Shown in pieces: positions 1 through 64,000 of a DNA stretch of 64,000 nt (its first letter is position 1; every line of letters starts with the position of its first letter). The notes below the pieces were generated by a model. That model was given only the letters and a program-made list of their open reading frames with translations, searched no databases and was not told the origin of the DNA. The stretch covers positions 10,048,001 to 10,112,000 of the forward strand of contig NZ_CP107841.1 in NCBI RefSeq assembly GCF_036346855.1, written 5' to 3'. The DNA comes from Streptomyces europaeiscabiei. Lineage in GTDB: Bacteria > Actinomycetota > Actinomycetes > Streptomycetales > Streptomycetaceae. The translations under genes were made by a program, and so were the position numbers.

Positions 1-1074
1 GCGCTGACGCTGCCCGCGGACCTGGGCGGGGCGGGCCTGACCGCCGCCCACGTGGCGGCCTTCGCCGAGGAGGAGTCCGCCTTCGACGTGCCGCAGTCCA
101 CCGAGCTGATCAGTGTCACCGTGCGCCTGGTCGCGATGGCCGTCTCCCTGTTCGGAACGGCCGAGCAGCGCCGTGACTTCGCCCGCGCCTTCCTGCGCAC
201 CGACCTGCTGGCCTGCCAGCTCTTCAGCGAACCCGGCGCCGGCTCCGACCTCGCCGCCGTCCGCACCCGCGCCCGGCAGGAGGACGCGGGCACCGCCATC
301 GCGGCCGAAGCCGGCAGCGGGGGTGACTGGGTGATCGACGGGCAGAAGGTGTGGACCTCGGGAGCACAGTTCGCCGACCATGGCCTGCTGCTCGCCCGCA
401 CCGATCCGGACGTCGTCAAACAGGCGGGCATCACCGCCTTCCTGGTCCCGATGGACGCCCCCGGTGTGGAGGTGCGCCCCATCCGCCAGATGAGCGGCGG
501 CGCCTCCTTCAACGAGGTCTTCCTCAGCGGTGTCCGCGTCCCGGACCGGCTACGGATCGGGCGCCCGGGCCAGGGCTGGGAGGTCGCCACCACCACCCTC
601 GGCTTCGAACGGACCGCCTCCGGCAGCGGCAACCGGCGCAAGGGCGGCACCTTCACGGACGTTCTCGCCCTCGCCCGCTCGCTGGGCCGCACCGACGACC
701 CACTGGTCCGCCAACGCCTCGCCGACCTGTACGTCCGCACCGAGCTGCGCGCCGCCACCGTGGACCGCGTCGCCAGAACGAACGCCTCCGGCGGCATGCC
801 CGGCCCCGAGGCGTCCCTGACCAAGCTGATGGCCTCCGACCTGCTCACCCGAACCGGGCAGGTCGCCGCCGACCTCATGGGCGGCCGGATCTGTGCCGAC
901 ACGGGAGAGCCGGGCACGTTCGCCTGGACGCAGCATCTGCTCGGCGCCCCCGGCTACCGGCTGGCCGGAGGCACCGACCAGATCCAGCGCAACCTGATCG
1001 GCGAGCGCGTACTGAGGCTGCCGCCGGAGCCCCGCGTGGACCGGGTGCCGTTCTCGCGGCTCACCGACAACTGA
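1..1074 (+). CDS. Acyl-CoA dehydrogenase, 5' end outside window
   Basis: FAD-dependent alpha,beta-desaturation of an acyl-CoA. The reading frame is open from base 1, so the true start lies upstream and at least 357 residues are visible. The ACAD middle domain shows CQLFSEPGAGSDLA and the WVIDGQKVWTSGA strand. The C-terminal helical domain ends in the family signature GGTDQIQRNLIGERVL. The N-terminal helical domain is only partly present. It sits 41 nt upstream of an SDR in the same direction, so the two are probably co-transcribed for side-chain or ring degradation. The substrate cannot be read from the sequence. Confidence 0.93.
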   Translation, partial: ALTLPADLGGAGLTAAHVAAFAEEESAFDVPQSTELISVTVRLVAMAVSLFGTAEQRRDFARAFLRTDLLACQLFSEPGAGSDLAAVRTRARQEDAGTAIAAEAGSGGDWVIDGQKVWTSGAQFADHGLLLARTDPDVVKQAGITAFLVPMDAPGVEVRPIRQMSGGASFNEVFLSGVRVPDRLRIGRPGQGWEVATTTLGFERTASGSGNRRKGGTFTDVLALARSLGRTDDPLVRQRLADLYVRTELRAATVDRVARTNASGGMPGPEASLTKLMASDLLTRTGQVAADLMGGRICADTGEPGTFAWTQHLLGAPGYRLAGGTDQIQRNLIGERVLRLPPEPRVDRVPFSRLTDN

Positions 1075-1115
1075 ACGACGGCACACCCGTCACCCACCAC
1101 AAAGGAGTGAGAGCG

Positions 1116-1880
1116 ATGGATCTGGGACTGACAGGCGCGAAGGCACTGGTGACCGGCGCGAGCCGGGGCATCGGCCGGGCGATCGCCGCAACCCTGGCGG
1201 CCGAGGGCTGCGCGCTGGCGCTGTGCGCCCGGGGCGAGGAGGCGCTGGCCAAGGCCGCCGCCGAACTGCGCGGCGAGGGTGCGACGGTGTTCGCCGAGCC
1301 GGTCGACGTCACCGACCCGGCCGCGCTCGCGGGCTTCGTGGAGCGGGCGGCCGGCGCCCTCGACGGACTGGACCTGCTGGTGTCCAACGTCTCGGCGGGC
1401 AACGTCAAGGGCCCCGAGTCGTGGGAGGCGAGCCTGCGCGGCGACCTGATCCCGTTCGCGGGACTCGTCGGGGCGGCCCTGCCCCACCTGGAGGCCTCCG
1501 ACCGGGCCGCCGTGGTCGCCATCGGCACCACCAACGCTTCCGACACGGCCCGACCCGCCGGGGCCAACTCCTACTCCGCGCTGAAGGCCGCCGTGGTCCA
1601 GCACGCCTCGGCCCTCGCGCACGCGCTCGCGCCGAAAGGCATCCGCGTCAACACCGTCTCGCCCGGCCCCGTCGACTTCCCCGGCGGAGCCTGGGAGACC
1701 ATCCGCACCAGCCGTCCGGAGGTGTACGAGGAGGTCCTCGCCAAGCTGCCGATCGGCCGCTACGGCACCGCGGAGGACGTGGCGGGCGCCGTGGCGTTCC
1801 TGCTCGGCCGGACCGGCTCGTTCTGCGTCGGGGTCAACCTCGTGGTGGACGGCGGGCTGCTGACCCGCGTCCAGTACTGA
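1116..1880 (+). CDS. Short-chain dehydrogenase/reductase
   Basis: NAD(P)-dependent oxidoreductase of the classical SDR fold, 254 aa. The ATG at 1116 follows the strong ribosome site AAAGGAG. The cofactor motif TGASRGIG is at residues 13-20, the SNVSAG segment stands for NNAG, and the catalytic YSALK is at about 153-157. The position usually held by the catalytic Ser reads Thr-Thr (about 138-139). The end GGLLTRVQY is typical of the family. It lies between an acyl-CoA dehydrogenase and a ThuA-like gene, with 3 nt to the latter, so a hydroxyacyl or ketoacyl substrate is plausible but inferred. Confidence 0.92.
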   Translation: MDLGLTGAKALVTGASRGIGRAIAATLAAEGCALALCARGEEALAKAAAELRGEGATVFAEPVDVTDPAALAGFVERAAGALDGLDLLVSNVSAGNVKGPESWEASLRGDLIPFAGLVGAALPHLEASDRAAVVAIGTTNASDTARPAGANSYSALKAAVVQHASALAHALAPKGIRVNTVSPGPVDFPGGAWETIRTSRPEVYEEVLAKLPIGRYGTAEDVAGAVAFLLGRTGSFCVGVNLVVDGGLLTRVQY

Positions 1881-1883
1881 GCC

Positions 1884-2660
1884 GTGCCGGGCCCGGCCGG
1901 CCGTCTGGACGCCGTACTGGTCTGCGGCGGCAGGTGGCACGACTTCGACCACGCGCGGCTGCGGCTGCTGGAGCTGCTGGACGGTCACCCCCGGGTCCGC
2001 ACGCGGGTCTACGAGGACTACGACTGCGTACCCGCACTCCAGAGCGCCGACCTCCTGGTCACCTACACCTGTGACGTACGGCCCCGACCGTCGCAACGGG
2101 CCGCGCTGGCACGGTTCGTGGAGCGGGGCGGGCGCTGGCTCGCCCTGCACGGCACCAACGCGGTGATCGAGTCGCCCCCTCCCGGCGGACCGCGGGTGTT
2201 CACCACTCCGCGGCTCCTCGGCGAGGTCGCCGCCGTGCTCGGCAGCCAGTTCCTGGCCCACCCGCCGATCGCGCCGTACGAGGTACGGGTGACCCGGCCG
2301 GACCACCCGCTGGTCGAGGGCGTCGAACCGTTCACGGTCACCGACGAGCTGTACGTGTGCGAGCTGTACGGCGAGCTGGAGGTGCTGCTCCATACCGACT
2401 ACAAGGGTCCGTGCCGCGGCTTCGCGGAGAGCGACGCGGCGCTCGACGACGCGCCGCGCCCCGTCCTGTACCTCAAGCGGCACGGTGCCGGTGAGGTCTG
2501 CTACTTCACCCTCGGCCACTGCCGGGGCCGGTACGACGTGCAGGATCTCGGAGTGGACGACACCGGGCGCGTGGACCGGGGGCCGTGGGAGACACCGGAG
2601 TTCCTCACGGTGCTGCGACGTTGTGTGAGGTGGGCGGTGGGTGTGCGGGGACCGGAGTAG
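1884..2660 (+). CDS. ThuA-like domain protein
   Basis: 258 aa with a GTG start 3 nt after the SDR stop, so translation is probably coupled. The fold is the class I glutamine-amidotransferase-like ThuA family: strand VLVCGG near the N terminus, DLLVTYTCDV at about 56-65, FVERGGRWLALHG at about 80-92, a middle DHPLVEGVEPF segment, and VCYFTLGHCRGRYD near the C terminus. ThuA proteins occur in sugar and secondary-carbon catabolism; their biochemistry is poorly defined. Context suggests an accessory role with the upstream dehydrogenases. Confidence 0.8.
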   Translation: MPGPAGRLDAVLVCGGRWHDFDHARLRLLELLDGHPRVRTRVYEDYDCVPALQSADLLVTYTCDVRPRPSQRAALARFVERGGRWLALHGTNAVIESPPPGGPRVFTTPRLLGEVAAVLGSQFLAHPPIAPYEVRVTRPDHPLVEGVEPFTVTDELYVCELYGELEVLLHTDYKGPCRGFAESDAALDDAPRPVLYLKRHGAGEVCYFTLGHCRGRYDVQDLGVDDTGRVDRGPWETPEFLTVLRRCVRWAVGVRGPE

Positions 2661-2722
2661 TTCGCCCCCGCCGCCCCGTCCCCTCCCCCGTTGAGGGGAC
2701 GGGAAGGGGCGGCGGGGGCGAA
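2661..2722. terminator. Long GC hairpin between convergent genes
   Basis: Arms 2661-2685 and 2693-2722 pair almost fully (GTCCCCTC against GAGGGGAC inside, TTCGCCCCCGCC against GGCGGGGGCGAA outside). There is a five-base bulge on the right arm and a 7-base loop. It starts directly after the ThuA stop, so it probably ends that operon and also serves the minus-strand transcript. Confidence 0.75.
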
Positions 2723-2745
2723 AGGCGCTGGGCCTGCCCCCTCGT

Positions 2746-2850
2746 TCAGCCGTGCGGCGGCACCACCGCCCGCCCGTTGATGTCCCCGGCGTGCAGACGC
2801 TCGTAGGCCATCGGGGCCTGCCCCACCCTGAGGTACTGCAGAGCCTTCAC
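2746..2850 (-). pseudogene. Zinc alcohol dehydrogenase with its middle deleted
   Basis: A 34-codon open frame. It begins with the GTG that overlaps the permease stop (GTGA) and runs in frame to a TGA. The first residues, KALQYLRVGQAP, are the usual beginning of a zinc-dependent MDR alcohol dehydrogenase. The remainder, AYERLHAGDINGRAVVPPHG, is the usual C terminus of the same family. About 300 codons between them, including zinc and NAD sites, are absent. This is best read as an in-frame internal deletion of the last gene of the ABC-importer operon. A new tiny peptide is possible but unlikely to be an enzyme. Confidence 0.75.
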
Positions 2851-3962
2851 TCGCGGTCCTCCTCACCGGGAGCGGGTGTCGCGGGAGCCCCGGGTCCCTC
2901 GTGCGAGGGGTTCCCCCTGCGGCGGCGCAGCACAGCGGGCAGGGCGATCCGGCCACCCGTCAGGACCAGCGCGACGATGAGGACCGCACCGGTGAACAGA
3001 CTCGCGGCCCACGGCGCGCTCGTGGCGAGCCCGAGGCCGGTGACGCCGGTGCCGAGCAGCAGGACCGCGAGGACCGTGCCCCAGGCGTTGAAGCGGCCGG
3101 CGCGCAGCTGGGTCGCCCCGACGAAGGCCGCGGCGTAGGCCGACAGCAGATACGGGGTGCCCGCGGTCGGTGATCCCGATCCGACCGAGGACGCGAAGAC
3201 GATTCCGGCGAACCCGGACAGCAGCGCGGACGACACCAGGGTCAGAAAGCGCAGCCGGTCGGTGCGCACCCCTTGCAGCCGAGCCGCGTCCGTGTTGAAG
3301 CCGGTCGCGTACAACCGGCGCCCGGTGGCGGTGTGTTCCAGGAGGAACCAGATGGCAGTCGCGGCGAGCAGCAGATAGAGCACCGGCAGGGTGATGCCGC
3401 CCGCGTCGAGCTGCGCGATGCTCGCGAACGGCTCGGCCAGCAGCCGTACACCGGTGATGGAGCTGTCGTTGGTGACCATGGTGATCACCGACTGGATCAG
3501 CGCACCGGTCGCCAGGGTCGCGATGAAGGAGTCGACCCGCAGCACCACCACCACGATCCCGTTGACGACCCCGATCACCAGCGCGGCGGTCATCGCCAGG
3601 GCGATCGCGGCGGCGGGTCCGAGCCCGGTGGAGACCAGGAAGTAGGCGGTCAGCACGCTGGTCAGCGACATGGTGAAGGCCACGGAGAGGTCGAAGACCC
3701 GGGCGGCCAGCGGGGGTACGACGCTGAGCGCCACCAGTCCGGCCACGGCGTTGCCGTTGAGTATCTGCTTGACCGTGGTGGTGGTCGGGAACGTCTCCGG
3801 TGCCCAGACGGAGAAGAGCACGGCGATGACCAGCCACACGTACACGGCGCCGATGTTCCGGAACGACAGGGACGCCGCCAGCAAGGCCTTGGCGGACGCC
3901 GCCCGCCGGACCCGTGCGGTCGGCACGGGCACCGCCGGCCGGGTCGGGGTGGTGGGGGTCAT
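2847..3962 (-). CDS. Sugar-type ABC transporter permease (RbsC family)
   Basis: Inner-membrane permease, 371 aa, of the BPD_transp_2 family that forms the pore of ribose/xylose-type importers. The sequence has about ten hydrophobic segments after a short charged N-terminal tail, including NAVAGLVALSVVPPLAARVFDLS, the usual family start. I chose ATG at 3962, one base after the ATPase stop and behind GGAAGGA. An upstream extension would lie inside the ATPase gene. It is the third gene of a binding protein-ATPase-permease operon. Its stop overlaps the GTG of the deleted alcohol dehydrogenase. The transported substrate is unknown. Confidence 0.92.
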   Translation of the reverse strand: MTPTTPTRPAVPVPTARVRRAASAKALLAASLSFRNIGAVYVWLVIAVLFSVWAPETFPTTTTVKQILNGNAVAGLVALSVVPPLAARVFDLSVAFTMSLTSVLTAYFLVSTGLGPAAAIALAMTAALVIGVVNGIVVVVLRVDSFIATLATGALIQSVITMVTNDSSITGVRLLAEPFASIAQLDAGGITLPVLYLLLAATAIWFLLEHTATGRRLYATGFNTDAARLQGVRTDRLRFLTLVSSALLSGFAGIVFASSVGSGSPTAGTPYLLSAYAAAFVGATQLRAGRFNAWGTVLAVLLLGTGVTGLGLATSAPWAASLFTGAVLIVALVLTGGRIALPAVLRRRRGNPSHEGPGAPATPAPGEEDRE

Positions 3963-3963
3963 G

Positions 3964-5484
3964 TCACTCGGTTCCTTCCATGGCGTGCACCAGCGCGGGC
4001 TCGGTGATGTCACGGCCGACGAGTTCGCGTGCGATCCGGCCGTCGCGTACCACCAGGACGCGGGTGCACAGGGCGAGCAGGTCCTGTGTGTCGGACGACG
4101 AGACGATGACGCCCATGCCCTCGCCGGCCTGGCGCTCTATCAGGTCGTACAGCTGCAGACGGGTGGCGATGTCGACGCCCGCCGTGGGTTCGCACAGGGC
4201 CAGCACCGGTGGACGCTGTGCCAGGCAGCGGGCCATGACGACCTTCTGCTGGTTGCCGCCGCTCAGGGTGGTGACGCGGGCCCCGCGGCCCGCCGTGCGC
4301 ACCCCGACCCGCTCGATCCAGTCCTCGGCGAGGGCGGACTCGCGGCGCCGGTGCAACCGTCCGCCCCAGGACCGGAGCCGGTCCAGGAGGGGGAGGGTGA
4401 GGTTCTCGCCGACCGAGAAGTCGCCGATCACCCCCTCACTCGCCCGGTCGGCGGGGACCAGGGGGAGGCCCAGCCCGCCGGCTTGGCGCGCGTCCGTCCA
4501 GTGTGCGGAGCGCTCCGGCAGCCGCAGCCTGCCGCTCACCCGCCCGGGGTGGGCCCCGCACACCGCGTACGGCACGATCTCGTGGCCGGAGCCGACCAGT
4601 CCGGTGATGCCCAGCCGCTCACCGCGGGCCAGGTCGAAGCCGATCCCGCGCAGGGGGCCGGCCCGCAGGTCGCGGACCTCCAGGACCGCTTCGTCGGCCC
4701 CGTCGGCGCCGGGGCGGTAGGCCGGACGGTGGTCGGTCTCGGTCTCCTCGCCCGCCATCAGTTCCGCCAGCGAGCGCGGGGTGAGTCCGTCGACCCGCCG
4801 GGTGGCGATCCGGCGTCCGCCGCGGATCACGGTGACCCGGTCGGCGAGTGCGAAGATCTCGTCCATCCGGTGCGAGACGTACAGCACGCCGGCGCCGGCG
4901 TCGCGTACCTCCCGCACGATGTCGAAGAGCCGCGCCACCTCACAGGGCGGCAGCACGGCGGTGGGTTCGTCGAGGACCAGGACTCCACGCCGGCCCTCCC
5001 AGCCCTGCAGCGCGGCGGCGATGGCCACCACCGCGCGCTGGACGGGGGTCGCGGTCGTCAGGGGGCGGCGTACGTCGATGCCGAGACCGAACCGTTCGAC
5101 CAGTGCGGTCGTACGCCTCTCCATCTCCGGCCAGCGGATGTTGCCGAGGGCCGTGCGGGCGAAGCCGCGGCTGAGCGCGAGGTTGTCGACGGCGCTCAGC
5201 TCACCCACCAGCCCCAGCTCCTGGTGGACGAAGCGGAGCCGGTCGTGCCGGGAGGCGGTGACCTGGTCGAGGTCGAACGGCTCGCCGTCGAGCTCGGCCA
5301 CCGCTCCCGGCTCCGCGTGGTGGTAGCCGGCGAGGATCTTGATGAGGGTGGACTTGCCGGAGCCGTTGGGCCCGATCAGGGCGTGGATCTCGCCGGGTGA
5401 CACCTCCAGATCGACGTCCTTGAGTGCCTGGGTGCCGCCGAATCTCTTCGACAGGGCGGCCACCCGTAGCACCGGGCCGGTCAA
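3964..5484 (-). CDS. Double ATP-binding protein of sugar-type ABC importer
   Basis: 506 aa with two fused ABC domains, as in RbsA/XylG/MglA. The first half has Walker A GPNGSGKST (38-46) and Walker B VLVLDEPTA, but the expected LSGGQ-like signature reads TTATPVQRA. The second half has signature LSGGNQQK but Walker B reads LALCEPTAG, with Cys where Asp is usual, and a degenerate P-loop, which is normal for the second domain of this family. The TTG start at 5484 overlaps the stop of the binding protein (TTGA); GTG at 5472 is an alternative. It energises the permease encoded immediately downstream. Confidence 0.92.
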   Translation of the reverse strand: MTGPVLRVAALSKRFGGTQALKDVDLEVSPGEIHALIGPNGSGKSTLIKILAGYHHAEPGAVAELDGEPFDLDQVTASRHDRLRFVHQELGLVGELSAVDNLALSRGFARTALGNIRWPEMERRTTALVERFGLGIDVRRPLTTATPVQRAVVAIAAALQGWEGRRGVLVLDEPTAVLPPCEVARLFDIVREVRDAGAGVLYVSHRMDEIFALADRVTVIRGGRRIATRRVDGLTPRSLAELMAGEETETDHRPAYRPGADGADEAVLEVRDLRAGPLRGIGFDLARGERLGITGLVGSGHEIVPYAVCGAHPGRVSGRLRLPERSAHWTDARQAGGLGLPLVPADRASEGVIGDFSVGENLTLPLLDRLRSWGGRLHRRRESALAEDWIERVGVRTAGRGARVTTLSGGNQQKVVMARCLAQRPPVLALCEPTAGVDIATRLQLYDLIERQAGEGMGVIVSSSDTQDLLALCTRVLVVRDGRIARELVGRDITEPALVHAMEGTE

Positions 5485-6623
5485 CTCAGTCCCCAGAGCG
5501 CCTTGAACTGCGCCTGGTAGTCCTCGACGATCGGGAAGTCGCCGTCGGCCGAGGGCAGGTTGTCCTTGGTGACGAGCATGTTGGGCAGTGCCGCCTGCTG
5601 GTCCACGTCCATGGGCTGGCCGGTGAAGTGCCGGGCCAGGGCGTCGGCCTGGATCCAGGCCGTCTCGTGGGAGTTGAGCGCCATCGCGCCGTCGGTGAGA
5701 CCGCTCTGGATGTACTGGTAGTTCTGCGCGTCACCGACGTTGACGACGATGTGCCTGCCCGTGATGCCGGCGGTCTTCAGCGCGGTCGGCACGCCCACGT
5801 TGAGCAGGCCCAGGGAGAAGACGACGTGGGTCACCTTCGGGTGCGACCGGAGGTACGACACCACGCGGTCCGGCATGTCCTTGCCCACCGCGGTGATCGG
5901 CACGTCGACGTTGTCCAGTCCACAACCGTCGCACCATTTCCCGTACTTGGCGGCGAAGGAGTCCTTGACGGGCTTGAGGATCGTGTACGCCGGAAGGTCG
6001 AAGTAGACGGTGTTCGCCTTGGCGTCACTGTTCGACACCACCCATGAGGCGAGCATCTCGCCCTGGACGCCGACGTCGTCCGGCCCGTTCTTGAGCAGGG
6101 AGATGCCGTCGCCCAGCAGGTCGTCGGCGTTCGACTGGATGACGGGGATCTCGGCGGCCTTCAGCCGGGCCAACTGCTTGGCGTAGACGGCACGCGGGAA
6201 GCCGGAGGCGACGACGGCGTCCGGTTTGTCGCGCAGGGCCTGCTCGTAGGCGGCCTGGACGGACTCCGGTGTGCCCTGGGTGGCGATCTGCTTCACCTCC
6301 CAGCCGAGTTCCTCGGCGGCCTCGGTGAAGAAGTCGGCGAGATCCTTGCAGGACTGGACGCCGCACAGGATGAAGTCGATCTTCTTGCCCTTGGGGATCT
6401 TCTTGCCGACGGGCTGGGTGACGGAGATCGAGGCCGGGCGCTCGGAGTGTTTCTTCAGGGCCGCGCGGGCCGCCGTCAGGCCGGGCGAGTCGGGGCCCGC
6501 CGCCTGCGACGTGTCGGCGGCCGGCGTCGCGCCCGTACCGCACGCCGCCAGGGCGAGCAGGGCGGTGACGGGCATGATCGCGGTGAGGGCGCGGCGGACC
6601 GCGCGACCGGGTGTGGAACTCAT
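5481..6623 (-). CDS. Substrate-binding lipoprotein of ABC importer
   Basis: Periplasmic-binding-protein-like I family (RbsB type), 380 aa, tethered outside the membrane. The ATG at 6623 follows GGGAG and gives an arginine-rich n-region, a hydrophobic core and the lipobox LAAC with Cys28. Mature-domain features include PKGKKIDFILCG, AVVASGFP and a periplasmic-binding hinge region VDVPITAVG. It is first in the importer operon. The large upstream region (6624-7050) separates it from the divergent Rieske operon, so both may be controlled there. The ligand could be a sugar, polyol or small catabolic substrate. Confidence 0.9.
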   Translation of the reverse strand: MSSTPGRAVRRALTAIMPVTALLALAACGTGATPAADTSQAAGPDSPGLTAARAALKKHSERPASISVTQPVGKKIPKGKKIDFILCGVQSCKDLADFFTEAAEELGWEVKQIATQGTPESVQAAYEQALRDKPDAVVASGFPRAVYAKQLARLKAAEIPVIQSNADDLLGDGISLLKNGPDDVGVQGEMLASWVVSNSDAKANTVYFDLPAYTILKPVKDSFAAKYGKWCDGCGLDNVDVPITAVGKDMPDRVVSYLRSHPKVTHVVFSLGLLNVGVPTALKTAGITGRHIVVNVGDAQNYQYIQSGLTDGAMALNSHETAWIQADALARHFTGQPMDVDQQAALPNMLVTKDNLPSADGDFPIVEDYQAQFKALWGLS

Positions 6624-7050
6624 CGTTGAGTACTCCCGTGGTGTGGTGCCTGCGCTGCCGCGCCCCCGCGTCCGCGGCGGTCGGCTCCGGTTCAGGCGGA
6701 TCCTGTGCCGCCCGGGCCGGGACGGCACGTATGGGGTGCTGAGGGGAAGCGGGCTTCGTCGATCGCCGGCGTGGGGCACGGCGCGGGCCGAGGGGTGCCC
6801 CGCGGCGCTGGGCCCGGGATCGGCAGACGCCGACCCGGACGAGAAACTTATGAGGCACTACAGCCTCAAGTGCGTCGGAGTGTGACATGCCCCAGCGGGC
6901 TTGGGGAGGGGCTGTCGTAAAAAATTCCAGGCCTGGGAGTGCTGTCCGTGATGACCTCGGGCGATGTGGCGCTGTTCGACGTGACGAGTGTTGCTCCCGG
7001 GCGGGGCTGCTAACTACACTCACTCTAAAGTTTCTGCCGGAGGAGAGAAG
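6624..7050. promoter_or_regulatory. Divergent intergenic region, importer / Rieske operon
   Basis: 427 nt without a convincing gene. It holds an inverted repeat TGAGGC-N6-GCCTCA at 6851-6868. It also holds the promoter TTGCTC (6991-6996), 18-base spacer, TACACT (7015-7020) for the Rieske operon, and the TAACT-N13-AGTTT palindrome that covers the -10 box. No clear promoter for the importer was picked out by eye. Confidence 0.55.
7011..7033. promoter_or_regulatory. Operator-like palindrome, copy 1 (TAACT-N13-AGTTT)
   Basis: ACT (7013-7015), 13 bases, AGT (7029-7031), with A/T-rich flanks. The TACACT -10 box (7015-7020) lies inside it and the Rieske start is 18 nt downstream. This placement would let a bound repressor block RNA polymerase. 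Three other copies have the same spacing, at 15000, 19234 and 26940. Confidence 0.6.
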
Positions 7051-8457
7051 ATGGACGAAACGTCGGAGTCGGTCACCGCACGGTGCCCAGGGCCCAGCGT
7101 CCAGGACTACCTCGACCAGGACAGCCGGCCCGTTCCGCCCGCTCTGAGGTTCGAGCGGAACGACCACCTCGGCAGCGAGGACATCGACGCCACACGCTTC
7201 ACCTCCCGCGACTGGGCCGAACGCGAGATGCGGCAGGTATGGCGGCGGGTCTGGCAGTTCGCCTGCCTGGAGAGCGAGATTCCCGAGGTCGGCGACCACG
7301 AGATCTACGAGATCGGCGACGACTCGCTCATCGTCGTGCGCACGGCCCCCGGCGAGATCCGCGCCTACGTCAACGTGTGCCTGCACCGCGGCCGCAAGCT
7401 GCGCACCGGTGGCGGCAACGTCGGCGAGTTCCGCTGTTCGTTCCACGGCTTCGCCTGGAACCTCGACGGCACCATGCGGACCCCGCCCTGCGCCTGGGAC
7501 TTCCCGCACGTCAGCCCGGAGAAGTTCGCCCTGCCCGAGGCCCGGGTCGCCACCTGGCGCGGCTTCGTCTTCATCAACATGGACCCCTGTGCGGAGTCCT
7601 TCGACAGCTACCGCGGCACCTTCGACGAGTACTACATCTGGCCGCTGGAGGACCGCTACAAGTCGCTGCACATCGCCAAGGTGCTCCCCTGCAACTGGAA
7701 GATCGCGCAGGACGCGTTCATCGAGTCCTTCCACGTGATCGCCACGCACCCGCAGATGCTGCCGTGGCTCGCCGACGCCAACTCCCAGTACGACGTCATG
7801 GCCGACCAGCCGAACTGGAGCCGGATGATCAACATCCAGGGCGCGCCCAGCCCGCACGTGGCGGAGTCCGTCACGGAGGAGGACGTGCTGGAGACGTTCT
7901 ACGACTCCCGTGCGTTCTACTCGGCGGCCCAGGGTCGCGACCTGGTGAGGCAGGAGGGCGACGAGCTGCCCGCGATCCCGTCCGGCGGCACCGCCCGCCA
8001 GGTCCTCGCCCAGCGGATGCGCGAACAACTGGCGGCCACCGCGCGGCAGGACTTCTCGCAGACAGCCGACACCGAACTGCTGGACGCCATCAACTACCTG
8101 TTGTTCCCCAACTTCAACCCCTGGGGCGGTGCCAAGTCCAACATCATCTACCGGTTCCGGCCACACGGCCTCGACCCGGACTCCTGCACCGCCGAGATCA
8201 TCTTCATGTCGGCTCCGAAGCAGCCCGGCGAGATGCCGCCTCCGGCCAGGATCCGTTGGGTCCCGGAGGACATGCTCTTCGCGGACATCCCCGAACTCGG
8301 TGTGCTCGGGCCCGTCTTCGACCAGGACTGCGAGAACCTGCCCTACGTCCAGCAGGGCTTGAAGGCGATGCGCAAGCCGGGCATCACCCTGGCCAACTAC
8401 CAGGAGAGCCGCATCCGCCACTTCAACCGGACGCTCGACCACTGGATGGACAAGTGA
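7051..8457 (+). CDS. Rieske aromatic-ring-hydroxylating oxygenase, alpha subunit
   Basis: Terminal oxygenase component, 468 aa, that would hydroxylate an aromatic or related substrate with electrons from a ferredoxin. The ATG at 7051 follows GGAGGAG. Rieske cluster ligands are Cys110-x-His112 and Cys129-x2-His132 (CLHRG and CSFHGF). The catalytic domain has the mononuclear-iron segment DAFIESFHVIATHPQ and a long C-terminal SRPBCC domain. The stop overlaps the next gene (GTGA). Downstream ferredoxin and reductase-like genes fit a multicomponent oxygenase, although no classical FAD ferredoxin reductase is present. The substrate is unknown. Confidence 0.93.
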   Translation: MDETSESVTARCPGPSVQDYLDQDSRPVPPALRFERNDHLGSEDIDATRFTSRDWAEREMRQVWRRVWQFACLESEIPEVGDHEIYEIGDDSLIVVRTAPGEIRAYVNVCLHRGRKLRTGGGNVGEFRCSFHGFAWNLDGTMRTPPCAWDFPHVSPEKFALPEARVATWRGFVFINMDPCAESFDSYRGTFDEYYIWPLEDRYKSLHIAKVLPCNWKIAQDAFIESFHVIATHPQMLPWLADANSQYDVMADQPNWSRMINIQGAPSPHVAESVTEEDVLETFYDSRAFYSAAQGRDLVRQEGDELPAIPSGGTARQVLAQRMREQLAATARQDFSQTADTELLDAINYLLFPNFNPWGGAKSNIIYRFRPHGLDPDSCTAEIIFMSAPKQPGEMPPPARIRWVPEDMLFADIPELGVLGPVFDQDCENLPYVQQGLKAMRKPGITLANYQESRIRHFNRTLDHWMDK

Positions 8458-8768
8458 CCCGCCGCGTGGCCATCCGGCCCTCCGACGTCGAGATCGAGGT
8501 CCTCGACGGCGAGGACCTGTTCAGCGCCGCCGGGCGGCTCGGCTACAGCTGGCCCACCGTCTGCGGCGGCAAGGGCACCTGCCGTACCTGCTTCGTCCGG
8601 ATCGAGGAAGGTGCCGAGAACTGCTCTCCCGTGGACCCGCTGGAACGCGAGGGCATCGAGGCCCTGCGCAAGCCGGTGGACGGCCTGACCCGGCTCGCCT
8701 GCCGGCTCCGGGTCGAGGGCCCGGTGACCGTGACCAAGCGCGGCGTACGCCGCCGAGTGCAGGAGTGA
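8454..8768 (+). CDS. 2Fe-2S ferredoxin
   Basis: 104 aa electron carrier for the adjacent Rieske oxygenase. The GTG start overlaps the oxygenase stop. Cluster ligands are Cys37, Cys43, Cys46 and Cys83 (CGGKGTCRTC, then LAC). The first gap of five residues is the adrenodoxin-like rather than the plant-type spacing. The short length and lack of flavin or nicotinamide domains make it a stand-alone [2Fe-2S] protein. Confidence 0.9.
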   Translation: MTRRVAIRPSDVEIEVLDGEDLFSAAGRLGYSWPTVCGGKGTCRTCFVRIEEGAENCSPVDPLEREGIEALRKPVDGLTRLACRLRVEGPVTVTKRGVRRRVQE

Positions 8769-8776
8769 GGCCCACC

Positions 8777-8992
8777 ATGGCCAAGCAAGTGATCCACCCG
8801 CTGACCGGGCACGTGTACCGGCTCACCGAGGACGGCCTGGTCGAGGTGACCGACCCGAAGACCGGAGCGCAGGGCGTCTTCGACTTCCAGGCCCGGTGGC
8901 AGTCGGGCGAACTGCGCCACGCCGATCTGCAGATGGCCGGCTGGGTCGGCCGGCTCGCCCAGCGCCGCGGCACCCGGCAGCCGGGGGAGTGA
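8777..8992 (+). CDS. Small hypothetical protein in Rieske operon
   Basis: 71 aa, not recognised. The ATG at 8777 is about 11 nt after CAGGAG; a GTG at 8765 overlapping the ferredoxin stop is also possible. It is acidic to neutral and tryptophan-containing, with TGHVYRLTEDGLVEVTDP near the N terminus and WQSGELRHADLQMAGWVG near the C terminus, and no cysteine pairs or membrane segment. Its tight position between ferredoxin and reductase genes suggests a small subunit or assembly/substrate protein of this oxygenase. That is inference from context only. Confidence 0.75.
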   Translation: MAKQVIHPLTGHVYRLTEDGLVEVTDPKTGAQGVFDFQARWQSGELRHADLQMAGWVGRLAQRRGTRQPGE

Positions 8993-8996
8993 CCCG

Positions 8997-10019
8997 GTGG
9001 CGCCCCGCACCACGCGGGTGGTCTGTCTGGTGCGCCGACCCGACGGGGACCCGGTCCCTGCCGACTTCACCGTGGACGAACGCCCCCTGCCGGCCCTCGG
9101 CGAGGGACAACTGCTCGTCCGCAACCTCTACATGAGCGTCGACCCGTCCATGCGGGGGCGGCTGGAGAGCACCGAGAAGCACTACACGCACAACTTCACC
9201 CCCGGCTCGCCGCTCGACGGCCGGGCCCTCGGGGTCGTGGAGGAGAGCCGCTGCTCCTCGGTACCGACCGGTGCCTTCGTAAGGCACCAGCTGGGCTGGC
9301 GGGAGCGGGCCGTGCTGAATGCCGCGGACACCGACGGCGCGGATCGCATCGACCCGCGCCTCGCCCCGCTGCCCACCTGGCTGGGGCTGCTCGGCCAGAC
9401 CGGCTTCACCGCGTACGTCGGCCTGACCCGGATCGCCGGCCTCCGCCCCGGCGACACCGTCCTCGTGTCGGCGGCGGCCGGGGCCGTGGGCACCGCCGCC
9501 GGCCAGTTCGCGCGGCTGCTGGGCGCGGACCGGGTCATCGGGACCGCCGGAGGGCCGGACAAGTGCGCCCTGCTGGTGAAGGAGTTCGGCTACGACGCCG
9601 CCGCGGACTACCGGACGGAGCCGATGCGCGAGGCGCTGGCCCGGCTGGCACCCGACGGCCTCGACGTCTACTTCGACAACGTCGGTGGTGAGCAACTGGC
9701 CGCCGCCCTGCACGCGTTGCGCCCCGGAGGGCGCATCGCGTTGTGCGGCATGATGTCGCAGTTCGGCGGCGAGCGACGGCCGGTGGACATCAACCAGCTG
9801 ATCCAGGCGGTCCTCAAGCGGCTGACGCTGCGCGGCTTCATCGTCCGCGACCATGACGACCTGCGGCCGGAGTTCGAGCAGAGGGTCGCGAGCTGGCTCG
9901 CCGAGGGCCGGATCACCGCGCGCGAGACGGTCGTGGAGGGCCTGGAGAATGCCGCCGGTGCGCTGCTGTCGCTGCTGGACGGCGGCAACGTCGGCAAGAT
10001 GCTGGTCCGGCTGGATTGA
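8997..10019 (+). CDS. NADP-dependent MDR oxidoreductase
   Basis: 340 aa zinc-free medium-chain reductase of the prostaglandin reductase/CurA/leukotriene 12-hydroxydehydrogenase group, which reduce or oxidise enones with NADPH. GTG start 4 nt after the preceding stop. The N-terminal SVDPSMRGR motif and the Rossmann segment AAAGAVGTAAGQFA with the following NADP-binding region are present, and the C-terminal half has VGGEQL and GMMSQF. It is last in the Rieske operon and ends at a perfect hairpin. It is not a typical ferredoxin reductase, so it more likely acts on the oxygenated product. Confidence 0.9.
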   Translation: MAPRTTRVVCLVRRPDGDPVPADFTVDERPLPALGEGQLLVRNLYMSVDPSMRGRLESTEKHYTHNFTPGSPLDGRALGVVEESRCSSVPTGAFVRHQLGWRERAVLNAADTDGADRIDPRLAPLPTWLGLLGQTGFTAYVGLTRIAGLRPGDTVLVSAAAGAVGTAAGQFARLLGADRVIGTAGGPDKCALLVKEFGYDAAADYRTEPMREALARLAPDGLDVYFDNVGGEQLAAALHALRPGGRIALCGMMSQFGGERRPVDINQLIQAVLKRLTLRGFIVRDHDDLRPEFEQRVASWLAEGRITARETVVEGLENAAGALLSLLDGGNVGKMLVRLD

Positions 10020-10026
10020 TCCCACC

Positions 10027-10057
10027 GAGACGGCGCCCCCGCCGGGGGCGCCGTCTC
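10027..10057. terminator. Perfect 14-bp hairpin between convergent genes
   Basis: Arms 10027-10040 and 10044-10057 (GAGACGGCG... against ...CGCCGTCTC), with a three-base loop. It sits between the converging reductase and monooxygenase genes. The right arm reaches into the stop codon of the minus-strand gene. Confidence 0.8.
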
Positions 10058-10370
10058 AGCGCATGGGGCGTGACGCGGCGACGGTGTGGGTGGTCAGGCA
10101 GACCCCGACGCGGGTCAGCCCCGCCACGGCCGCCCGGAAGTCCTTGATGTGCGCGGTGGTGAAGTGCTCGTCCAGGGCCTGCCGGGAGGTCCAGTGCTCG
10201 TACACCCGGATACGCCGTTCGTCGGTGGGATCGGCGGTCATGGCGTAGTCCAGGCAACCGGGTTCCCGCTCACGGGTGTGCCGGCCCAGCTCGACCAGGG
10301 CCCTCAGCATGGTGTCGCGGTCGCCGGGCTCGTAGTCCATCCAGCCGGCGACGATGATTTCCTCGGTCAC
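10056..10370 (-). CDS. Antibiotic biosynthesis monooxygenase (ABM) domain protein
   Basis: 104 aa ferredoxin-like alpha/beta barrel monomer of the ABM family (cofactor-free quinol-type monooxygenases or small stress proteins). Features are the N-terminal strand IIVAGWMDY, the central CLDYAMTAD, and the signature YEHWTSRQALDEHFTTAHIKDF. The GTG at 10370 follows AAAGGA. A 20-bp-stem hairpin separates it from the upstream gene, so it probably has its own promoter in 10371-10391. It may oxidise a quinol intermediate of the surrounding pathway, but many family members have unknown function. Confidence 0.85.
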   Translation of the reverse strand: MTEEIIVAGWMDYEPGDRDTMLRALVELGRHTREREPGCLDYAMTADPTDERRIRVYEHWTSRQALDEHFTTAHIKDFRAAVAGLTRVGVCLTTHTVAASRPMR

Positions 10371-10391
10371 GTGGTCCTTTCGCGGTCATGC

Positions 10392-10433
10392 CCTCGGGCC
10401 CGCCGCCCCTGCACAGGGGCGGCGGGCCCGAGG
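10392..10433. terminator. 20-bp perfect stem hairpin
   Basis: Arms 10392-10411 and 10414-10433 are exact complements with only CA between them. It lies five bases beyond the stop of the PEP-mobile-domain gene and before the ABM start. It is a strong factor-independent-type terminator for the minus-strand operon, without a clear T-run. Confidence 0.8.
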
Positions 10434-10437
10434 TGTC

Positions 10438-12174
10438 TCAGACGCCGAGCGGCGCCGGGACGCTGTCGACGGTGACCGTGCCCCGGTCGCCGTCGACCGT
10501 GATCACCATGCCGTCCCGCAGCCGTCGTGTTCCGCCTTCGACGGAGATGACGGCCGGGATGCCCAGCTCCCGGCAGACCACGACGGCGTGGCTGTTGATC
10601 GCACCCACGTCCACCACGGCCGCCCCGGCGACCAGGAACAGCGGAGTCCAGGCCGCGTCCGTGATCGGCGCGACCAGTACCTCACCCGGCTCCAGAGCCT
10701 CGCACGAGGCCGGGTCGGTGACCACCCGCACCCTGCCGGTGTACGTACCGTGACTGCCGCCGACACCGCTGAGGGCATCGCCCTCGACCGCGGCCTCGGT
10801 GCGCTCCTCGGCGCGTCGCGGCCAGGCGTCGATCTCGGTCCGCGCGTCGTCCGCGATGAAGAACGGCGGCTCCAGTTCGTGCAGTCCCGCGTACTCCTGA
10901 AGACGCTGCGCGATGACGGGGCCGAACGGTTCCGGGTCGGCGACATAGCCGTCGAGTTCGGTGTCGAGCAGCATCATCACGTCCTCGGGCGCGGCGAGGC
11001 GTCCCGCCTCGACGCCGCGGCGGCCGAGCTCCCGCACCGCCATCCGGATCTCGTTGACGACGGTCACACAGTTCGCCTTGGTGCGCTCGCGGGCCGGGAT
11101 CCACACCTGGGAGGCGTGCATGCCGGCGTCGAACATCGGCTGCGCGTCCTCGGGCAGCGCGGCCCGGATCTCCTGCGCGGTCTGCTCGCGTCGCAATCTC
11201 AGGCGAGCCCGCCGGGCGGCCGGGGAACCGTCGTCGGAGCTGTGCCGGATCCGGTCGACCAGCGCCAGCGCCTGGACCGGCGCAGCCTCCCACGACAGCG
11301 CGTGGATGTCCCACTCGTTGGGACCGCGGTCGCCGGACGCGGCCAGGAACTCCTCGAACGCGTCACGGAACGCCTTCACGTCCCCGATGGCCCCGTCGAG
11401 CGCCCGCTCCACCGCGGCCGGGCCCTCGTCGAACAGCGCGGTCAGCTCCGCCGACGCCGCCACCTGGCGGGACAGCGTCCACAGCCCGTCCGAGGGGGAG
11501 GCCGAGTCGACGTCGCCGAGACCGCCGATGAGGTCCAGCATGTCGCCGGGTCGGTCCACACTCGCGCACAGCGGTCCGAGGATCGCGGGTCCGACGGACG
11601 CGGGCAGCGACGACTCGACGTGCCGTTGGAAGGTCGTCTCCACCTGGTCCAGCAACGACCGTGCGTACGCCACCAGTTCGGCGTCCGGCAACCCGGTCAG
11701 GTCCGGCCGCTCACGGCGCAGGCGGCGCAGCCGCTCCCGGTCGGCGTCGGCCTCCGGGAAGTTGGTCTGGCCCAGCATCCGCTGGAGCGTGCCACCGGCC
11801 TTCGCGGTCAGTTCTCCGTCCTGGTCGTCGGGGTGCGCCACATACTCCGGAGTGTCCGAGCGCTGGCCGACGAAGGCGGCGTCGATCTGGTCCGCCGTCT
11901 GGCCCATACGGATGCCGAACAGCCGCATGTGAGACAGGTTGAGGTAGAAGTAGCCGCCGAACATCCCGACGAACGGCGGTCGAGGACCGGCCACCTCCTC
12001 CTCGTGGTAGATGCCGAAGCCGACGAAGCCCTTGCGCCAGCCGTGCAGACCGCGCCCCCAGACCAGGGTCCAGCCCAGCGGGCTGGCCGGCTCCGGCAGG
12101 GTCTCGCCCGCGTTGGCGCGGGTGTAGTGCGGCAGCCGCTCACTGCGCTGCCAGTCCGTGATCCAGCTCTTCAC
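10438..12174 (-). CDS. PEP-utilising-enzyme mobile (swivelling histidine) domain protein
   Basis: 578 aa. The GTG at 12174 follows GGGAG. The C terminus is a PEP-utiliser swivelling domain: GTYTGRVRV, then VGAINSHAVVVCRELGIPAV, which carries the phosphorylatable His. The N-terminal 450 residues (starting LPHYTRANAGETLPEPASP) have a layout like the substrate domain of rifampin phosphotransferase and phenylphosphate-synthase-type proteins. No ATP-grasp domain is present, so a partner must phosphorylate the histidine. The only candidate in the window is the PPDK-like protein at 22710-25331. The two lie on separate transcripts in the same presumed regulon. A phosphotransferase role is inferred. 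Confidence 0.85.
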   Translation of the reverse strand: MKSWITDWQRSERLPHYTRANAGETLPEPASPLGWTLVWGRGLHGWRKGFVGFGIYHEEEVAGPRPPFVGMFGGYFYLNLSHMRLFGIRMGQTADQIDAAFVGQRSDTPEYVAHPDDQDGELTAKAGGTLQRMLGQTNFPEADADRERLRRLRRERPDLTGLPDAELVAYARSLLDQVETTFQRHVESSLPASVGPAILGPLCASVDRPGDMLDLIGGLGDVDSASPSDGLWTLSRQVAASAELTALFDEGPAAVERALDGAIGDVKAFRDAFEEFLAASGDRGPNEWDIHALSWEAAPVQALALVDRIRHSSDDGSPAARRARLRLRREQTAQEIRAALPEDAQPMFDAGMHASQVWIPARERTKANCVTVVNEIRMAVRELGRRGVEAGRLAAPEDVMMLLDTELDGYVADPEPFGPVIAQRLQEYAGLHELEPPFFIADDARTEIDAWPRRAEERTEAAVEGDALSGVGGSHGTYTGRVRVVTDPASCEALEPGEVLVAPITDAAWTPLFLVAGAAVVDVGAINSHAVVVCRELGIPAVISVEGGTRRLRDGMVITVDGDRGTVTVDSVPAPLGV

Positions 12175-12206
12175 GACCGAAGGTCTCCCGCCGTCCGTCC
12201 CGGTGC

Positions 12207-12998
12207 CTACCACTGCGCCGTACCGCCGTCGACACTGATCAGCGTGCCCGTGATACCGGCTCCGACGTCACTCGCGAGCAGTGAGGCGACGGCCGCGATC
12301 TGTTCCACGGTGGTGATCTTCTTGGTGGCGGCATGCTCGGCGAACCGGCCCAGCCACTCCTCGTAGGAGATGCCCTCGGCCTCGGCCGCGGCCGGTCCGG
12401 CGGCCCGCATGAGGTCGGTGTCGACGGCGCCGGGGCAGATGGCGTTGCAGGTGATGCCCTGGGTGCCGTACTCGAAGGCGGTCGCCTTGGTCAGGCCGTG
12501 GATCGCGTGCTTGTTGGTGATGTAGTGGCTGATCGCGGGCTTGTTGGCCTGCTTGCCCTCGACGGAGGAGATGTTGATGATCCGACCCCAGCCGCCCGCC
12601 AGCATCTTCGGCAGCGCGCGCCGGGTGCCGTAGAAGTAGGCGTTGAGGTTCAGCTTGAGGGCGTCGTGCCAGGCCTCGTCGCTGAGCTGGTGGACCGGGG
12701 CGAAGCCCGAGGTGCCGCCGGCGTTGTTGACCCAGACGTCGAGCCGGCCGAAGCGCTCGGCGGCGAAGTCGGCGAGGTTCTCGATGTCCTCCTGGCTGTT
12801 GGCGTCGCAGGGGTGGAAGACGGCCCGGTCACCGGCGCCGATCTCCTCCAGGGCCTGCTTGCCCTTGAGCTCGCTGCGGCCGCTGATGACGACTGTGGCG
12901 CCGTCGGCCAGGAACTGTTCGGCGATGGCGCGGCCGATGCTGCGCGTGCTGCCCGTGATCACCGCGACACGTCCGTCGAGGCTGCCCGTAGCCACCAT
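12207..12998 (-). CDS. Short-chain dehydrogenase/reductase
   Basis: 263 aa classical SDR, NAD(P)-dependent. ATG 12998 follows GGGAG. Motifs are TGSTRSIG, WVNNAGG, Ser in INISSVEG, and the catalytic YITNK about 17 residues later. The C-terminal SVDGGTAQW is typical. Of the nucleotide motif only the third Gly is altered in spacing. It lies between a Rieske oxygenase and the PEP-mobile-domain gene with gaps of about 30 nt, so it is likely co-transcribed. A cis-dihydrodiol or alcohol oxidation after the Rieske step is plausible but not proven. Confidence 0.92.
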   Translation of the reverse strand: MVATGSLDGRVAVITGSTRSIGRAIAEQFLADGATVVISGRSELKGKQALEEIGAGDRAVFHPCDANSQEDIENLADFAAERFGRLDVWVNNAGGTSGFAPVHQLSDEAWHDALKLNLNAYFYGTRRALPKMLAGGWGRIINISSVEGKQANKPAISHYITNKHAIHGLTKATAFEYGTQGITCNAICPGAVDTDLMRAAGPAAAEAEGISYEEWLGRFAEHAATKKITTVEQIAAVASLLASDVGAGITGTLISVDGGTAQW

Positions 12999-13027
12999 GG
13001 TGTTCTCCCGCGAGTGTTGTTGGTTCG

Positions 13028-14338
13028 TCACCTGGTGGCTCGGTCGGCTTGAGTGCCTTCGGCGTGTGTGTCCAGGGACTGGTGGATGGTGCGGTGGAAA
13101 TGCTGGAGTCCGGGCTCGTTGCGTCCGAAGACGAAGTCGGTCCCGTCGAGGGCGGCAAGGCCCTGCTGTACTCCGTAGGTGGTCGCGTAGTCCTCGTCGC
13201 GGACCACCTCGTGGAACCATTCGCCGAACCGGTCGGCGGCCTGGCGCTCCTCGTCGGTGACCGCCGGTTCCCGCAGCAGGATGATCTGCTGGGTCACCGA
13301 CTCGGTGGCCGTCCGGGGGAGCACCAGGGAGACGGCGATCTTCTGCCGCCAGCCGCCGGCGATCGCGAGGCCCGGGAAGAGCCAGTAGATGGGGCCGACG
13401 CAGTCGCCCGGGTCGCGCTGGTCCGGCGGCAGTTCGACCGCCTGTGCGATCGGGCGCAGGGCCGGTGCGATGCGCTGGTGAGGGCCCCAGGTGTCGTGGG
13501 CCATCATGTTGGAGAGGTTCGTCTCGAACACCGTCTTCGGGTGCAGGGAGGCGAAGTGGTAGGTCTCCAGGTATCCGTCGAGGGTGACCTTCCAGTTGGG
13601 GCTGGTCAGTTCGCCGGTGGAGTAGTGGTGGCACTCCGCCAGCCGCATTCCTTCCAGCAGTGGCTGGAGGTCGCCCAGCCAGGCGTCCAGGTCCGGTTCG
13701 GCGGCCGGGTCCAGTGAGACGAAGACGATGCCGGCCCGTTCCCCGGCGGGAAGCGCGACGAGGCCGCGCCCCTCGCGAGGGACCTCGCCGAAGGTCTTCT
13801 CGGCGTACACGCCGCGCAGCTCACCGGTGAGGTCGTAGGACCAGGAGTGGTACGGGCAGGTCAGCCGTTTGGAGACGCCGCAGCCGGGTTCCAGGAGCTT
13901 GGCTCCCCGGTGCCGGCAGGCGTTGATCATGGCGTGCACGGTGCCCTGGCGGTCCCGGGTGATCAGCACCGGAACGCCGAGTACGTCGATCGCCTTGTAG
14001 GTGTGGGGGCCGGGCAGCTCGCAGGACATGGCGAGCGGCAGCGGGACACCACGATGGACGGCTTCCGTCTCCCGTCGCCAGCGGTCGGCGTCGAGGTAGT
14101 TGGCGACGGGTTCCGTCCACTGCTCGTCAACCTGGTGCGTCGTGCCGTCGCGGTAGTGCGCCACCACGCGTTCGACGAGTTCGGCGGCCTCCCGCCGCAT
14201 CGCCAGGGACGCGGCGTCGGTGGACCGGTCCCGGCTGATCCACGAGGAGTATTCGGGGGTCGGGGGGGCCGAAGGGGCCGAGGGCGGCTCGCTCCCGGCG
14301 TCCGTCTCCCGAATCTCCGGCGAACTGGTCTGGACCAC
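13028..14338 (-). CDS. Rieske aromatic-ring-hydroxylating oxygenase, alpha subunit
   Basis: 436 aa terminal oxygenase, distinct from the one at 7051. I chose GTG 14338 behind GAGGACATC; an upstream extension lacks a ribosome site. Rieske ligands are Cys141-x-His143 and Cys161-x2-His164 (CRHRG and CPYHSW). The catalytic iron region has GYLETYHFASLHPKT. No ferredoxin lies beside it, so it may share the ferredoxin at 8454. A TTGACA hexamer at 14435-14440 (minus strand) is a candidate -35 box. It is first in a minus-strand operon with an SDR and the PEP-mobile-domain protein. Confidence 0.92.
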   Translation of the reverse strand: MVQTSSPEIRETDAGSEPPSAPSAPPTPEYSSWISRDRSTDAASLAMRREAAELVERVVAHYRDGTTHQVDEQWTEPVANYLDADRWRRETEAVHRGVPLPLAMSCELPGPHTYKAIDVLGVPVLITRDRQGTVHAMINACRHRGAKLLEPGCGVSKRLTCPYHSWSYDLTGELRGVYAEKTFGEVPREGRGLVALPAGERAGIVFVSLDPAAEPDLDAWLGDLQPLLEGMRLAECHHYSTGELTSPNWKVTLDGYLETYHFASLHPKTVFETNLSNMMAHDTWGPHQRIAPALRPIAQAVELPPDQRDPGDCVGPIYWLFPGLAIAGGWRQKIAVSLVLPRTATESVTQQIILLREPAVTDEERQAADRFGEWFHEVVRDEDYATTYGVQQGLAALDGTDFVFGRNEPGLQHFHRTIHQSLDTHAEGTQADRATR

Positions 14339-14487
14339 GATGTCCTCACAATCCTCCCAGCCGCGAGCCGGCGACCGGCTTCGGAATGCGACAGCTGGGC
14401 TGTGTCCGAAACGACAACAGGACTTAGTGTGGTCTGTCAATAGAAAGTGGCGAAGTGGCCGCTCGGTGGTCCGTGGGGGTGGGTGCG

Positions 14488-14967
14488 ATGGTCATGACCC
14501 TGCCGTTCGAGGTGGGCGTGGTGGTGCGGGACCTGGAGGCGATGGAGCGCTTCTATGGCGAGGTGCTCGGTTGCCGGGCCGTGCGCCGCTCGCGCGTGCC
14601 GGAGTCCGTCGGCGGTCCTGCGGGCCTCGGTGGCGAGCTGCTCGTGGTCTGGCTCCGGGTGCCCTCCGGGGGGTGCGTCAAGTTGCTTCTTCCCTCGTCA
14701 CCCCCGTCACTCTCGGCGTCCGGGCCGTCGCCGGGCGAGGTGTCCGCTCCGGCCGGGCGGCAGGGGCTGTCGTACCTGACCTTTCACCTCGACGACATGG
14801 ACCCGGTGGTCGAGGCGCTGACGGCCGCGGGGGCCCGGCCCCTGTCGGACCCGGTCGTCGTCCGGGCGCGGGGGCGGCGTGTCAGCTTCTGGTCGGATCC
14901 GGAGGGCAATGCGGTGGAGCTGGTGGACGCGCGGGGACGGGAGTCGGGACCGGGGCGTAGTAATTAG
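14488..14967 (+). CDS. VOC-family (glyoxalase/extradiol-type) protein
   Basis: 159 aa vicinal-oxygen-chelate protein with two beta-alpha-beta-beta-beta modules: FEVGVVVRDLEAMERFYGEVLGC at the N terminus, and LTFHLDDMDPVVEAL with FWSDPEGNAVELVD at the C terminus. ATG 14488 is preferred; GTG 14455 and ATG 14494 are alternatives. Members act as glyoxalases, epimerases (for example methylmalonyl-CoA type) or ring-cleavage dioxygenases. The typical last Glu ligand (VEL) is present. It sits alone between the Rieske operon and the E1/E2 operon on the plus strand. Confidence 0.8.
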   Translation: MVMTLPFEVGVVVRDLEAMERFYGEVLGCRAVRRSRVPESVGGPAGLGGELLVVWLRVPSGGCVKLLLPSSPPSLSASGPSPGEVSAPAGRQGLSYLTFHLDDMDPVVEALTAAGARPLSDPVVVRARGRRVSFWSDPEGNAVELVDARGRESGPGRSN

Positions 14968-14999
14968 AGATCCTGTTCAGTAAGGTGCCCCCATGCTGG

Positions 15000-15022
15000 T
15001 TACTGTAGACCGGCACTAGTAA
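15000..15022. promoter_or_regulatory. Operator-like palindrome, copy 2 (TTACT-N13-AGTAA)
   Basis: The most symmetric copy: TTACT at 15000-15004, thirteen bases, AGTAA at 15018-15022. It overlaps a TANNNT -10 candidate (TACTGT, 15001-15006) upstream of the E1alpha start at 15065. A further inverted half CAGTAA lies at 14978-14983, opposite TTACTG at 15000-15005. Confidence 0.65.
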
Positions 15023-15064
15023 GTCCGATTGCTTGGCAACTTCCCTCGGGCGAAGGGGCGGACG

Positions 15065-16069
15065 ATGACTCAACGAGCGTCGACGGCGTCGAAGAAATCC
15101 GCGCAGGTCACCGCGCGGGTCATCAAGGATCTACATGAACGCATGGTGCGCATCCGGCTGTTCGAGACCGAGGCCGGCAAGCTCATGGAGGCCGGCAAAC
15201 TGCCCGGATTCCTGCATCTCTATGTCGGCCAGGAAGCCGTGGCCGCCGGCGTGATGGCCGCCCTGCGCGACGACGACCAGATCACCTCCACCCACCGCGG
15301 GCACGGGCATGCCGTGGCCAAGGGTGTCGGCTTCCGGGAGATGTACGCCGAGCTGTACGGCCGTGTCACCGGCGCCTGCCTCGGCCGCGGCGGAAGCATG
15401 CACATCAACGACGTCACCCGAGGCATGCTCGGTGCCAACGGCATCGTCGGAGCGGGTGTCCCGATCGCGGTGGGCGCCGCCTTCGCGGCCCGGTACAAGG
15501 GCGAGGACAGCGTCGCCGTGACCTTCTTCGGCGACGGTGCCACGAACATCGGTGCCTTCCACGAGGGCGCCAACATGGCTGCCATCCTCGGCCTGCCCGT
15601 CGTCTTCGTCTGTGAGAACAACGGCTACGCCGAGTTCACGCCCCAGTCGAAGCACATGCTGATCACCGATGTCGCCGAGCGGGCGTCCGCCTACGGCATG
15701 CCCGCCGTCATCGTCGACGGCATGGACGCGGTCGCCGTCCACCGCGCCGCCGGCGAGGCCGTCGAGCGGGCCCGCTCCGGCGGCGGCCCCATGATGATCG
15801 AGGCCAAGACCTACCGCTTCTACGACCACCAGGGCGTCAAGGGACTGCGCCACCCCTACCGCTCGGACGAGGAGGTCGCCGAGTGGAGGGCCCGCGACCC
15901 CATCGACCTGCTCGAAGCCCGCGCCCTCGCCGACGGCACCGCCACCCGCGCGGACCTGGACGACACCTGGCAGCGCACCCGTGACGAGATCGCCGAGGCC
16001 ATCGCGTACGCCGAGACGAGCCCCCTGCCCGACCCCGCCGACCTGCTGGCCAACGTCTACTCGGGATGA
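15065..16069 (+). CDS. Acetoin/2-oxoacid dehydrogenase E1 alpha subunit
   Basis: 334 aa thiamine-diphosphate subunit of a 2-oxoacid or acetoin dehydrogenase complex (AcoA-like by its FLHLYVGQEAVAAG, STHRGHGHAVAKG and GGSMHI motifs). The ThDP motif is GDGATNIGAFHEG, continuing to ENNGYAEFTP. ATG 15065 follows AAGGGG. Its stop overlaps the E1beta start (ATGA). With E1beta and E2 it would cleave or oxidatively decarboxylate its substrate to an acyl-CoA. No E3 (lipoamide dehydrogenase) is in the window, so E3 must come from elsewhere. Confidence 0.92.
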   Translation: MTQRASTASKKSAQVTARVIKDLHERMVRIRLFETEAGKLMEAGKLPGFLHLYVGQEAVAAGVMAALRDDDQITSTHRGHGHAVAKGVGFREMYAELYGRVTGACLGRGGSMHINDVTRGMLGANGIVGAGVPIAVGAAFAARYKGEDSVAVTFFGDGATNIGAFHEGANMAAILGLPVVFVCENNGYAEFTPQSKHMLITDVAERASAYGMPAVIVDGMDAVAVHRAAGEAVERARSGGGPMMIEAKTYRFYDHQGVKGLRHPYRSDEEVAEWRARDPIDLLEARALADGTATRADLDDTWQRTRDEIAEAIAYAETSPLPDPADLLANVYSG

Positions 16070-17100
16070 CCGCCATGAGCACCCGCACCGAAGCACAGGC
16101 CGCCGCCCCAGAAGGCACGGCCCGCAAACTCACCTACGTCAAGGCCTTCAACGAGGGGCTCGCGCAGGCCATGCGCGAGGACGAGAACGTCTTCGTCGCC
16201 GGCGAGGACGTGGCCGGATACGGCGGCGTCTTCCGCATGTTCGACAACCTGCTCGACGAGTTCGGCCCCCGCCGCATGATCGACACCCCGATCTCCGAGG
16301 CCGCTCTCGTCGGCCTCGGGGTGGGCGCCGCCGCCCGTGGGCTGCGGCCCGTCGTCGACCTCATGTTCATGGACTTCATCGGTGTCTGCCTCGACCAGAT
16401 CGTCAACCAGGCCGCCAAGATGAAGTACATGTTCGGCGGCTCGGTGTCCGTGCCGCTGACCATCACCACCGCCTCCGGAGCGGGCCTGGGCGCCGCCGCC
16501 CAGCACAGCCAGAGCCTGGAGGCCTGGCTCGCCCACGTGCCCGGCCTCAAGGTGGTGATGCCGTCCGACGCGTACACCGCCAAGGGGCTCACCGTCGCGG
16601 CGATCCGGGACGACAACCCCGTCGTCGTGATGCTCAACAAGGTCCTGCTCGGCAGCACCGGCGAGGTGCCCGAGGAGATCTACGGCATCCCGCTGGGCCG
16701 GGCGCACACCGCCCGGCACGGTGGCGACGTCACCGTGATCGCCCTGGGCCGCATGGTCGGCGAGGCCCTCGCGGCGGCCGACGAACTCGCCGCCGAGGGC
16801 GTGGAGATCGAGGTGATCGACCCCCGCACCGTGCAGCCCCTGGACACCGAGACCATGTTCGCCTCCGTCCGCCGCACCAACCGGGTCCTCGTGGTGCACG
16901 AGGCCGTCACCTTCGGCGGGCTCGGCGCGGAGATCGCCGCCCAGATCCAGGACGCCGCCTTCGATCACCTCGACGCGCCGGTCCTGCGTATCGGCGCTCC
17001 CTTCTCCCCGGTGCCGTTCTCCCCGGTCCTGGAGAAGGCCTATGTTCCCGATCGCGTCCGGATCGCCCAGGGCTGCCGGCGCCTCCTCGAAAGGTCGTGA
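16066..17100 (+). CDS. Acetoin/2-oxoacid dehydrogenase E1 beta subunit
   Basis: 344 aa partner of E1alpha forming the alpha2beta2 decarboxylase. The start overlaps the previous stop (ATGA at 16066); ATG 16075 is an alternative. Family motifs are FVAGEDVAGYGGVFR, TPISEAALVGLGVGAA, the VNQAAKMKYMFGG segment, and the C-terminal transketolase domain with VEIEVIDPRTVQPLD and VHEAVTFGGLGAEIAA. Its own stop overlaps the E2 GTG. The three genes therefore form a tightly coupled operon. Confidence 0.93.
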   Translation: MTAMSTRTEAQAAAPEGTARKLTYVKAFNEGLAQAMREDENVFVAGEDVAGYGGVFRMFDNLLDEFGPRRMIDTPISEAALVGLGVGAAARGLRPVVDLMFMDFIGVCLDQIVNQAAKMKYMFGGSVSVPLTITTASGAGLGAAAQHSQSLEAWLAHVPGLKVVMPSDAYTAKGLTVAAIRDDNPVVVMLNKVLLGSTGEVPEEIYGIPLGRAHTARHGGDVTVIALGRMVGEALAAADELAAEGVEIEVIDPRTVQPLDTETMFASVRRTNRVLVVHEAVTFGGLGAEIAAQIQDAAFDHLDAPVLRIGAPFSPVPFSPVLEKAYVPDRVRIAQGCRRLLERS

Positions 17101-18515
17101 CCGACGTGGCGGTCGAGGTTCTGCTGCCGAAGATCGGCCTGACCATGCAGGAAGGCACGATCGACGAATGGCTCGTGCCCACCGGCGGGGCCGTCGCCGA
17201 GGGCGACGCGCTGCTGCGGCTGGCCACCGACAAGGTCGACGTGGACGTCGAGGCCGAGGCCGCAGGACGGCTCCACCCGGTGGTCCCGGCCGGCACCACC
17301 CTCCCCGCCGGAGCCCTCATCGGCTGGCTGCTGGCCGAGGGCGAGCAGCCGCCGGACCCGGCCGGTACGCCGATGCCGGCCGGGTCCGGTTCCGCGACCA
17401 CCGCGCCGACGGCGCCGGACGCCGCCCCCACGGCGGCGGCCGCATCCCCGCCCGGCGGTACCGCCTCCCTCGTCCCGGGGGGCCGGCTCCTGGCCTCACC
17501 GAACGCCCGACGGGTGGCGTCCGGCGCCGGCGTCGACCTCACCGGCGTAACGGGCACCGGGCCCGGCGGCCGGATCGTCTCCGAGGACGTGGAGGAGTTC
17601 CTCCTCGACGCCGCCACCGGCGTCCCCCCGGCGGTTGCGGCCACCGCCCCCGCCTCCGTCCTCCCGGTCTCGCCGCTGGTCCGCCGACTGGCGAAGGAGC
17701 GGGGCATCGACCTCGCGGAGGTGAACGGCACCGGGCCCGGCGGCCGGATCCGCAGGTCGGACCTCGACCCCGTCACGCCGGCCCCCGAGCCGCCGCCCGT
17801 CCGCGGGAAGACCGCGCCACCCCGGCCGGGAGACGTCCTCCCCCTCACCGGGATGCGCGGCACCATCGCCCGCCGGATGCACGCCAGCCTCCAGGAGATG
17901 GCGCAGCTGACGCACGGGTACGAGGTCCGGATGGACGCCGTGGTGTCCCTGCGGGACCGGCTCAAGGAGGAATGGGCCGACAGCGAACTGCCTGTGCCCA
18001 GCCTCAACGACTTCCTGCTGAAGGCCGCCGCGCTGGCCCTGGGCGAGCACCCGCTGCTCAACGCGACGGTGCGCGAGGACGGCGTCCATCTGCTCGACGG
18101 CATCCACCTCGGCTTCGCCGTCGCCGTGCCGGGCGGCCTGCTGGTCCCGGTGATCGAGGACGCGGCGGCGCTGCCCCTGCCGGAGATCGCCCGCCGGTCG
18201 AAGGAGCTGGCGCGGGCCGCCCGCGACGGGCGGGTCTCCCCGGCCCAACTGGAGGGCGGCACCTTCACCGTCACCTCATTGGGCGGCTACGGCGTGGACT
18301 TCTTCACCCCGGTGATCAATCCCGGTCAGGTCGCCATCCTCGGGGTGGGCGCGCTCAGGGACGGCGTGGAGTGGCGGGACGACCGGCCGCTGCGGACACG
18401 GGTGCTCACGCTGAGCCTCACGTTCGACCACCGCGCCGTCGACGGAGCGCCCGCGGCCGAGTATCTGCGCACGGTCGGGGAGCTGCTGCGCAAGCCCCTG
18501 CGTCTGCTGGTGTGA
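17097..18515 (+). CDS. Dihydrolipoamide acyltransferase (E2) with two E3-binding domains
   Basis: 472 aa. Order: one lipoyl domain (residues 1-80, lipoyl Lys46 in ATDKVDV); Ala/Pro linker; a first peripheral-subunit-binding domain (about 133-168, SPNARRVAS...GTGPGGRIV); a second similar one (about 192-225, SPLVRRLAK...GTGPGGRIR); and the acyltransferase core (about 245-472) with DHRAVDGAPAAEYL near residue 445. Two subunit-binding domains in tandem are uncommon; one is normal. It builds the core of the complex and transfers the acyl group to CoA. GTG start overlaps the E1beta stop. Confidence 0.93.
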   Translation: MTDVAVEVLLPKIGLTMQEGTIDEWLVPTGGAVAEGDALLRLATDKVDVDVEAEAAGRLHPVVPAGTTLPAGALIGWLLAEGEQPPDPAGTPMPAGSGSATTAPTAPDAAPTAAAASPPGGTASLVPGGRLLASPNARRVASGAGVDLTGVTGTGPGGRIVSEDVEEFLLDAATGVPPAVAATAPASVLPVSPLVRRLAKERGIDLAEVNGTGPGGRIRRSDLDPVTPAPEPPPVRGKTAPPRPGDVLPLTGMRGTIARRMHASLQEMAQLTHGYEVRMDAVVSLRDRLKEEWADSELPVPSLNDFLLKAAALALGEHPLLNATVREDGVHLLDGIHLGFAVAVPGGLLVPVIEDAAALPLPEIARRSKELARAARDGRVSPAQLEGGTFTVTSLGGYGVDFFTPVINPGQVAILGVGALRDGVEWRDDRPLRTRVLTLSLTFDHRAVDGAPAAEYLRTVGELLRKPLRLLV

Positions 18516-18516
18516 C

Positions 18517-18541
18517 CGGCGGCCGGACAGCCCGGCCGCCG
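18517..18541. terminator. 10-bp hairpin between E2 and TetR genes
   Basis: CGGCGGCCGG (18517-18526) pairs with CCGGCCGCCG (18532-18541) across a five-base loop. It is placed between convergent stops and probably works in both directions. Confidence 0.7.
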
Positions 18542-18546
18542 CCGGG

Positions 18547-19158
18547 CTATTCGGCCGCCGCCGGGTCCGCGATCCGCTCCGCGAGGTCGCCGACCTCGCG
18601 GACGAACGAGCGGTGCCCGAGCGACCGGTACACGTCGTCGCCCCGGACCTGCGAGATCGCCGCGGTCTCCAGCAGCGCCAGCAGTCCCAGGCCGATCACC
18701 GCCGCCTCCGGCTCCGAGGCCGAGGTGCGGGCTTTGTGGATCAGTCGTACCAGTTCGGCCAGCAGGTCCGCGCGGCTCTGCTGGCGCAGCGCCTCGGCCT
18801 CCTGGCTCATGCCGGCCGACGACACGAAGAAGACGGTGGCGGCGGACCGCTGCTCGCCGAGCCAGGCCAGCAGCGTGGTGACCGTCGGCCCGATGTCCGT
18901 ACCGCGCTCGTGGGCGTCGGTGAGTGCCCGCAACTGCTCGCGCAGCGCGGCGGCGAACACCCGCATCCCTTCCGCCAGGACCTGGTCCTTGGAGGAGAAG
19001 TGGTAGTACACCGCCGCCGAGGTCATCTCCGCACGGGCGGCGATGTCGGCCACCGTCACCTCGTCCGGCGACTGGGTCGCGAACAGCTCCGTGGCTGCCT
19101 CGATCACCCACTGCTTGCGCGACGGACGGTGAGCGGCGCGGGTCCCGGATGTCGTCAT
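18547..19158 (-). CDS. TetR-family transcriptional regulator
   Basis: 203 aa. The N-terminal helix-turn-helix is at about residues 15-60 (VIEAATELFATQSPDEVTVADIAARAEMTSAAVYYHFSSKD read in part). The C-terminal ligand domain is divergent. It is transcribed away from a second TetR gene at 19306, with 147 nt between them containing the TTACT-N13-AGTA palindrome. It lies next to the E1/E2 operon, whose promoter carries the same palindrome, so it is one of two candidate repressors of that regulon. The ligand is unknown; acyl-CoA is common for this context. Confidence 0.9.
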   Translation of the reverse strand: MTTSGTRAAHRPSRKQWVIEAATELFATQSPDEVTVADIAARAEMTSAAVYYHFSSKDQVLAEGMRVFAAALREQLRALTDAHERGTDIGPTVTTLLAWLGEQRSAATVFFVSSAGMSQEAEALRQQSRADLLAELVRLIHKARTSASEPEAAVIGLGLLALLETAAISQVRGDDVYRSLGHRSFVREVGDLAERIADPAAAE

Positions 19159-19233
19159 GATGTCAAGTATGCCGGGGCCTGGATGCTCCGGAGGCCCATG
19201 TGCAGGAGGAATTTGGCCGCCTGCCGGTCGGAG

Positions 19234-19256
19234 TTACTGGATAGCATGGTCAGTAC
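19234..19256. promoter_or_regulatory. Operator-like palindrome, copy 3 (TTACT-N13-AGTA)
   Basis: TTACT at 19234-19238 and AGTA at 19252-19255, separated by 13 bases, in the 147-nt gap between two divergent TetR genes. It also contains a TANNNT (TAGCAT, 19242-19247). A site here would give autoregulation of either or both regulators. A second, GC-rich symmetry (GGCCT...AGGCC, near 19177-19197) lies nearer the minus-strand gene. Confidence 0.6.
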
Positions 19257-19305
19257 AAGGGGATCCACGTAAGCGCGGGTCCACGGCAGTTGCCAGGGGA
19301 GCACG

Positions 19306-19956
19306 ATGGCCACCACGAAGAACGGCAAGCAGCCCGCCCACCGCCCCTCGCGACGGCAGCACATCATCACCGCCGCCGTGCGGGTGTTCGGCCGCAACGG
19401 ATTCGCGGAGACCAGCATCCAGGACATCGCGGCCGAGGCCCAGGTGGTGCCCACGGCGGTCTACTACCACTTCGACGGCAAGGAGGAGCTGCTCGAACTC
19501 GCCATGCGACGGGTCTTCGACCAGCTGAACGCGGTCGTGGAGGCCGCCCGGCCGGAGTCCGAACCGGGTGACGCGGAGGGGCTGCTGCGCGTCATCGACG
19601 CCGTATGGGAGTGGGTGGAGCAGAACCCGGACGAGGCGCGCCTCTACCAGATCCAGTTCGCGTCCGCCAACGGCAGCGTCAAGGTGCTCCGCGACGAGTT
19701 CGAGCAGCGGCACATCCAACGGGGATACGACTACCTGCCCGAGGGCACCACCCGCAGCCCCCGGGCGGCCAAAGCCCGGCACGCGACGCAGGCACTCGCG
19801 GTCCGCACCCTGATCAGTACGACCATGCTCGTCACGGCACTGCGGGCGGAGGGAGGCCCGTTGTCGCGGATGCCCTCCCGGGCCGTACTGGAGGCCGTCA
19901 GGGCGCTGGCGCTGCGTATCGTCGCCGAGGAGAAGCCGGCCCCGGCGCGCTCCTGA
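19306..19956 (+). CDS. TetR-family transcriptional regulator
   Basis: 216 aa. The helix-turn-helix spans about residues 18-65 (IITAAVRVFGRNGFAETS, then QVVPTAVYYHFDGKEELL). The C-terminal domain has long helices with WEWVEQNPDEARLYQIQFAS, resembling FadR/KstR-like lipid-responsive regulators in general style, though not clearly any one of them. ATG 19306 follows AGGGGAG. It is divergent from the TetR gene at 18547 and convergent with the thiolase operon. With the palindrome in its promoter it is a good candidate regulator of the whole 7-28 kb set. Confidence 0.9.
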   Translation: MATTKNGKQPAHRPSRRQHIITAAVRVFGRNGFAETSIQDIAAEAQVVPTAVYYHFDGKEELLELAMRRVFDQLNAVVEAARPESEPGDAEGLLRVIDAVWEWVEQNPDEARLYQIQFASANGSVKVLRDEFEQRHIQRGYDYLPEGTTRSPRAAKARHATQALAVRTLISTTMLVTALRAEGGPLSRMPSRAVLEAVRALALRIVAEEKPAPARS

Positions 19957-19995
19957 GGCGCTCACCAGGACCACGGCGCACGGCCCGGCCGCCCC

Positions 19996-21150
19996 TCACA
20001 CCGTGAGGACCGAGCAGGCGCTGATCCCGGGTGCTCCGTACACGTGGGTGAAGCCCACCCGGGGAGCGCCCGGTACCTGCACGCCCGGTGCCCGGCCCTG
20101 CAACTGCCGTACGACCTCATGGAACTGGCGCAGCCCCGAGGCGCCCACGGGCTCCCCGCCGGCCAGGCAGCCGCCGTCGGTGTTGACCGGTATCCGGCCT
20201 GTGGGATCGGTGTCCCCGCGGGCCAGCAGCTCTTCCTGTTCGCCGTGCCCGCACAGCCCGGTCTCCGCCAGGTGGATCAGCTCCGAGCCGCTGTCGGTGT
20301 CCTGCAACTGGGCGACCTGGACGTCCGCGGGCCGCACACCGGCCGTGCGGAAGGCCGCCTCGGCCGCGTCGACGCTGGGGCTGTGGTGCGGGCCCGGCGG
20401 CAGCCAGGGCGAGAACACCTCGAACGAACCGAACCGCCGGGTGCGGAACGCCAACGCCGCCAGTTTGACGGGTCGTTCGCACAGGTCGAAGGCGCGGTCG
20501 CCGAGCGCCAGCACGAGCGCCGCCGCGCCCTGTCCCGGTGAGCAGAACATGTACTGGGTGAGTGGTGGACTGACCTCGGCGGAGTCCAGGATCTCCTGCT
20601 CCGTCAGCGGCTTGCGCCGCCAGGCCAGGGGGTGGTGCGAGCCGTTGCGGAAGGCCCGCGCGGCGACTGTCGCCAGCGCCCGCTCGGAGATCCCGTGCTC
20701 ATGCAGGTATCGCTGCGTCTTGAGAGCGAAGAACTGGGTGGTCAGCATCATGCCGGTCTCGGCATACCAGTCGCCCAGACCGTAGCGGGCCGCGGAGACG
20801 TGGAACGCGCCCCGCTCATGCTTGTCGAACCCCACCGCCAGTCCCAGTGACGCCTCGCCCGCGCGCAGCGCGTTGGCCACCGCGAGCACGGTGGAGGTGC
20901 CGGTGGCGCAGCCGTTCTGCACGTTGACGAACGGCACACCGGTCAGGCCCAGGCGGCCCACCAGCGTGTCGGGCTTGCCGGACACGTCGGAGCCGCCGGC
21001 CGCGTAGCCGATGTCCTCCCAGGAGACCCCGGCGTCGGCCAGCGCCTCGCGTACCGCCCGCTCGGCCATGTCCATCCCGGTGACGGTCTCGTCGCGGCCG
21101 AAGCGATGCATTCCGCATCCGACGACGTAGACGTCCTCGCTCCGGCTCAT
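19996..21150 (-). CDS. Thiolase-like (SCP-X/lipid-transfer) protein
   Basis: 384 aa thiolase-superfamily protein of the kind paired with DUF35 partners. It cleaves or forms C-C bonds on CoA thioesters (retro-aldol or thiolytic), often in steroid or alkyl side-chain degradation. The nucleophile Cys is in NGCATGTST, and the second half has GGCLAGGEPVGASG and the ending FTHVYGAPGISACSVL. The family's usual GHP His motif is altered to GEPVGAS, as in these non-canonical members. Its ATG overlaps the DUF35 stop (ATGA), indicating a stable complex between the two. Confidence 0.9.
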   Translation of the reverse strand: MSRSEDVYVVGCGMHRFGRDETVTGMDMAERAVREALADAGVSWEDIGYAAGGSDVSGKPDTLVGRLGLTGVPFVNVQNGCATGTSTVLAVANALRAGEASLGLAVGFDKHERGAFHVSAARYGLGDWYAETGMMLTTQFFALKTQRYLHEHGISERALATVAARAFRNGSHHPLAWRRKPLTEQEILDSAEVSPPLTQYMFCSPGQGAAALVLALGDRAFDLCERPVKLAALAFRTRRFGSFEVFSPWLPPGPHHSPSVDAAEAAFRTAGVRPADVQVAQLQDTDSGSELIHLAETGLCGHGEQEELLARGDTDPTGRIPVNTDGGCLAGGEPVGASGLRQFHEVVRQLQGRAPGVQVPGAPRVGFTHVYGAPGISACSVLTV

Positions 21151-21575
21151 CGCTCCCCCTCCCCGTCCGGGCGGAACGCGAAGGTCAGGACCTCGGTTCC
21201 GTCCTCGTCCTGATACGCGGGCACGGTGGTGAGCCGTACCGGCAGCCCGATCCGTATCCGGGTGCGGGGAACCGCCAGCCGCGCCTCGATCAGCACCTCA
21301 CCGAGGTCCACATAGCCCACGTGGTACGGCCGGTGGCCGTCGGCCGGAGGCCGGTAGGGCGGCTTCGGCGGGAACGCCTGGAGCGTCCACGACCACACGC
21401 GCCCGCTCACCGGCAGCACGTGACCGGACATGGGCCCGTCCGAACACCTCGGGCACGAGTCCTGTCGGGGGAAGACGACGGTGTCGCACCTGGAGCAGCG
21501 CGCACCCGCGAGCCGCGGTGGGGCCCCGTCGGCCCCGTCGTCGAACAGCGAGTCGTCGATGAGTCGGGTGGTCAT
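21147..21575 (-). CDS. DUF35 OB-fold zinc-ribbon protein
   Basis: 142 aa partner of thiolase-like enzymes. The N-terminal rubredoxin-like zinc ribbon is CSRCDTVVFPRQDSCPRC (two CxxC knuckles). The following OB-fold has SGRVWSWTLQAFPPKPPY and YVDLGEVLIEARL. I chose ATG 21575 because GGAAGGCGG stands 7 nt before it; the upstream GTG (21593) would be one base from the previous stop with no ribosome site. It is translationally coupled with the thiolase-like gene. It probably binds CoA substrates for that enzyme. Confidence 0.9.
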   Translation of the reverse strand: MTTRLIDDSLFDDGADGAPPRLAGARCSRCDTVVFPRQDSCPRCSDGPMSGHVLPVSGRVWSWTLQAFPPKPPYRPPADGHRPYHVGYVDLGEVLIEARLAVPRTRIRIGLPVRLTTVPAYQDEDGTEVLTFAFRPDGEGER

Positions 21576-21594
21576 ACCGGTTCCGCCTTCCACG

Positions 21595-22713
21595 TCACCA
21601 GCTCAGCAGCCCTGCCAGCCGTTCCCGGTGGTGTGCGGCGCCGCCCAGCAGGACGGCGTCGGACTGGGCCCGCCGGAAGTACAGGTGTGCGTCGTGTTCC
21701 CAGGTGAAGCCCATGCCGCCGTGCAACTGCACGCACTCGGCGGCGACGGACACGAAGGCCTCACAGCACCACGCCTGGGCCACCGCCGCCGCTTCGGCCA
21801 GCGCTTCGGCCGAGCCGGCCGCCCGTACGGCGCGCGTCACCGCCGAGCGTGCGCCCTCGACCTGGAGCAGCATGTCGGCGCAGGTGTGCTTGACCGCCTG
21901 GAACCCGCCGATCGCCCTGCCGAACTGCGTACGGTCCCGCACATGGGCCACCGTCATGTCCAACGCCGCCTGAGCGCCGCCGAGTTGCTCGGCGGCCAGG
22001 GCGACCAGGGCCACGTCCAGGGCCCGGGAGACGACATCCGCCCCCTCGCCGCCGGCGGTCAGTGCCCGGGCCCGCGCGCCGGAGAGGGTGACCACCGCCT
22101 GGCCCCGGCTGAGGTCCAGGGTGGTGACCCGGCGCACGGTGACCCCCGGTCCCCGCGGGTCGACGAGGAAAAGGTCCACTCCGTCGGCTCCGGCGGCGGC
22201 CACCACCAGCGCCATGGCATCGGCGCCGTCGAGTACGAACGGCGCGGTGCCGTCGAGGACCGGGACCCCGCTCTGCCAGGAGACGGCGACCGGCACGGCA
22301 TCGGGCCGCCAGGCCCCGTCGGGCGCCGATACCGCCAGTGCGTGGACCGTGCCTTCGGCCAGTTCGGCCAGCGCCTTGTCGGCCGTTCCGCAACCGGCGA
22401 GCACCTGTCCGGCCAGCACGGTGGAGGACAGCAGCGGTACCGGTGCCAGCGTCCTGCCCAGTTCCTCGCAGACCACGGCGATCTCGGAGAGACCGCCGAT
22501 GCCTCCGGCCGGCTCGGGCAGCCCGAGGGCCGCGAGGCCGACCTGCCGTCCGAGGGTGTCCCACAACGCGGCGTCGATGCCGGGGGAGTGCTCGGGCAGC
22601 CGGCGCACCGTCGCGGTGCCTCCGGCGTCCGCGCACACCGACCGTACGGTCTCGCGCAGGTCGTCCAGTTCGGCGTCCGACAGGGCCGGGCCGCCGGTCA
22701 CGGTGCTCGTCAT
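21595..22713 (-). CDS. Acyl-CoA dehydrogenase
   Basis: 372 aa FAD enzyme of the smaller, beta-like type that often pairs with another acyl-CoA dehydrogenase as an alpha2beta2 heterotetramer in steroid side-chain degradation (FadE pairs). Features are LPEPAGGIGGLSEIAVVCEELG in the N-terminal domain and DRTQFGRAIGGFQAVKH in the C-terminal helical bundle. The position of the usual catalytic Glu/substrate motif reads QLHGGMGFTWEHDAHLYFRRA. The possible partner is at 27013. ATG overlaps the PPDK-like stop. Confidence 0.9.
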   Translation of the reverse strand: MTSTVTGGPALSDAELDDLRETVRSVCADAGGTATVRRLPEHSPGIDAALWDTLGRQVGLAALGLPEPAGGIGGLSEIAVVCEELGRTLAPVPLLSSTVLAGQVLAGCGTADKALAELAEGTVHALAVSAPDGAWRPDAVPVAVSWQSGVPVLDGTAPFVLDGADAMALVVAAAGADGVDLFLVDPRGPGVTVRRVTTLDLSRGQAVVTLSGARARALTAGGEGADVVSRALDVALVALAAEQLGGAQAALDMTVAHVRDRTQFGRAIGGFQAVKHTCADMLLQVEGARSAVTRAVRAAGSAEALAEAAAVAQAWCCEAFVSVAAECVQLHGGMGFTWEHDAHLYFRRAQSDAVLLGGAAHHRERLAGLLSW

Positions 22714-25331
22714 CGTGTGCTCCCGCTGCCGCTCTCGTCATGCCGCCCGCGTCGGGCACTGTGCGCGGCCGCCATCCGGGCCACCGGCACGCGGTGCGCG
22801 GAACAGGAGACGTAGTCGAGGCCGAGGTCGTCGCAGAAGGCGATCGACTCCGGATCCCCGCCGTGCTCTCCGCACACGCCCAGCTTGATACCGGGCCGCA
22901 CGCTCCGTGCCCGCTCGACGGCCAGGGCGATGAGGGCGCCCACCCCGTGCGGGTCGAGCCGCGCGAAGGGGCTGGCCGTCAGGAGGCCGCGCTCCTGATA
23001 GGTGGCGAGCACCTGGCGCTCGACGTCGTCCCGGGAGAACCCGTAGGTCAGCTGGGTGAGGTCGTTGGTGCCGAAGGAGAAGAACTCCGCGTGTTCGGCG
23101 AGTTCACCGGCCAGGAGCGCGGCCCTCGGGGTTTCGATCATCGTGCCGAGCCGGTACGGGACCTCCACACCGGTGCGGGCGGCGACCGCCTCGGCGGCGC
23201 CACGCACGTACGCGGCCGCGGCGGCCAGTTCCTCCGGCAGGCTGACGAGCGGGATCATCACCTCCAGCTCGGGCCGGACCCCGGTGGCCGCCACGTCCGC
23301 CCAGGCGGCGAAGAGCGCCTCGGCCTGCGCCGGGTAGAGCCTCTCGTGCAGCAGCGCCAGCCGAACCCCGCGCAGCCCGAGCATCGGGTTCGCCTCACGC
23401 AACGCTGCGGCCCGCTGCTCCTCGGCCGCGTCCAGGGCGTGGCCGGGGGCGGGCAGGAACTCGTGCAGCGGGGCGTCCAGCAGGCGCACGGTCACCGGGC
23501 GGTTCCCGACCGCGGCCAGCAGAGCCCTGAAGTCCTCGTGCTGAGCGCGCTCCAGCGCCACCAGCGCCTCGTGGCGGGCGGCCGGGTCGGCGGCCAGGAT
23601 CACCCGGCGGATCAGCGGCAGCCGGTCGCCGAGGAACTGGTGCTCCGTACGGCACAGCCCGACACCCTCCGCGCCCAGGGCGAGGGCGGTGTCGACCTCG
23701 GCGGCGGTGTCGGCGTTGGCCCGCACACCCAGCCGGCGCATGTCGTCCGCCCAGGCGAGCAGGGTGGACAGTTCGGGCGGCGGGCCGGCCACACTGACGT
23801 TCAGCGTCCCCGCGTAGACGGCGCCGGTGCGGCCGTCCAGTGAGACGGGGTCGCCCTCGCGCAGCAGCCGCTCCCCGATCCGCACCGTTCCGGCGGCCCG
23901 GTCCAGGCGCAGCCCCTCGGCGCCGCACACCGCGGGCTTGCCCGCGCCCCGCGCCACCACGGCGGCGTGCGAGGCGATACCTCCACTGCCGGTCAGTACG
24001 GCGACGGAGGCCAGCATTCCCGGCACGTCCGCCGGGGTCGTCTCCTGCGCCACGAGCACGACAGGGGTGCCGTCCGCACCCAGTTCGAGGGCCCGCTCAC
24101 TGGACAGCACGACCACACCGGTCGCCGCGCCGGGGGAGGCGGGCAGCCCCTTCACCAGAAGTTCCTCGCCGCCGGTCAGCCGGAGCTGGGGGTGCAGCAG
24201 TTCCTGCACCTGCGCGGGGCCGATACGCAGTACGGCCTCCTCGGGGCCGAGTGCGCCGTCCCGTGCCAGGTCGGCGGCGAGGCATACCGAGGCCCGCAGC
24301 GGCGGCCGTTGCTGCGCGGAGGCGGCGAGCAGGGAGATCTCGTCGTCGCGTACCTCGAAGTCGACGGAGACGGGCGCGCGCAGATGACGTTCGAGGGTGA
24401 GGAGGGAATGCTCCAGCAGAGCCGTTCCGCCCGCGAGGCGGTCCAGCGGTTCACCGGTGTGCGGTGGTGGGGCGCTGCGCCGCACCCCGCGGAAGAAGGA
24501 GCCCTGAGGGGAGAGACGGCCCGTCTCGGGATGGCGGCTGACCGCCGTGCCGTAGCCCGAACGGTCGGCCGGGCCGATGCGCAGCGCCTGTACGTGCAGG
24601 GCGACACCGAGATCGGCGGGGAGCCGCTGCGCCTTGCGGGATCTCCTCGCTCGCGGTGAGTCCCACCGTACGAGAAGGGCGCGGGCGGCCAGGGCGAGCT
24701 GCTGGGCCGGGTCGTCGGGGAAGGGCTGTGAGCCGTGCCGCGCGACCAGGGACAGCAGCGCGTCGACCCGTGCCCGCGGCTCGGGCGTGTCGAGGAGGAC
24801 GTCGTCGAGCACCGCGCCGGGTACGTCGAGGGCGTACTCGGCGATCATCCGCACGGTGGCGGCCCACACCTCGTACAGGGCGTCCGCGCGTCCGATGACG
24901 GCGCACAGACCGTCGGCTCCCGTGGAGGTGACACCGAGACAGGCGAGGTCGGGCGGCAGTCCGGCGATCTCGGTCGGGGCGCTCGCCGACAGGCGCAGGA
25001 GCAACGGGCGGCCCGTGTCGCCGATCCGCCGTCCCGACAGCGCTTCGATCAGGTCGACGGCGGCTCGGGCGGTGCCGGGTTCACACAGCGACGCGGCGGC
25101 ACCGGCCGGCACGGTGAGCCCCGGGACGACCGGCAGTCCGAGGGCCACCAGCCGGTCCATGGCCGCGCCGTGGGCGCCCAGTTCGCCGGCGTCGAGCCCC
25201 CGGATTCGTCCCTGGCCGTAAGGCACCAGGAGGCGGCCCGGGGCTTCGGAGGGTGCGAGCGAGGCCTCGGAGGATGCGAGGGGGGCCTCGGACGGAGCGA
25301 AGTGGCCCGGCTCGCGGTCGGTGACGCTCAA
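22710..25331 (-). CDS. PPDK-like PEP-utilising protein with degenerate ATP domain
   Basis: 873 aa, close to pyruvate phosphate dikinase in length and order. The middle swivelling domain has GSGGIASHAAVVARGAGKPA with the phospho-His. The C-terminal PEP/pyruvate TIM barrel looks intact: VRLLDAPLHEF, NPMLGLRGVRL, MIETPRAALL and the catalytic-Cys motif VCGEHGGDP. The N-terminal ATP-grasp region is recognisable (GLPVVPGLTVP, TAVSRHPETG) but lacks the GGKGANL lysine and the SVRSGA arginine of PPDK, and has a Ser/Ala/Pro-rich repeat at its start. TTG 25331 overlaps the preceding stop, behind GAGGAG. It may use PEP, not ATP, to charge a histidine. Confidence 0.88.
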   Translation of the reverse strand: MSVTDREPGHFAPSEAPLASSEASLAPSEAPGRLLVPYGQGRIRGLDAGELGAHGAAMDRLVALGLPVVPGLTVPAGAAASLCEPGTARAAVDLIEALSGRRIGDTGRPLLLRLSASAPTEIAGLPPDLACLGVTSTGADGLCAVIGRADALYEVWAATVRMIAEYALDVPGAVLDDVLLDTPEPRARVDALLSLVARHGSQPFPDDPAQQLALAARALLVRWDSPRARRSRKAQRLPADLGVALHVQALRIGPADRSGYGTAVSRHPETGRLSPQGSFFRGVRRSAPPPHTGEPLDRLAGGTALLEHSLLTLERHLRAPVSVDFEVRDDEISLLAASAQQRPPLRASVCLAADLARDGALGPEEAVLRIGPAQVQELLHPQLRLTGGEELLVKGLPASPGAATGVVVLSSERALELGADGTPVVLVAQETTPADVPGMLASVAVLTGSGGIASHAAVVARGAGKPAVCGAEGLRLDRAAGTVRIGERLLREGDPVSLDGRTGAVYAGTLNVSVAGPPPELSTLLAWADDMRRLGVRANADTAAEVDTALALGAEGVGLCRTEHQFLGDRLPLIRRVILAADPAARHEALVALERAQHEDFRALLAAVGNRPVTVRLLDAPLHEFLPAPGHALDAAEEQRAAALREANPMLGLRGVRLALLHERLYPAQAEALFAAWADVAATGVRPELEVMIPLVSLPEELAAAAAYVRGAAEAVAARTGVEVPYRLGTMIETPRAALLAGELAEHAEFFSFGTNDLTQLTYGFSRDDVERQVLATYQERGLLTASPFARLDPHGVGALIALAVERARSVRPGIKLGVCGEHGGDPESIAFCDDLGLDYVSCSAHRVPVARMAAAHSARRGRHDESGSGSTR

Positions 25332-25960
25332 CCCCGGCTCCTCGTGACCAGCTCCTCTTCCCGGACCTCGTCCTCGGCCCGGCTGATCCCGAGCACGAGC
25401 AGCAACTCCTGGTGCAGCCGCATCCACACGGTGTGGTAAGAGTCGCACAGCGGCGAGGCCAGCCACTTCACCTCACCGTCGTCGAAGCGGTCGAGGGCTT
25501 CCTCCAGCTCGGTCAGATACCGCCCGCTGCCTTCGAGCGCCTGTTCCAGCCTGCGCAGCACGGGCTGGATGGCCTCGTGCACGTCCTCCAGCGACTCGCG
25601 CACCCCGGCGTCGTAGACGCTGTCGGAGTGGTCGTTGGCGGTTCCGTCGGGCCGGCACTGCCATGCCGTGCACACCTCGCGGATCTTCCTGTTGACCGGC
25701 AGGAAGGCCTCGTACGCCTTGGTGATCTGCTTCTCCCTCGCCGATCCCTGCGGGATCCGCAGGATTCCTGCGGCGGTGGCCTTGGCCCGCTCGGTGGGCA
25801 GCACGAGCGGACCCTTCACCATCGCCAGCCCGGTGTCGACCAAGGGGCGGTGCTCCGATTCGGGCCTGCCGCGCCACATGCCCCGCAGAACGAGGTCGAC
25901 GACGGCTTCGGTGAGCGTCTCGTCGGGAGCGCCCGGAAGGTCCACGGGAGCAGATTGCAT
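25328..25960 (-). CDS. Helical protein preceding the PPDK-like gene
   Basis: 210 aa, no confident family. ATG 25960 is 7 nt after AAAGG, whereas GTG 25966 would be too close. It is largely alpha-helical and acidic, without membrane segments. Notable runs are AYEAFLPVNRKIREVCTAW, NDHSDSVYDAGV and DSYHTVWMRLHQELLLVLG. From memory, the last motif resembles the C-terminal part of proteins encoded next to PPDK genes in actinobacteria, some with an N-terminal winged helix. Here the N terminus (LVLRGMWRGRPESEHRPLVDTG) could be a decayed one. Stop overlaps the PPDK-like TTG, so the two are probably partners. Confidence 0.8.
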   Translation of the reverse strand: MQSAPVDLPGAPDETLTEAVVDLVLRGMWRGRPESEHRPLVDTGLAMVKGPLVLPTERAKATAAGILRIPQGSAREKQITKAYEAFLPVNRKIREVCTAWQCRPDGTANDHSDSVYDAGVRESLEDVHEAIQPVLRRLEQALEGSGRYLTELEEALDRFDDGEVKWLASPLCDSYHTVWMRLHQELLLVLGISRAEDEVREEELVTRSRG

Positions 25961-26054
25961 CGCCACACCTTTTCCCCGGTTCTGTGGTGACCGGTTCCTC
26001 GGTTCTGTGTTGCCCGGAGGTTACGCTCCGGCGGGCCTGTTAGTGAAGAGGGAT
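25961..26054. promoter_or_regulatory. Gap with direct repeats before the PPDK-like unit
   Basis: Two copies of CGGTTCTGTG at 25977-25986 and 26000-26009, 23 bp apart, lie upstream of the 210-aa gene and downstream of the enoyl-CoA hydratase stop. An AGTG...CACT symmetry follows nearer the hydratase end. This may be a second promoter inside the operon. No TTACT-N13-AGTAA site is present here. Confidence 0.35.
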
Positions 26055-26891
26055 TCAAGAAACACTTTCCGGTTCCCCGAGCCGGAGCCGACTGTCGACC
26101 GTCCGGGCGCGGCCCCGGGCGGCGAGGAACGACGCCATCCGTTCCTGTGCCTCCGGCCCGTTCGCCAGGGCGGCGATCTGCCGCGCCTCCTCGGCGAGGT
26201 GGGAGCCCAGCGCGGACCCGTCGAGGCCGCGCAGCAGGTTTTTCGCGGCGCGCAGGGCGTCACCGGCGCCGGCGGCCAGCCCGGCGGCGGTCCGGTGCGC
26301 CGCCGCGTCCAGTTCCTCGTCATCGACCGAGCGGGAGACCAGACCCCACCGTTCGGCGTCGTCCCCGGTCAGGACCCGGTTGGTGAGGATCAGGTCCGCT
26401 GCCAGCCGGGGACCCACCAGGCGCGGCAGGAACCAGGACGCTCCGCAGTCCGGCGTGAGCCCGACGTCCGTGTACGCCAGCCGGAACCGTGCGGACCGGG
26501 CCGCCAGGACGATGTCGCCCACGAGGGCGAGACCGACCCCGCCACCCGCGGCGGCGCCGCGCACGGCGGTGACCACCGGCACCGGCAGTTCGTGCAGTGC
26601 CTGTATCGCGGCGTGCGCGGCGGTCGCCACGGCATGCACATAGGCGCCCGTCCCGTCGCCGAGACCGGCGAAGGCGCGCAGGTCACCGCCCACGCAGAAG
26701 GTCCCGCCGGTCGCCCGCAGCAGGACCGCGCCGCCCGGGTCCGCGGCCACCCGGGCCGTCGTGTCCCGCAGTGCCTCGGCCGTCGCCAGGTCCAGGGCGT
26801 TGCCCCGCCCGGGATCGTCCAGCCGCACCTCGACGACTCCGTCGGGGTGGCGGACGACCCGCACCGGCTCGGGGTTCACCGAGTTGCTCAT
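26055..26891 (-). CDS. Enoyl-CoA hydratase/isomerase
   Basis: 278 aa crotonase-fold enzyme. The oxyanion-hole segments are GGTFCVGGDLRAF and GAAAGGGVGLAL. The catalytic region reads GLTPDCGASWFLPRLVG, more like PaaG/isomerase-type members than classical hydratases with two Glu. ATG 26891 follows AGGGGAG. It is first in the minus-strand operon and divergent from an acyl-CoA dehydrogenase, sharing a 121-nt control region with the TACT-N13-AGT palindrome. It would hydrate or isomerise the enoyl-CoA made by the neighbouring dehydrogenases. Confidence 0.92.
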   Translation of the reverse strand: MSNSVNPEPVRVVRHPDGVVEVRLDDPGRGNALDLATAEALRDTTARVAADPGGAVLLRATGGTFCVGGDLRAFAGLGDGTGAYVHAVATAAHAAIQALHELPVPVVTAVRGAAAGGGVGLALVGDIVLAARSARFRLAYTDVGLTPDCGASWFLPRLVGPRLAADLILTNRVLTGDDAERWGLVSRSVDDEELDAAAHRTAAGLAAGAGDALRAAKNLLRGLDGSALGSHLAEEARQIAALANGPEAQERMASFLAARGRARTVDSRLRLGEPESVS

Positions 26892-26939
26892 AGGACGTCT
26901 CCCCTGCCGTCTTCCCGTCGCCGGGCTTCTCACGGCAAG

Positions 26940-26962
26940 ATACTAAAGACGCTATACAGTTT
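26940..26962. promoter_or_regulatory. Operator-like palindrome, copy 4 (ATACT-N13-AGTTT)
   Basis: TACT at 26941-26944 and AGT at 26958-26960, 13 bases apart, in the divergent gap between hydratase and acyl-CoA dehydrogenase. It contains TANNNT sequences on both strands (TACAGT on plus, TAGTAT on minus), so one bound repressor could silence both directions. Confidence 0.6.
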
Positions 26963-27012
26963 CTAGAACGCGGCGGGACCCGATGCCCGTACGCCCTTCG
27001 GCGGGAGGCCCC

Positions 27013-28230
27013 GTGCCCATCCAGTTCGACGTCGACCCGACGGTCGCCCAACTTGCCGCGTCCACCTCCGCGTTCGTACGCGACGTGGTCATCCCGGCCG
27101 AGCGCGCGTGCGGAGGGTCCGTCCACGACGCCCCCGAGGACCTGCGGGAGGCGCTGCAGAAAGGCGCTCGTGACGCGGGTGTGTTCGCTCCGCACGTGCC
27201 GACCCGGTGGGGCGGGCACGGACTCGACCTGCGCGGGCAGGCGCTGGTCTTCGAAGCCGCGGGCTACTCGCTGCTGGGCCCCCTGGCGTTGAACTGCGCG
27301 GCCCCGGACGAGGGCAACATGCACCTGCTGGAGAAGGTGGCCACCGAGGACCAGAAGGAGCGCTGTCTTCGCCCACTTGCCGCCGGCGAGGTGCGGTCCT
27401 GCTTCGCCATGACCGAACCGGCCCCCGGCGCCGGCGCGGACCCCCGGTCCCTGCGGACCACCGCGACCCGGATTCCCGGCGGATGGCGCATCGACGGGCG
27501 CAAGTGGTTCATCAGCGGGGCGCGCGGCGCCGGCTTCGCGATCGTCATGGCCCGCACCTCCGGCAACCCCGGCGACCCGGGCGGCGCCACCATGTTCCTG
27601 GTCGACGCGGGCACTCCCGGCATGCGCATCGTCCGGGACATCGAGACCCTGGACGAAGGGCTCTTCGCCGGGCACAGCGAGATCGTCTTCGAGGAGTGCG
27701 TGGTGGGGGACGACCAGGTGCTCGGCGAGGTCGGCCAGGGCTTCGCGGGTGCCCAGGTCCGGCTCGGCCCCGCCCGGATGACGCACTGCATGCGCTGGCT
27801 GGGAGCCGCGCGGCGCGCCCAGGACGTCGCGCTGGAACGGGCGGGCAGTCGCACGGCGTTCGGCTCCGTCCTCGGAGACCTCGGCATGGTCCAGCAGATG
27901 CTGGCCGACTCCGAGATCGACATCGAGGCGAGCCGCGCCCTGATCCTGCGCACCGCTTGGGAGCTGGACACCGGCTCCGCCGCCGCCGCGCAACTCACCT
28001 CCGTGTCCAAGACCTTCGTGGCGGAGGCCGTGAACCGGGTGGTCGACCGGGCGGTGCAGATCTGCGGAGCACTCGGCATCTCGGCCGCCGACGCCCCACT
28101 GGCCCGTCTGCTCAGGGAGGTGCGCCCCTTCCGGATCTACGACGGCCCGTCGGAGACACACCGTTTCGCCATCGCGCGACGCGCCGTGCGGCCGTACCGA
28201 CAGCCGAACGCGGGTGCCACCGGCTCATGA
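27013..28230 (+). CDS. Acyl-CoA dehydrogenase
   Basis: 405 aa FAD enzyme of the larger, alpha-like type. FAD/substrate segment CFAMTEPAPGAGADP, then WRIDGRKWFISGA; C-terminal IYDGPSETHRFAIARR carries the catalytic Glu. I prefer GTG 27013 behind GGGAGG because homology-like sequence starts there; ATG 26983 gives ten more residues and is possible. It is divergent from the hydratase operon and shares its palindrome. Together with the dehydrogenase at 21595 it could form a heteromeric pair. Confidence 0.9.
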   Translation: MPIQFDVDPTVAQLAASTSAFVRDVVIPAERACGGSVHDAPEDLREALQKGARDAGVFAPHVPTRWGGHGLDLRGQALVFEAAGYSLLGPLALNCAAPDEGNMHLLEKVATEDQKERCLRPLAAGEVRSCFAMTEPAPGAGADPRSLRTTATRIPGGWRIDGRKWFISGARGAGFAIVMARTSGNPGDPGGATMFLVDAGTPGMRIVRDIETLDEGLFAGHSEIVFEECVVGDDQVLGEVGQGFAGAQVRLGPARMTHCMRWLGAARRAQDVALERAGSRTAFGSVLGDLGMVQQMLADSEIDIEASRALILRTAWELDTGSAAAAQLTSVSKTFVAEAVNRVVDRAVQICGALGISAADAPLARLLREVRPFRIYDGPSETHRFAIARRAVRPYRQPNAGATGS

Positions 28231-28251
28231 AGGCGGCGTCGACGCCGAACG

Positions 28252-28995
28252 TCAGCCGCGACCGTTCTGCGCGTCGCGTGCGGCCGTGACGCGTGCCGCG
28301 GCGGCGGTCAGCTGTTCCTTCGTGAGGTGCGGCAAGGGGTCGCCCGTGACGGAATCCACCAGTTGCCGAGCCGTTCGGTGCAGTTTGGTGTTGGTGTTCT
28401 GGGACGTCATCACCAGGGCTTGCCAGGCTTCCTCGGGAGAGAGCGTGAAGACGGCCATGAGGATGCCCCGCGCGAGATCGATGGTGTCCCGGGTCTGCAT
28501 GGCCCGCCGCAACTGCACGACCTCGACACGTGGATCGGGCTCGGGGTCGTCCGGCCGTGACGTGGGCGGCTCGGCGTCGGCCGCGCCGTCCTCCTCGCCC
28601 GAGGTGTCGTGCGAGGTGAACAGCGACAGGGTGTCGGTGAGGGTGAGGATTCGCTCGGCCGCCGGACTGATGTCGCGGATGACGGCCGTTTTGGCATGGT
28701 CCAGGGCCTGCCGGCGGATGCTCAGCAGGGTGTTGAGTCCGGAGCAGCCGCAGAATTCGACGCTGCTGAGGTCCAGGTCGATGCCGTGATCGGAGCGGGT
28801 CAGCGCCGAACGCAAGGACCGGTGCAACTGCTGATCCGTGGCGAGCTCAAGGTCGCCGCACACCGTGACGACCATCCGGTGACCGTCGGGGCGGCTGTGG
28901 ATCGTGAGGTTCGGCAGACGCTGCGCATCGGCGAGCCCCGCCGCTCTCGCGCAGCCGTCGGCCTCACTGATCCCGGACTGTGATGGCTCCCGCAT
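28252..28995 (-). CDS. STAS-ANTAR regulatory protein
   Basis: 247 aa joining an anti-sigma-factor-antagonist STAS domain (about 30-125: LTIHSRPDGHRMVVTVCGDLE, IDLDLSSVEFCGCSGLNTLL) to a C-terminal ANTAR RNA-binding domain (about 165-225: LRRAMQTRDTIDLARGILM, SPEEAWQALV). In the STAS motif, the phosphorylatable Ser region reads FCGCSGLN. ANTAR domains bind paired hairpins in nascent RNA and prevent termination. The fusion suggests that partner-switching or phosphorylation of STAS controls antitermination. ATG 28995 follows GGGGAG. It is divergent from a small winged-helix gene. Confidence 0.88.
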   Translation of the reverse strand: MREPSQSGISEADGCARAAGLADAQRLPNLTIHSRPDGHRMVVTVCGDLELATDQQLHRSLRSALTRSDHGIDLDLSSVEFCGCSGLNTLLSIRRQALDHAKTAVIRDISPAAERILTLTDTLSLFTSHDTSGEEDGAADAEPPTSRPDDPEPDPRVEVVQLRRAMQTRDTIDLARGILMAVFTLSPEEAWQALVMTSQNTNTKLHRTARQLVDSVTGDPLPHLTKEQLTAAAARVTAARDAQNGRG

Positions 28996-29130
28996 GGCCG
29001 TCTCCCCGGTGGCGTGCTCGCGGCGGTCCTCCGGAACCAGGTTCACCCTCGCGTCAACATACGTCAAGTGATACAGGAACTCTGATTCAGGTATTTATAA
29101 GCGTGAACTGGCAGGCGTAAGATCTGGTCC

Positions 29131-29481
29131 ATGGCTGGAGCACCGGAACCCCATGCGGGGTGGACGTTCATCACGAACCATGCGCGGGTACTGGCAGCCA
29201 TTGCCGAAGACCAGACCGTGCGCGTGCGTGACATCGCCGCCCGCTGCAGACTCACGGAGCGTGCCGTCCAGAAGATCATTTCTGATCTGGAGCAGAGCGG
29301 TTTCCTGTCCCACACGCGCGAAGGGCGCGGCAACACGTACCGGATCGCGCCGGGCACGGTGCTCCGTCACCCTGCGGAGGCCGGGCTCACGGTGGCTGCT
29401 CTGCTCACTCTGCTCGCCCGCGTCGACACCGGTCGTGCCGCGTCGCCCGAGGGCGGACCTCCCGTTGACGAGGAAGCCTGA
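29131..29481 (+). CDS. Small winged-helix (MarR/ArsR-like) regulator
   Basis: 116 aa. Almost the whole protein is one winged helix: WTFITNHARVLAAIAEDQTVRVRDIAARC, recognition helix LTERAVQKIISDLEQSGFL, and wing HTREGRGNTYRI. A short C-terminal helix follows. There is no ligand-binding domain of standard size. The start is ATG 29131 without a strong ribosome site. It is divergent from the STAS-ANTAR gene across 135 nt, including an AT-rich stretch (29085-29105) that probably carries promoters. Confidence 0.82.
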   Translation: MAGAPEPHAGWTFITNHARVLAAIAEDQTVRVRDIAARCRLTERAVQKIISDLEQSGFLSHTREGRGNTYRIAPGTVLRHPAEAGLTVAALLTLLARVDTGRAASPEGGPPVDEEA

Positions 29482-29693
29482 GCACTCCTGGGCGCCGGAA
29501 TCGACGCAGCCGGACAGGGGTGCGCCGCGAGCCGACGGCTCCTGCGTTTCCCACCCGGTTACCGGCGGGGGCCGGAGTGGAGGCGGCGTACAGGGCGTAC
29601 GTCGTTCGTTGAGCCGGTCCTGCCGACACGCGGTACCACCTTGGGCGGCGGCCCACGCTCACCGTGCGCGTGCCTCGTCGTTGCCGGCCGGTG

Positions 29694-32156
29694 TCACCCG
29701 GCGATGTGCCGCTGGATCCAGTCGGCGGCGGTCCGGCGGAAGAGCTTTCGGCTGTCCGCGCGGAGGAAGTCGTGGCCCTCGTCGCGCAGCATCAGCAGTT
29801 CGGCCTCCAGACCGCGCTCGCGGGCCGCGCGTACGAACTGCTCGGACTCGCCGAGCGGCACATTGGTGTCGTGTTCACCGTGCACCGCGAGGACAGGAAC
29901 GCGCAGTGCGTCGACGCGGGTCATCGGGGAGAGCGCGCGCAGCAGCTCACGGTCGATCTCCGGATGGCCGTACTTGTGCGCGGCCGATTCCGCGATCCAC
30001 GGCTCGGTCCCGGCGTAGAAGGTCGCGAAGTCGGACATGCCGCAGGCCGCGACACCGGTGCGGAAGAGGTCGGGGTGCCACACCAGTGAGGCCATCACCA
30101 GATAGCCGCCGTACGAGCGGCCCATGACGGCCAGCCGCCGCGGATCGGCGAGACCGGACACGACGACATGCGCCGCGCAGTCGGCGACGTCCTCGATCGC
30201 GGCGAACCGTCCCGTGGCGAGGTCGGCGTCGACGAACGAGCGGCCGTGCCCCGACGAGCCCCGCACATCGGGAGCGAAGACATCGAGCCCCCGGCCCAGC
30301 AGCTCGTGGTAGAGCGGATTGAACACCGGACGTTCCTGCTCCTCCGGCCCGCCGTGCAGATGGAGCACGCAGGGCGCCGGCACACCGGGGGCCCGGCCGG
30401 GCGCCCTGTAGTACCAGCCGTTCAGCGGCAGCCCGTCGCGTGCCGTCAGCCGCAGCGGTACGGGGCGCACGGGCGGACGGCCGGGCGGGACGGCGTCCTG
30501 GTCACGGGACGACCACTTCGTCCGTCGTGCGGCGCCGTCGGAGAACCACCACACACCCGGGCGGCGCTGCGAGCCGGACAGGGCCAGCACCAGTTCCGCC
30601 CGGCCGCCGACCTGCGGGATACGCGTCACCACCTCGTGCGGCAGCGACACCGTCTGCCGCGAACCCACCCGCGCGTCCCCGGCGGATGCCGCCGTGACGG
30701 CGGTGACCTCCAGCTCCGTGGCTCCCCGCACGTTCCAGGCCAGCGCCGCGGTGCGTCCGTCGTGGCCGAGGGCCAACAGTTCCAGTCCGCAGTCCGCGCG
30801 CTGCGCGGCGACGGCCAGCCCCAGCCGCTCCCCTCCGGAACCGAGGCGGACGGCGAACAGCGCGGCGAACTCGCGTGCCGCGTCGCTGCGCAGCCACAGC
30901 GTGGTGCCGTCCGGGGAGAACCGGCCGATCCACGGATCACCGTCGGCGACCGGCAGGGCGAAGGTGGTCCGCAGATCGGTCGTACGGACGACGAGCGCTT
31001 CGCGGCGGCCGCGTGGCCCCCGGCGCAGAAGTGCCAGCCGTCCGTCCCGGCTGATGTCGCACACGCGCAGGGTGGCGGCGCCGCGTTCCACGGCCAGCAG
31101 GGCGGGGGCCGCGACACCCAGGGGATCGACGAGGTAGGCGGCCAGCCCTCCGCCGGCAGTCGCCTGCGGAGCCGTCTCGCCGCCTTTCGCGCCGGGGGCC
31201 CGAGTGCCCCGCACACCACCGTCGACCTCGTCGTTCGCGTCGGTGCGTGCCGTGTCCGGCACGTGCGACGGTCCGGCCCCGTGCACGTCCGTCTGATCCT
31301 GAGGGGTCCTGTCATCCTCCCTTCCCTGGGCTTCCCGGGCATGGGCGGCGGGACCGGCATCGCCGTAGTACGGGCCGCCCAGCAGCACGGCCCGGCCGTC
31401 CCGGGCGGCCCAGCCCGTCGGACGGCGGGCGGTGTACGTGCGCGGATCGGCGAGGCCCGGCTCCGCAGGAGCGGGCCGCTCCTCCGTCTCGGCCTCGCCC
31501 GGTGTGAGAACCGGCTCCGCGACGGTGACGGCGACGGCCGACCCGTCGTGCTGCCAACAGCCCAGGTACGCGGAGCTGCCGGGCTCGGCGCCGGCGAGGA
31601 CGCGGCGCCCGGTTCCATCGGGGCGTACGCACAGCACCCGGGTGTGTTCGCCGCCGCCCGGGGCGGTCGTGTAGGCGATCCAGCGACCGTCGGGCGACCA
31701 GGCCACCTCTTTGACCGGATGGGGATCGGAGTCCAGCAGATGGACCTCATGTCCGCCGACCGGGCCGCTCCACAACTGCGGCACCCCGCCGCGGTCGCAG
31801 ATGAACGCGACGTACCTGCCGCTCGGGTCCACCGACGGATACCAGCAGCCATGGGACTTCAGTGGCTGCGGTGTGTCCAGCGGCCCGGCGGTGTCGGGCA
31901 GCGCGACCGGTGCCGGAGCCGTGGAGGCCGCCGTCGGGGTGACGGCCGTCCCGGCGCGACCGCCGACCGCCCCTGCCGCCACCGCGGAGGCGGTGCCATG
32001 GTCCTCGGTGCGCCACGGCACCCCGTCGGCGACGTCCTCGCCGGCGGGGGCGTGCGAGGGGGCGCCCGTCAGCGGATACGACAGGGACTCCGTCGCCGGA
32101 CGCGGGGGACGGGTCCCCTGCGCCCCGGTCAACTGATTCCGTGGGTTTGCAGCCAT
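29694..32156 (-). CDS. S9-family prolyl-oligopeptidase-like peptidase
   Basis: About 820 aa cytoplasmic serine peptidase. The N-terminal beta-propeller is built of WD40-like/TolB-like blades (CWYPSVDPSGRYVAFICD, EVAWSPDGRWIAYTT, GRFSPDGTTLWL). The C-terminal alpha/beta hydrolase has catalytic Ser in GRSYGGYL, Asp in HGEHDTNVP and His in DEGHDFLR. A long charged insert (about 205-300) lies in the propeller. The start at ATG 32156 overlaps the amidotransferase stop by 28 nt; GTG 32180 is an alternative. It forms an operon with an amidotransferase and a carboxylate-amine ligase, so a peptide made by those enzymes may be its substrate. Confidence 0.9.
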   Translation of the reverse strand: MAANPRNQLTGAQGTRPPRPATESLSYPLTGAPSHAPAGEDVADGVPWRTEDHGTASAVAAGAVGGRAGTAVTPTAASTAPAPVALPDTAGPLDTPQPLKSHGCWYPSVDPSGRYVAFICDRGGVPQLWSGPVGGHEVHLLDSDPHPVKEVAWSPDGRWIAYTTAPGGGEHTRVLCVRPDGTGRRVLAGAEPGSSAYLGCWQHDGSAVAVTVAEPVLTPGEAETEERPAPAEPGLADPRTYTARRPTGWAARDGRAVLLGGPYYGDAGPAAHAREAQGREDDRTPQDQTDVHGAGPSHVPDTARTDANDEVDGGVRGTRAPGAKGGETAPQATAGGGLAAYLVDPLGVAAPALLAVERGAATLRVCDISRDGRLALLRRGPRGRREALVVRTTDLRTTFALPVADGDPWIGRFSPDGTTLWLRSDAAREFAALFAVRLGSGGERLGLAVAAQRADCGLELLALGHDGRTAALAWNVRGATELEVTAVTAASAGDARVGSRQTVSLPHEVVTRIPQVGGRAELVLALSGSQRRPGVWWFSDGAARRTKWSSRDQDAVPPGRPPVRPVPLRLTARDGLPLNGWYYRAPGRAPGVPAPCVLHLHGGPEEQERPVFNPLYHELLGRGLDVFAPDVRGSSGHGRSFVDADLATGRFAAIEDVADCAAHVVVSGLADPRRLAVMGRSYGGYLVMASLVWHPDLFRTGVAACGMSDFATFYAGTEPWIAESAAHKYGHPEIDRELLRALSPMTRVDALRVPVLAVHGEHDTNVPLGESEQFVRAARERGLEAELLMLRDEGHDFLRADSRKLFRRTAADWIQRHIAG

Positions 32157-33913
32157 ATCTCCAGCAAAGCTACCTGCCACAGCGCGTTCGCCCCACGCCT
32201 GGTGCGGTGCTCGTCCGGCCCCGACAGCAGCCTGGCCACGTACGCGTCCTGGAAGACGCCACGTGACCTGGCCTCGGGCGCCGACAGTGCCTCACGGACC
32301 CGCCCCAGCACGGGGCCCGCCATGTGTTTGACGGCGGGGACCGGGAAGTAGCCCTTGGGCTGGTCGACGACCTCCGAGGGCAGGACCCGGCGTCCGGCGG
32401 CCCGGAGGACCCCCTTGCCGCCGTCGGCGAGTTTCAGCTCCGGCGGGCAGGCCGCGGCCAGCTCCACGAGGTCGTGGTCGAGGAACGGGACGCGGGCCTC
32501 CAGCCCCCAGTCCATGGTCATGTTGTCGACGCGCTTGACCGGGTCGTCGACGAGCATCACCTCGGTGTCGAGCCGCAACGCCGCGTCGAGCGCCGTCTCG
32601 GCACCCGGGCGGGCCATGTGCTCCCGTACGAAGCCGCCGGACACGTCGTGATCGGGCAGCATGTCGGGCCGCAGAATCCCGGTGAGGTCATGGTGGGACC
32701 GATCGAAGTACGTCTCGGCGTACGCCTCGGGCGCCCGCTCCCTCGGGACGGCGGCCATGTCCGGATACCAGTGGTAGCCGGCGAAGACCTCGTCGGCGCC
32801 CTGACCGCTCTGGACGACCTTCACCTCCTTCGCCACCTGCTCCGACAGCAGATGGAAGGCCACCACGTCATGGCTGACCATCGGCTCGCTCATCGCCTCG
32901 ATCGCCGCGTCCAGCGCCGTCGACACCCGGTCCGAGGGCACCATCAGCTGGTGGTGGTCCGTACCGAAGTGCCGGGCGACCAGGTCGGAGTAACGGAACT
33001 CGTCGCCCTCCTCACCGCCCTCGGCCTCGAAGCCCACACTGAACGTGGCGAGATCACGCTGGCCTTCGTCGGCCAGCAGCGCCACGATCAGGCTGGAGTC
33101 GAGGCCGCCCGACAGCAGAACGCCCACGGGTACGTCGGCGACCATGCGTCGGCGTACGGCGGTGCGCAGCGCGTCCAGCACCGCGTCCCGCCAGTCGTCC
33201 GCGCCCAGATGCTCGTACTCGGGCGAACGGGTGTACGGCGGTTGCCAGTAGCGGATGTCGCGGTGGCGGCCGTCCGGCTCCACGACGCGCACGGTGGCGG
33301 CGGGCAGTTTGCGTACGCCGGCGAGGACGGTGCGCGGCGCGGCCACGGTGGCGTGCCAGCTCATGTACTGGTGCAACGCGACCGGGTCGAGCGAGGTGTC
33401 GACGCCGCCGCCCGCCAGGAGCGCCGGCAGCGAGGACGCGAAACGCAGTCGCCCCGGCGCCTCTGCCAGGTACAGCGGCTTGACGCCCAGCCGGTCACGG
33501 GCCAGCACCACTCGCCCGGTGACCTGCTCGACGATGACGAAGGCGAACATCCCGTAGAAGCGGTCGACGCAGGCGGTTCCCCACTGCTGGTACGCCTTGA
33601 GCACCACCTCGGTGTCGGAGCCGGAGAAGAAGCGGTGGCCGAGACCACGCAGCTCCTCGCGCAGCTCCTTGTAGTTGTAGACGCACCCGTTGAAGACACC
33701 GGCGATCCGCGCCGCGGGGTCGGCCATCGGCTGGGCCCCGTACTCGGACAGATCGATGATCTTCAGCCGGCGGTGCCCCAGCGCGACGGAGCCCTGCGAC
33801 CACAGGCCCCTGCCGTCCGGTCCCCGGGGAGCGAGACGGTCGGTCATGCGCTCCACGGCCGCCAGGTCGGGCCGTCCGCCGTCGAACAGGATCTCGCCGC
33901 TCAGACCGCACAT
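32129..33913 (-). CDS. Asparagine-synthase-type amidotransferase (NAGGN-amidotransferase-like)
   Basis: 594 aa. N-terminal Ntn glutaminase with Cys2 (MCGLSGEI), RGPDGRG and NGCVYNYKELREEL. The C-terminal ATP-PPi synthetase domain has the P-loop SGGLDSS and QGADEVFAGYHWYP. The sequence style (GAQPMADP, DRLGVKPLYLA, long C-terminal PKGYFPVPAVKH) is that of amidotransferases of the N-acetylglutaminylglutamine amide system rather than housekeeping AsnB. ATG 33913. It would transfer ammonia from glutamine to a carboxylate of a dipeptide. Neighbours are a carboxylate-amine ligase and an S9 peptidase. Confidence 0.88.
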   Translation of the reverse strand: MCGLSGEILFDGGRPDLAAVERMTDRLAPRGPDGRGLWSQGSVALGHRRLKIIDLSEYGAQPMADPAARIAGVFNGCVYNYKELREELRGLGHRFFSGSDTEVVLKAYQQWGTACVDRFYGMFAFVIVEQVTGRVVLARDRLGVKPLYLAEAPGRLRFASSLPALLAGGGVDTSLDPVALHQYMSWHATVAAPRTVLAGVRKLPAATVRVVEPDGRHRDIRYWQPPYTRSPEYEHLGADDWRDAVLDALRTAVRRRMVADVPVGVLLSGGLDSSLIVALLADEGQRDLATFSVGFEAEGGEEGDEFRYSDLVARHFGTDHHQLMVPSDRVSTALDAAIEAMSEPMVSHDVVAFHLLSEQVAKEVKVVQSGQGADEVFAGYHWYPDMAAVPRERAPEAYAETYFDRSHHDLTGILRPDMLPDHDVSGGFVREHMARPGAETALDAALRLDTEVMLVDDPVKRVDNMTMDWGLEARVPFLDHDLVELAAACPPELKLADGGKGVLRAAGRRVLPSEVVDQPKGYFPVPAVKHMAGPVLGRVREALSAPEARSRGVFQDAYVARLLSGPDEHRTRRGANALWQVALLEIWLQTHGIS

Positions 33914-34155
33914 CAGGCCGCACCCCCTCGCAGAGGGCTGCAGCCTGCCGTGCCCGGAGGCGGAGCCGTAAGCGAGCACGAGCCGCTCGGTTTCGCATTC
34001 GTGTCGGTGCTGCTGGGCATGCGAGCCACTCTCCTTGATCACGGGCGGCACCGCACCACGGGCGGACGACGGCCTCTCCGTCCAGCTTCTCCGCGCCGAG
34101 GCGTTCTGTCGCGGGCAACGACCGGTGCCTGCCTTTCTGCATGACCGCCTGGGTG

Positions 34156-35337
34156 TCAGCCGCCGAGGGTCCCCACCGAGTGCGGTGCCGGGGCCCCGGG
34201 CGGGGCTGCCTCGGCCACTGCGACGGGTACGGTCTGGGCGGCGGGGCTCCGCCTGCGCCCGCCACGGGTCTCGGCGGCCATCGTCTCGACGCAGGCGGGC
34301 AGACCCTCCTGCTCGGCCACCTGGCGCAGGCGGTGCGCCGCACTGCCCCGAGCCAGCGCCTCGTCCGTGAGCGCGCGCACGGTGTCCCAGTCGCCGAAGG
34401 CTTCCAGGGTCGGGCGCAGCCGTCGGAGCATGCCGCGCAGGACGGTGGGGGCGGGCGCGGCGAGGCGGGTGGCCGGGTCGACCAGGTCGCCCTCCAGGCC
34501 CGCCCGGGCCGCCCGCCAGACCGCCGGCCGAAGCCATTCGTGCCCGCCGGCACAAGCCCGCCCCGACTCCTCCAGCCGACCCCGGGCGTCCTCGACCAGG
34601 GCGCGGAACAGCCCGGTGATGAGCACGACCGTCTCGGGACGCGGGCAGGCGTCGCAGATCCGCAGTTCCAGGGTCCGCTGATGCTGGCTCGGCCGCATGT
34701 CGTAATAGATCATTCCCGGGTCCTTGATCACGCCGGAGCGGATCAGGCCCTGGACCGCGGCGTCGTACTCGGCGGCTCCGGCGAAGCAGCCGACCGGCCC
34801 GGCGGTGGGCCAGCGCTGCCACAGCATCGTGCGCCAGCTCGCGTACCCCGTGTCGGCGCCGAGCCAGAACGGTGAGCTGGCGGACAGCGCCAGCAGCGGG
34901 GGCAGCCAGGGCGAGACGGCGCACATGATCCGCACGGCCGTGTCGCGATCGGGAACGTCGACATGGACCTGTGCGCTGCACACCAGATGCTCGTCGGCGA
35001 CCTGCCGGTACTCGTCGGCCATGTACCGGTAGCGGAAATCGGGCGTGGTGTCACCGGACACCACCCGCGCGAACGGCACGGTCCCGGCCGCGACGACGGC
35101 CAGCCCCAACCCGGAGGCCGCGGCGTCCAGCCGCCGCCGCGCCCCGGCCAGATCGGTGTGCAGGGACTCCAGCGAGGCGTGCACCCGGCTGTTCCACTCG
35201 ACCGCCGACCGCTGCAGCTCGTTCTTGAACTCGGACCCGTTCAGGTGGCCGAGAACCGCACCGGCACCTGGCACCAGCCGCCCGCTCTCCGCGTCCAGAA
35301 CATGAAACTCTTCCTCTACGCCTATACGAACGGTCAC
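34156..35337 (-). CDS. Carboxylate-amine ligase, glutamate-cysteine ligase family 2
   Basis: 393 aa ATP-grasp-like GCS2/YbdK family enzyme that joins an amino-acid carboxylate to an amine. The hallmark start is VRIGVEEEFHVLD. Later segments are ELQRSAVEWNSRVH, SAQVHVDVPD, the FWLGADTGYASWR loop and MRPSQHQRTLELRICD. GTG 35337 follows GGGAG. It precedes the amidotransferase with a 242-nt gap, in the same direction. In this setting it probably makes the dipeptide or gamma-glutamyl product that the amidotransferase amidates. The true substrates are not predictable from sequence. Confidence 0.88.
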   Translation of the reverse strand: MTVRIGVEEEFHVLDAESGRLVPGAGAVLGHLNGSEFKNELQRSAVEWNSRVHASLESLHTDLAGARRRLDAAASGLGLAVVAAGTVPFARVVSGDTTPDFRYRYMADEYRQVADEHLVCSAQVHVDVPDRDTAVRIMCAVSPWLPPLLALSASSPFWLGADTGYASWRTMLWQRWPTAGPVGCFAGAAEYDAAVQGLIRSGVIKDPGMIYYDMRPSQHQRTLELRICDACPRPETVVLITGLFRALVEDARGRLEESGRACAGGHEWLRPAVWRAARAGLEGDLVDPATRLAAPAPTVLRGMLRRLRPTLEAFGDWDTVRALTDEALARGSAAHRLRQVAEQEGLPACVETMAAETRGGRRRSPAAQTVPVAVAEAAPPGAPAPHSVGTLGG

Positions 35338-35720
35338 GGCTTCTCCCTCATCCGTTACCCGAAATCGCCTGCCGGGCCGGAGCCCTGCCGACGACCGCTG
35401 CGCACTTCGAGTTCCCGACAAATGGCCGAATAAGCCTCACCCATGTACTTCTGTCACTCGCGCACGGCACTGTGCGGGCGACCGCAGCTCGCCTTCGGCG
35501 TCCTTGCCGTGGCCCGGCGGGCCGGAGGCCGCCGTCGCTGCACCGATCGACATGTTCCCGCTCAGTGTGCGAGGCCTTGCGCGAGGCGGCAACACCTGGC
35601 GGGCCGCCGCGGCTGTCAAGGTCGGACGTACTCGATCAGGTGGCGTGCGCGCCCGGTGGGCGAGGAACAACTCGTACGAACGCAACTCGTACGACGCACA
35701 AGGTAGGGGAGTGAAGAGGA
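35338..35720. promoter_or_regulatory. Divergent control region with TCGTACGA repeats
   Basis: 383 nt between the ligase gene (minus) and the acyl-CoA ligase (plus), with no gene that I recognise. Its right end holds two copies of CAACTCGTACGA (35668-35679 and 35683-35694), each containing the 8-bp palindrome TCGTACGA, spaced 15 bp start to start. They lie 27-53 nt before the acyl-CoA ligase start and probably are a regulator site. Confidence 0.5.
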
Positions 35721-37262
35721 ATGCGCGTTCCGATGACCATCGCCGACTTCCTGGACAGGGCGGAGCTGGGTTTCGCCGACAGTCCAGGTGTGATCGACGA
35801 GCCGAGTCAGCCCGCGGCGCCGGTGGCGCCGTCGACGTACGGACGGTTGGGCGAGCGGGTGCGGGCCTGGCAGGCGGGGCTGGACGCGCTGGGGGTGGGG
35901 GAGGGTGAGCGGGTGGCGGTGGTCAGCCACAACTCGGCCCGGCTGCTGGAGCTGCTGTTCGCGGTGCCGATGAGCGGACGGATCTGTGTGCCGGTCAACT
36001 TCCGTCTGAAGGCGGAGGAGATCGAGTACGTCGTTCGGCAGAGTGGCGCCTCGGTCCTGCTGGTCGACCCCGAGGTCCGGGAGACGCTCGCCGACGTCGA
36101 GGTGGCTCACCGGTTCACGCTGGGGGAGCAGACCGAGACGGAGCTGATGCGTTTCGGTGTGGAGCCACGGCGCTGGTCGAGCCCGGACGAGGACGCCACC
36201 GCGACGATCAACTACACGTCGGGAACGACCGCACGGCCCAAGGGAGTTCAGCTCACGCACCGCAACATCTGGGTGAACGGGCTGACCTTCGGACTGCACA
36301 CACGGGCATGGGAGCGGGACGTGTACCTGCACACGTTGCCGATGTTCCACTGCAACGGCTGGGGGATGCCGTTCGTGATGGCCGGGCTCGGAGCCAAGCA
36401 GGTGGTGCTGCGCAAGGCCGACGGGGCCGAGATCCTGCGCCGGGTGGACGAACACGGCGTGACGCTGATGTGCGGCGCGCCCGCGGTGTGGAACTCGGTG
36501 CTCGACGCGGCGGCGGACTGGGAGGGCCCGGTGCCGGGGCGCGACCGGGTACGGATCGTGTGCGCGGGAGCACCGCCGCCGAGCCGGATGATCCAGCGGG
36601 TCGGGGAGGAGCTGGGCTGGGAGTTCACCCAGATCTACGGCCTGACGGAGACCTCGCCGCTCCTGACGTTCAACCGCGCACGGCCCGAGGACGAGGCGCT
36701 GCCGGGCGAGGAGCGGGCCCGGAAGCTGTCGCGAGCGGGTCTGCCGGCGCTCGGCGTGAGGCTCCAAGTGGCGGAATCCGGTGAGGTGTTGGCGCGGTCG
36801 AACGTGGTCCTCGACGGCTACTGGGAGAAGCCCGAGGAGACGGCGGACGCGTTGGAGGACGGCTGGTTCCACACGGGCGACGGCGGGACCGTCGACGCCG
36901 GGGACGGACATCTGACGATCTCGGACCGGAAGAAGGACGTCATCATCACGGGTGGCGAGAACGTGTCGTCGATCGAGGTGGAGGACACGATCTTCAGCCA
37001 CCCCGGGGTGGCGGAGGTCGCGGTCATCGGAGTGCCGGACACCAGGTGGGGCGAGACGATCAAGGCGCTGATCGTCCTGGCCGGGGGAGCGGCGGTGAGC
37101 GAGGCGGAGATCATCGCGCACTGCAAGGAACGGATGGCGGGGTACAAGGCGCCGAAGAGTGTGGAGTTCCGGGACGCCATCCCGAGGACGGCGACCGGGA
37201 AGATCCAGAAGTTCAAGCTGCGGGAGCCGTACTGGTCCGGGCGTGACCGGGGCGTCAACTGA
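35721..37262 (+). CDS. AMP-dependent acyl-CoA ligase
   Basis: 513 aa ANL-superfamily ligase that activates a carboxylic acid to its CoA thioester via an acyl-adenylate. The phosphate-binding loop is YTSGTTARPKGVQLTH; later core motifs are QIYGLTETSPL, GWFHTGD and DRKKDVIITGGENV; the catalytic lysine motif at the C terminus is PRTATGKIQKFKLRE. ATG 35721 (or 35733). It resembles medium/long-chain or aromatic acid ligases. It lies beside direct repeats and upstream of a TetR remnant in convergent orientation, so a lost TetR may once have controlled it. Confidence 0.92.
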   Translation: MRVPMTIADFLDRAELGFADSPGVIDEPSQPAAPVAPSTYGRLGERVRAWQAGLDALGVGEGERVAVVSHNSARLLELLFAVPMSGRICVPVNFRLKAEEIEYVVRQSGASVLLVDPEVRETLADVEVAHRFTLGEQTETELMRFGVEPRRWSSPDEDATATINYTSGTTARPKGVQLTHRNIWVNGLTFGLHTRAWERDVYLHTLPMFHCNGWGMPFVMAGLGAKQVVLRKADGAEILRRVDEHGVTLMCGAPAVWNSVLDAAADWEGPVPGRDRVRIVCAGAPPPSRMIQRVGEELGWEFTQIYGLTETSPLLTFNRARPEDEALPGEERARKLSRAGLPALGVRLQVAESGEVLARSNVVLDGYWEKPEETADALEDGWFHTGDGGTVDAGDGHLTISDRKKDVIITGGENVSSIEVEDTIFSHPGVAEVAVIGVPDTRWGETIKALIVLAGGAAVSEAEIIAHCKERMAGYKAPKSVEFRDAIPRTATGKIQKFKLREPYWSGRDRGVN

Positions 37263-37289
37263 CGTGCCGGCCCGTGTGCCCCGGCCGGC

Positions 37290-37403
37290 TCAGCCGTCGC
37301 CGCGTTCCAGAAGGAGACGCACGAAGTCGCCGACCGGCCCGATGATGTCGAGTTCCTGGTCCAGGACCCACTGCAACTGGAGGCCGTTGAGCACGGCGTG
37401 GAA
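37290..37403 (-). pseudogene. C-terminal remnant of a TetR regulator
   Basis: The last 37 codons read FHAVLNGLQLQWVLDQELDI and continue to GDFVRLLLERGDG then stop. The 'GLQLQW-LD' helix is the usual C terminus of acyl-CoA/antibiotic-type TetR proteins. No helix-turn-helix is found upstream; the frame runs into unrelated sequence at about 37404. It is convergent with the acyl-CoA ligase, which stops 27 nt away. It probably was a deleted neighbour regulator. Confidence 0.6.
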
Positions 37404-37554
37404 CCCCGGACTCGGCCGGACACCCGACGACGAAATCGCGTCCACTTTCGGCGGGACGCGTGCGGATCTTCGGGATTCGCTCCCCAACAGCCCCTGCGGC
37501 ACCCTATGTTCACGGCGCCAACCGCTCTCGTCCCCGCCTTGCAGGAGGCCCCGT

Positions 37555-37989
37555 ATGCGCCGCACGCTCCGCACCACCGTCGCCGGGGTGGTGACCGCCG
37601 CCGCACTGGTGGTGGGTGGCACCGCCCATGCCACGCCCGCGGGTCCGGGGGTCTCGGGCCGGGTGATCAGCCAGAGCACAGCGAACGGCACGGACTACAT
37701 CCTGCGGGAGGTCACTATCCCGCCCGGCCAGGCCACCGGCTGGCATTACCACGACGGACCGCTGTACGGCGTCGTCAAGCAGGGCACCCTCAGCCACTAC
37801 GACTCCACCTGCGAGACCGACGGCGTCTACCGCACCGGCGACACCATCCAGGAACCCGCCGGAACCGACTACGTCCACATCGGCCGCAACCTGGGCGACA
37901 CCCCGCTCGTCCTGGTCGTCCTCTACGTCCTCCCGCACGGCGCCCCGTTCTCCGAGGACGCCCCGAACCCGGGCTGCTCCTTCGAGTGA
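37555..37989 (+). CDS. Secreted cupin-domain protein
   Basis: 144 aa. ATG 37555 follows CAGGAGG. A signal peptide is visible (RRTLRT, hydrophobic core AAALVVGG, cleavage near AHA-TP). The mature part is a single small cupin: PPGQATGWHYHDGPLYGVVKQGTLSHY (motif 1 with two His), and GTDYVHIGRN (motif 2). It is probably exported. Function is unknown; such proteins often bind a metal. It stands alone, with a methyltransferase gene convergent downstream. Confidence 0.85.
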   Translation: MRRTLRTTVAGVVTAAALVVGGTAHATPAGPGVSGRVISQSTANGTDYILREVTIPPGQATGWHYHDGPLYGVVKQGTLSHYDSTCETDGVYRTGDTIQEPAGTDYVHIGRNLGDTPLVLVVLYVLPHGAPFSEDAPNPGCSFE

Positions 37990-38053
37990 CCGCCCGGCGG
38001 ACGGCCGGGACCACGGATGGCGCCGGCCCTGTCGGCGCGCAACGGCCAGGTGT

Positions 38054-38845
38054 TCAGGTGCGGCGGCCGACGGCGATGTAGGTGTTGCCGAAGAAGCGGA
38101 GGCCGGTGATGGCCTGTTCGGCCTGCTGGAACGCCTCGTCCCAGCGGGAGATGTCGCCAGGGGTGACGAGGCCTTCGGCGAGCAGGGCGTCGCGGGCGGC
38201 CCAGGCGGGGCCGCGCATGCCGGGCGGGGGTGTCATGACGTTGATGTGGCCCTCGTAGGCGACGACTTCGAGGCCGGCCGCGGTGAGGAGTTCGTCGAGC
38301 CGGGTGCCCACGGCGAGGTCGTTGCCCCGGCGTCGGTGCAGCTGGTGATAGCGCTCGCTCATCTCGTCGTACGCGGCGGGCGCGCCCCGCAGTCGGAAAC
38401 CGGTCGCGTCGATGTCGACGAGGTACACCGTGCCGCCGGGCCTGGCCAGTTCGGCGAGGTGGTCCACGATCGGCTGCTCCCGGCCGCCGTTGTGGGCCAG
38501 GACGTGCCGGAGCATCACCACGTCGAACGTACCCTCGGCCAGCGCGGTGGCGTCGGCGGAGCCGGTGGACGTGTGCACGGGGACGCCCGAGCGTTCGGCG
38601 AGCGCGGCCGCGACGGCCAGCGCGTCACCGTCGCGGTCCACCGCCCATACGCCGCCGCCGGGGGCGGCGATGTCCGCCAGCCGCACCGAGAGCGCGCCCG
38701 GACCGCACCCCACGTCCGCGATCCGCGCCCCGGGCACCACCCCGGCGGCCGTCCACAGCTCGCGTTCACGCCGCTCGGCGATGTCGGCCATGAGCCGGTA
38801 GCGCGCGATCTCCGAGTCGTCGAGGGTCAGTGAGTAGTCGGCCAC
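38054..38845 (-). CDS. SAM-dependent methyltransferase
   Basis: 263 aa class I methyltransferase. GTG 38845 follows GGAAGGGA. SAM motif I is ARIADVGCGPGALSVRLAD, motif II WAVDRDGDAL, motif IV FDVVMLRHVLAHNGG, and a later GGTVYLVDIDATGF. A longer open frame continuing upstream to 39739 is the antisense-shifted frame of the dioxygenase gene and is not part of it. Its position 170 nt downstream of the hydroxyquinol genes suggests possible linkage; the substrate is unknown. Confidence 0.9.
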   Translation of the reverse strand: MADYSLTLDDSEIARYRLMADIAERRERELWTAAGVVPGARIADVGCGPGALSVRLADIAAPGGGVWAVDRDGDALAVAAALAERSGVPVHTSTGSADATALAEGTFDVVMLRHVLAHNGGREQPIVDHLAELARPGGTVYLVDIDATGFRLRGAPAAYDEMSERYHQLHRRRGNDLAVGTRLDELLTAAGLEVVAYEGHINVMTPPPGMRGPAWAARDALLAEGLVTPGDISRWDEAFQQAEQAITGLRFFGNTYIAVGRRT

Positions 38846-39015
38846 GGGGGTCCCTTCCACGGTGCGTCGGTGGCTCATTGTGGTCGGCGGGGATGCTGTC
38901 GCAGACCATGACGCACAGGGTGTTCCGCCGGTTGACGGAAGCGAGGTGGTCGCTGTGGAGGGGCCGGTCGGAGGGGTCGGCCGATCCGGGGAGCGCGTCG
39001 GAGCGGCGAGCGCCT

Positions 39016-39957
39016 TCACACACCCACGGGCGCGAGGACGATGTCGAAGCGCACCCGGCTCCAGGTGCCGTCGACGACGCTGCCGTCGGGCGTCGGCGCG
39101 TCGGCGGCCCTGCGCTCGAAGCGTTTGATCAGGGAGTCCTTCACGCCGAAGACGGTGTCCTTGCGGCCGATCGGGTCGCCCTCGGGGAAGATGTGCGTCA
39201 CCAGCGTCCGCGCGCTCTCGTGGGACACCATGAAGTGCAGGTGGGCGGCGCGCAGCGGGGAGCGGCCCACCGCGTCGAGCATCTTGCCGACGGGGCCGTC
39301 GTCGGGGATGGGGTACGGCGTCGGGGTGAGGCCCCAGAAGCGGTAGCCGCCGTCGGCCCCGGCGAAGAGGTGCGCCCGCGCGGCGCGCTTGGCGGCGTCG
39401 TACTGCACGTCGTAGAGCCCGTCCTCGTCCGCCTCCCAGACCTCGATCCGCGCGCCGGCGAGCGGGTTGCCGTCGGTGTCGGTGACGGTGCCCCTCGACC
39501 CAGCAGGGCTCGCCGGGGGCGCCGAAGGCCATGTCGTCGCCGAGTGCGATCTTGGGGGAGTCCTCGACGAAGAAAGCGGCCCGAAGACGGTCGCTTCGGT
39601 GGCACCCCTGTAGGCCTGGTTGTTGACGTTGATCGTCTGCATGCTGGCGCTGAGGGTGTCGGACAGCAGGATGAACTCCTGCCGGACGCCGTCGGTGATG
39701 TGGCCGGCCTTGGCCAGGAAGTCGCTCGCCGCTCCCCACTCCTCCTCGGTCAGCCGGACCTCGCGGACGAAGGAGTGCAGGTGCCTGACCAGGGAGACCA
39801 TGAGTTCCCGCAGTCTCGGGTCCCCGCAGGCGTCGAAGGAGGCCACGACGGTGTCGACGAGTTGCTGCTCGACCGCCCGCTGCTCCGGCGACACCTCGCG
39901 GTGGACCGTGCCCTGGGAACCGGCCTGGGCCGACCCGGGGTTGACGTAGGTAGCCAT
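39016..39957 (-). pseudogene. Hydroxyquinol 1,2-dioxygenase with two compensating frameshifts
   Basis: Intradiol ring-cleavage enzyme (hydroxyquinol to maleylacetate), 313-codon frame, ATG 39957 after AAGGAGG. Iron ligands appear present: Tyr in EDGLYDVQY, Tyr in PTPYPIP, and His-x-His in AAHLHFM. Between TVFGP and GTVTDTDG about 29 residues are nonsense ([10 protein letters not shown]...). The family sequence ([20 protein letters not shown], ending PCWVEG) is present in another frame. It is explained by two extra bases near 39573 and one extra G near 39492, net zero. It is either a decayed enzyme, a tolerated segment swap, or sequencing error in a G-run. Confidence 0.8.
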
Positions 39958-39968
39958 GACGGCCTCCT

Positions 39969-41036
39969 TCAGTTGATCGGGTCGCCGGCCCACGCCGCCT
40001 TCAGCATCGCGGTCAGGTTCTCGGCGGTGACGGGCGTGGGGTTGTCGGCCGGGATCGCCTTCATGATCGGCCCCAGGGCCTTGGCGATGCCGTCCTCGGG
40101 CATGCCGTGGTCACGCAGCGCCCTCGGCGCGTCCAGTACCTGGCGCAGGGCTGCCAGGCCGGCGCTCGCGGTCCGGGTGGGGAAGACCGCGCCGAAGGCC
40201 TGGGCGATACGCGCCTCCGCCTCGGGGGCGTGCGGGGCGTTGAAGGCCAGCACATGGGGGAGGACGACCGCGTGGGTCTGCGCGTGCGGGAGGTTGAACA
40301 TGCCGCCGAGGACGTGACAGATCTTGTGGTGCATCCCGGAGCCGGCCGAGGCGAACGCGACAGCGGCGAGATAGGCGCCGTACAGCGTCTGCTCGATGCC
40401 CTCGACGCTCGTCGAGTCGTCGGCCACCGCCGACAGGCCGGCCGCCAGGGCGCGGATGCCCTCCTGGGCCAGCACGCGGTCGATGGGGTCGGCACGTGGT
40501 CCCCACATCGAGTCCACGCAGTGCGCCAGCGCGTTGAGGCCGCTGGCCACGGTCATCTCGCCGGGCAGCGTGGTCAGCAGAGCGGCGTCGTACACGATCG
40601 CCCGGGGCAGCACCTCGTTGTCCACGCCGGTGGTCTTGGTCTCGCCTTCGGTCAGGCCCCATACGTTGGTCGCCTCGGAGCCGGCGTACGTGGTGGGTAC
40701 CGCGACGATGGGCAGCCCCGTGGTCATCGCCACCGCCTTGGCCAGACCGGTGGTCGAGCCGCCACCGACGCTGACCAGGACGTCCGCGCCCGCGTCGGCC
40801 GCCGCCCGACGGGCTCGTCGGGCGACCTCGACGGGCACGTGCATCACGACCTCCTCGTGCCGCAGCACGACCGGGATCCCCTTGGCGATCGGGTCCGCCA
40901 GTTCCTTCTCACGGTCCGACGCGATCAGCATGACCCGGGAGGCGCCGAGCGCCTCGACCTCCGCCGCCACGGCGACGGGCGACTCCCCGGCCGCGAACAC
41001 CACCCGCTGGGGAAGGGTCTCGTGGGCGAACCTCAT
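39969..41036 (-). CDS. Maleylacetate reductase
   Basis: 355 aa iron-alcohol-dehydrogenase-family enzyme that reduces maleylacetate to 3-oxoadipate with NAD(P)H. ATG 41036 follows AAGGAG. Features are the start [17 protein letters not shown], the nucleotide segment [29 protein letters not shown], and the metal-binding [14 protein letters not shown]. These match maleylacetate reductases rather than generic Fe-ADH. It is 11 nt upstream of the hydroxyquinol dioxygenase in the same operon. Its product feeds the pcaIJ/pcaF enzymes encoded at 44186-46742. Confidence 0.9.
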
Positions 41037-41093
41037 CACTTGCTCCTTGCTGGGTCTGCGGCCGGGTCGACCGCCTGTGGGTGACGGCGGGCG

Positions 41094-41690
41094 TCAGGCA
41101 CCGGCCAGCCATTGCGTGCCTTCGGAGTAGAGCCGCTCGACCGCCGTTCCGGTGAGGCCGGGAAGCCCGTCCTTCACGGTGAAGCCCGTCCTGGTCTGCA
41201 GGTAGGCCAGGTGCCGATAGCCAGCGGGGAACCGGTTGAGGAGCCCGGGATCCAACGTCAGTGAGGCGGCCGGGTCGACGACGTCGAGCCGGTCCTTCTC
41301 GTAGATCGGCTGTCGGCGCACGAGGGTCCAGCGTCCCTCGTGGCGGGAGAGGAAGTCGTAGAAGCGGCCGGTGCAGACGACGTCGACCTCGACGCCGTCG
41401 ATGCTCGCGCGCTGGTTGATGGTCATCTTCGTCTGGGCGACGGCCCGGTCGCCGGCGATGTCCGCGGTGTGGCCGCCCAGGAAGTGGAGGATGCTCACCC
41501 CGTTGTCGAAGCCCTCACGACTGGCCTTGATGAAGTCGGTGGCGCTTCCCTGGAACCAGGTGGCGCTCATCCGGCCGTCGTGCGGATGCCAGACCGTGGC
41601 GAAGCGGCTCCAGTATCCGGCGTCGCGCCACAGCGCCCAGTTCTCGATGAGCCGGCGGATCTCCTGGCGGTCGTCGTCGGCGTGCGACAT
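41094..41690 (-). CDS. SnoaL/NTF2-like domain protein
   Basis: 198 aa. N-terminal NTF2-like cone: DRQEIRRLIENWALWRDAGYWSRF, then ATVWHPHDGRMSATWFQG, ILHFLGGHTADI and GRWTLVRRQPIYEKDRLDVV. ATG 41690 has GGAG eight bases before it. It is first of the intact genes leading into maleylacetate reductase. NTF2-like proteins act as cyclases, isomerases, dehydratases or small oxygenase subunits. A role as a ring-hydroxylating small-subunit relative is possible. Function is not assigned. Confidence 0.8.
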   Translation of the reverse strand: MSHADDDRQEIRRLIENWALWRDAGYWSRFATVWHPHDGRMSATWFQGSATDFIKASREGFDNGVSILHFLGGHTADIAGDRAVAQTKMTINQRASIDGVEVDVVCTGRFYDFLSRHEGRWTLVRRQPIYEKDRLDVVDPAASLTLDPGLLNRFPAGYRHLAYLQTRTGFTVKDGLPGLTGTAVERLYSEGTQWLAGA

Positions 41691-41772
41691 GGTTCGATCT
41701 CCGATTCGGTCTCTGTGAACAGCCGGTTCCTGCTGTGGGGCGAGGCCCCGAGGGCGTACGGCGCACGCCGTG

Positions 41773-42192
41773 TCATGTGCGCCGTAGCGACTCGTCGCCC
41801 GGGCGCCTCGTCGCCGCCGCCTCGACGAACATGCCCTTGGCGACGTGCACGTTGAAGCCGCACCAGGGGAGGGTGGCGCCCATCTCGCGGCTCATCGTGG
41901 CGACGATGTCGTCGGTGCGCTCGCCGAGCAGGACGGCCGCACGCTCCAGAACCGTCCGCCGGGCGGCCGGCGGAAGGCCCGACCACTCCGTGAGGGCGGC
42001 CGCCGCCGCGTCGGCCGCGAGGTTCACATCCTCGACGGAGGCCGCCGCGACCCGCGCGATCGGTTCACCGGTGAGGGCCTCGGTGGTTTCGAAGTAGCGG
42101 CCGTCCCTGGCCGCGACGTGCTCGCCCGCGATGAGGAGGTCACTGGTCCGGACCGTGCCGGACGCGGGTGCCTCGGTCTCAGTAGCTGACAT
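41773..42192 (-). pseudogene. 5' fragment of an aldehyde dehydrogenase
   Basis: The first 120 codons from ATG 42192 match the N terminus of NAD-dependent aldehyde dehydrogenases (LLIAGEHVAARDGRYFETT, AAADAALTEWSGLPPAARR-type helix, MSREMGATLPW, FNVHVAKGMFVEAAA). After this the frame leaves the family and stops, at 139 codons in place of about 480. Catalytic Cys and Glu are missing. The adjacent SnoaL gene begins 82 nt downstream. It is a deletion remnant. Confidence 0.75.
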
Positions 42193-42335
42193 GTGTTGCC
42201 CTACTTCCACAACAGCGGCGATCGCCGCACGAACCGTCTGTGCCGAACTCTCGGTGGTGGGCGTCGCGCACTGAACCCTCTTGTCCATTCATCGAACAGC
42301 GCGGTGAGGGGGCATGCGGTCGGCCGTCCCGGATG

Positions 42336-42752
42336 TCAGATCGGCGGAAACCGCCTGCCCATGACCATGTGCGCCAGGCGCCAGCCCTCCGGGGCCTCCT
42401 CCCAGACCTTCGTCACTGTCTCCTGCATCGGGAACGGCGGGAGGTTCTCGTCGAGGACGGTGTGCATCTCGTGGAAGCACGTGGTGATCGCGGTGTTGCC
42501 ACGCACCGTGATCTCGAGCTCCGTGGCCTTCGCGGAGACGGAGCGGCGGCGGGCCACATGGAAACGGGCCCAGGTCTCCCGGTCGTCGACCGTTCCGACC
42601 GGGCCGTGGACGACGCGGCTGTCGTCGAGCATGAGGGGGATCAACGCCTTCTCGCCCTCGACGAGAGCCACGATCCATGCGGCCTCTGCCTGCTCGATCG
42701 CCTGGACGGCGTCGGTGTTTGCGTCGGTGGTTGCGTCGGACGTGGTGGTCAT
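42336..42752 (-). CDS. SnoaL-like (DUF4440-type) protein
   Basis: 138 aa. ATG 42752 overlaps the stop of the reductase remnant (ATGA) and has GGAG eight bases before it. Features are AVQAIEQAEAAWIVALVEGEKALIPLMLDDSRVVHGPVG, a central ELEITVRGNTAITTCFHEMHTV, and EGWRLAHMVMGRRF at the end. The NTF2-like fold, without recognised catalytic residues, matches polyketide-cyclase-like or ketosteroid-isomerase-like groups. It is intact although flanked by broken genes. Confidence 0.78.
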   Translation of the reverse strand: MTTTSDATTDANTDAVQAIEQAEAAWIVALVEGEKALIPLMLDDSRVVHGPVGTVDDRETWARFHVARRRSVSAKATELEITVRGNTAITTCFHEMHTVLDENLPPFPMQETVTKVWEEAPEGWRLAHMVMGRRFPPI

Positions 42753-42982
42753 AGGTTCAGCTCCAGAATCGGTGAGAGTGCTCGGGACGAGCACGTGGTG
42801 AACATGCCGTCGGCGCGTTCACGATCGGTCAGGACGTCGTCGCGGTGGTCGGGCTCTCCGGCGAGTACGCGCACGATGCAGTCGCCGCAGATGCCCTGCC
42901 GGCATGAGTAGGGGGCGTCGACGCCGCCCGCGAGCAGGACGTCGAGGACGGTCTCGCCGTCCTTGATCTCGTACTCGCCGCC
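42749..42982 (-). pseudogene. 3' fragment of a phthalate-dioxygenase-type reductase
   Basis: About 75 codons of a C-terminal plant-type [2Fe-2S] domain: EYEIKDGETVLDVLLAGG, CRQGICGDC, then FTTCSSRA. This is the end of FMN/NADH/ferredoxin oxygenase reductases. The FMN and NAD domains are missing; the frame upstream of about 42982 is unrelated. Stop overlaps the SnoaL start. It marks a lost oxygenase electron-transfer partner. Confidence 0.75.
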
Positions 42983-43111
42983 GGCGGCGTGCCGATCGTG
43001 ACGGCCGACGGCGAGGTCATCGGTGCCGTCGGCGTGGGCGGGGCGGACGACGTCACCGACGACCGCATCGCGCAGCAGGCCCGCGATTCCGTGGCGAAGA
43101 TCGTCGCGTAG
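42978..43111 (+). pseudogene. 3' fragment of a GlcG/HbpS-like (DUF336) protein
   Basis: The last 44 codons read AGGVPIVTADGEVIGAVGVGG and end DRIAQQARDSVAKIVA then TAG. This is the usual C terminus of GlcG/HbpS heme-binding domain proteins. No start or N-terminal part is present. The fragment abuts the reductase fragment on the other strand at about 42978, as if one deletion removed the 5' halves of two divergent genes. Confidence 0.65.
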
Positions 43112-43232
43112 GCACGCTGTCGCCCGAGAGGGCGCGGCGCGACCGGGGTGAACAGCGCCTGGGCACACGACGAGCGGTCTCCCCGGCGGGGCGTGCCCTG
43201 CGAAAGCGGCTCGTCCGGCTTCGGCGGACGTC

Positions 43233-44114
43233 TCAGAACATCGCCTGGATGATCCCCACGGTGCGCGCCAGGTGCGGCTCGGCGCGGTCGGCGCGGTGGG
43301 CCACCGCCAGCTCCACGCGTGCGTCGGCCCCGGCCAGCGGCAGGTAGGCGACGCCGTCGAGCGTCAACGCCGTCACGGGCTCGGGCACGACCGCGATGCC
43401 GAGGCCGCCGGCCACGAGCGTGACCAGCGTCGAGGTCTCGCCGACCTCGTGGCGGATGTGCGGCTCGACACCGGCGTCGCGCAGGAGGCCCAGGACGACG
43501 TCGTACATCACCGACCGTCGGTCGGCGGAGTGCACGATCAGGTCGGTGCCGGCGAGGTCCGCGACGCGCAGCCGTGAGCGGCGGGCCAGCGGATGGTCGA
43601 CCGGTACGGCGACGACGAGCCGGTCCCGGCGCAGCGTGCGCACGGTCAGGGAGAGGTCGGCGACCGGAGGGCGCAGGAGCGCGACGTCGATCGTGCCGCT
43701 GCGCAGAGCCTCGACCTGGTCGGGCGCGAGCATCTCGCCGCGGAAGGAGAAGTCGACGCCGGGAAGCTCCTCCGCGAGCCGCCGCGAGAGCGCCGGCAGC
43801 AGGCTGTACGTCGCCGAACCCACGCACCCGATCGCGAGGTGGCCGACCGTGCCGGCGGCGACGCGCCGTGCGTGGTGGGTGGCCTCGTCGACGTCGGCGA
43901 GGATCGCGCGCGCCCGCTCCAGGTAGGCCCGGCCGGCCTCGGTGAGGTCGACGCGGCGCGTGGTGCGGTGGAGCAGCTCGACCCCCAGCTCGGTCTCCAG
44001 CTGGCGGATCTGCTGGGAGAGCGGCGGCTGGGCCATGTGGAGCCGTTCGGCGGCGCGGCCGAAGTGACGCTCCTCTGCCACCGCCACGAAGTACCGAAGA
44101 TGACGCAGATCCAT
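43233..44114 (-). CDS. LysR-family regulator next to the beta-ketoadipate genes
   Basis: 293 aa. N-terminal winged helix MDLRHLRYFVAVAEERHFGRAAE...SQQIRQLE of the CatR/CbnR/BenM subgroup, which respond to cis,cis-muconate-type or aromatic inducers. The C-terminal periplasmic-binding-like effector domain has GTVGHLAIGCVGSATY and GGLGIAVVPE. It is divergent from pcaF; the 71-nt gap holds ATATC-N10-GATAT. It probably activates pcaF-pcaI-pcaJ and perhaps the hydroxyquinol operon. Confidence 0.9.
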   Translation of the reverse strand: MDLRHLRYFVAVAEERHFGRAAERLHMAQPPLSQQIRQLETELGVELLHRTTRRVDLTEAGRAYLERARAILADVDEATHHARRVAAGTVGHLAIGCVGSATYSLLPALSRRLAEELPGVDFSFRGEMLAPDQVEALRSGTIDVALLRPPVADLSLTVRTLRRDRLVVAVPVDHPLARRSRLRVADLAGTDLIVHSADRRSVMYDVVLGLLRDAGVEPHIRHEVGETSTLVTLVAGGLGIAVVPEPVTALTLDGVAYLPLAGADARVELAVAHRADRAEPHLARTVGIIQAMF

Positions 44115-44123
44115 ATGCCATTT

Positions 44124-44143
44124 ATATCAATCGGCTTGGATAT
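44124..44143. promoter_or_regulatory. LysR-type operator ATATC-N10-GATAT
   Basis: A 20-bp palindrome in the LysR/pcaF gap; a related half GAATATC follows at 44154-44160. Spacing and A/T character fit LysR recognition and activation sites. pcaF starts at 44186 with no obvious ribosome site, so its transcript may have a very short leader. Confidence 0.55.
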
Positions 44144-44185
44144 GCATACTTCAGAATATCGGGGCCCGGGACTACCGTCGCTGCC

Positions 44186-45391
44186 ATGAGTGCTTTCATC
44201 TACGCCGCGACGCGGACGCCGTTCGGCCGCTTCAACGGTGCGCTGGCCGGGGTCCGCCCCGACGACCTCGCCGCCGCCGCGATCACCTCGACGCTCGCCC
44301 GGGTACCGGGTTTCGACCCCGCCGCGATCGACGACGTGGTGTGGGGCAACGCCAACGGCGCCGGCGAGGAGAACCGCAACGTCGGCCGCATGGCGGCGCT
44401 GCTCGCCGGGCTCCCGGTGAGTGTGCCCGGCACCACGGTCAACCGGCTCTGCGGTTCGAGCCTCGACGCGGCGATGATCGCGAGCCGGACGATCGAGTCC
44501 GGCGACGCCGAGGTGGTGCTGACCGGCGGCGTGGAGTCGATGACACGTGCGCCGTGGGTGCTGCCCAAGTCGGCGAAGCCGTTCCCGGCCGGCGATGTCA
44601 CCGCGGTCTCGACCACGCTCGGCTGGCGGCTGGTCAACCCGCGGATGCCGAAGGAGTGGACGATCAGCCTCGGCGAGTCCAACGAGCAGCTCCGGGAACG
44701 CTTCGGGATCTCCCGCGAGCGGCAGGACGCGTTCGCCGCCCGCTCCCACCGACTCGCCCACGAGGCCTGGGAGGCGGGCTTCTACGACGACCTGGTGGTG
44801 CCGGTCGACGGCGTCGAGCTGAGCCGCGACGAGAGCATCCGTGCCGGATCCACACCGGAGGTGCTGGCGGGGCTCAAGCCGGTCTTCCGTAAGCCGGAGC
44901 AGGGCGGCACGATCACCGCGGGCAACGCCAGCCCGCTCAACGACGGTGCCTCCGCGGTGCTGCTGGGCAGCGAGCGGGCCGCGGCCACGATCGGGGCCGC
45001 CCCGATCGCCCGCATCGCGGGGCGTGGCGTGATGGCGCTGGAGCCGCAGGCCTTCGGCTACGCCCCGGTCGAGGCCGCCAACCGTGCGCTGGCCCGGGCC
45101 GGCATCGGCTGGGACCAGGTGGGCGCGGTCGAGCTCAACGAGGCCTTCGCCGTGCAGTCGCTCGCCTGCGTCGACGCGTGGAAGGTCGACCCCGCCATCG
45201 TCAACCAGAAGGGCGGCGCCATCGCGATCGGGCACCCGCTGGGCGCCTCGGGCGGTCGTGTCCTCGCCACGCTGGCCAAGGTGTTGCGCGAGACGAGGCA
45301 GCGCTACGGCGTCGCCGCGATCTGTATCGGGGTCGGCCAGGGTCTGGCCGTCGTACTCGAGAACTGCGACGTCACGGAGGCGGGCAAGTGA
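44186..45391 (+). CDS. pcaF: Beta-ketoadipyl-CoA thiolase
   Basis: 401 aa degradative thiolase that splits 3-oxoadipyl-CoA into succinyl-CoA and acetyl-CoA. Nucleophile Cys in NRLCGSSLDA; active-site His in GHPLGASGGR; second Cys in CIGVGQG. NEAFA and the start FIYAATRTPFGRFNGALAGVRPDDLA (read in parts) match PcaF/PaaJ proteins. Its stop overlaps the CoA-transferase A start. With pcaI and pcaJ directly after it, the assignment to 3-oxoadipate rather than to fatty acids is well supported by context. Confidence 0.88.
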   Translation: MSAFIYAATRTPFGRFNGALAGVRPDDLAAAAITSTLARVPGFDPAAIDDVVWGNANGAGEENRNVGRMAALLAGLPVSVPGTTVNRLCGSSLDAAMIASRTIESGDAEVVLTGGVESMTRAPWVLPKSAKPFPAGDVTAVSTTLGWRLVNPRMPKEWTISLGESNEQLRERFGISRERQDAFAARSHRLAHEAWEAGFYDDLVVPVDGVELSRDESIRAGSTPEVLAGLKPVFRKPEQGGTITAGNASPLNDGASAVLLGSERAAATIGAAPIARIAGRGVMALEPQAFGYAPVEAANRALARAGIGWDQVGAVELNEAFAVQSLACVDAWKVDPAIVNQKGGAIAIGHPLGASGGRVLATLAKVLRETRQRYGVAAICIGVGQGLAVVLENCDVTEAGK

Positions 45392-46083
45392 GCAGGGCGG
45401 AGATCGTCGAGAGCGCCGACGCGGCGGTCGCCGGGATCGAGGACGGGTCCACCGTCCTCGTCGGCGGCTTCGGCCTGGCGGGCATGCCGTTCGACCTGAT
45501 CGACGCGCTCATCCGGCAGGGCGCGAAGGACCTCACCATCGTGTCCAACAACGCGGGCAACGGCGAGGTCGGGCTGGCCGCGCTGCTGGCCGCCGGCCGG
45601 GTGCGCAAGGTGCTCTGCTCGTTTCCGCGCCAGGCCGACTCCTGGGTATTCGACGGCCTCTACCGCGAGGGGAAGATCGACCTCGAAGTGGTGCCGCAGG
45701 GCAACCTCGCCGAGCGGATGCGCGCGGCCGGTGCCGGCATCGGCGCGTTCTACTGCCCGACCGCGGTCGGCACGCCGCTGGCGGAGGGCAAGGAGGAGCG
45801 CGAGATCGACGGCCGGAAGTACCTGCTGGAGTACCCCATCAAGGGCGACTACGCGCTGATCGGCGCGCACACCGCCGACACCCTGGGCAACCTCGTCTTC
45901 CGCAAGACAGCCCGCAACTTCGGACCGGTCATGGCCACGGCCGCGACGACGACCGTCGTCCAGGTCGAGGAGGTCGTCGAGGCCGGGACACTCGACCCCG
46001 AGGCCGTCGTCACCCCGTCCATCTACGTCGACCGGGTCGTCCAGGTGGCGGCCCGCCACTACACCGTCCAGGGGGCACGATGA
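45388..46083 (+). CDS. pcaI: 3-oxoadipate CoA-transferase subunit A
   Basis: 231 aa alpha subunit of a class I CoA-transferase moving CoA from succinyl-CoA to 3-oxoadipate. GTG overlaps the pcaF stop. Features are the glycine-rich VLVGGFGLAGMPFDLID, TIVSNNAG, and GAFYCPTAVGTPLAEGKE, with YPIKGDYALIGAHTAD. Together with subunit B it forms a heterotetramer. Acetoacetate (ScoA-like) is an alternative substrate, but the operon and the nearby maleylacetate reductase favour 3-oxoadipate. Confidence 0.87.
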   Translation: MSRAEIVESADAAVAGIEDGSTVLVGGFGLAGMPFDLIDALIRQGAKDLTIVSNNAGNGEVGLAALLAAGRVRKVLCSFPRQADSWVFDGLYREGKIDLEVVPQGNLAERMRAAGAGIGAFYCPTAVGTPLAEGKEEREIDGRKYLLEYPIKGDYALIGAHTADTLGNLVFRKTARNFGPVMATAATTTVVQVEEVVEAGTLDPEAVVTPSIYVDRVVQVAARHYTVQGAR

Positions 46084-46742
46084 CCACCACGCCGAGCGTT
46101 CAGGTGGGCGCCGACCACCGGCTCTCGACCGACGAGCTGGCCGCCGTCATCGCACGCGACATCCCGGCCGGAGCCTTCGTCAACCTCGGGATCGGGCAGC
46201 CCACCAGGATCGCCGACCACCTGCCGGCCGACTCCGGTGTGGTGCTGCACACCGAGAACGGCATGCTCAACATGGGTCCGAAGGCCGAGGGCGACGCGAT
46301 CGACCCCGACCTCACCAACGCCGGCAAGGTCCCGGTGACCGAACTGCCGGGGGCGGCGTACTTCCACCACGCCGACTCCTTCGCGATGATGCGCGGCGGG
46401 CACCTCGACGTCTGCGTCCTCGGGGCGTACCAGGTCGCCTTCGACGGCGACCTCGCCAACTGGCACACCGGAAAGCCCGATGACATCCCTGCCGTCGGCG
46501 GCGCCATGGACCTCGCCATCGGCGCCAAGGACGTCTACGTGATGATGACGCTCTTCACCCGCTCCGGTGAGCCGAAGCTCGTGCCCCGGTGCACCTACCC
46601 GCTCACCGGCGTCGGCTGCGTGAGCCGCGTCTACACGGACCACGGCGTCTTCGACGTCGGCCCCGACGGCGTAAGGATCAGGGAGACGTACGGCGTCAGC
46701 GCCGACGACCTCGCGGAGCGACTCGGCATCACGTCGCCCTGA
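46080..46742 (+). CDS. pcaJ: 3-oxoadipate CoA-transferase subunit B
   Basis: 220 aa beta subunit. ATG overlaps the pcaI stop (ATGA). The catalytic glutamate is in HTENGML; GIGQPTRIADHL lies before it and LTGVGCVSRVYTD near the C terminus. It ends the pca operon and is followed at once by a 12-bp hairpin. Confidence 0.88.
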   Translation: MTTTPSVQVGADHRLSTDELAAVIARDIPAGAFVNLGIGQPTRIADHLPADSGVVLHTENGMLNMGPKAEGDAIDPDLTNAGKVPVTELPGAAYFHHADSFAMMRGGHLDVCVLGAYQVAFDGDLANWHTGKPDDIPAVGGAMDLAIGAKDVYVMMTLFTRSGEPKLVPRCTYPLTGVGCVSRVYTDHGVFDVGPDGVRIRETYGVSADDLAERLGITSP

Positions 46743-46750
46743 TCCGGCCG

Positions 46751-46778
46751 CTCGGCCGGGTGCGAGCACCCGGCCGAG
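46751..46778. terminator. 12-bp hairpin after pcaJ
   Basis: CTCGGCCGGGTG (46751-46762) pairs fully with CACCCGGCCGAG (46767-46778) around a four-base loop, eight bases after the pcaJ stop. It is a clear operon end. Confidence 0.8.
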
Positions 46779-46860
46779 ACAAGCGGACGACGTCTCTTGG
46801 GCGCCGATCGGGCCGTCGCCGTCGCCGTCGCCGCCGCCCTGGCGGCCGGACTGTCGGGTC

Positions 46861-47130
46861 TCAGCGGCGCGTGCTGCCGCCGTCCGCCACGACGATCCGG
46901 CCCGTGATGAAAGCGGCGTCGTCGGAGGCGAGGAACGCCACGACGCCCGAGACGTCGGCCGGCAGCTGCGAACGCTTGATGTTCTGGATCCGCACGGCCT
47001 GGTCGAAGAAGGACTCGCTCGTGTTCTCCACGGCCGCGGCCGTGCGGACCAGACCCGCGGCGACGCCGTTGACGGTGATGTCGTGAGCGGCGAGGTCGGC
47101 GGCCAGGACGGAGGTGAGTCCGTTCAGGTA
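46861..47130 (-). pseudogene. 3' half of a short-chain dehydrogenase
   Basis: About 90 codons end in the SDR C terminus: LNGLTSVLAADLAAHDITVN, then IKRSQLPADVSGVVAFLASD and ITGRIVVADGGSTRR, stop. The Rossmann Gly motif, NNAG and YxxxK are absent because the 5' part is lost. The break near 47131 coincides with the broken 5' end of an MFS gene on the other strand. Confidence 0.75.
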
Positions 47131-47132
47131 GG

Positions 47133-47933
47133 TTCGCCTTCCTGGCGATCATGTACTCCACCAGTATCCGCCTCACCACCGTCCAGGGGTTCAGCCCACT
47201 GCGGAGTTCCGTCGCCTACCTCTTCTTCGGAGGTATCGGCCTCGTGCTGCTGCCGCTCACCTCCAAGCTGCTCGAGCGTTGCAACCCCCGGTGGATTCTC
47301 TTCGGCTCCCTGCTCCTCGTCGGCGTCGGCGGGCTGTGGTTCGCCGGTATTCCGGCGAGCGATCGGGGCCTGGGTGCCATCATCGCGCCTCTGATCTTCG
47401 TCGGAGTCGGCTCGGCACTCGCCATCGCCGCCATCAGCGCCGTAGCGGTCAACGCGTTGCCCAATCGCCTCGCCGGGATGGCGAGCGGTGTCACGAGCAT
47501 GTTCCGGGACCTGGGGTTCGCCCTCGCCCCCGCGATCGTCGGTGCCGTCGCGCTGGGTCGGGCCGCCAAGGAGATCGCCCTCGACTTGGCGGCCGATGCC
47601 GATCTGAGGAGTGCCTATGAGGCCTTCCAGGCCTCGGTGGCCCATGCTCCCGCGGAACAGAGACCACAGCTCGAGGCGGCGGTGCACGCCGTGGAATCGG
47701 GACCGCTCGGCGCCAACTCGGTACCGGCCACCATCACCCTGCCGGATGGTCAGGTCATGCCCTTCAACCCGCTCAAGGACGTCGCTTTCGATGCCCTCAG
47801 CAGCAGTTACTCCCTCGCCTACACGCTCGGTGGTGTGGCCGCACTCGTCGCGGCGGCACTCACGCTCGTGGGTACGCGTGGTGCCCTGGGCGCGACTCAT
47901 CTCGACGACGACCCGCACACGCTCGACGGCTGA
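47133..47933 (+). pseudogene. 3' half of a DHA2-type MFS drug transporter
   Basis: 267 codons from FAFLAIMYSTSIRL onward match the second half of 14-helix MFS exporters: VQGFSPLRSSVAYLFFGG, LANRLAGMASG-like segment (LPNRLAGMASGVTSMFRDLG), and a final helix LAYTLGGVAALVAAALTLV. The first half, with motif A, is missing. An internal ATG (47151) would give 260 aa, too short for the family. It starts precisely where the SDR remnant ends, in head-to-head orientation. Confidence 0.75.
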
Positions 47934-48319
47934 CCGACCGGCGGCGGTTGCGGCGGGCCACGGCGTACCGGCACAGCGATGACCGGACAGACCCGGACAG
48001 GAGTCGAACGATGATCACCACACACCTGTGGTCGAGTCGTATGAACATTCCCCGTCCCGGACACGGTCGCTCAGGCGGACGCGGCGTGGCCCTTCGCGAT
48101 CATGAAGGTGATGACGAGCGGCGCGACTCGCGCGCCCCGACGGTGTTCGTTCACGGCCCGGTCGGCAACGTCCACGGCCATGAGCGGTTTCCTCGGCCAC
48201 CGTGCGTCCATGGGCTCCACCCTTGGGGCGGAGACCGGCGAGGGGTGGCGCCTTGCCGCATACAGCTCTCCCGGCGGCAACCATCGGCATGGTCCGCTGG
48301 TCGCCGCGTCGGTGAATCG
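47934..48319. other. Unassigned 386-nt gap
   Basis: Between the MFS remnant and the IclR gene. A 69-codon minus-strand frame (48071-48280) exists but resembles no family that I know and has no good ribosome site. Given the flanking remnants, this may be further gene debris. Confidence 0.4.
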
Positions 48320-49099
48320 CTACAAGGAGCGAATGGGGATGCCAGGCCGCCAACCGAGACTCCTGGACAACCCCAGTCCGCTCGCGACCAGTGAGGGAAC
48401 GGCGGCCTGCAGTTTGATCGAGCCCGCAGCCACCACGACGGACAGAGCCGCGACGACCTTGCCGCTGCCGTCGATGATGCGCGTAGCGACCGACTCGGCC
48501 CCTTCGCTCAACTCCTCCTTGACGACCACCGTTCCGGTCGAGCGACAGGATGCCAGTTCGCGACGGAGCTCGGCCGGATCCACGATCGTCCTGGGAGTGA
48601 AGCGCCGCAGCCGTCCCGCCAGCACCTCGTCGATGAAGGCCGGACTGCTGTGGCTCAGAAGCACCTTGCCGACCCCCGAGCAGTGCAAGGGCAGCTGGCC
48701 GCCGACCTGCGACGTCAGCCCCACGGCGTTGACCGCCGACAGCCGTTCGATGATCACGGCATGGTCGCCCTGGAGGACGGCCAGCTGCACATGCTGGCGA
48801 AGAGCCGTGTACAGGTCCTCCACGAACGGCTGCGCGGCGCTGCGGAGGGTCTCGGCGCGCGGTGCGAGGGTTCCGAGGCGCCACAGCGGCAGGCCGATCG
48901 CGAACCGGTTGTCACTGGTGCGCTCCAGCGCGCCGACCTCCACGAGTTCGAGCGTGAGGCGCCTGGCGGTGGCGTGCGGCATACCGGTACGCCGGACGAG
49001 GTCGGCGAGGGTCAGTTCGGTGTGGTCGGGGTCGAAGGCGAACAGCAGATCCCACAGTCGGGAGCTGACTGAGCGTCCGGGCTCGTTCGCGCGTGGCAT
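48320..49099 (-). CDS. IclR-family transcriptional regulator
   Basis: 259 aa. N-terminal winged helix (about 10-75: LWDLLFAFDPDHTELTLADL, then MPHATARRLTLELVEVGAL). The C-terminal IclR effector domain has LYTALRQHVQLAVLQGDHAVIIERL, LPLHCSGVGKVLLS and VVVKEELSEGAESVATRI. It is divergent from the flavin monooxygenase at 49247. The gap holds TGTTCGTTGGA (49145-49155), repeated in inverse orientation upstream of the ThDP-enzyme gene. It probably controls both genes in response to an aromatic compound. Confidence 0.9.
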   Translation of the reverse strand: MPRANEPGRSVSSRLWDLLFAFDPDHTELTLADLVRRTGMPHATARRLTLELVEVGALERTSDNRFAIGLPLWRLGTLAPRAETLRSAAQPFVEDLYTALRQHVQLAVLQGDHAVIIERLSAVNAVGLTSQVGGQLPLHCSGVGKVLLSHSSPAFIDEVLAGRLRRFTPRTIVDPAELRRELASCRSTGTVVVKEELSEGAESVATRIIDGSGKVVAALSVVVAAGSIKLQAAVPSLVASGLGLSRSLGWRPGIPIRSL

Positions 49100-49144
49100 C
49101 GGCCTCCCCTTCGTCGTCCATGACCCGGTTCACCCTACCTTCGA

Positions 49145-49176
49145 TGTTCGTTGGATGGATGAGGTTGTTCTTCCAA
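49145..49176. promoter_or_regulatory. Candidate IclR site TGTTCGTTGGA, with inverted TCCAA
   Basis: TGTTCGTTGGA at 49145-49155; its last five bases TTGGA are mirrored by TCCAA at 49172-49176. It lies in the 147-nt gap between the IclR and monooxygenase genes. The same 11-mer appears inverted at 50512-50522. Confidence 0.5.
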
Positions 49177-49246
49177 TGCACTTCTTGCCGAACTCTTGAA
49201 AGCACCCAGTCACCACCTCGCTCAAGGACCACGGGAGTGAAAGCAC

Positions 49247-50446
49247 ATGACGCGTACAGAAGACGGCCCCAGGATCGCGATCCTCGGTGGCGGCATCGGA
49301 GGCCTCGCCGCCGCGGCTTTCCTGCGCGACCAGGGCTTCGCCAGTGACGTCTACGAGCAGGCGGCCGCCCTGACCGAGGTGGGTGCCGGCCTGGTGATCG
49401 CGCCCAACGCCGCGCGTCTCCTGCGCCGTCTCGGCGTGCTGGACCGGTTCGTCGGGCGCGCGGTCAGGATGGAGACCGGCTGGGAATTCCGGCGCTGGGA
49501 GAACGGCACCGTCCTCTCCGCGGAGAACCTGGAGGAGGCGTGCATGCGCCTGTACGGCGAGCACACCTACGCCGCCCACCGCGCCGACCTGCTGGACGCC
49601 TTGAGGTCGGCCGTCCCCGAGCACTCGCTCCATCTCGGCACGCGCTGCGTCGCAGTCGACTTCGAAGGCGACCAGGCCGTTCTTCGGTTCGAGGACGGCG
49701 AGACGGTTCGCCCGGACATCCTCATCGGCGCCGACGGGGTCCATTCACGGGTACGGGGCGCCATCGTCGGGCCGACGCAAGCCGGGGAGTCGGGAATCTG
49801 CGCCTTCCGGGCTCTCGTACCGGCGGACAAGGCACCCGACTTCGCCAAGCGGCGCGCCCAGACCCTCTGGATCGGCCCCGACCACCACCTCGTGCACTAC
49901 CCGGTCCGCGGTGGGGAGTACGTCAACCTCGTCGCCTTCGCGCCTGCCGGAGCGAACAGTGTCGAGTCGTGGACGGCCACCGCGACCGTCGAGGACCTGC
50001 TCGACGAGTTCGCCGGCTGGGATCCGCGTCTGGTGGAGCTGATCACGGCGGCCGATACGCCGGGGCGCTGGGCTCTGCTCGACCGCGAGCCCCTCGGCCA
50101 CTGGAACCGCGGAAACGCGACCCTGCTGGGCGACGCGGCCCACCCGATGTTCCCGTTCTTCGCCCAGGGCGCCGCCCAGGCGATCGAGGACGGCGCCGTC
50201 CTGGCCCTCTGCCTCGCGGCGGACCCGGAGAACCCGATCGCGGCGCTGGGCCGCTACGAAGAGCTGCGTCGGCCCCGTACGGCACGGGTGCAGGAGGTGT
50301 CGCACGGAAGGTCGCACGTCAACCACCTTCCGGACGGCCCCGAGCAGCGGGCGCGCGACCTCGAGTACTCACAGGCCGACCCTCTCAAGGCGAACGGCTG
50401 GATCTACGCGTACGACCCCGAGGTCGCCGTGTCGGCCCCGGTGTGA
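49247..50446 (+). CDS. FAD-dependent aromatic monooxygenase (salicylate-hydroxylase-like)
   Basis: 399 aa class A flavoprotein monooxygenase. FAD-binding IAILGGGIGGLAAAAFLR near the N terminus; the DG motif GADGVHSRVR for NAD(P)H/FAD; and the GD motif LLGDAAHPMFPFFAQGA. This last segment is common in salicylate 1-monooxygenase and 6-hydroxynicotinate 3-monooxygenase. ATG 49247 follows GGGAG. It would hydroxylate, possibly with decarboxylation, an aromatic acid, giving a catechol or quinol for the ring-cleavage genes nearby. It is IclR-linked. Confidence 0.92.
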   Translation: MTRTEDGPRIAILGGGIGGLAAAAFLRDQGFASDVYEQAAALTEVGAGLVIAPNAARLLRRLGVLDRFVGRAVRMETGWEFRRWENGTVLSAENLEEACMRLYGEHTYAAHRADLLDALRSAVPEHSLHLGTRCVAVDFEGDQAVLRFEDGETVRPDILIGADGVHSRVRGAIVGPTQAGESGICAFRALVPADKAPDFAKRRAQTLWIGPDHHLVHYPVRGGEYVNLVAFAPAGANSVESWTATATVEDLLDEFAGWDPRLVELITAADTPGRWALLDREPLGHWNRGNATLLGDAAHPMFPFFAQGAAQAIEDGAVLALCLAADPENPIAALGRYEELRRPRTARVQEVSHGRSHVNHLPDGPEQRARDLEYSQADPLKANGWIYAYDPEVAVSAPV

Positions 50447-50511
50447 CTCGGCCGCCCCGCGTCACACGACAGTCGGGCCGTGCCCGAACTCGAACAGCAG
50501 TCCATTGATCG

Positions 50512-50522
50512 TCCAACGAACA
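50512..50522. promoter_or_regulatory. Second candidate IclR site (inverted TGTTCGTTGGA)
   Basis: TCCAACGAACA is the exact reverse complement of the 11-mer at 49145-49155. It lies 123 nt before the ThDP-enzyme ATG at 50645, in the 198-nt gap after the monooxygenase. Confidence 0.5.
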
Positions 50523-50644
50523 CAGCCGTTGTCGTCGCCCCGGCCCCGCCCGAAACTCCGGTACGGGCGGTCCCGGACGCGGCGGCCATGTGTCCCATGG
50601 TTTTCGTCGAACCCCGATTACGTCCAGAGAGAACGGATCACCGA

Positions 50645-52340
50645 ATGGCAACCGCGACCGGTAGTGGGCTCGTCGTACGAACACTGCGGCGAGCCGTATA
50701 TCGATGTGGCATTCGGCCTGCCCGGAGCACACGTCGACGGAATCCTCCAGGATGCCCTGGACGCCGAGCTACGGATCGTCGATGTGCGGCACGAGATGAA
50801 CGCCGGCCACGCGGCCGAGGGATACGCGCGGGTCACCGGGGAGCTGGGAGTCGCCGTCGTCACGGCCGGCGGCGGCTTCACCAACGTCCTGACCTCGATC
50901 ACCAACGCCTATCTGGACCGGACCGCCGTCCTCTAGATCACAGGCTCCGGTCCCCTGGAGACGGACCAGGTCAACGACCAGCAGGCCGGGTTCGACCAGG
51001 TCGCCATGGCCGCGCCGGTGACCGGGTTCGCGCACCGCGTCACCCGGACCGCGCTGATCCCTCGCCTGGTCGCCCAGGCGATCCGCATCGCACGGTCGGA
51101 GCCCAAGGGCCCGGTGCTCCTCGACATTCCCTGGGACGTCCTCCGCCAGTCGGTCGACGTCGACGAGGTCGAGGACTACCGCCTCGAGATCGACGGCACC
51201 GGCATCGCCCCCACCGATGGCGTCGATCGGATCATCGAGGCGCTCAGCTCCGCCCGGCGGCCGATCGCGCTGGTCGGCAAGTCCTTCGTCACTGCCGATG
51301 CACGGGCGCGGTTGCACGGGTTCGCCGCCCGTACCGGAGTACCCCTCTTCTCCGACTGGGAGGGGCTCGGGGCGATCGTCGGCTCCGAGCAGCACGTCGG
51401 TCTCCTCCAGACCCTGGCCACCGTCCCTGAGGACGAGCGGCCCGACCTGGTCCTTCTGCTCGGGCTGCGCTTCGGTATGGCCACCCGGTTCGGCACGGGC
51501 CGGCTGCTCCCGAAGAGTTCGCGGATCTTCCAGATCGACCCCGACGGTCGTGAGCTGGGCCGTCTGCAGGATGTCGAACTCGGTATCCAGGCCGACCCGG
51601 TCGGCACGCTCGGCCTGCTGAACGAGCGCCTGGGAGACAGTCCCGTGCCTTCCGGGCGCGACGGCTGGCTCAGGACCCTGCGGCACATCTCCGTCGCCCG
51701 GCGGTCCGCGCTCGCCGCCGAAACCGAGCGGCACGAGGGTGCCATCCACCCCTACCTCGCGGTCCGCACGATCGCCGAGAGCGTTCCCGACAGGGCCACC
51801 GTGGTCGTCGACGGCGCGCTGACCGAGCTGTGGCTCTCCGAGACGATCGCGCTCGCGCCGCTGTCCCACTACCTTGGGCACGGCTACCTCAGTGCGATGG
51901 GGAGCAACTTCGGGGTGGCTCTGGGAGCGCAGTACGCCAACCCCGACAAGGCGACGATCCTCGTCACCGGCGACGGCGCGGTCGGCTACAGCCTGGCCGA
52001 GTTCGACTCCCTCGTCCGGGCGGAGCTCCCGGTCGTGGTGATCGTCCTCAACAACCGGGCCTGGGGCGCCACCCTGCACACCCAGCAGTTCTTCTTCGGA
52101 CAGGACCGCGTCACCAACAACCGCCTGGAGAACGGCTCCTACAGCGGCGTGGCACGAGCGCTCGGGGCGGACGGCGTCGACGTCACCGAGCTGGACCAGC
52201 TGCGCCCGGCGATCGAGGCCGCCCTCGCGGCCCGCCGGCCGACGTGCATCGACGTAAGGGTGAGCCTTGCGCCCATTCCTCCGGAGGAGCGCGTCCTGAA
52301 CGGCGGAGCGCCGTTCGGCGGCGTCGAGATCGACGCCTGA
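50645..52340 (+). pseudogene. Benzoylformate-decarboxylase-like ThDP enzyme, frameshift and amber codon
   Basis: Full-length layout (about 564 codons) of the ThDP decarboxylase/acetolactate-synthase family. Starts ATG 50645, MATATGSGLVVRTLRRA, then leaves frame near 50697; the other frame resumes with IDVAFGLPGAHVDG and the catalytic Glu in RHEMNAGHAAEGYAR. A TAG at 50934-50936 interrupts LDRTAVL-ITGSGPLE where Tyr (TAC) is likely. The rest is open and holds the ThDP motif GDGAVGYSLAEFDSL...NNRAWG. With one indel and one nonsense codon the gene is probably inactive. Its job would have been decarboxylation of a 2-oxoacid such as an arylglyoxylate. Confidence 0.85.
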
Positions 52341-52447
52341 CCCACCCCTTCGGAGCGACCCGAGGCAGCACCACGAACGACCCGACCGACGTGGGAACCC
52401 GCGAGCCGTCCATCGAGGACCGGCGTCAGCGGTCCTCGGGAAGACCT

Positions 52448-52800
52448 GCCCCGTCACCGGCGGCCGCGGGGTACTGGGGCCCGGCAGCGGTCCGGGCGTT
52501 CGCGCGTGAGGGCGCGCGTGTGGTCGTCATCGCGCACCACTCGGACCCGCTGAGGATCGCGAGCGGTCCGATCCGCGACGGCACGACCGCCGTCGCGGCC
52601 GACCTCCCTGCGGTGGCAAGGCTGCAAGGCGGCACTCACGGCGGTCGCCGCACAGGTCGGCCGCCTTCACCAGCACGGGCCATGCGGGCATCGAAAGTGC
52701 GGGTCATGCGGGCATCAAACGCCTCGACGACATGGACGAAGCCACGCGGGACATGACGTTCGACACCGGAGCCAAAGGCTCGATCTTCCTCATGCAGGCC
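52448..52800 (+). pseudogene. Broken short-chain dehydrogenase
   Basis: SDR pieces appear in two frames: VTGGRG in one (52453), AAVRAFAREGARVVVIAHHSD in another (52484 on), then AGIKRLDDMDEATRDMTFDTGAKGSIFLMQA back in the first (52708 on; read in parts). A 24-bp near-repeat, CATGCGGGCATC..., occurs at 52681-52704 and again from 52705. The catalytic YxxxK half is absent. The gene followed the ThDP enzyme and is clearly decayed. Confidence 0.65.
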
Positions 52801-53514
52801 TCCGGCCCCTGCTCGCATCCGGCAGGGCCCGTGGCCCCTGCGGCTCGGCGGCGGGCCGAGGGGCCGATGAGGGAACCGCCGTCGACCGAGCGGATGACGA
52901 TATCGGCCGGGAATCCTCTGTCTTCGCGATTGGCCCTCCTGCCGCCACGCTGTGGGCACGGACGCGATCAGGAACCGGACCCCGCATGTGCGCGAGACGC
53001 ACAAACCGAACGGGCCGCGGCACCGAGCGCTCGGCGGGCCGGTGCCGCGGTCCTCCTACCGGGCCGAACCCGCACGCTTCCCCCGTGTTCAGCGACGCTC
53101 ACGGACCGGTTCCCGGGTCGATGCGGAGACCGGCTGCCCTCGATGAGATGGAATCGCGCACTCGTATGGTTGAATCGTGGACAACTTGGCCAGGTGGCTT
53201 GAACCGGTCGCCGGGTCCACGCGCTCTGCCTCTTGGGCAGGACTGCCGTGTGGTCCGCTGATCTCCGCCAGGCCGAGGCGCACCGCGACGTGCGCCGGGG
53301 GAGGGGGAGAGGGGGCGTCATTCAGTTCTTCAGTCGGCCTTGCGGCCAGACCTCCGGCATTTCTCCGGTGGCTGCCAGGGAGTGAAAGGCCGGGTACCGC
53401 GCCGGTCCGGGATTTGTCCGGCCCACAGCGGGACGGATGCGTGCGCCACACCACCCCGGCCGACGCACCGTGCCTGGGCGCTGCCTGCCGTCATGCATGT
53501 GAAGGGAACCTGAA
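52801..53514. other. Non-coding or unrecognisable stretch
   Basis: 714 nt between the SDR remnant and the MHYT gene. Several open frames exist on both strands because of high GC, but none has family features or a good ribosome site. It probably contains SDR debris at the left and the MHYT promoter at the right. Confidence 0.5.
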
Positions 53515-54336
53515 TTGAACGCCACCGTCTCCAATTTCTACTACGGCGCCGCGACCCCGGTCGCCGCCTATCTGATGGCGTGCCTCGGGGCGGCGCTCGG
53601 ACTGCGGTGCACGACACGGTCGCTGCGACGACCGCACCGCAGGGCCGGGTGGCTGAGTCTGGGCGCGATCTCGATCGGCTGCGGCATCTGGACCATGCAC
53701 TTCATCGCGATGATCGGCTTCAGCGTCCAGGGCGCGCTGGTCAGCTACGACATGACCAAGACGGTCCTCAGCCTCGCCGTCGCGATCGGTGTCGTCGCCC
53801 TCGGCGTGTTCCTCGTGGGCTACCGGGGCAGCTCCCCGATGACACTGGCGACGGCGGGCGCGGTCACCGGCCTCGGCGTCGCGGCCATGCACTACCTGGG
53901 CATGGCAGCCGTCCACACCAACGGCACGGTCCACTACGACACACGGACGGTGATCCTCTCCGTCGTCATCGCCGTCGTGGCCGCGACGGCAGCGCTGTGG
54001 GCCGCGGTCTCCATCCATACGCTGTGGGCCAGCCTGGGAGCGAGCCTGGTCATGGGCGTGGCCGTGACCGGCATGCACTACACCGGCATGGCCGCCGTCT
54101 CCGTCCACCTCACCGGCCAGTCCGCCGTCTCGCAGTCCTCCGCCGACCTGCTGTCGTTCCTCCTGGCGATGATCGCGGGCCCGCTCGTCGTCCTCCTGGT
54201 CGCCGCCGTCATCGTCATGTTCGACCCCGACATGGTGCTCGGCGACGACGACTGGAGCCGGCCCGCACCCGCACGGCGCGATATCCGAAGCGACAACCCC
54301 GCGCAGCGGTCCTCCCAGCCCCACTCCTCCTGGTGA
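53515..54336 (+). CDS. MHYT-domain membrane sensor
   Basis: 273 aa integral membrane protein. TTG 53515 follows AAGGGA and gives the best N terminus. Seven hydrophobic segments; three MHYT-type motifs (TMHFIAM, AMHYLGM, GMHYTGM) near the outer face, thought to bind copper and sense O2, CO or NO. After the last helix comes a short charged tail (DPDMVLGDDDWSRP) with no GGDEF, EAL or kinase domain. It is therefore a stand-alone sensor that must signal through a partner, as known in other actinomycetes. Confidence 0.9.
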   Translation: MNATVSNFYYGAATPVAAYLMACLGAALGLRCTTRSLRRPHRRAGWLSLGAISIGCGIWTMHFIAMIGFSVQGALVSYDMTKTVLSLAVAIGVVALGVFLVGYRGSSPMTLATAGAVTGLGVAAMHYLGMAAVHTNGTVHYDTRTVILSVVIAVVAATAALWAAVSIHTLWASLGASLVMGVAVTGMHYTGMAAVSVHLTGQSAVSQSSADLLSFLLAMIAGPLVVLLVAAVIVMFDPDMVLGDDDWSRPAPARRDIRSDNPAQRSSQPHSSW

Positions 54337-55613
54337 TCTCACGGCGGCGGCAGGGCCCGGCAGACGCTCCATGGCGCACGGCGCGCTCCGTCGCGGCGAA
54401 GCGGATCGCCGCCCGGGGAGTCGAACAGGGCTGGCATGTCCTCTCGGGTGCTTGCGCCGCGCCGAGGACCTGGAGCTGCCGTCGGCCGTGCAGGCGCCGG
54501 GGGCCGTATGGCGTCCACGGCGCTCGTGCCCGATGAGACCACTACGCATCGGCGTGGCGCCGGGCGGCGCATGCGTGTCCGCCGTAGCGGTCTGCACGAG
54601 CGTGCTGCCCGAGCGGACCGCCTGAACGGCTGAGACGAGCTTCCACGTCGACCCCGTCGACGGCAGTGGCAGCTGCACGGGACCAGGCACCGGCGCGCCC
54701 GCAGGACCGTCCAGGCCGCCCGGACCGCGGTGCGTGACGCGGTGAGCGGACGGGCGGTGAGCGCGTGGATCCTGCTCCCGGCGCCGTCGGTGGGCAGTTC
54801 GTGCACGCCGGCTGCCCCGTGGTTGTCGTCTCGTCGGTCAGGGACAACGGGAACCTCCGTTGGTGCCGTCACCGTGCGCAGCGGACCCTCTGCCAGGTGC
54901 CACACAGTCGTTCGGTGTCGGGACGGAGGTGTCGACGTCCCCCCCCGGACGGTCAACGCCCCGTCCTTCTGGGGCGCCTGGGTGAAGCCGTCCTTGCTGG
55001 TTCTGCCGGTGCCGTGCCGGTGCCGCCGCAGGCGGCCACGGTCGGCATCATGGTGACAGCGGAGTCGGCCAGCAGGGCCGAACGTCTCGTGCTGCGCACT
55101 CTCTTCTGGGTGGCCGAAGACTTCTGGGCGGTCATGAGCGACTCCACTGGGTTTGCAGGTGCCCCGAGCGGATCGGCAGGGCGGCGCGTGAAGAGGGGCG
55201 AGGCCAGGCCGTCCCGGTCGGGCGTCGAGTGCGGGAGACGACTCCGTCGCTGCCGTCGCGGCATCAATTCGGCGAGGGTCCGGCCCCGCGGCCCATGCCG
55301 CGCCAGATGCGGGCGCGCATCGTGCGGCCGGAGACGCCCTCCAGGACGGTGAGCAGGGTCTCGTTGCCTGTGGTCCTGGCGGCCTTCCGCACGTAGCAGC
55401 CTGCGGTCGGGCCGTGCCCGCGAAGACGCCCGTCGCTCCCCGGCCTGCCCCCCGGCCTGCTCCCCGGCCTGCCGAGAGGCCTCCGCTCGCCGACCTGTCT
55501 CGTCACACCGTCCGGACGCCTGCCGCAACGGCCACCCGGTGCGCGTGCGTTCCGGAGGCGCGGGCAGGGGAGAATGAGGACCGTACTCAGCGGTCGACCG
55601 GAGGAGCGGGTAA
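54337..55613. other. Long gap with a possible lipoprotein fragment
   Basis: 1.28 kb before phosphoglucomutase. High-GC open frames cover it on both strands without recognisable domains. The only credible signal is a short minus-strand lipoprotein-like frame at 54953-55135. The last 40 nt hold the pgm ribosome site GGAGGAG. Confidence 0.45.
54953..55135 (-). pseudogene. Possible 5' fragment of a lipoprotein gene
   Basis: 60 codons from ATG 55135, with GGAG six bases before it. Twin-arginine-like RSTRRSALLADSAV is followed by a lipobox VAAC (Cys36) and a short Ala/Pro tail, then basic residues and a stop. This is a typical lipoprotein signal with almost no mature protein. It could be a tiny real lipoprotein, or the start of a lost binding-protein or enzyme gene. 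Confidence 0.35.
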
Positions 55614-57254
<1,641 letters not shown>

Positions 57255-57609
57255 CACGGACGAGACCGTCGGCCCGAGTGCCATCGCCCCTTGAGCGGTG
57301 GTCTCGCCGCCGGTGAACGCCGAGCGGCGGCGGATGCTGCTGATGTTCAGTGATCGCTGAACGCCTACTCTGCGTCTCGACCTGCGCGCAGCCCGCCCCC
57401 GACGGCGGCCGTGGCCCGGCCCCGTCGACAAGGCCGGGATGCCCGAAGCGGTCCGACGGCCGATGGTGACGCCCGTGGGTGAACCGTGTAACCGTTCGGG
57501 ACGTACTCCTGATCGATGCCGGGTGACCGCGACCATCCGGGCTCGGGCGTTGAGCGCGGAACCGCGGTCGGCCGTATCGACGGTACGGAACAGGGAGGGG
57601 ACCGGATTC
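57255..57609. promoter_or_regulatory. Control region with GTTCAG-N6-CTGAAC palindrome
   Basis: 355 nt between pgm and the sigma-like/ricin gene. An 18-bp near-perfect palindrome at 57345-57362 has GATC at its centre. Possible upstream in-frame starts of the next gene lie within this stretch but lack family sequence. Confidence 0.45.
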
Positions 57610-59232
57610 ATGGATGGTGCTCCCGTGGTGGAAGCTCCGTTTCGCGGAGGAGAGCGCGTGATGCCTGGAGAGGACTTCATCCTCAAGTACTCCGAGCCCA
57701 TGGAATTCGAGCGTTCCGATTCCATGGAGGAGGAACGCGCGGACGCGGCGCCATCGGCCGGTGAGTTGCTGACGCTGCACGGCAGATCCGTCCTGGACTA
57801 CGCGGCGCTCTGCACGGAGCCGAGCCGGGGTGCCGCGGAGAGGCTGGCCGGACAGGCCTTCCGGAACATCTACGACGACGCGGCGTCGCATGCCGGCGCC
57901 GACTTCCCGTGGCGGCCCCGGCTGCTCGCGGCGGTCCTTGCGGCCGCGCGGGAGTGGAACGCGGACGACAGGCGTTCGTCCCTCCATCCGGACCTGCGGG
58001 ACGGCCCGACCGGTGACGTGGGCCGGGCGGTGTCCGGCACGGACCGCGGGAGCGGTGCCAGAAGCCTGGTCCTGCGCGCCTTACGGAACCTGCCGGACCG
58101 CGCCCAGGTCCTGCTGTGGCACACCGTGGTCGAGGCCGAGGGCATCGAGGCGGTGGCGCCCCTGCTCGGCGCCGAACCCTCCCTGCTGAATCCCGAGCGT
58201 GCCCGGACGCTGCTGCGCGACGAGTGCGTGCGGGTCCACCTCGACCTCGCGCCCGACGAGCGCTGCCGCCGCCTCAACCGGCTCATCGACGTCCACGCCC
58301 GCCGCGGATCCGACGAGATGATGGCGGAAGTGCGAGAACACCTCGACGGCTGCGCCTACTGCGGGGCGGCGGTGGACCAGCTGGACCAGTCCCCGGACCG
58401 GCTGCCCGCGTTGCTCGCGGAGGCCGTCCTGGGATTCCGTGCGGCGGACTACCTCGCGTCACGGCCCGCCCGCCGGGCGATCGCGTCGGCGCGCGCGCGT
58501 GCGGAGCCCGCCCCACAGCCCGCGGACGCGGAGCCCCGGCGGGTGTCCGCGGGCGCTCCCGAACTGCGGCGCCGCCGCTGGCCGCTGCTGATCGCCGTGG
58601 GTGTGGTGCTGTGCGGGGTGATCGCGGCGTCTCCCATGGCCCTCAGCGGAACCGAGGACGACAGCGAGGCGGTGGGCAGTTCGGTGCCCGGGCCGACCGG
58701 GAGCCCGTCCGGCTCTGCCGCGCCGTCCGCCGCGCCGTCCGCCGCTCCCGGCTCGCCCAGCGCGTCTTCGGCCCCCGGCGCGGGCGAGGGCCTGGTCACG
58801 CGGCTGCGCAACGTGCGGACGGGGCTGTGCCTCGACCTGCGTGCCGCGGCGGAGGTGGAGGGCGCCCCCGCGGTGACGGCGCGGTGCGGGGAATCGGCAT
58901 CACAGATGTGGCTGTTGGAAGAAGGGGGACGACTGCGGAACAACGCGGCCCCCGAACTGTGTCTGAACGCCGAGCCGCAGGGCACCGTCGCCCTGCGACC
59001 GTGCACCGGTCAGGAGGGCGCGGAAGGAGATGATTCCGGCGACACGCGGTACGACCTTGCGGCCGACGGCCTCCTCACCCTTGTCGCCGAGCCCGGAGTC
59101 GCCGTGACGCCCGTTCGCCGGGCCGAGGGGGCGATCATCCTCCTGGAGCCCGTCCCGCAGGACCGGCTCCGCAAATCCCAGCGTTGGACCACCGACGAGG
59201 GGGCTGCCGGCGTCACCTTGCGAGAACGGTGA
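57610..59232 (+). CDS. Membrane protein: sigma-like region, zinc finger, ricin-like domain
   Basis: 540 aa. ATG 57610 after GGGAGGGG. Residues 50-200 resemble an ECF-sigma-like helical region (LGELLTLHGRSVLDYAAL-type start, LVLRALRNLPDRAQVLLWHTVVE). Around 240 is a zf-HC2-like EHLDGCAYCGAAVDQL. One membrane helix follows (RWPLLIAVGVVLCGVIAAS), then a Ser/Ala/Pro linker and an outer ricin-type trefoil (LVTRLRNVRTGLCLDLR, ...APELCLNAEPQ). Codon 158 (58081-58083) is TTA, so translation should depend on bldA. It may be a self-contained carbohydrate-sensing transmembrane regulator. Its 3' end overlaps the EthD gene by 20 nt. Confidence 0.8.
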   Translation: MDGAPVVEAPFRGGERVMPGEDFILKYSEPMEFERSDSMEEERADAAPSAGELLTLHGRSVLDYAALCTEPSRGAAERLAGQAFRNIYDDAASHAGADFPWRPRLLAAVLAAAREWNADDRRSSLHPDLRDGPTGDVGRAVSGTDRGSGARSLVLRALRNLPDRAQVLLWHTVVEAEGIEAVAPLLGAEPSLLNPERARTLLRDECVRVHLDLAPDERCRRLNRLIDVHARRGSDEMMAEVREHLDGCAYCGAAVDQLDQSPDRLPALLAEAVLGFRAADYLASRPARRAIASARARAEPAPQPADAEPRRVSAGAPELRRRRWPLLIAVGVVLCGVIAASPMALSGTEDDSEAVGSSVPGPTGSPSGSAAPSAAPSAAPGSPSASSAPGAGEGLVTRLRNVRTGLCLDLRAAAEVEGAPAVTARCGESASQMWLLEEGGRLRNNAAPELCLNAEPQGTVALRPCTGQEGAEGDDSGDTRYDLAADGLLTLVAEPGVAVTPVRRAEGAIILLEPVPQDRLRKSQRWTTDEGAAGVTLRER

Positions 59233-59956
59233 CCTCGCGGCTGTGGAGGACGAACGATCGGGACGGGTCGTGGACGCCTCCGGCCTCGGCGGAATGCTCC
59301 CGCAATGACCGCTCGTAGGCGGGGAAGTGGGTCAGTGCGTCGTCCGCGGAGTCGTAGTACAGGGCGGCGACTCCTTCGTACACGTGCTGGTCCCGACCGC
59401 CGAAATGGCTCAGGAGCTGCTCGGCGCCCGGTACCTGACGGTGCTGGACGTAACCGCGCAACGCCTTGGCATGCGGCTCCTCCTGTCCCAGCACCTTCTC
59501 GTGTGCGGCCTGCCAGCGCTCGGTGAAGCGGTCGAGGTCCAGGCCTTCTGCCATGTGGAGGAAGTGCAGGACCTTCACCCGGCCCTCGTCCGCGGATGCC
59601 GGCGGCGGTATGAGCACCACGGGGCTGGTCAACAGGGCCAGGGCGCTGGGCATGTCGTTGAAATGGGCGCCGTCTGGGCCGACGACCTCGCGCGAGTACG
59701 GGTCGGACATCGTGGCGACCAGTGCCTCCATGCTCTCGAAGTGCAGCTCGGTGACGGAGTCCCGGCCGAAGTCGGTCAGATGGGTCGGGTCCCGCTCGCT
59801 GCCGAACGACGCGTCGAACACGTGGTTCTGGATGTATCGCCCGATGCGAAGTGGGTTCGCTGTGGCCAGGGATCCGTGCACGTGCTGCAAGTAGTGCAGG
59901 AACGCCTGGTGGGTCATTCCCGGCTTGCGGCGGATGGCGGCGATCAGGTTCAGCAT
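59213..59956 (-). CDS. Tandem EthD-domain protein
   Basis: 247 aa with two EthD (ferredoxin-like dimeric alpha/beta) repeats: MLNLIAAIRRKPGMTHQAFLHYLQHVHG, and VKVLHFLHMAEGLDLDRFTERWQAAHEKV. EthD proteins accompany ether- or aromatic-degrading oxygenases and some act as small oxygenases or decarboxylases. ATG 59956. Its stop region overlaps the convergent ricin-domain gene. It is last in a LysR-MFS-EthD minus-strand set. Confidence 0.85.
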   Translation of the reverse strand: MLNLIAAIRRKPGMTHQAFLHYLQHVHGSLATANPLRIGRYIQNHVFDASFGSERDPTHLTDFGRDSVTELHFESMEALVATMSDPYSREVVGPDGAHFNDMPSALALLTSPVVLIPPPASADEGRVKVLHFLHMAEGLDLDRFTERWQAAHEKVLGQEEPHAKALRGYVQHRQVPGAEQLLSHFGGRDQHVYEGVAALYYDSADDALTHFPAYERSLREHSAEAGGVHDPSRSFVLHSREVTVLAR

Positions 59957-60113
59957 GATTCTCCAGAGATGTGTGACAGGGGTGAGTGAAAAAGGTGAGT
60001 GCCAGAAGGGTGTGACAGAAGGGTGTGACAGAGGCGATCGGCATCGCGGGGGAGGGGAGGAGGTCCGCGATGCCGATCTCGTGTGTGGTTCCGGGAGTGA
60101 GTAGTCCAGCCGG
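59957..60113. repeat. Short gap with a 13-bp tandem repeat
   Basis: Between the MFS stop and EthD start. AGAAGGGTGTGAC occurs twice in tandem (60004-60016, 60017-60029), and TGTGACA also at 59972-59978. The three TGTCACA words (minus strand) lie upstream of EthD and could be a regulator site or a simple slippage repeat. Confidence 0.5.
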
Positions 60114-61394
60114 TCAGCCCGCCAGTTGCTCGATCGGTTCCGCGGAGGCCGCCGACCGGCGCAGACGGGCGGAGTGGGCGAGTCCGGCGGCGCCGACCGC
60201 AGCGGCGGCGGCGAGGACGCCCATGGCGTTCGCCGTGCTGCCGACGGCAGGGGTGACGGCGAGGACCACGAGCGGGCAGATGAACTGGCCCAGGAAGAAG
60301 AAGCCGGTCCACAGGCCGGTGCCGCGGCCGCGGTCGGCGTAGTCGAGCTTGGACATCGCCAGCGTGAGCAGGCTCGGCAGCATGATGCCGCCGCCGAACA
60401 AGTTGATCACGCCGCCGATGGTCAGGACGACGGCGTTGGGGGCGACCCAGATCAGCCCGAGGCCGAGGGCACACAGGCCGAAGGCGAGGGGCAGCCAGGC
60501 CTGTTGAGTGCGGCCGGACTTGGTGAAGACGACGGCGCCGATCACGACTGCCGCGTTGCAGATGGCGATGGCCAGTCCGATCACGCCCGAGTCGGTCACG
60601 CTCATGTCGTCCAGGAGGAAGGACAGCTCGACCTGCACGGAGTAGAAGAGAACGGCGCCGAACAGGGTCAGCGCGCACGTTCCGGCCAGCGGCCGCCAGG
60701 GGAAGGGCCGCTTGACCGGCACTTCGGTGGTGGCGGACTCGTCCGTGCGGTCGGCCGACCCGGGCTTGGGCAGGAAGGCGGCCATGGCGGGGGCGAGGAG
60801 CAGGGCCACGGCGTAGGCCCAGAACGGTGTGCGCCAGCCGGCTGATCCGGCGGCGCCGCCCAGGAGGAGGAAGCCCGTCGCGGAGATCGCGGCACACATC
60901 GTCTGCAGGGCGAGATAGCGGTCGCGTTGCCTGCCGGAGTAGTAGTCGGCGATCAGGGTGGTGCAGCAGGTCATGATGGCGGCCTCGACGACACCGACGA
61001 GGGCGCGGCTGGCGACGATCGCGCCGAGGGAGTCCAGCCACAGCGGGGCGGTGCCGAGGATCGCGTACAGCACGGTGGCGATGACGAGCAGGCGTTTGCG
61101 GCCGACCTTGTCCACGATGACGCCGGCGAAGGGGGCCAGCAGGGCCAGGGAAAGAGCCGGGACGGTCAGGGCCATCGGGACCAGCACGTCCACGCCCGCC
61201 ACGTCGGCGAAGTGGTCCTGCATCTGCGGCAGGACGGGAGCGATGAGGACGGCGCCGAGGATGGGCAGACAGCTGCCCGCCATCAGCAGCGTGATGCGAA
61301 GCCGGTGACCGGGGCCGGACACGGCCTCCTCGGAGGGGTGGTCCTCGACGTCTGCGGGCGTCGGGGGCGGGGACGGGGGCACGGGTGCAGGCAT
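60114..61394 (-). CDS. MFS transporter
   Basis: 426 aa with about 12 hydrophobic segments; the central charged loop (KPGSADRTDESATTEVPVKR) separates the halves. Motif A-like GVIVDKVGRKRLLV after helix 2; PVLPQMQDHFAD in loop 1 is typical of drug:H+ antiporter-type proteins. ATG 61394 with GGAG seven bases before. Between LysR and EthD in the same direction. It could export a toxic intermediate or take up an aromatic substrate. Confidence 0.9.
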   Translation of the reverse strand: MPAPVPPSPPPTPADVEDHPSEEAVSGPGHRLRITLLMAGSCLPILGAVLIAPVLPQMQDHFADVAGVDVLVPMALTVPALSLALLAPFAGVIVDKVGRKRLLVIATVLYAILGTAPLWLDSLGAIVASRALVGVVEAAIMTCCTTLIADYYSGRQRDRYLALQTMCAAISATGFLLLGGAAGSAGWRTPFWAYAVALLLAPAMAAFLPKPGSADRTDESATTEVPVKRPFPWRPLAGTCALTLFGAVLFYSVQVELSFLLDDMSVTDSGVIGLAIAICNAAVVIGAVVFTKSGRTQQAWLPLAFGLCALGLGLIWVAPNAVVLTIGGVINLFGGGIMLPSLLTLAMSKLDYADRGRGTGLWTGFFFLGQFICPLVVLAVTPAVGSTANAMGVLAAAAAVGAAGLAHSARLRRSAASAEPIEQLAG

Positions 61395-61695
61395 GCGGGA
61401 ACTCCACCGGGCGTAGTGGGAACGGTGATGGGGAGGCGCGGCCACGTGGGTGGGCCTCCCGGAGCGCGGAGCCGGGGCGGAGCGTGGGGCGCCGCTGACT
61501 GCCGTGGCGTCGCGAAGGGCCCGCTTGGCGGGCGCCTGCGCCGGCCCGGCAGCGGTGGGTGGTGCGGCTCCGGTGCCGGGTTGAGACGACTATGGGGTAC
61601 CGCGCAGGCCCTGCCTAGCCCTCGCCCGATCGAGATCGAGGATGCTGATCATCCATGTCATGGATGCTGCGGGGGCGACGCGCCGATCCGCTTCC
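61395..61695. promoter_or_regulatory. Gap with CATCCAT-GTC-ATGGATG palindrome
   Basis: 301 nt between LysR and MFS genes. A perfect 7-3-7 palindrome lies at 61650-61666, just beyond the LysR stop, upstream of MFS and EthD. Nothing else was recognised. Confidence 0.45.
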
Positions 61696-62652
61696 TCAGC
61701 CGGACGTGTGCCTCGTCCTCGCTGCTGCGGCGATACGGCCGGGCGCGGACGAGGCCAGCTCCGCTCCCACGCGGGCGGCGGTCTCGCGCAGCCAGATGTG
61801 GGCGGCGTCGTGGGTGTGGACGGGGTGCCACCACAGTGCGTTCTGCAGCGGCACGGCCTCGTAGGGCGGTTCCATGATGCGTACGGCGGCCACCCCGCTC
61901 AGCTGCTCGGCCAGGCGCTGCTGCACCAGGGCGATCCGGTGGGTGCCGGCGACCAGGAAGGGGAGGGCCTGGAAGCTGTCGACGAAGACCTCGACGTGGG
62001 GGTCGATGCCCAGCATGCTCAGCTGCCGGGCGGCCGGGGCGTCATAGGTGCGCTGGTAGATGACCCAGGGCAGCCGTGCCAGGTCGTCCATGGTCAGCCG
62101 GTCGCCGACCTCGTCATTGGTTTCGGCGACGAGGAAGGCCCACCGGTCGGTGAACAGCCCGACGGCGGGGAATCCGCTGATGACACCGTGCGGCATCAGC
62201 AGGCCGTCAGCCGTGCTGAGCAGCGGCGCGGTGTCCTCGGTGACATCGGGCGGCGTCCGCTGGAAGCGCAGCCGTACACCCGGTGCCTCGGCGTGCACGG
62301 TACGGGCGAGTTCGGCACCGAACACGGCCACGGCGTAGTCCGAGGAGAGCAGCGTGAACTCGTGCTCCTCGCTGCCCGGCAGGAATTCGGCCCGGCTGCT
62401 GAAGACCCGATCCAGCAGGTCGCAGGCGGTGGCCGTGCGATCGAGCAGGGCGATGCCGAGAGCGGTCAGCTCGTACTGTCCGCCGACGCGGGAGAGCAGC
62501 TCGTCGTCGAAGTGGCGGCGCAGACGAGCCAGGGCCGCGCTCATCGCGGGCTGGCTGAGCCCGATGCGCTGTCCTGCGCGGGTGACGTTGCGTTCCTCCA
62601 GCAGAGCCCGGAGGGACAGGACGAGATTCAGATCCAGGCCGGACAGGGACAC
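61696..62652 (-). CDS. LysR-family regulator (NodD/DntR-like)
   Basis: 318 aa. N-terminal helix-turn-helix DLNLVLSLRALLEERNVTRAGQRIGLSQPAMSAALARLR (in part) of the NodD/NahR/DntR group. The effector domain has EFTLLSSDYAVAVFG and FVDSFQALPFLVAGTHRIALVQ. GTG 62652. It is divergent from an FAH-family gene; the 131-nt gap contains CCAGATT-N11-AATCTGG, a textbook T-N11-A box. It probably activates that operon with an aromatic inducer. Confidence 0.9.
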   Translation of the reverse strand: MSLSGLDLNLVLSLRALLEERNVTRAGQRIGLSQPAMSAALARLRRHFDDELLSRVGGQYELTALGIALLDRTATACDLLDRVFSSRAEFLPGSEEHEFTLLSSDYAVAVFGAELARTVHAEAPGVRLRFQRTPPDVTEDTAPLLSTADGLLMPHGVISGFPAVGLFTDRWAFLVAETNDEVGDRLTMDDLARLPWVIYQRTYDAPAARQLSMLGIDPHVEVFVDSFQALPFLVAGTHRIALVQQRLAEQLSGVAAVRIMEPPYEAVPLQNALWWHPVHTHDAAHIWLRETAARVGAELASSAPGRIAAAARTRHTSG

Positions 62653-62727
62653 GACGCCTCCGGTTCGAGGCGGCCGGAGCCAGCCCTATTCACACGACAG
62701 ATGATCAACATCAAAAGAATCGATTTC

Positions 62728-62772
62728 CCAGATTAGGTGGGGCGGCGCCAGATTAGTCGCACCGCAATCTGG
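62728..62772. promoter_or_regulatory. LysR operator CCAGATT-N11-AATCTGG with extra half-site
   Basis: Perfect inverted repeat at 62748-62772 and a further direct copy of CCAGATT at 62728-62734, 20 bp (two helical turns) upstream. It fits a recognition plus activation site arrangement. The right arm runs into the FAH ribosome site (GGAGG). Confidence 0.65.
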
Positions 62773-62783
62773 AGGACACGCCC

Positions 62784-63782
62784 GTGAAACCCGTTGCCCC
62801 TTTCGCGCCCTTCGCCGGCCCGTTTGCTCTCGGCACTCTCTCAACCCCTGACCAGGCACCCTTCCCCGGCCTGGTGGTCCCGGAGAGGCACGTGCTGGAC
62901 CTTCGGACGGCCCTCGAAGAGCCGGCCCTGACGACCCGGGGGATCCTCGAACGCTGGGACGAGGAGCTGCCTCGCCTGCGGGCCCTGGCGGCGGACGCGA
63001 CCGGTGACGCCTGGCAACCGCTCGACGCGCTGCGTGTGCACGCACCCGTCGAGCCCCGCCAGATCTTCCAGTCCGGCGCCAACTACCGGCAGCACGTCAT
63101 CGACCTGGAGGTCGCCCACCGCTCGCCCGACGACCCCCGCACGGTCGAGGAGGCACGGGCGGAGATCGCCGCGGTCATGGACCGCAGGGCGGCGGAGGAC
63201 CTGCCGTACGTGTTCATCGGGCTGCCGAGCGCGATCACGGGACCGTACGACGACGTATTCCTGCCTTCCTGGGCCGAACAGCCGGACTGGGAGCTGGAGT
63301 TGGCGGCCGTGATCTCCCGGCCCGCCTACCGGGTGTCCGTCGAGGAGGCCATGGACCACGTCGCCGGGTACACGATCGCCAACGACCTGACCGACCGGGC
63401 AACCGTCTTCCGCCGGGACATGAAGGCGATCGGCACCGACTGGCTGCGCAGCAAGAACGCGCCCGGGTTCACCCCGCTCGGCCCGTGGATCGTGCCCACC
63501 GCCTCGGTCGAGGACCCCGGCGATCTGCGGGTCACACTGAAGCTGAACGGCGAGACGATGCAGGACGAGTCCACCAAGGACATGCTCTTCGGCGTCGCGC
63601 GGATCGTGTCGTACGCCTCGCAGACAGCCCGGCTCCTCCCCGGTGACCTCGTGCTGACGGGCTCCCCGGCCGGCAACGGCATGCACTGGGGTCGGCTGCT
63701 GCGGGCCGGCGACGTGATGGACGGTTCGATCACCGGGCTGGGCGCCCAGCGCACCCGCTGTGTCGCGGAGGAGGCCGCGTGA
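62784..63782 (+). CDS. Fumarylacetoacetate-hydrolase-family enzyme
   Basis: 332 aa FAH-fold metal enzyme (hydrolase, decarboxylase or isomerase of ring-cleavage products). Metal ligands in DWELELAAVI (two Glu) and the later NDLTDR segment; FQSGANYRQHVIDLE before; VLTGSPAGNGMHWGRLL and the C-terminal GDVMDGSITGLG. GTG 62784 follows GGAGGAC. Stop overlaps the cyclase-family GTG. Regulated by the divergent LysR. It likely acts on an extradiol or gentisate-type ring-fission product. Confidence 0.9.
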   Translation: MKPVAPFAPFAGPFALGTLSTPDQAPFPGLVVPERHVLDLRTALEEPALTTRGILERWDEELPRLRALAADATGDAWQPLDALRVHAPVEPRQIFQSGANYRQHVIDLEVAHRSPDDPRTVEEARAEIAAVMDRRAAEDLPYVFIGLPSAITGPYDDVFLPSWAEQPDWELELAAVISRPAYRVSVEEAMDHVAGYTIANDLTDRATVFRRDMKAIGTDWLRSKNAPGFTPLGPWIVPTASVEDPGDLRVTLKLNGETMQDESTKDMLFGVARIVSYASQTARLLPGDLVLTGSPAGNGMHWGRLLRAGDVMDGSITGLGAQRTRCVAEEAA

Positions 63783-64000
63783 TCCGGGACCGGCACGACC
63801 CCGAGGGCGCCATCGCCGAGGCCGCCAAGGCCTTCTCGAACTGGGGGCGTTGGGGTGAGGGCGACGTGCTCGGCACCCTCAACCTCCTCGACGAGGCCAA
63901 GCGGCGGGAGGGCGCTGCTCTCGTGCGGCGGGGTGCGAGTTTCTCGCTCTCGCAGAGCTTCGACATGAACGGCCCGCAGAAGGGCTGGCGGCGCCGCACC
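63779..64000 (+). CDS. Cyclase-family (kynurenine-formamidase-like) protein, 3' end outside window
   Basis: The first 74 codons of a gene cut by the window edge. GTG overlaps the FAH stop (GTGA). FSNWGRWGEGDVLGTLNLL and LVRRGASFSLSQSFD are the characteristic N terminus of the cyclase/metal-dependent amidase family. With FAH this pair fits hydrolysis of a ring-cleavage or lactone/amide intermediate. The catalytic HxGTHxD motif would lie beyond the window. Confidence 0.85.
   Translation, partial: MIRDRHDPEGAIAEAAKAFSNWGRWGEGDVLGTLNLLDEAKRREGAALVRRGASFSLSQSFDMNGPQKGWRRRT

Follow-up and report, generated by a model that had tools for sequence, protein, structure and literature searches.

Comparison of related loci shows that the scattered operons of a breakdown-pathway cluster of about 25 kb in Streptomyces europaeiscabiei share one predicted operator, and by a narrow preference we read them as one regulon repressed jointly by two adjacent TetR-family proteins, TetR1 and TetR2, which would most likely form a heterodimer. 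The operator of this adjacent-TetR repressor system would be a 23-bp imperfect dyad with half-sites of roughly WWACTNNA(G/T)A, on which the two proteins would act together, most likely with one subunit on each of two unequal half-sites. We infer that the pair sits on eight or more sites spread over seven promoter regions, covering a -10-like hexamer at 7011, and in this way the transporter, two Rieske oxygenases, the 2-oxoacid dehydrogenase, the beta-oxidation genes and the tetR pair would be shut off together. An acyl-CoA, or a similar intermediate of the pathway, would release them.

Genes of the cluster and candidate operators

The window is the whole 64,000-nucleotide stretch that was analyzed. 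The genes concerned are the following.

2847..6623, minus strand: ABC transporter operon with periplasmic binding protein, ATPase and permease (Pfam)
7051..10019, plus strand: Rieske oxygenase, Fer2 ferredoxin, 75-aa protein and medium-chain reductase (Pfam, NCBIfam)
10056..14338, minus strand: second Rieske oxygenase, SDR, 591-aa PEP-utilizer/RedH-like protein and ABM protein
13028-14338, minus strand: the second Rieske gene, with its start as in the initial annotation; the open frame extends to 14440
14455-14967, plus strand: VOC gene
15065..18515, plus strand: 2-oxoacid dehydrogenase E1 alpha, E1 beta and E2
18547..19158, minus strand: TetR1, 203 aa (Pfam TetR_N, 3e-15; AF2 model of TetR fold, pLDDT 92.5)
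19306..19956, plus strand: TetR2, 216 aa (Pfam TetR_N, 7e-16; AF2 model of TetR fold, pLDDT 89.5)
19996..25966, minus strand: thiolase, OB-fold protein, acyl-CoA dehydrogenase, PPDK-like protein of 918 aa and 212-aa protein (for the last, a family search gave no match)
26055..26933, minus strand: enoyl-CoA hydratase (ECH)
26983..28230, plus strand: acyl-CoA dehydrogenase ACAD2

An ANTAR-STAS gene at 28252 adjoins the cluster and is found at none of the 44 near loci. A search for the substrate of the pathway did not find one.

The initial annotation had read the layout WWACT-N13-AGTWW at four places. It is exact at 7011, 15000 and 26940, but the site at 19234-19256 retains ACT-N13-AGT and ends in AC, so that the WW is missed by one base. 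We trained a symmetric matrix (PSSM) on these four site classes and on a second E1 operator at 14961; leave-one-promoter-out matrices ranked the sites 2-7 of 63978. The conservation counts below for the Rieske, E1, O1, TetR-gap and ACAD2 sites thus concern classes used in the training, and the sites at 6844, 14424 and 26040 lie outside it. The candidate operators are listed below.

6844..6866: putative weaker operator lying 220 bp ahead of the ABC-transporter operon 2847-6623 (minus strand); AAACTTATGAGGCACTACAGCCT; PSSM 14.6
7011..7033: putative operator of the Rieske operon; TAACTACACTCACTCTAAAGTTT; exact match
14424..14446: putative weaker operator in the gap between the second Rieske gene and the VOC gene; TTAGTGTGGTCTGTCAATAGAAA; PSSM 16.8
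14961..14983: putative operator O1, first of E1/E2; TAATTAGAGATCCTGTTCAGTAA; PSSM 30.0, held-out rank 4 of 63978
15000..15022: putative operator O2, second of E1/E2; TTACTGTAGACCGGCACTAGTAA; exact match
19234..19256: putative operator in the divergent TetR gap; TTACTGGATAGCATGGTCAGTAC; ACT-N13-AGT kept
26040..26062: putative operator before the operon running from 25966 to 19996 (minus strand); TTAGTGAAGAGGGATTCAAGAAA; PSSM 20.3
26940..26962: putative operator between divergent ECH (minus strand) and ACAD2 (plus strand); ATACTAAAGACGCTATACAGTTT; exact match
19148..19170: weak and doubtful site that covers the start codon of TetR1; GATGTCGTCATGATGTCAAGTAT; PSSM 12.7

The motif had been reported as absent before 6623, 10370, 12174, 14338 and 25960. 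This holds for 10370 and 12174, before which no site of at least 14 stands among the matrix matches listed, and the genes there probably belong to the operon starting behind 14424; before the other three, weaker conserved sites exist at 6844, 14424 and 26040. Three sites had also been said to overlap a TANNNT -10 box, but by eye all four contain such hexamers: TACACT (7015-7020), TACTGT (15001-15006), TAGCAT (19242-19247) and, in the 26940 site, TACAGT on the plus strand (26955-26960) with TAGTAT on the minus strand. Scans of two promoter stretches for a sigma-70 consensus found nothing.

The exact pattern had zero matches across 100 dinucleotide shuffles. In the window, a sequence-only covariance model (R1) did not exceed 11.5 bits; as this is insufficient for an 11-Mb scan, we searched the genome with IUPAC patterns. 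The exact pattern occurs at five places in the 10.95 Mb, three of them inside the 20-kb region, and its backward-read control occurs once. The looser WWAYT-N13-AGTWN lies at 12 distinct places, five inside the region; since its strand matches (17) are close in number to those of its control (15), the clustering and not the total is the evidence here. Another looser pattern gave 12 places against 9 for the control. As for individual places, the exact match at 740916 has a matrix score of 8.3, and that at 9191894 scores 23.9, in surroundings that by eye resemble a broken mobile gene. Position 3342325, which matches a looser pattern, has a score of 23.4 and lies between genes that we named, by eye, LysR-type and cyclase-type.

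Conservation of the predicted operators with the TetR pair

The proposal that the scattered operons form one regulon is strongly supported, because 40-44 orthologous clusters from Streptomyces and Lentzea retain the promoter sites, including the four first named. The 7011 site, which overlaps the putative -10 hexamer TACACT (preceded at 18 bp by a conserved TTGCTC), is present in all 42 ortholog upstream regions, and its identity among orthologs is 95.8%, compared with 71.7% in the preceding 40 bp. Two sites of at least 15.5 precede the E1 gene in 42 of 42 orthologs. O1, in the form TAATT-N13-AGTAA, was found in the stretch scanned upstream of 41 of the 42, and in the remaining locus (L042) it lies farther upstream, at 5459; many orthologs whose O2 fails the strict pattern have ACAAA or AGAAA as its right half. 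The 19234 site scores at least 16 in 44 of 44 orthologous gaps, and the 26940 site is kept in 40 of 40, with two sites of at least 15, 88-98 bp apart, in nine of these. Three further conserved sites, overlooked by the initial annotation, emerged from the matrix: 6844 (42/42 upstream regions at a score of at least 12), 14424 (39/40 at 14 or more within a fixed window, the fortieth, L052, having it 834 bp upstream of E1) and 26040 (40/40 gaps), which overlaps the ECH stop codon. The 19148 site, listed in many ortholog loci, lies half within coding sequence. No site at equal score was found in convergent gaps or in 582 kb of coding DNA; a motif as frequent inside genes as in promoters had been named as grounds against the regulon, and the coding DNA scanned is without sites.

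Both proteins carry the PF00440 helix-turn-helix (56 and 58 bits, cut-off 24), an all-helical ligand-binding domain with C-terminal dimer helices and, through the predicted site at 19234, a near-palindrome in their own promoter. Comparison shows the two genes as neighbors in several actinobacterial families: when 7-8 candidates per genome were scored, 16 of the 394 genomes of the class (our genome included) had TetR1, and these 16 were also the ones with TetR2, TetR1 adjoined TetR2 at 18 of 18 TetR1 loci with the genes either divergent or convergent, and one of 19 TetR2 loci was without TetR1. Both are present at all 44 near loci.

The predicted operator accompanies the pair over greater distances. 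Ten of 14 distant loci contain it, with 32 sites (mutual orthologs among them) against 0.5 expected. No site at a score of 16 was found in the remaining four; the recognition helix of TetR2 is changed in L112 and L113, L115 has a lone TetR2, and in L131 both helices look intact. In six Streptomyces bearing the pair the exact pattern occurs at 22 places, 18 of them in the cluster, and in 18 genomes without the pair at 12 places in all; for the backward control the counts are 13 and 43. With high confidence, resting on these comparisons, we regard the sites as operators of the TetR1/TetR2 pair in whatever oligomeric form. Autoregulation through the 19234 site would follow in our genome, but it is not general, since the scores in the ten divergent distant tetR gaps reach 12.1 at most and thus stay below 16. 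At three convergent distant loci, sites are present before TetR1.

One TetR, two, or another factor

Homodimers are the form usually assumed for TetR repressors, most of whose operators are palindromes bound in this way. Ordinary homodimers, with one of the two proteins repressing, or both binding the same sites separately and competing or answering different ligands, are the most serious rival, to which we give a little over a third of our belief. A basic N-terminal arm (consensus AHRPSRR) is common to TetR1 and TetR2, their recognition helices are nearly alike, close to (A/T)AVYYHF, and the two align over their full length, a likeness that also fits joint action. With such similar arms and helices each could bind both halves, and some sites are fairly symmetric, such as 15000 and, in a distant locus, L138 17739. 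Against homodimers stand a pairing that holds whatever the gene orientation and the half-sites, which comparison shows to be unequal, one (A) being about TTWCTTGA..C and the other (B) about TWACTGTAGTC. In 30 partly related, hand-picked sites the pairing of A with B was matched in one of 400 re-pairings, with a large null gain (19.2, against 28.3 observed), and in a second test on 39 sites in 0 of 60. That one of the two TetR proteins governs the regulon, as was earlier suggested to be probable, is doubtful: given their retention as a pair and the asymmetry of the operator, joint control looks likelier. The changed TetR2 helix of L112 gives only a hint for assigning one TetR to half A or B. 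The AF2 models are of single chains and are uninformative on dimers.

It is very improbable that the dyad is bound by a third regulator, encoded elsewhere in the genome, for which the TetR genes would merely be some of the targets. Neighboring targets are no proof of the binder, and the ANTAR-STAS gene stands beside the cluster, but that gene is missing from the near loci, the dyad follows the TetR pair into further families whose remaining neighboring genes are partly different, and the Streptomyces without the pair hold few exact sites. Least probable of all is that the layout represents just two overlapping divergent -10 boxes or a chance palindrome: TANNNT occurs in all four named sites and the ECH/ACAD2 site is divergent, but the dyad also lies away from presumed starts (6844; 14961, 39 bp before O2), so that 6844, 14961 and the distant loci rule out a promoter element alone as the main reading, and the shuffles, genome counts, coding control, distant loci and identity over the entire Rieske site speak against chance, which we reject.

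Relation to known systems

The nearest analogue of TetR1/TetR2 is Mce3R of Mycobacterium tuberculosis, which is described as a double TetR, a single chain of 406 aa on an asymmetric 25-bp operator, with two sites in one promoter region and a regulon that includes cholesterol-metabolism enzymes (PMC11667970). The likeness would lie in two dissimilar TetR units on an asymmetric operator, which the unequal half-sites and the gene pairing seen here fit, and in two sites in one promoter region. Mce3R carries both domains in one fused polypeptide, whereas here separate genes on opposite strands encode the 203-aa and 216-aa units. In PDB sequence searches Mce3R (9b7y) ranks first for TetR2 and second for TetR1, with modest similarity (1e-10 and 6e-7) spread over both of its halves, and it is not among the best 50 fold matches listed for either protein. 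Among the closest folds of the single-chain models are the acyl-CoA-responsive FasR, DesT, FadR, KstR2 and AibR, together with many EthR and uncharacterized TetR entries within 1-2 Z, and the likeness to the acyl-CoA-responsive regulators is one of predicted fold neighborhood only.

BkaR (Rv2506/MSMEG_4718) is described as an autoregulated TetR repressor that, as a dimer of one protein, binds a 16-bp palindromic core, GTTA(N)T(N4)A(N)TAAC, before a branched-chain keto-acid gene cluster (PMC3920632). It shares with our system a TetR repressor, a palindrome before a gene cluster and predicted autoregulation, but here the sites carry ACT-N13-AGT and there are two TetRs; this motif mismatch rules out BkaR-type regulation. 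Among the literature matches listed, from a search covering mostly papers outside subscription, there was no description of this paired-TetR system.

Read through these predicted operators, the cluster of about 25 kb resolves into a single regulon whose operator can be recognized from its letters, and a TetR pair is seen to be retained together over wide distances regardless of gene order. It is close to an even question, leaning slightly to the negative, whether TetR1 and TetR2 form an obligate heterodimer, a natural two-gene counterpart of the fused Mce3R that would serve oxygenase and acyl-CoA pathways in several actinobacterial families. If they do, a signal on either subunit could open the whole regulon, and a heterodimer of this natural kind would reveal how dissimilar subunits integrate signals and recognize unequal half-sites. 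The operator would also be a direct handle on the inducing compound and, hence, on the pathway.

Genes and operator-like sites of the cluster

The sites described here lie within a cluster whose genes, identified from Pfam and NCBIfam, are given below with the operon limits inferred for them.

Genes of the cluster (window position, strand, identity)
2847-6623, minus, ABC transporter
7051-10019, plus, Rieske oxygenase, ferredoxin, 75-aa protein, reductase
10056-14338, minus, second Rieske oxygenase, SDR, RedH-like PEP-utilizer, ABM protein
14455-14967, plus, VOC protein
15065-18515, plus, E1 alpha, E1 beta and E2 (2-oxoacid dehydrogenase)
18547-19158, minus, TetR1
19306-19956, plus, TetR2
19996-25966, minus, thiolase, OB-fold protein, acyl-CoA dehydrogenase, PPDK-like protein, 212-aa protein (no family match)
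26055-26933, minus, enoyl-CoA hydratase (ECH)
26983-28230, plus, acyl-CoA dehydrogenase (ACAD2)

Two relatives of PEP-utilising enzymes, one RedH-like (591 aa, 10438-12213) and one PPDK-like (918 aa, 22710-25466), lie amid the oxygenase and beta-oxidation genes. The 212-aa (25328-25966) and 75-aa (8765-8992) proteins gave no Pfam match at 0.001 and no NCBIfam match at 1e-15; both occur in orthologous clusters, and in several of the distant loci (TetR loci outside the near Streptomyces-Lentzea orthologs) the 75-aa gene again neighbours the Rieske gene. The cluster is adjoined by an ANTAR-STAS gene (28252-29067), which was found in none of the 44 near orthologous loci, several of them ending short of its expected position.

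The initial annotation placed one 23-bp palindrome, WWACT-N13-AGTWW, in front of four operons. The exact pattern does occur at three of these places (7011, 15000 and 26940), with no match in any of 100 dinucleotide shuffles of the window, but the fourth, at 19234, has ACT-N13-AGT and ends in AC. Across the three contigs of the genome (10.95 Mb) there are 5 places for the exact pattern, of which 3 fall inside this 20 kb, and 1 for the same pattern read backward as a control. The looser WWAYT-N13-AGTWN has 12 distinct places, 5 of which fall in the same 20 kb (contig positions 10055011, 10062961, 10063000, 10067234 and 10074940); because its total is near that of its control (17 versus 15 strand matches), it is the clustering that constitutes the evidence. 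For a third pattern, 4 of 12 places lie in this 20 kb, and its control has 9 in the genome. Far from the cluster, a good match at contig position 3342325 (TTACTGAAGCGGCACTACAGTA, score 23.4) sits between divergent genes that by eye are of LysR and cyclase type, and is perhaps another target, or chance.

We trained a symmetric matrix, scored in bits, on five classes of site taken from the window and its orthologs: the Rieske site (7011), the sites O1 (14961) and O2 (15000) before E1, the TetR gap, and the ECH/ACAD2 gap. Each class, when left out of the training, ranked 2 to 7 among 63978 window positions. With all classes, the top eight positions were 26940, 14961, 15000, 7011, 19234, 26040, 14424 and 6844 (scores 31.1 to 14.6), of which 26040, 14424 and 6844 are outside the training set; the ninth, 19148, scored 12.7, and the tenth falls to 8.4. 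At 19148-19170, a weak operator-like sequence spans the start codon of TetR1; one of its halves, read on the minus strand as ATACTTGACAT, is good.

Conservation among close orthologs

A scan with TetR2 returned 55 loci, from which 44 close orthologs (L013-L056; three in Lentzea, the others in Streptomyces) were used and 11 distant TetR matches left out. Gene order is largely syntenic across the close orthologs, with TetR1 and TetR2 both present in 44 of 44 and the Rieske gene in all 43 genomes searched. In one locus (L056, 10001-20657) the thiolase gene, elsewhere adjoining TetR2, lies about 7.6 kb from it, and DNA has therefore been inserted or rearranged in that cluster.

Sites scoring at least 16 were found in every TetR gap (44/44), every ECH-ACAD2 gap (40/40) and every gap between ECH and the gene of the 212-aa protein (40/40), and all E1 genes are preceded by two sites of at least 15.5 (42/42). 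The Rieske site reached at least 20 in 42/42, the 6844 site at least 12 in 42/42, and the 14424 site at least 14 in 39/40 within a fixed window, just outside which it lies in the remaining locus (L052). Over the 42 stretches of the Rieske upstream comparison, identity is 95.8% in the site versus 71.7% in the preceding 40 bp; the leader 3' of the site is likewise conserved (93.7%). At a threshold of 14, convergent gaps used as controls gave no site (0/43, 0/44 and 0/19), and neither did coding DNA (12 genes, 582,237 bases).

Two loci (L051 and L053) have CCT in place of ACT at the TetR-gap site and an additional TTACT upstream. Nine others (L038, L040, L042-L046, L048 and L049) carry two sites, 88-98 bp apart, in the ECH-ACAD2 gap, with inner bases altered and ACT and AGT retained. 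Upstream of E1 in L042, a short tandem repeat with copies of GGCACAACAAAGTCC stands immediately behind the putative operator.

Co-occurrence of the sites with the TetR pair

Six pair-bearing Streptomyces genomes hold 22 exact places, 18 of them in the cluster (backward control, 13), and 18 genomes picked from Streptomyces with no TetR2 match hold 12 in all (backward control, 43). Of 394 genomes of the class, including the present one, the 16 that carry TetR2 (E 1e-25) are also the 16 that carry TetR1 (E 1e-15). All 18 TetR1 loci listed adjoin TetR2, one TetR1 (G314) being cut by a contig end, and two extra TetR1 matches are the TetR2 gene itself; conversely, 18 of 19 TetR2 loci adjoin TetR1, the exception being G117:C1:270148.

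In 14 distant loci, some of which are orthologs of one another, the Streptomyces-trained matrix found 32 sites of at least 16; the number expected from first-order Markov sequence is 0.5, and the highest of 20 such totals was 3. The sites are spread over 10 of the loci, and several sites precede homologs of Rieske, acyl-CoA dehydrogenase, SDR or ferredoxin genes. No site of at least 16 was found in the other four: L112 and L113, in which the TetR2 recognition helix is altered to TVTYHF; L115, which has a lone TetR2 with the helix TAVNYHF; and L131, which lacks a site though its helices look intact, a result against the link. L114, L132 and L134 have convergent tetR genes; in the remaining distant pairs the two genes diverge. 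None of the ten divergent distant tetR gaps has a site at 16, whereas in the three convergent loci sites precede TetR1; thus, as far as seen, the predicted autoregulation from a shared gap is limited to the Streptomyces-Lentzea group.

Unequal half-sites and known TetR systems

TetR1 and TetR2 are homologous over their full length (26% identity at an hhalign probability of 99.8; BLASTP, 31% over 133 residues). Both have a basic arm of consensus AHRPSRR (AHRPSRK in TetR1 of the window; ANRPSRR or RRPNRR in some distant TetRs), and in both the recognition helix is close to (A/T)AVYYHF. In an EM fit to 30 representative sites, two unlike half-site models exceeded a symmetric model by 28.3 log units, versus 19.2 (sd 3.1) upon random re-pairing of the same halves; of 400 such re-pairings, 1 attained the gain observed, and with 39 sites 0 of 60 did so. 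As the sites were hand-picked and are partly related, we consider this asymmetry moderate evidence. Unequal half-sites would fit an arrangement with one TetR per half.

Among the matches listed for TetR heterodimers in the literature, no title or abstract opening described a matching system, and the BkaR motif (PMC3920632) differs from the one here. Mce3R, the top PDB sequence match of TetR2 (1e-10) and the second of TetR1 (6e-7), is described in PMC11667970 as having two TetR domains in a single chain and binding asymmetric 25-bp sites. Because TetR1 and TetR2 are encoded by two genes, in contrast to the single chain of Mce3R, they are not a member of that system, but the pair may work like it.
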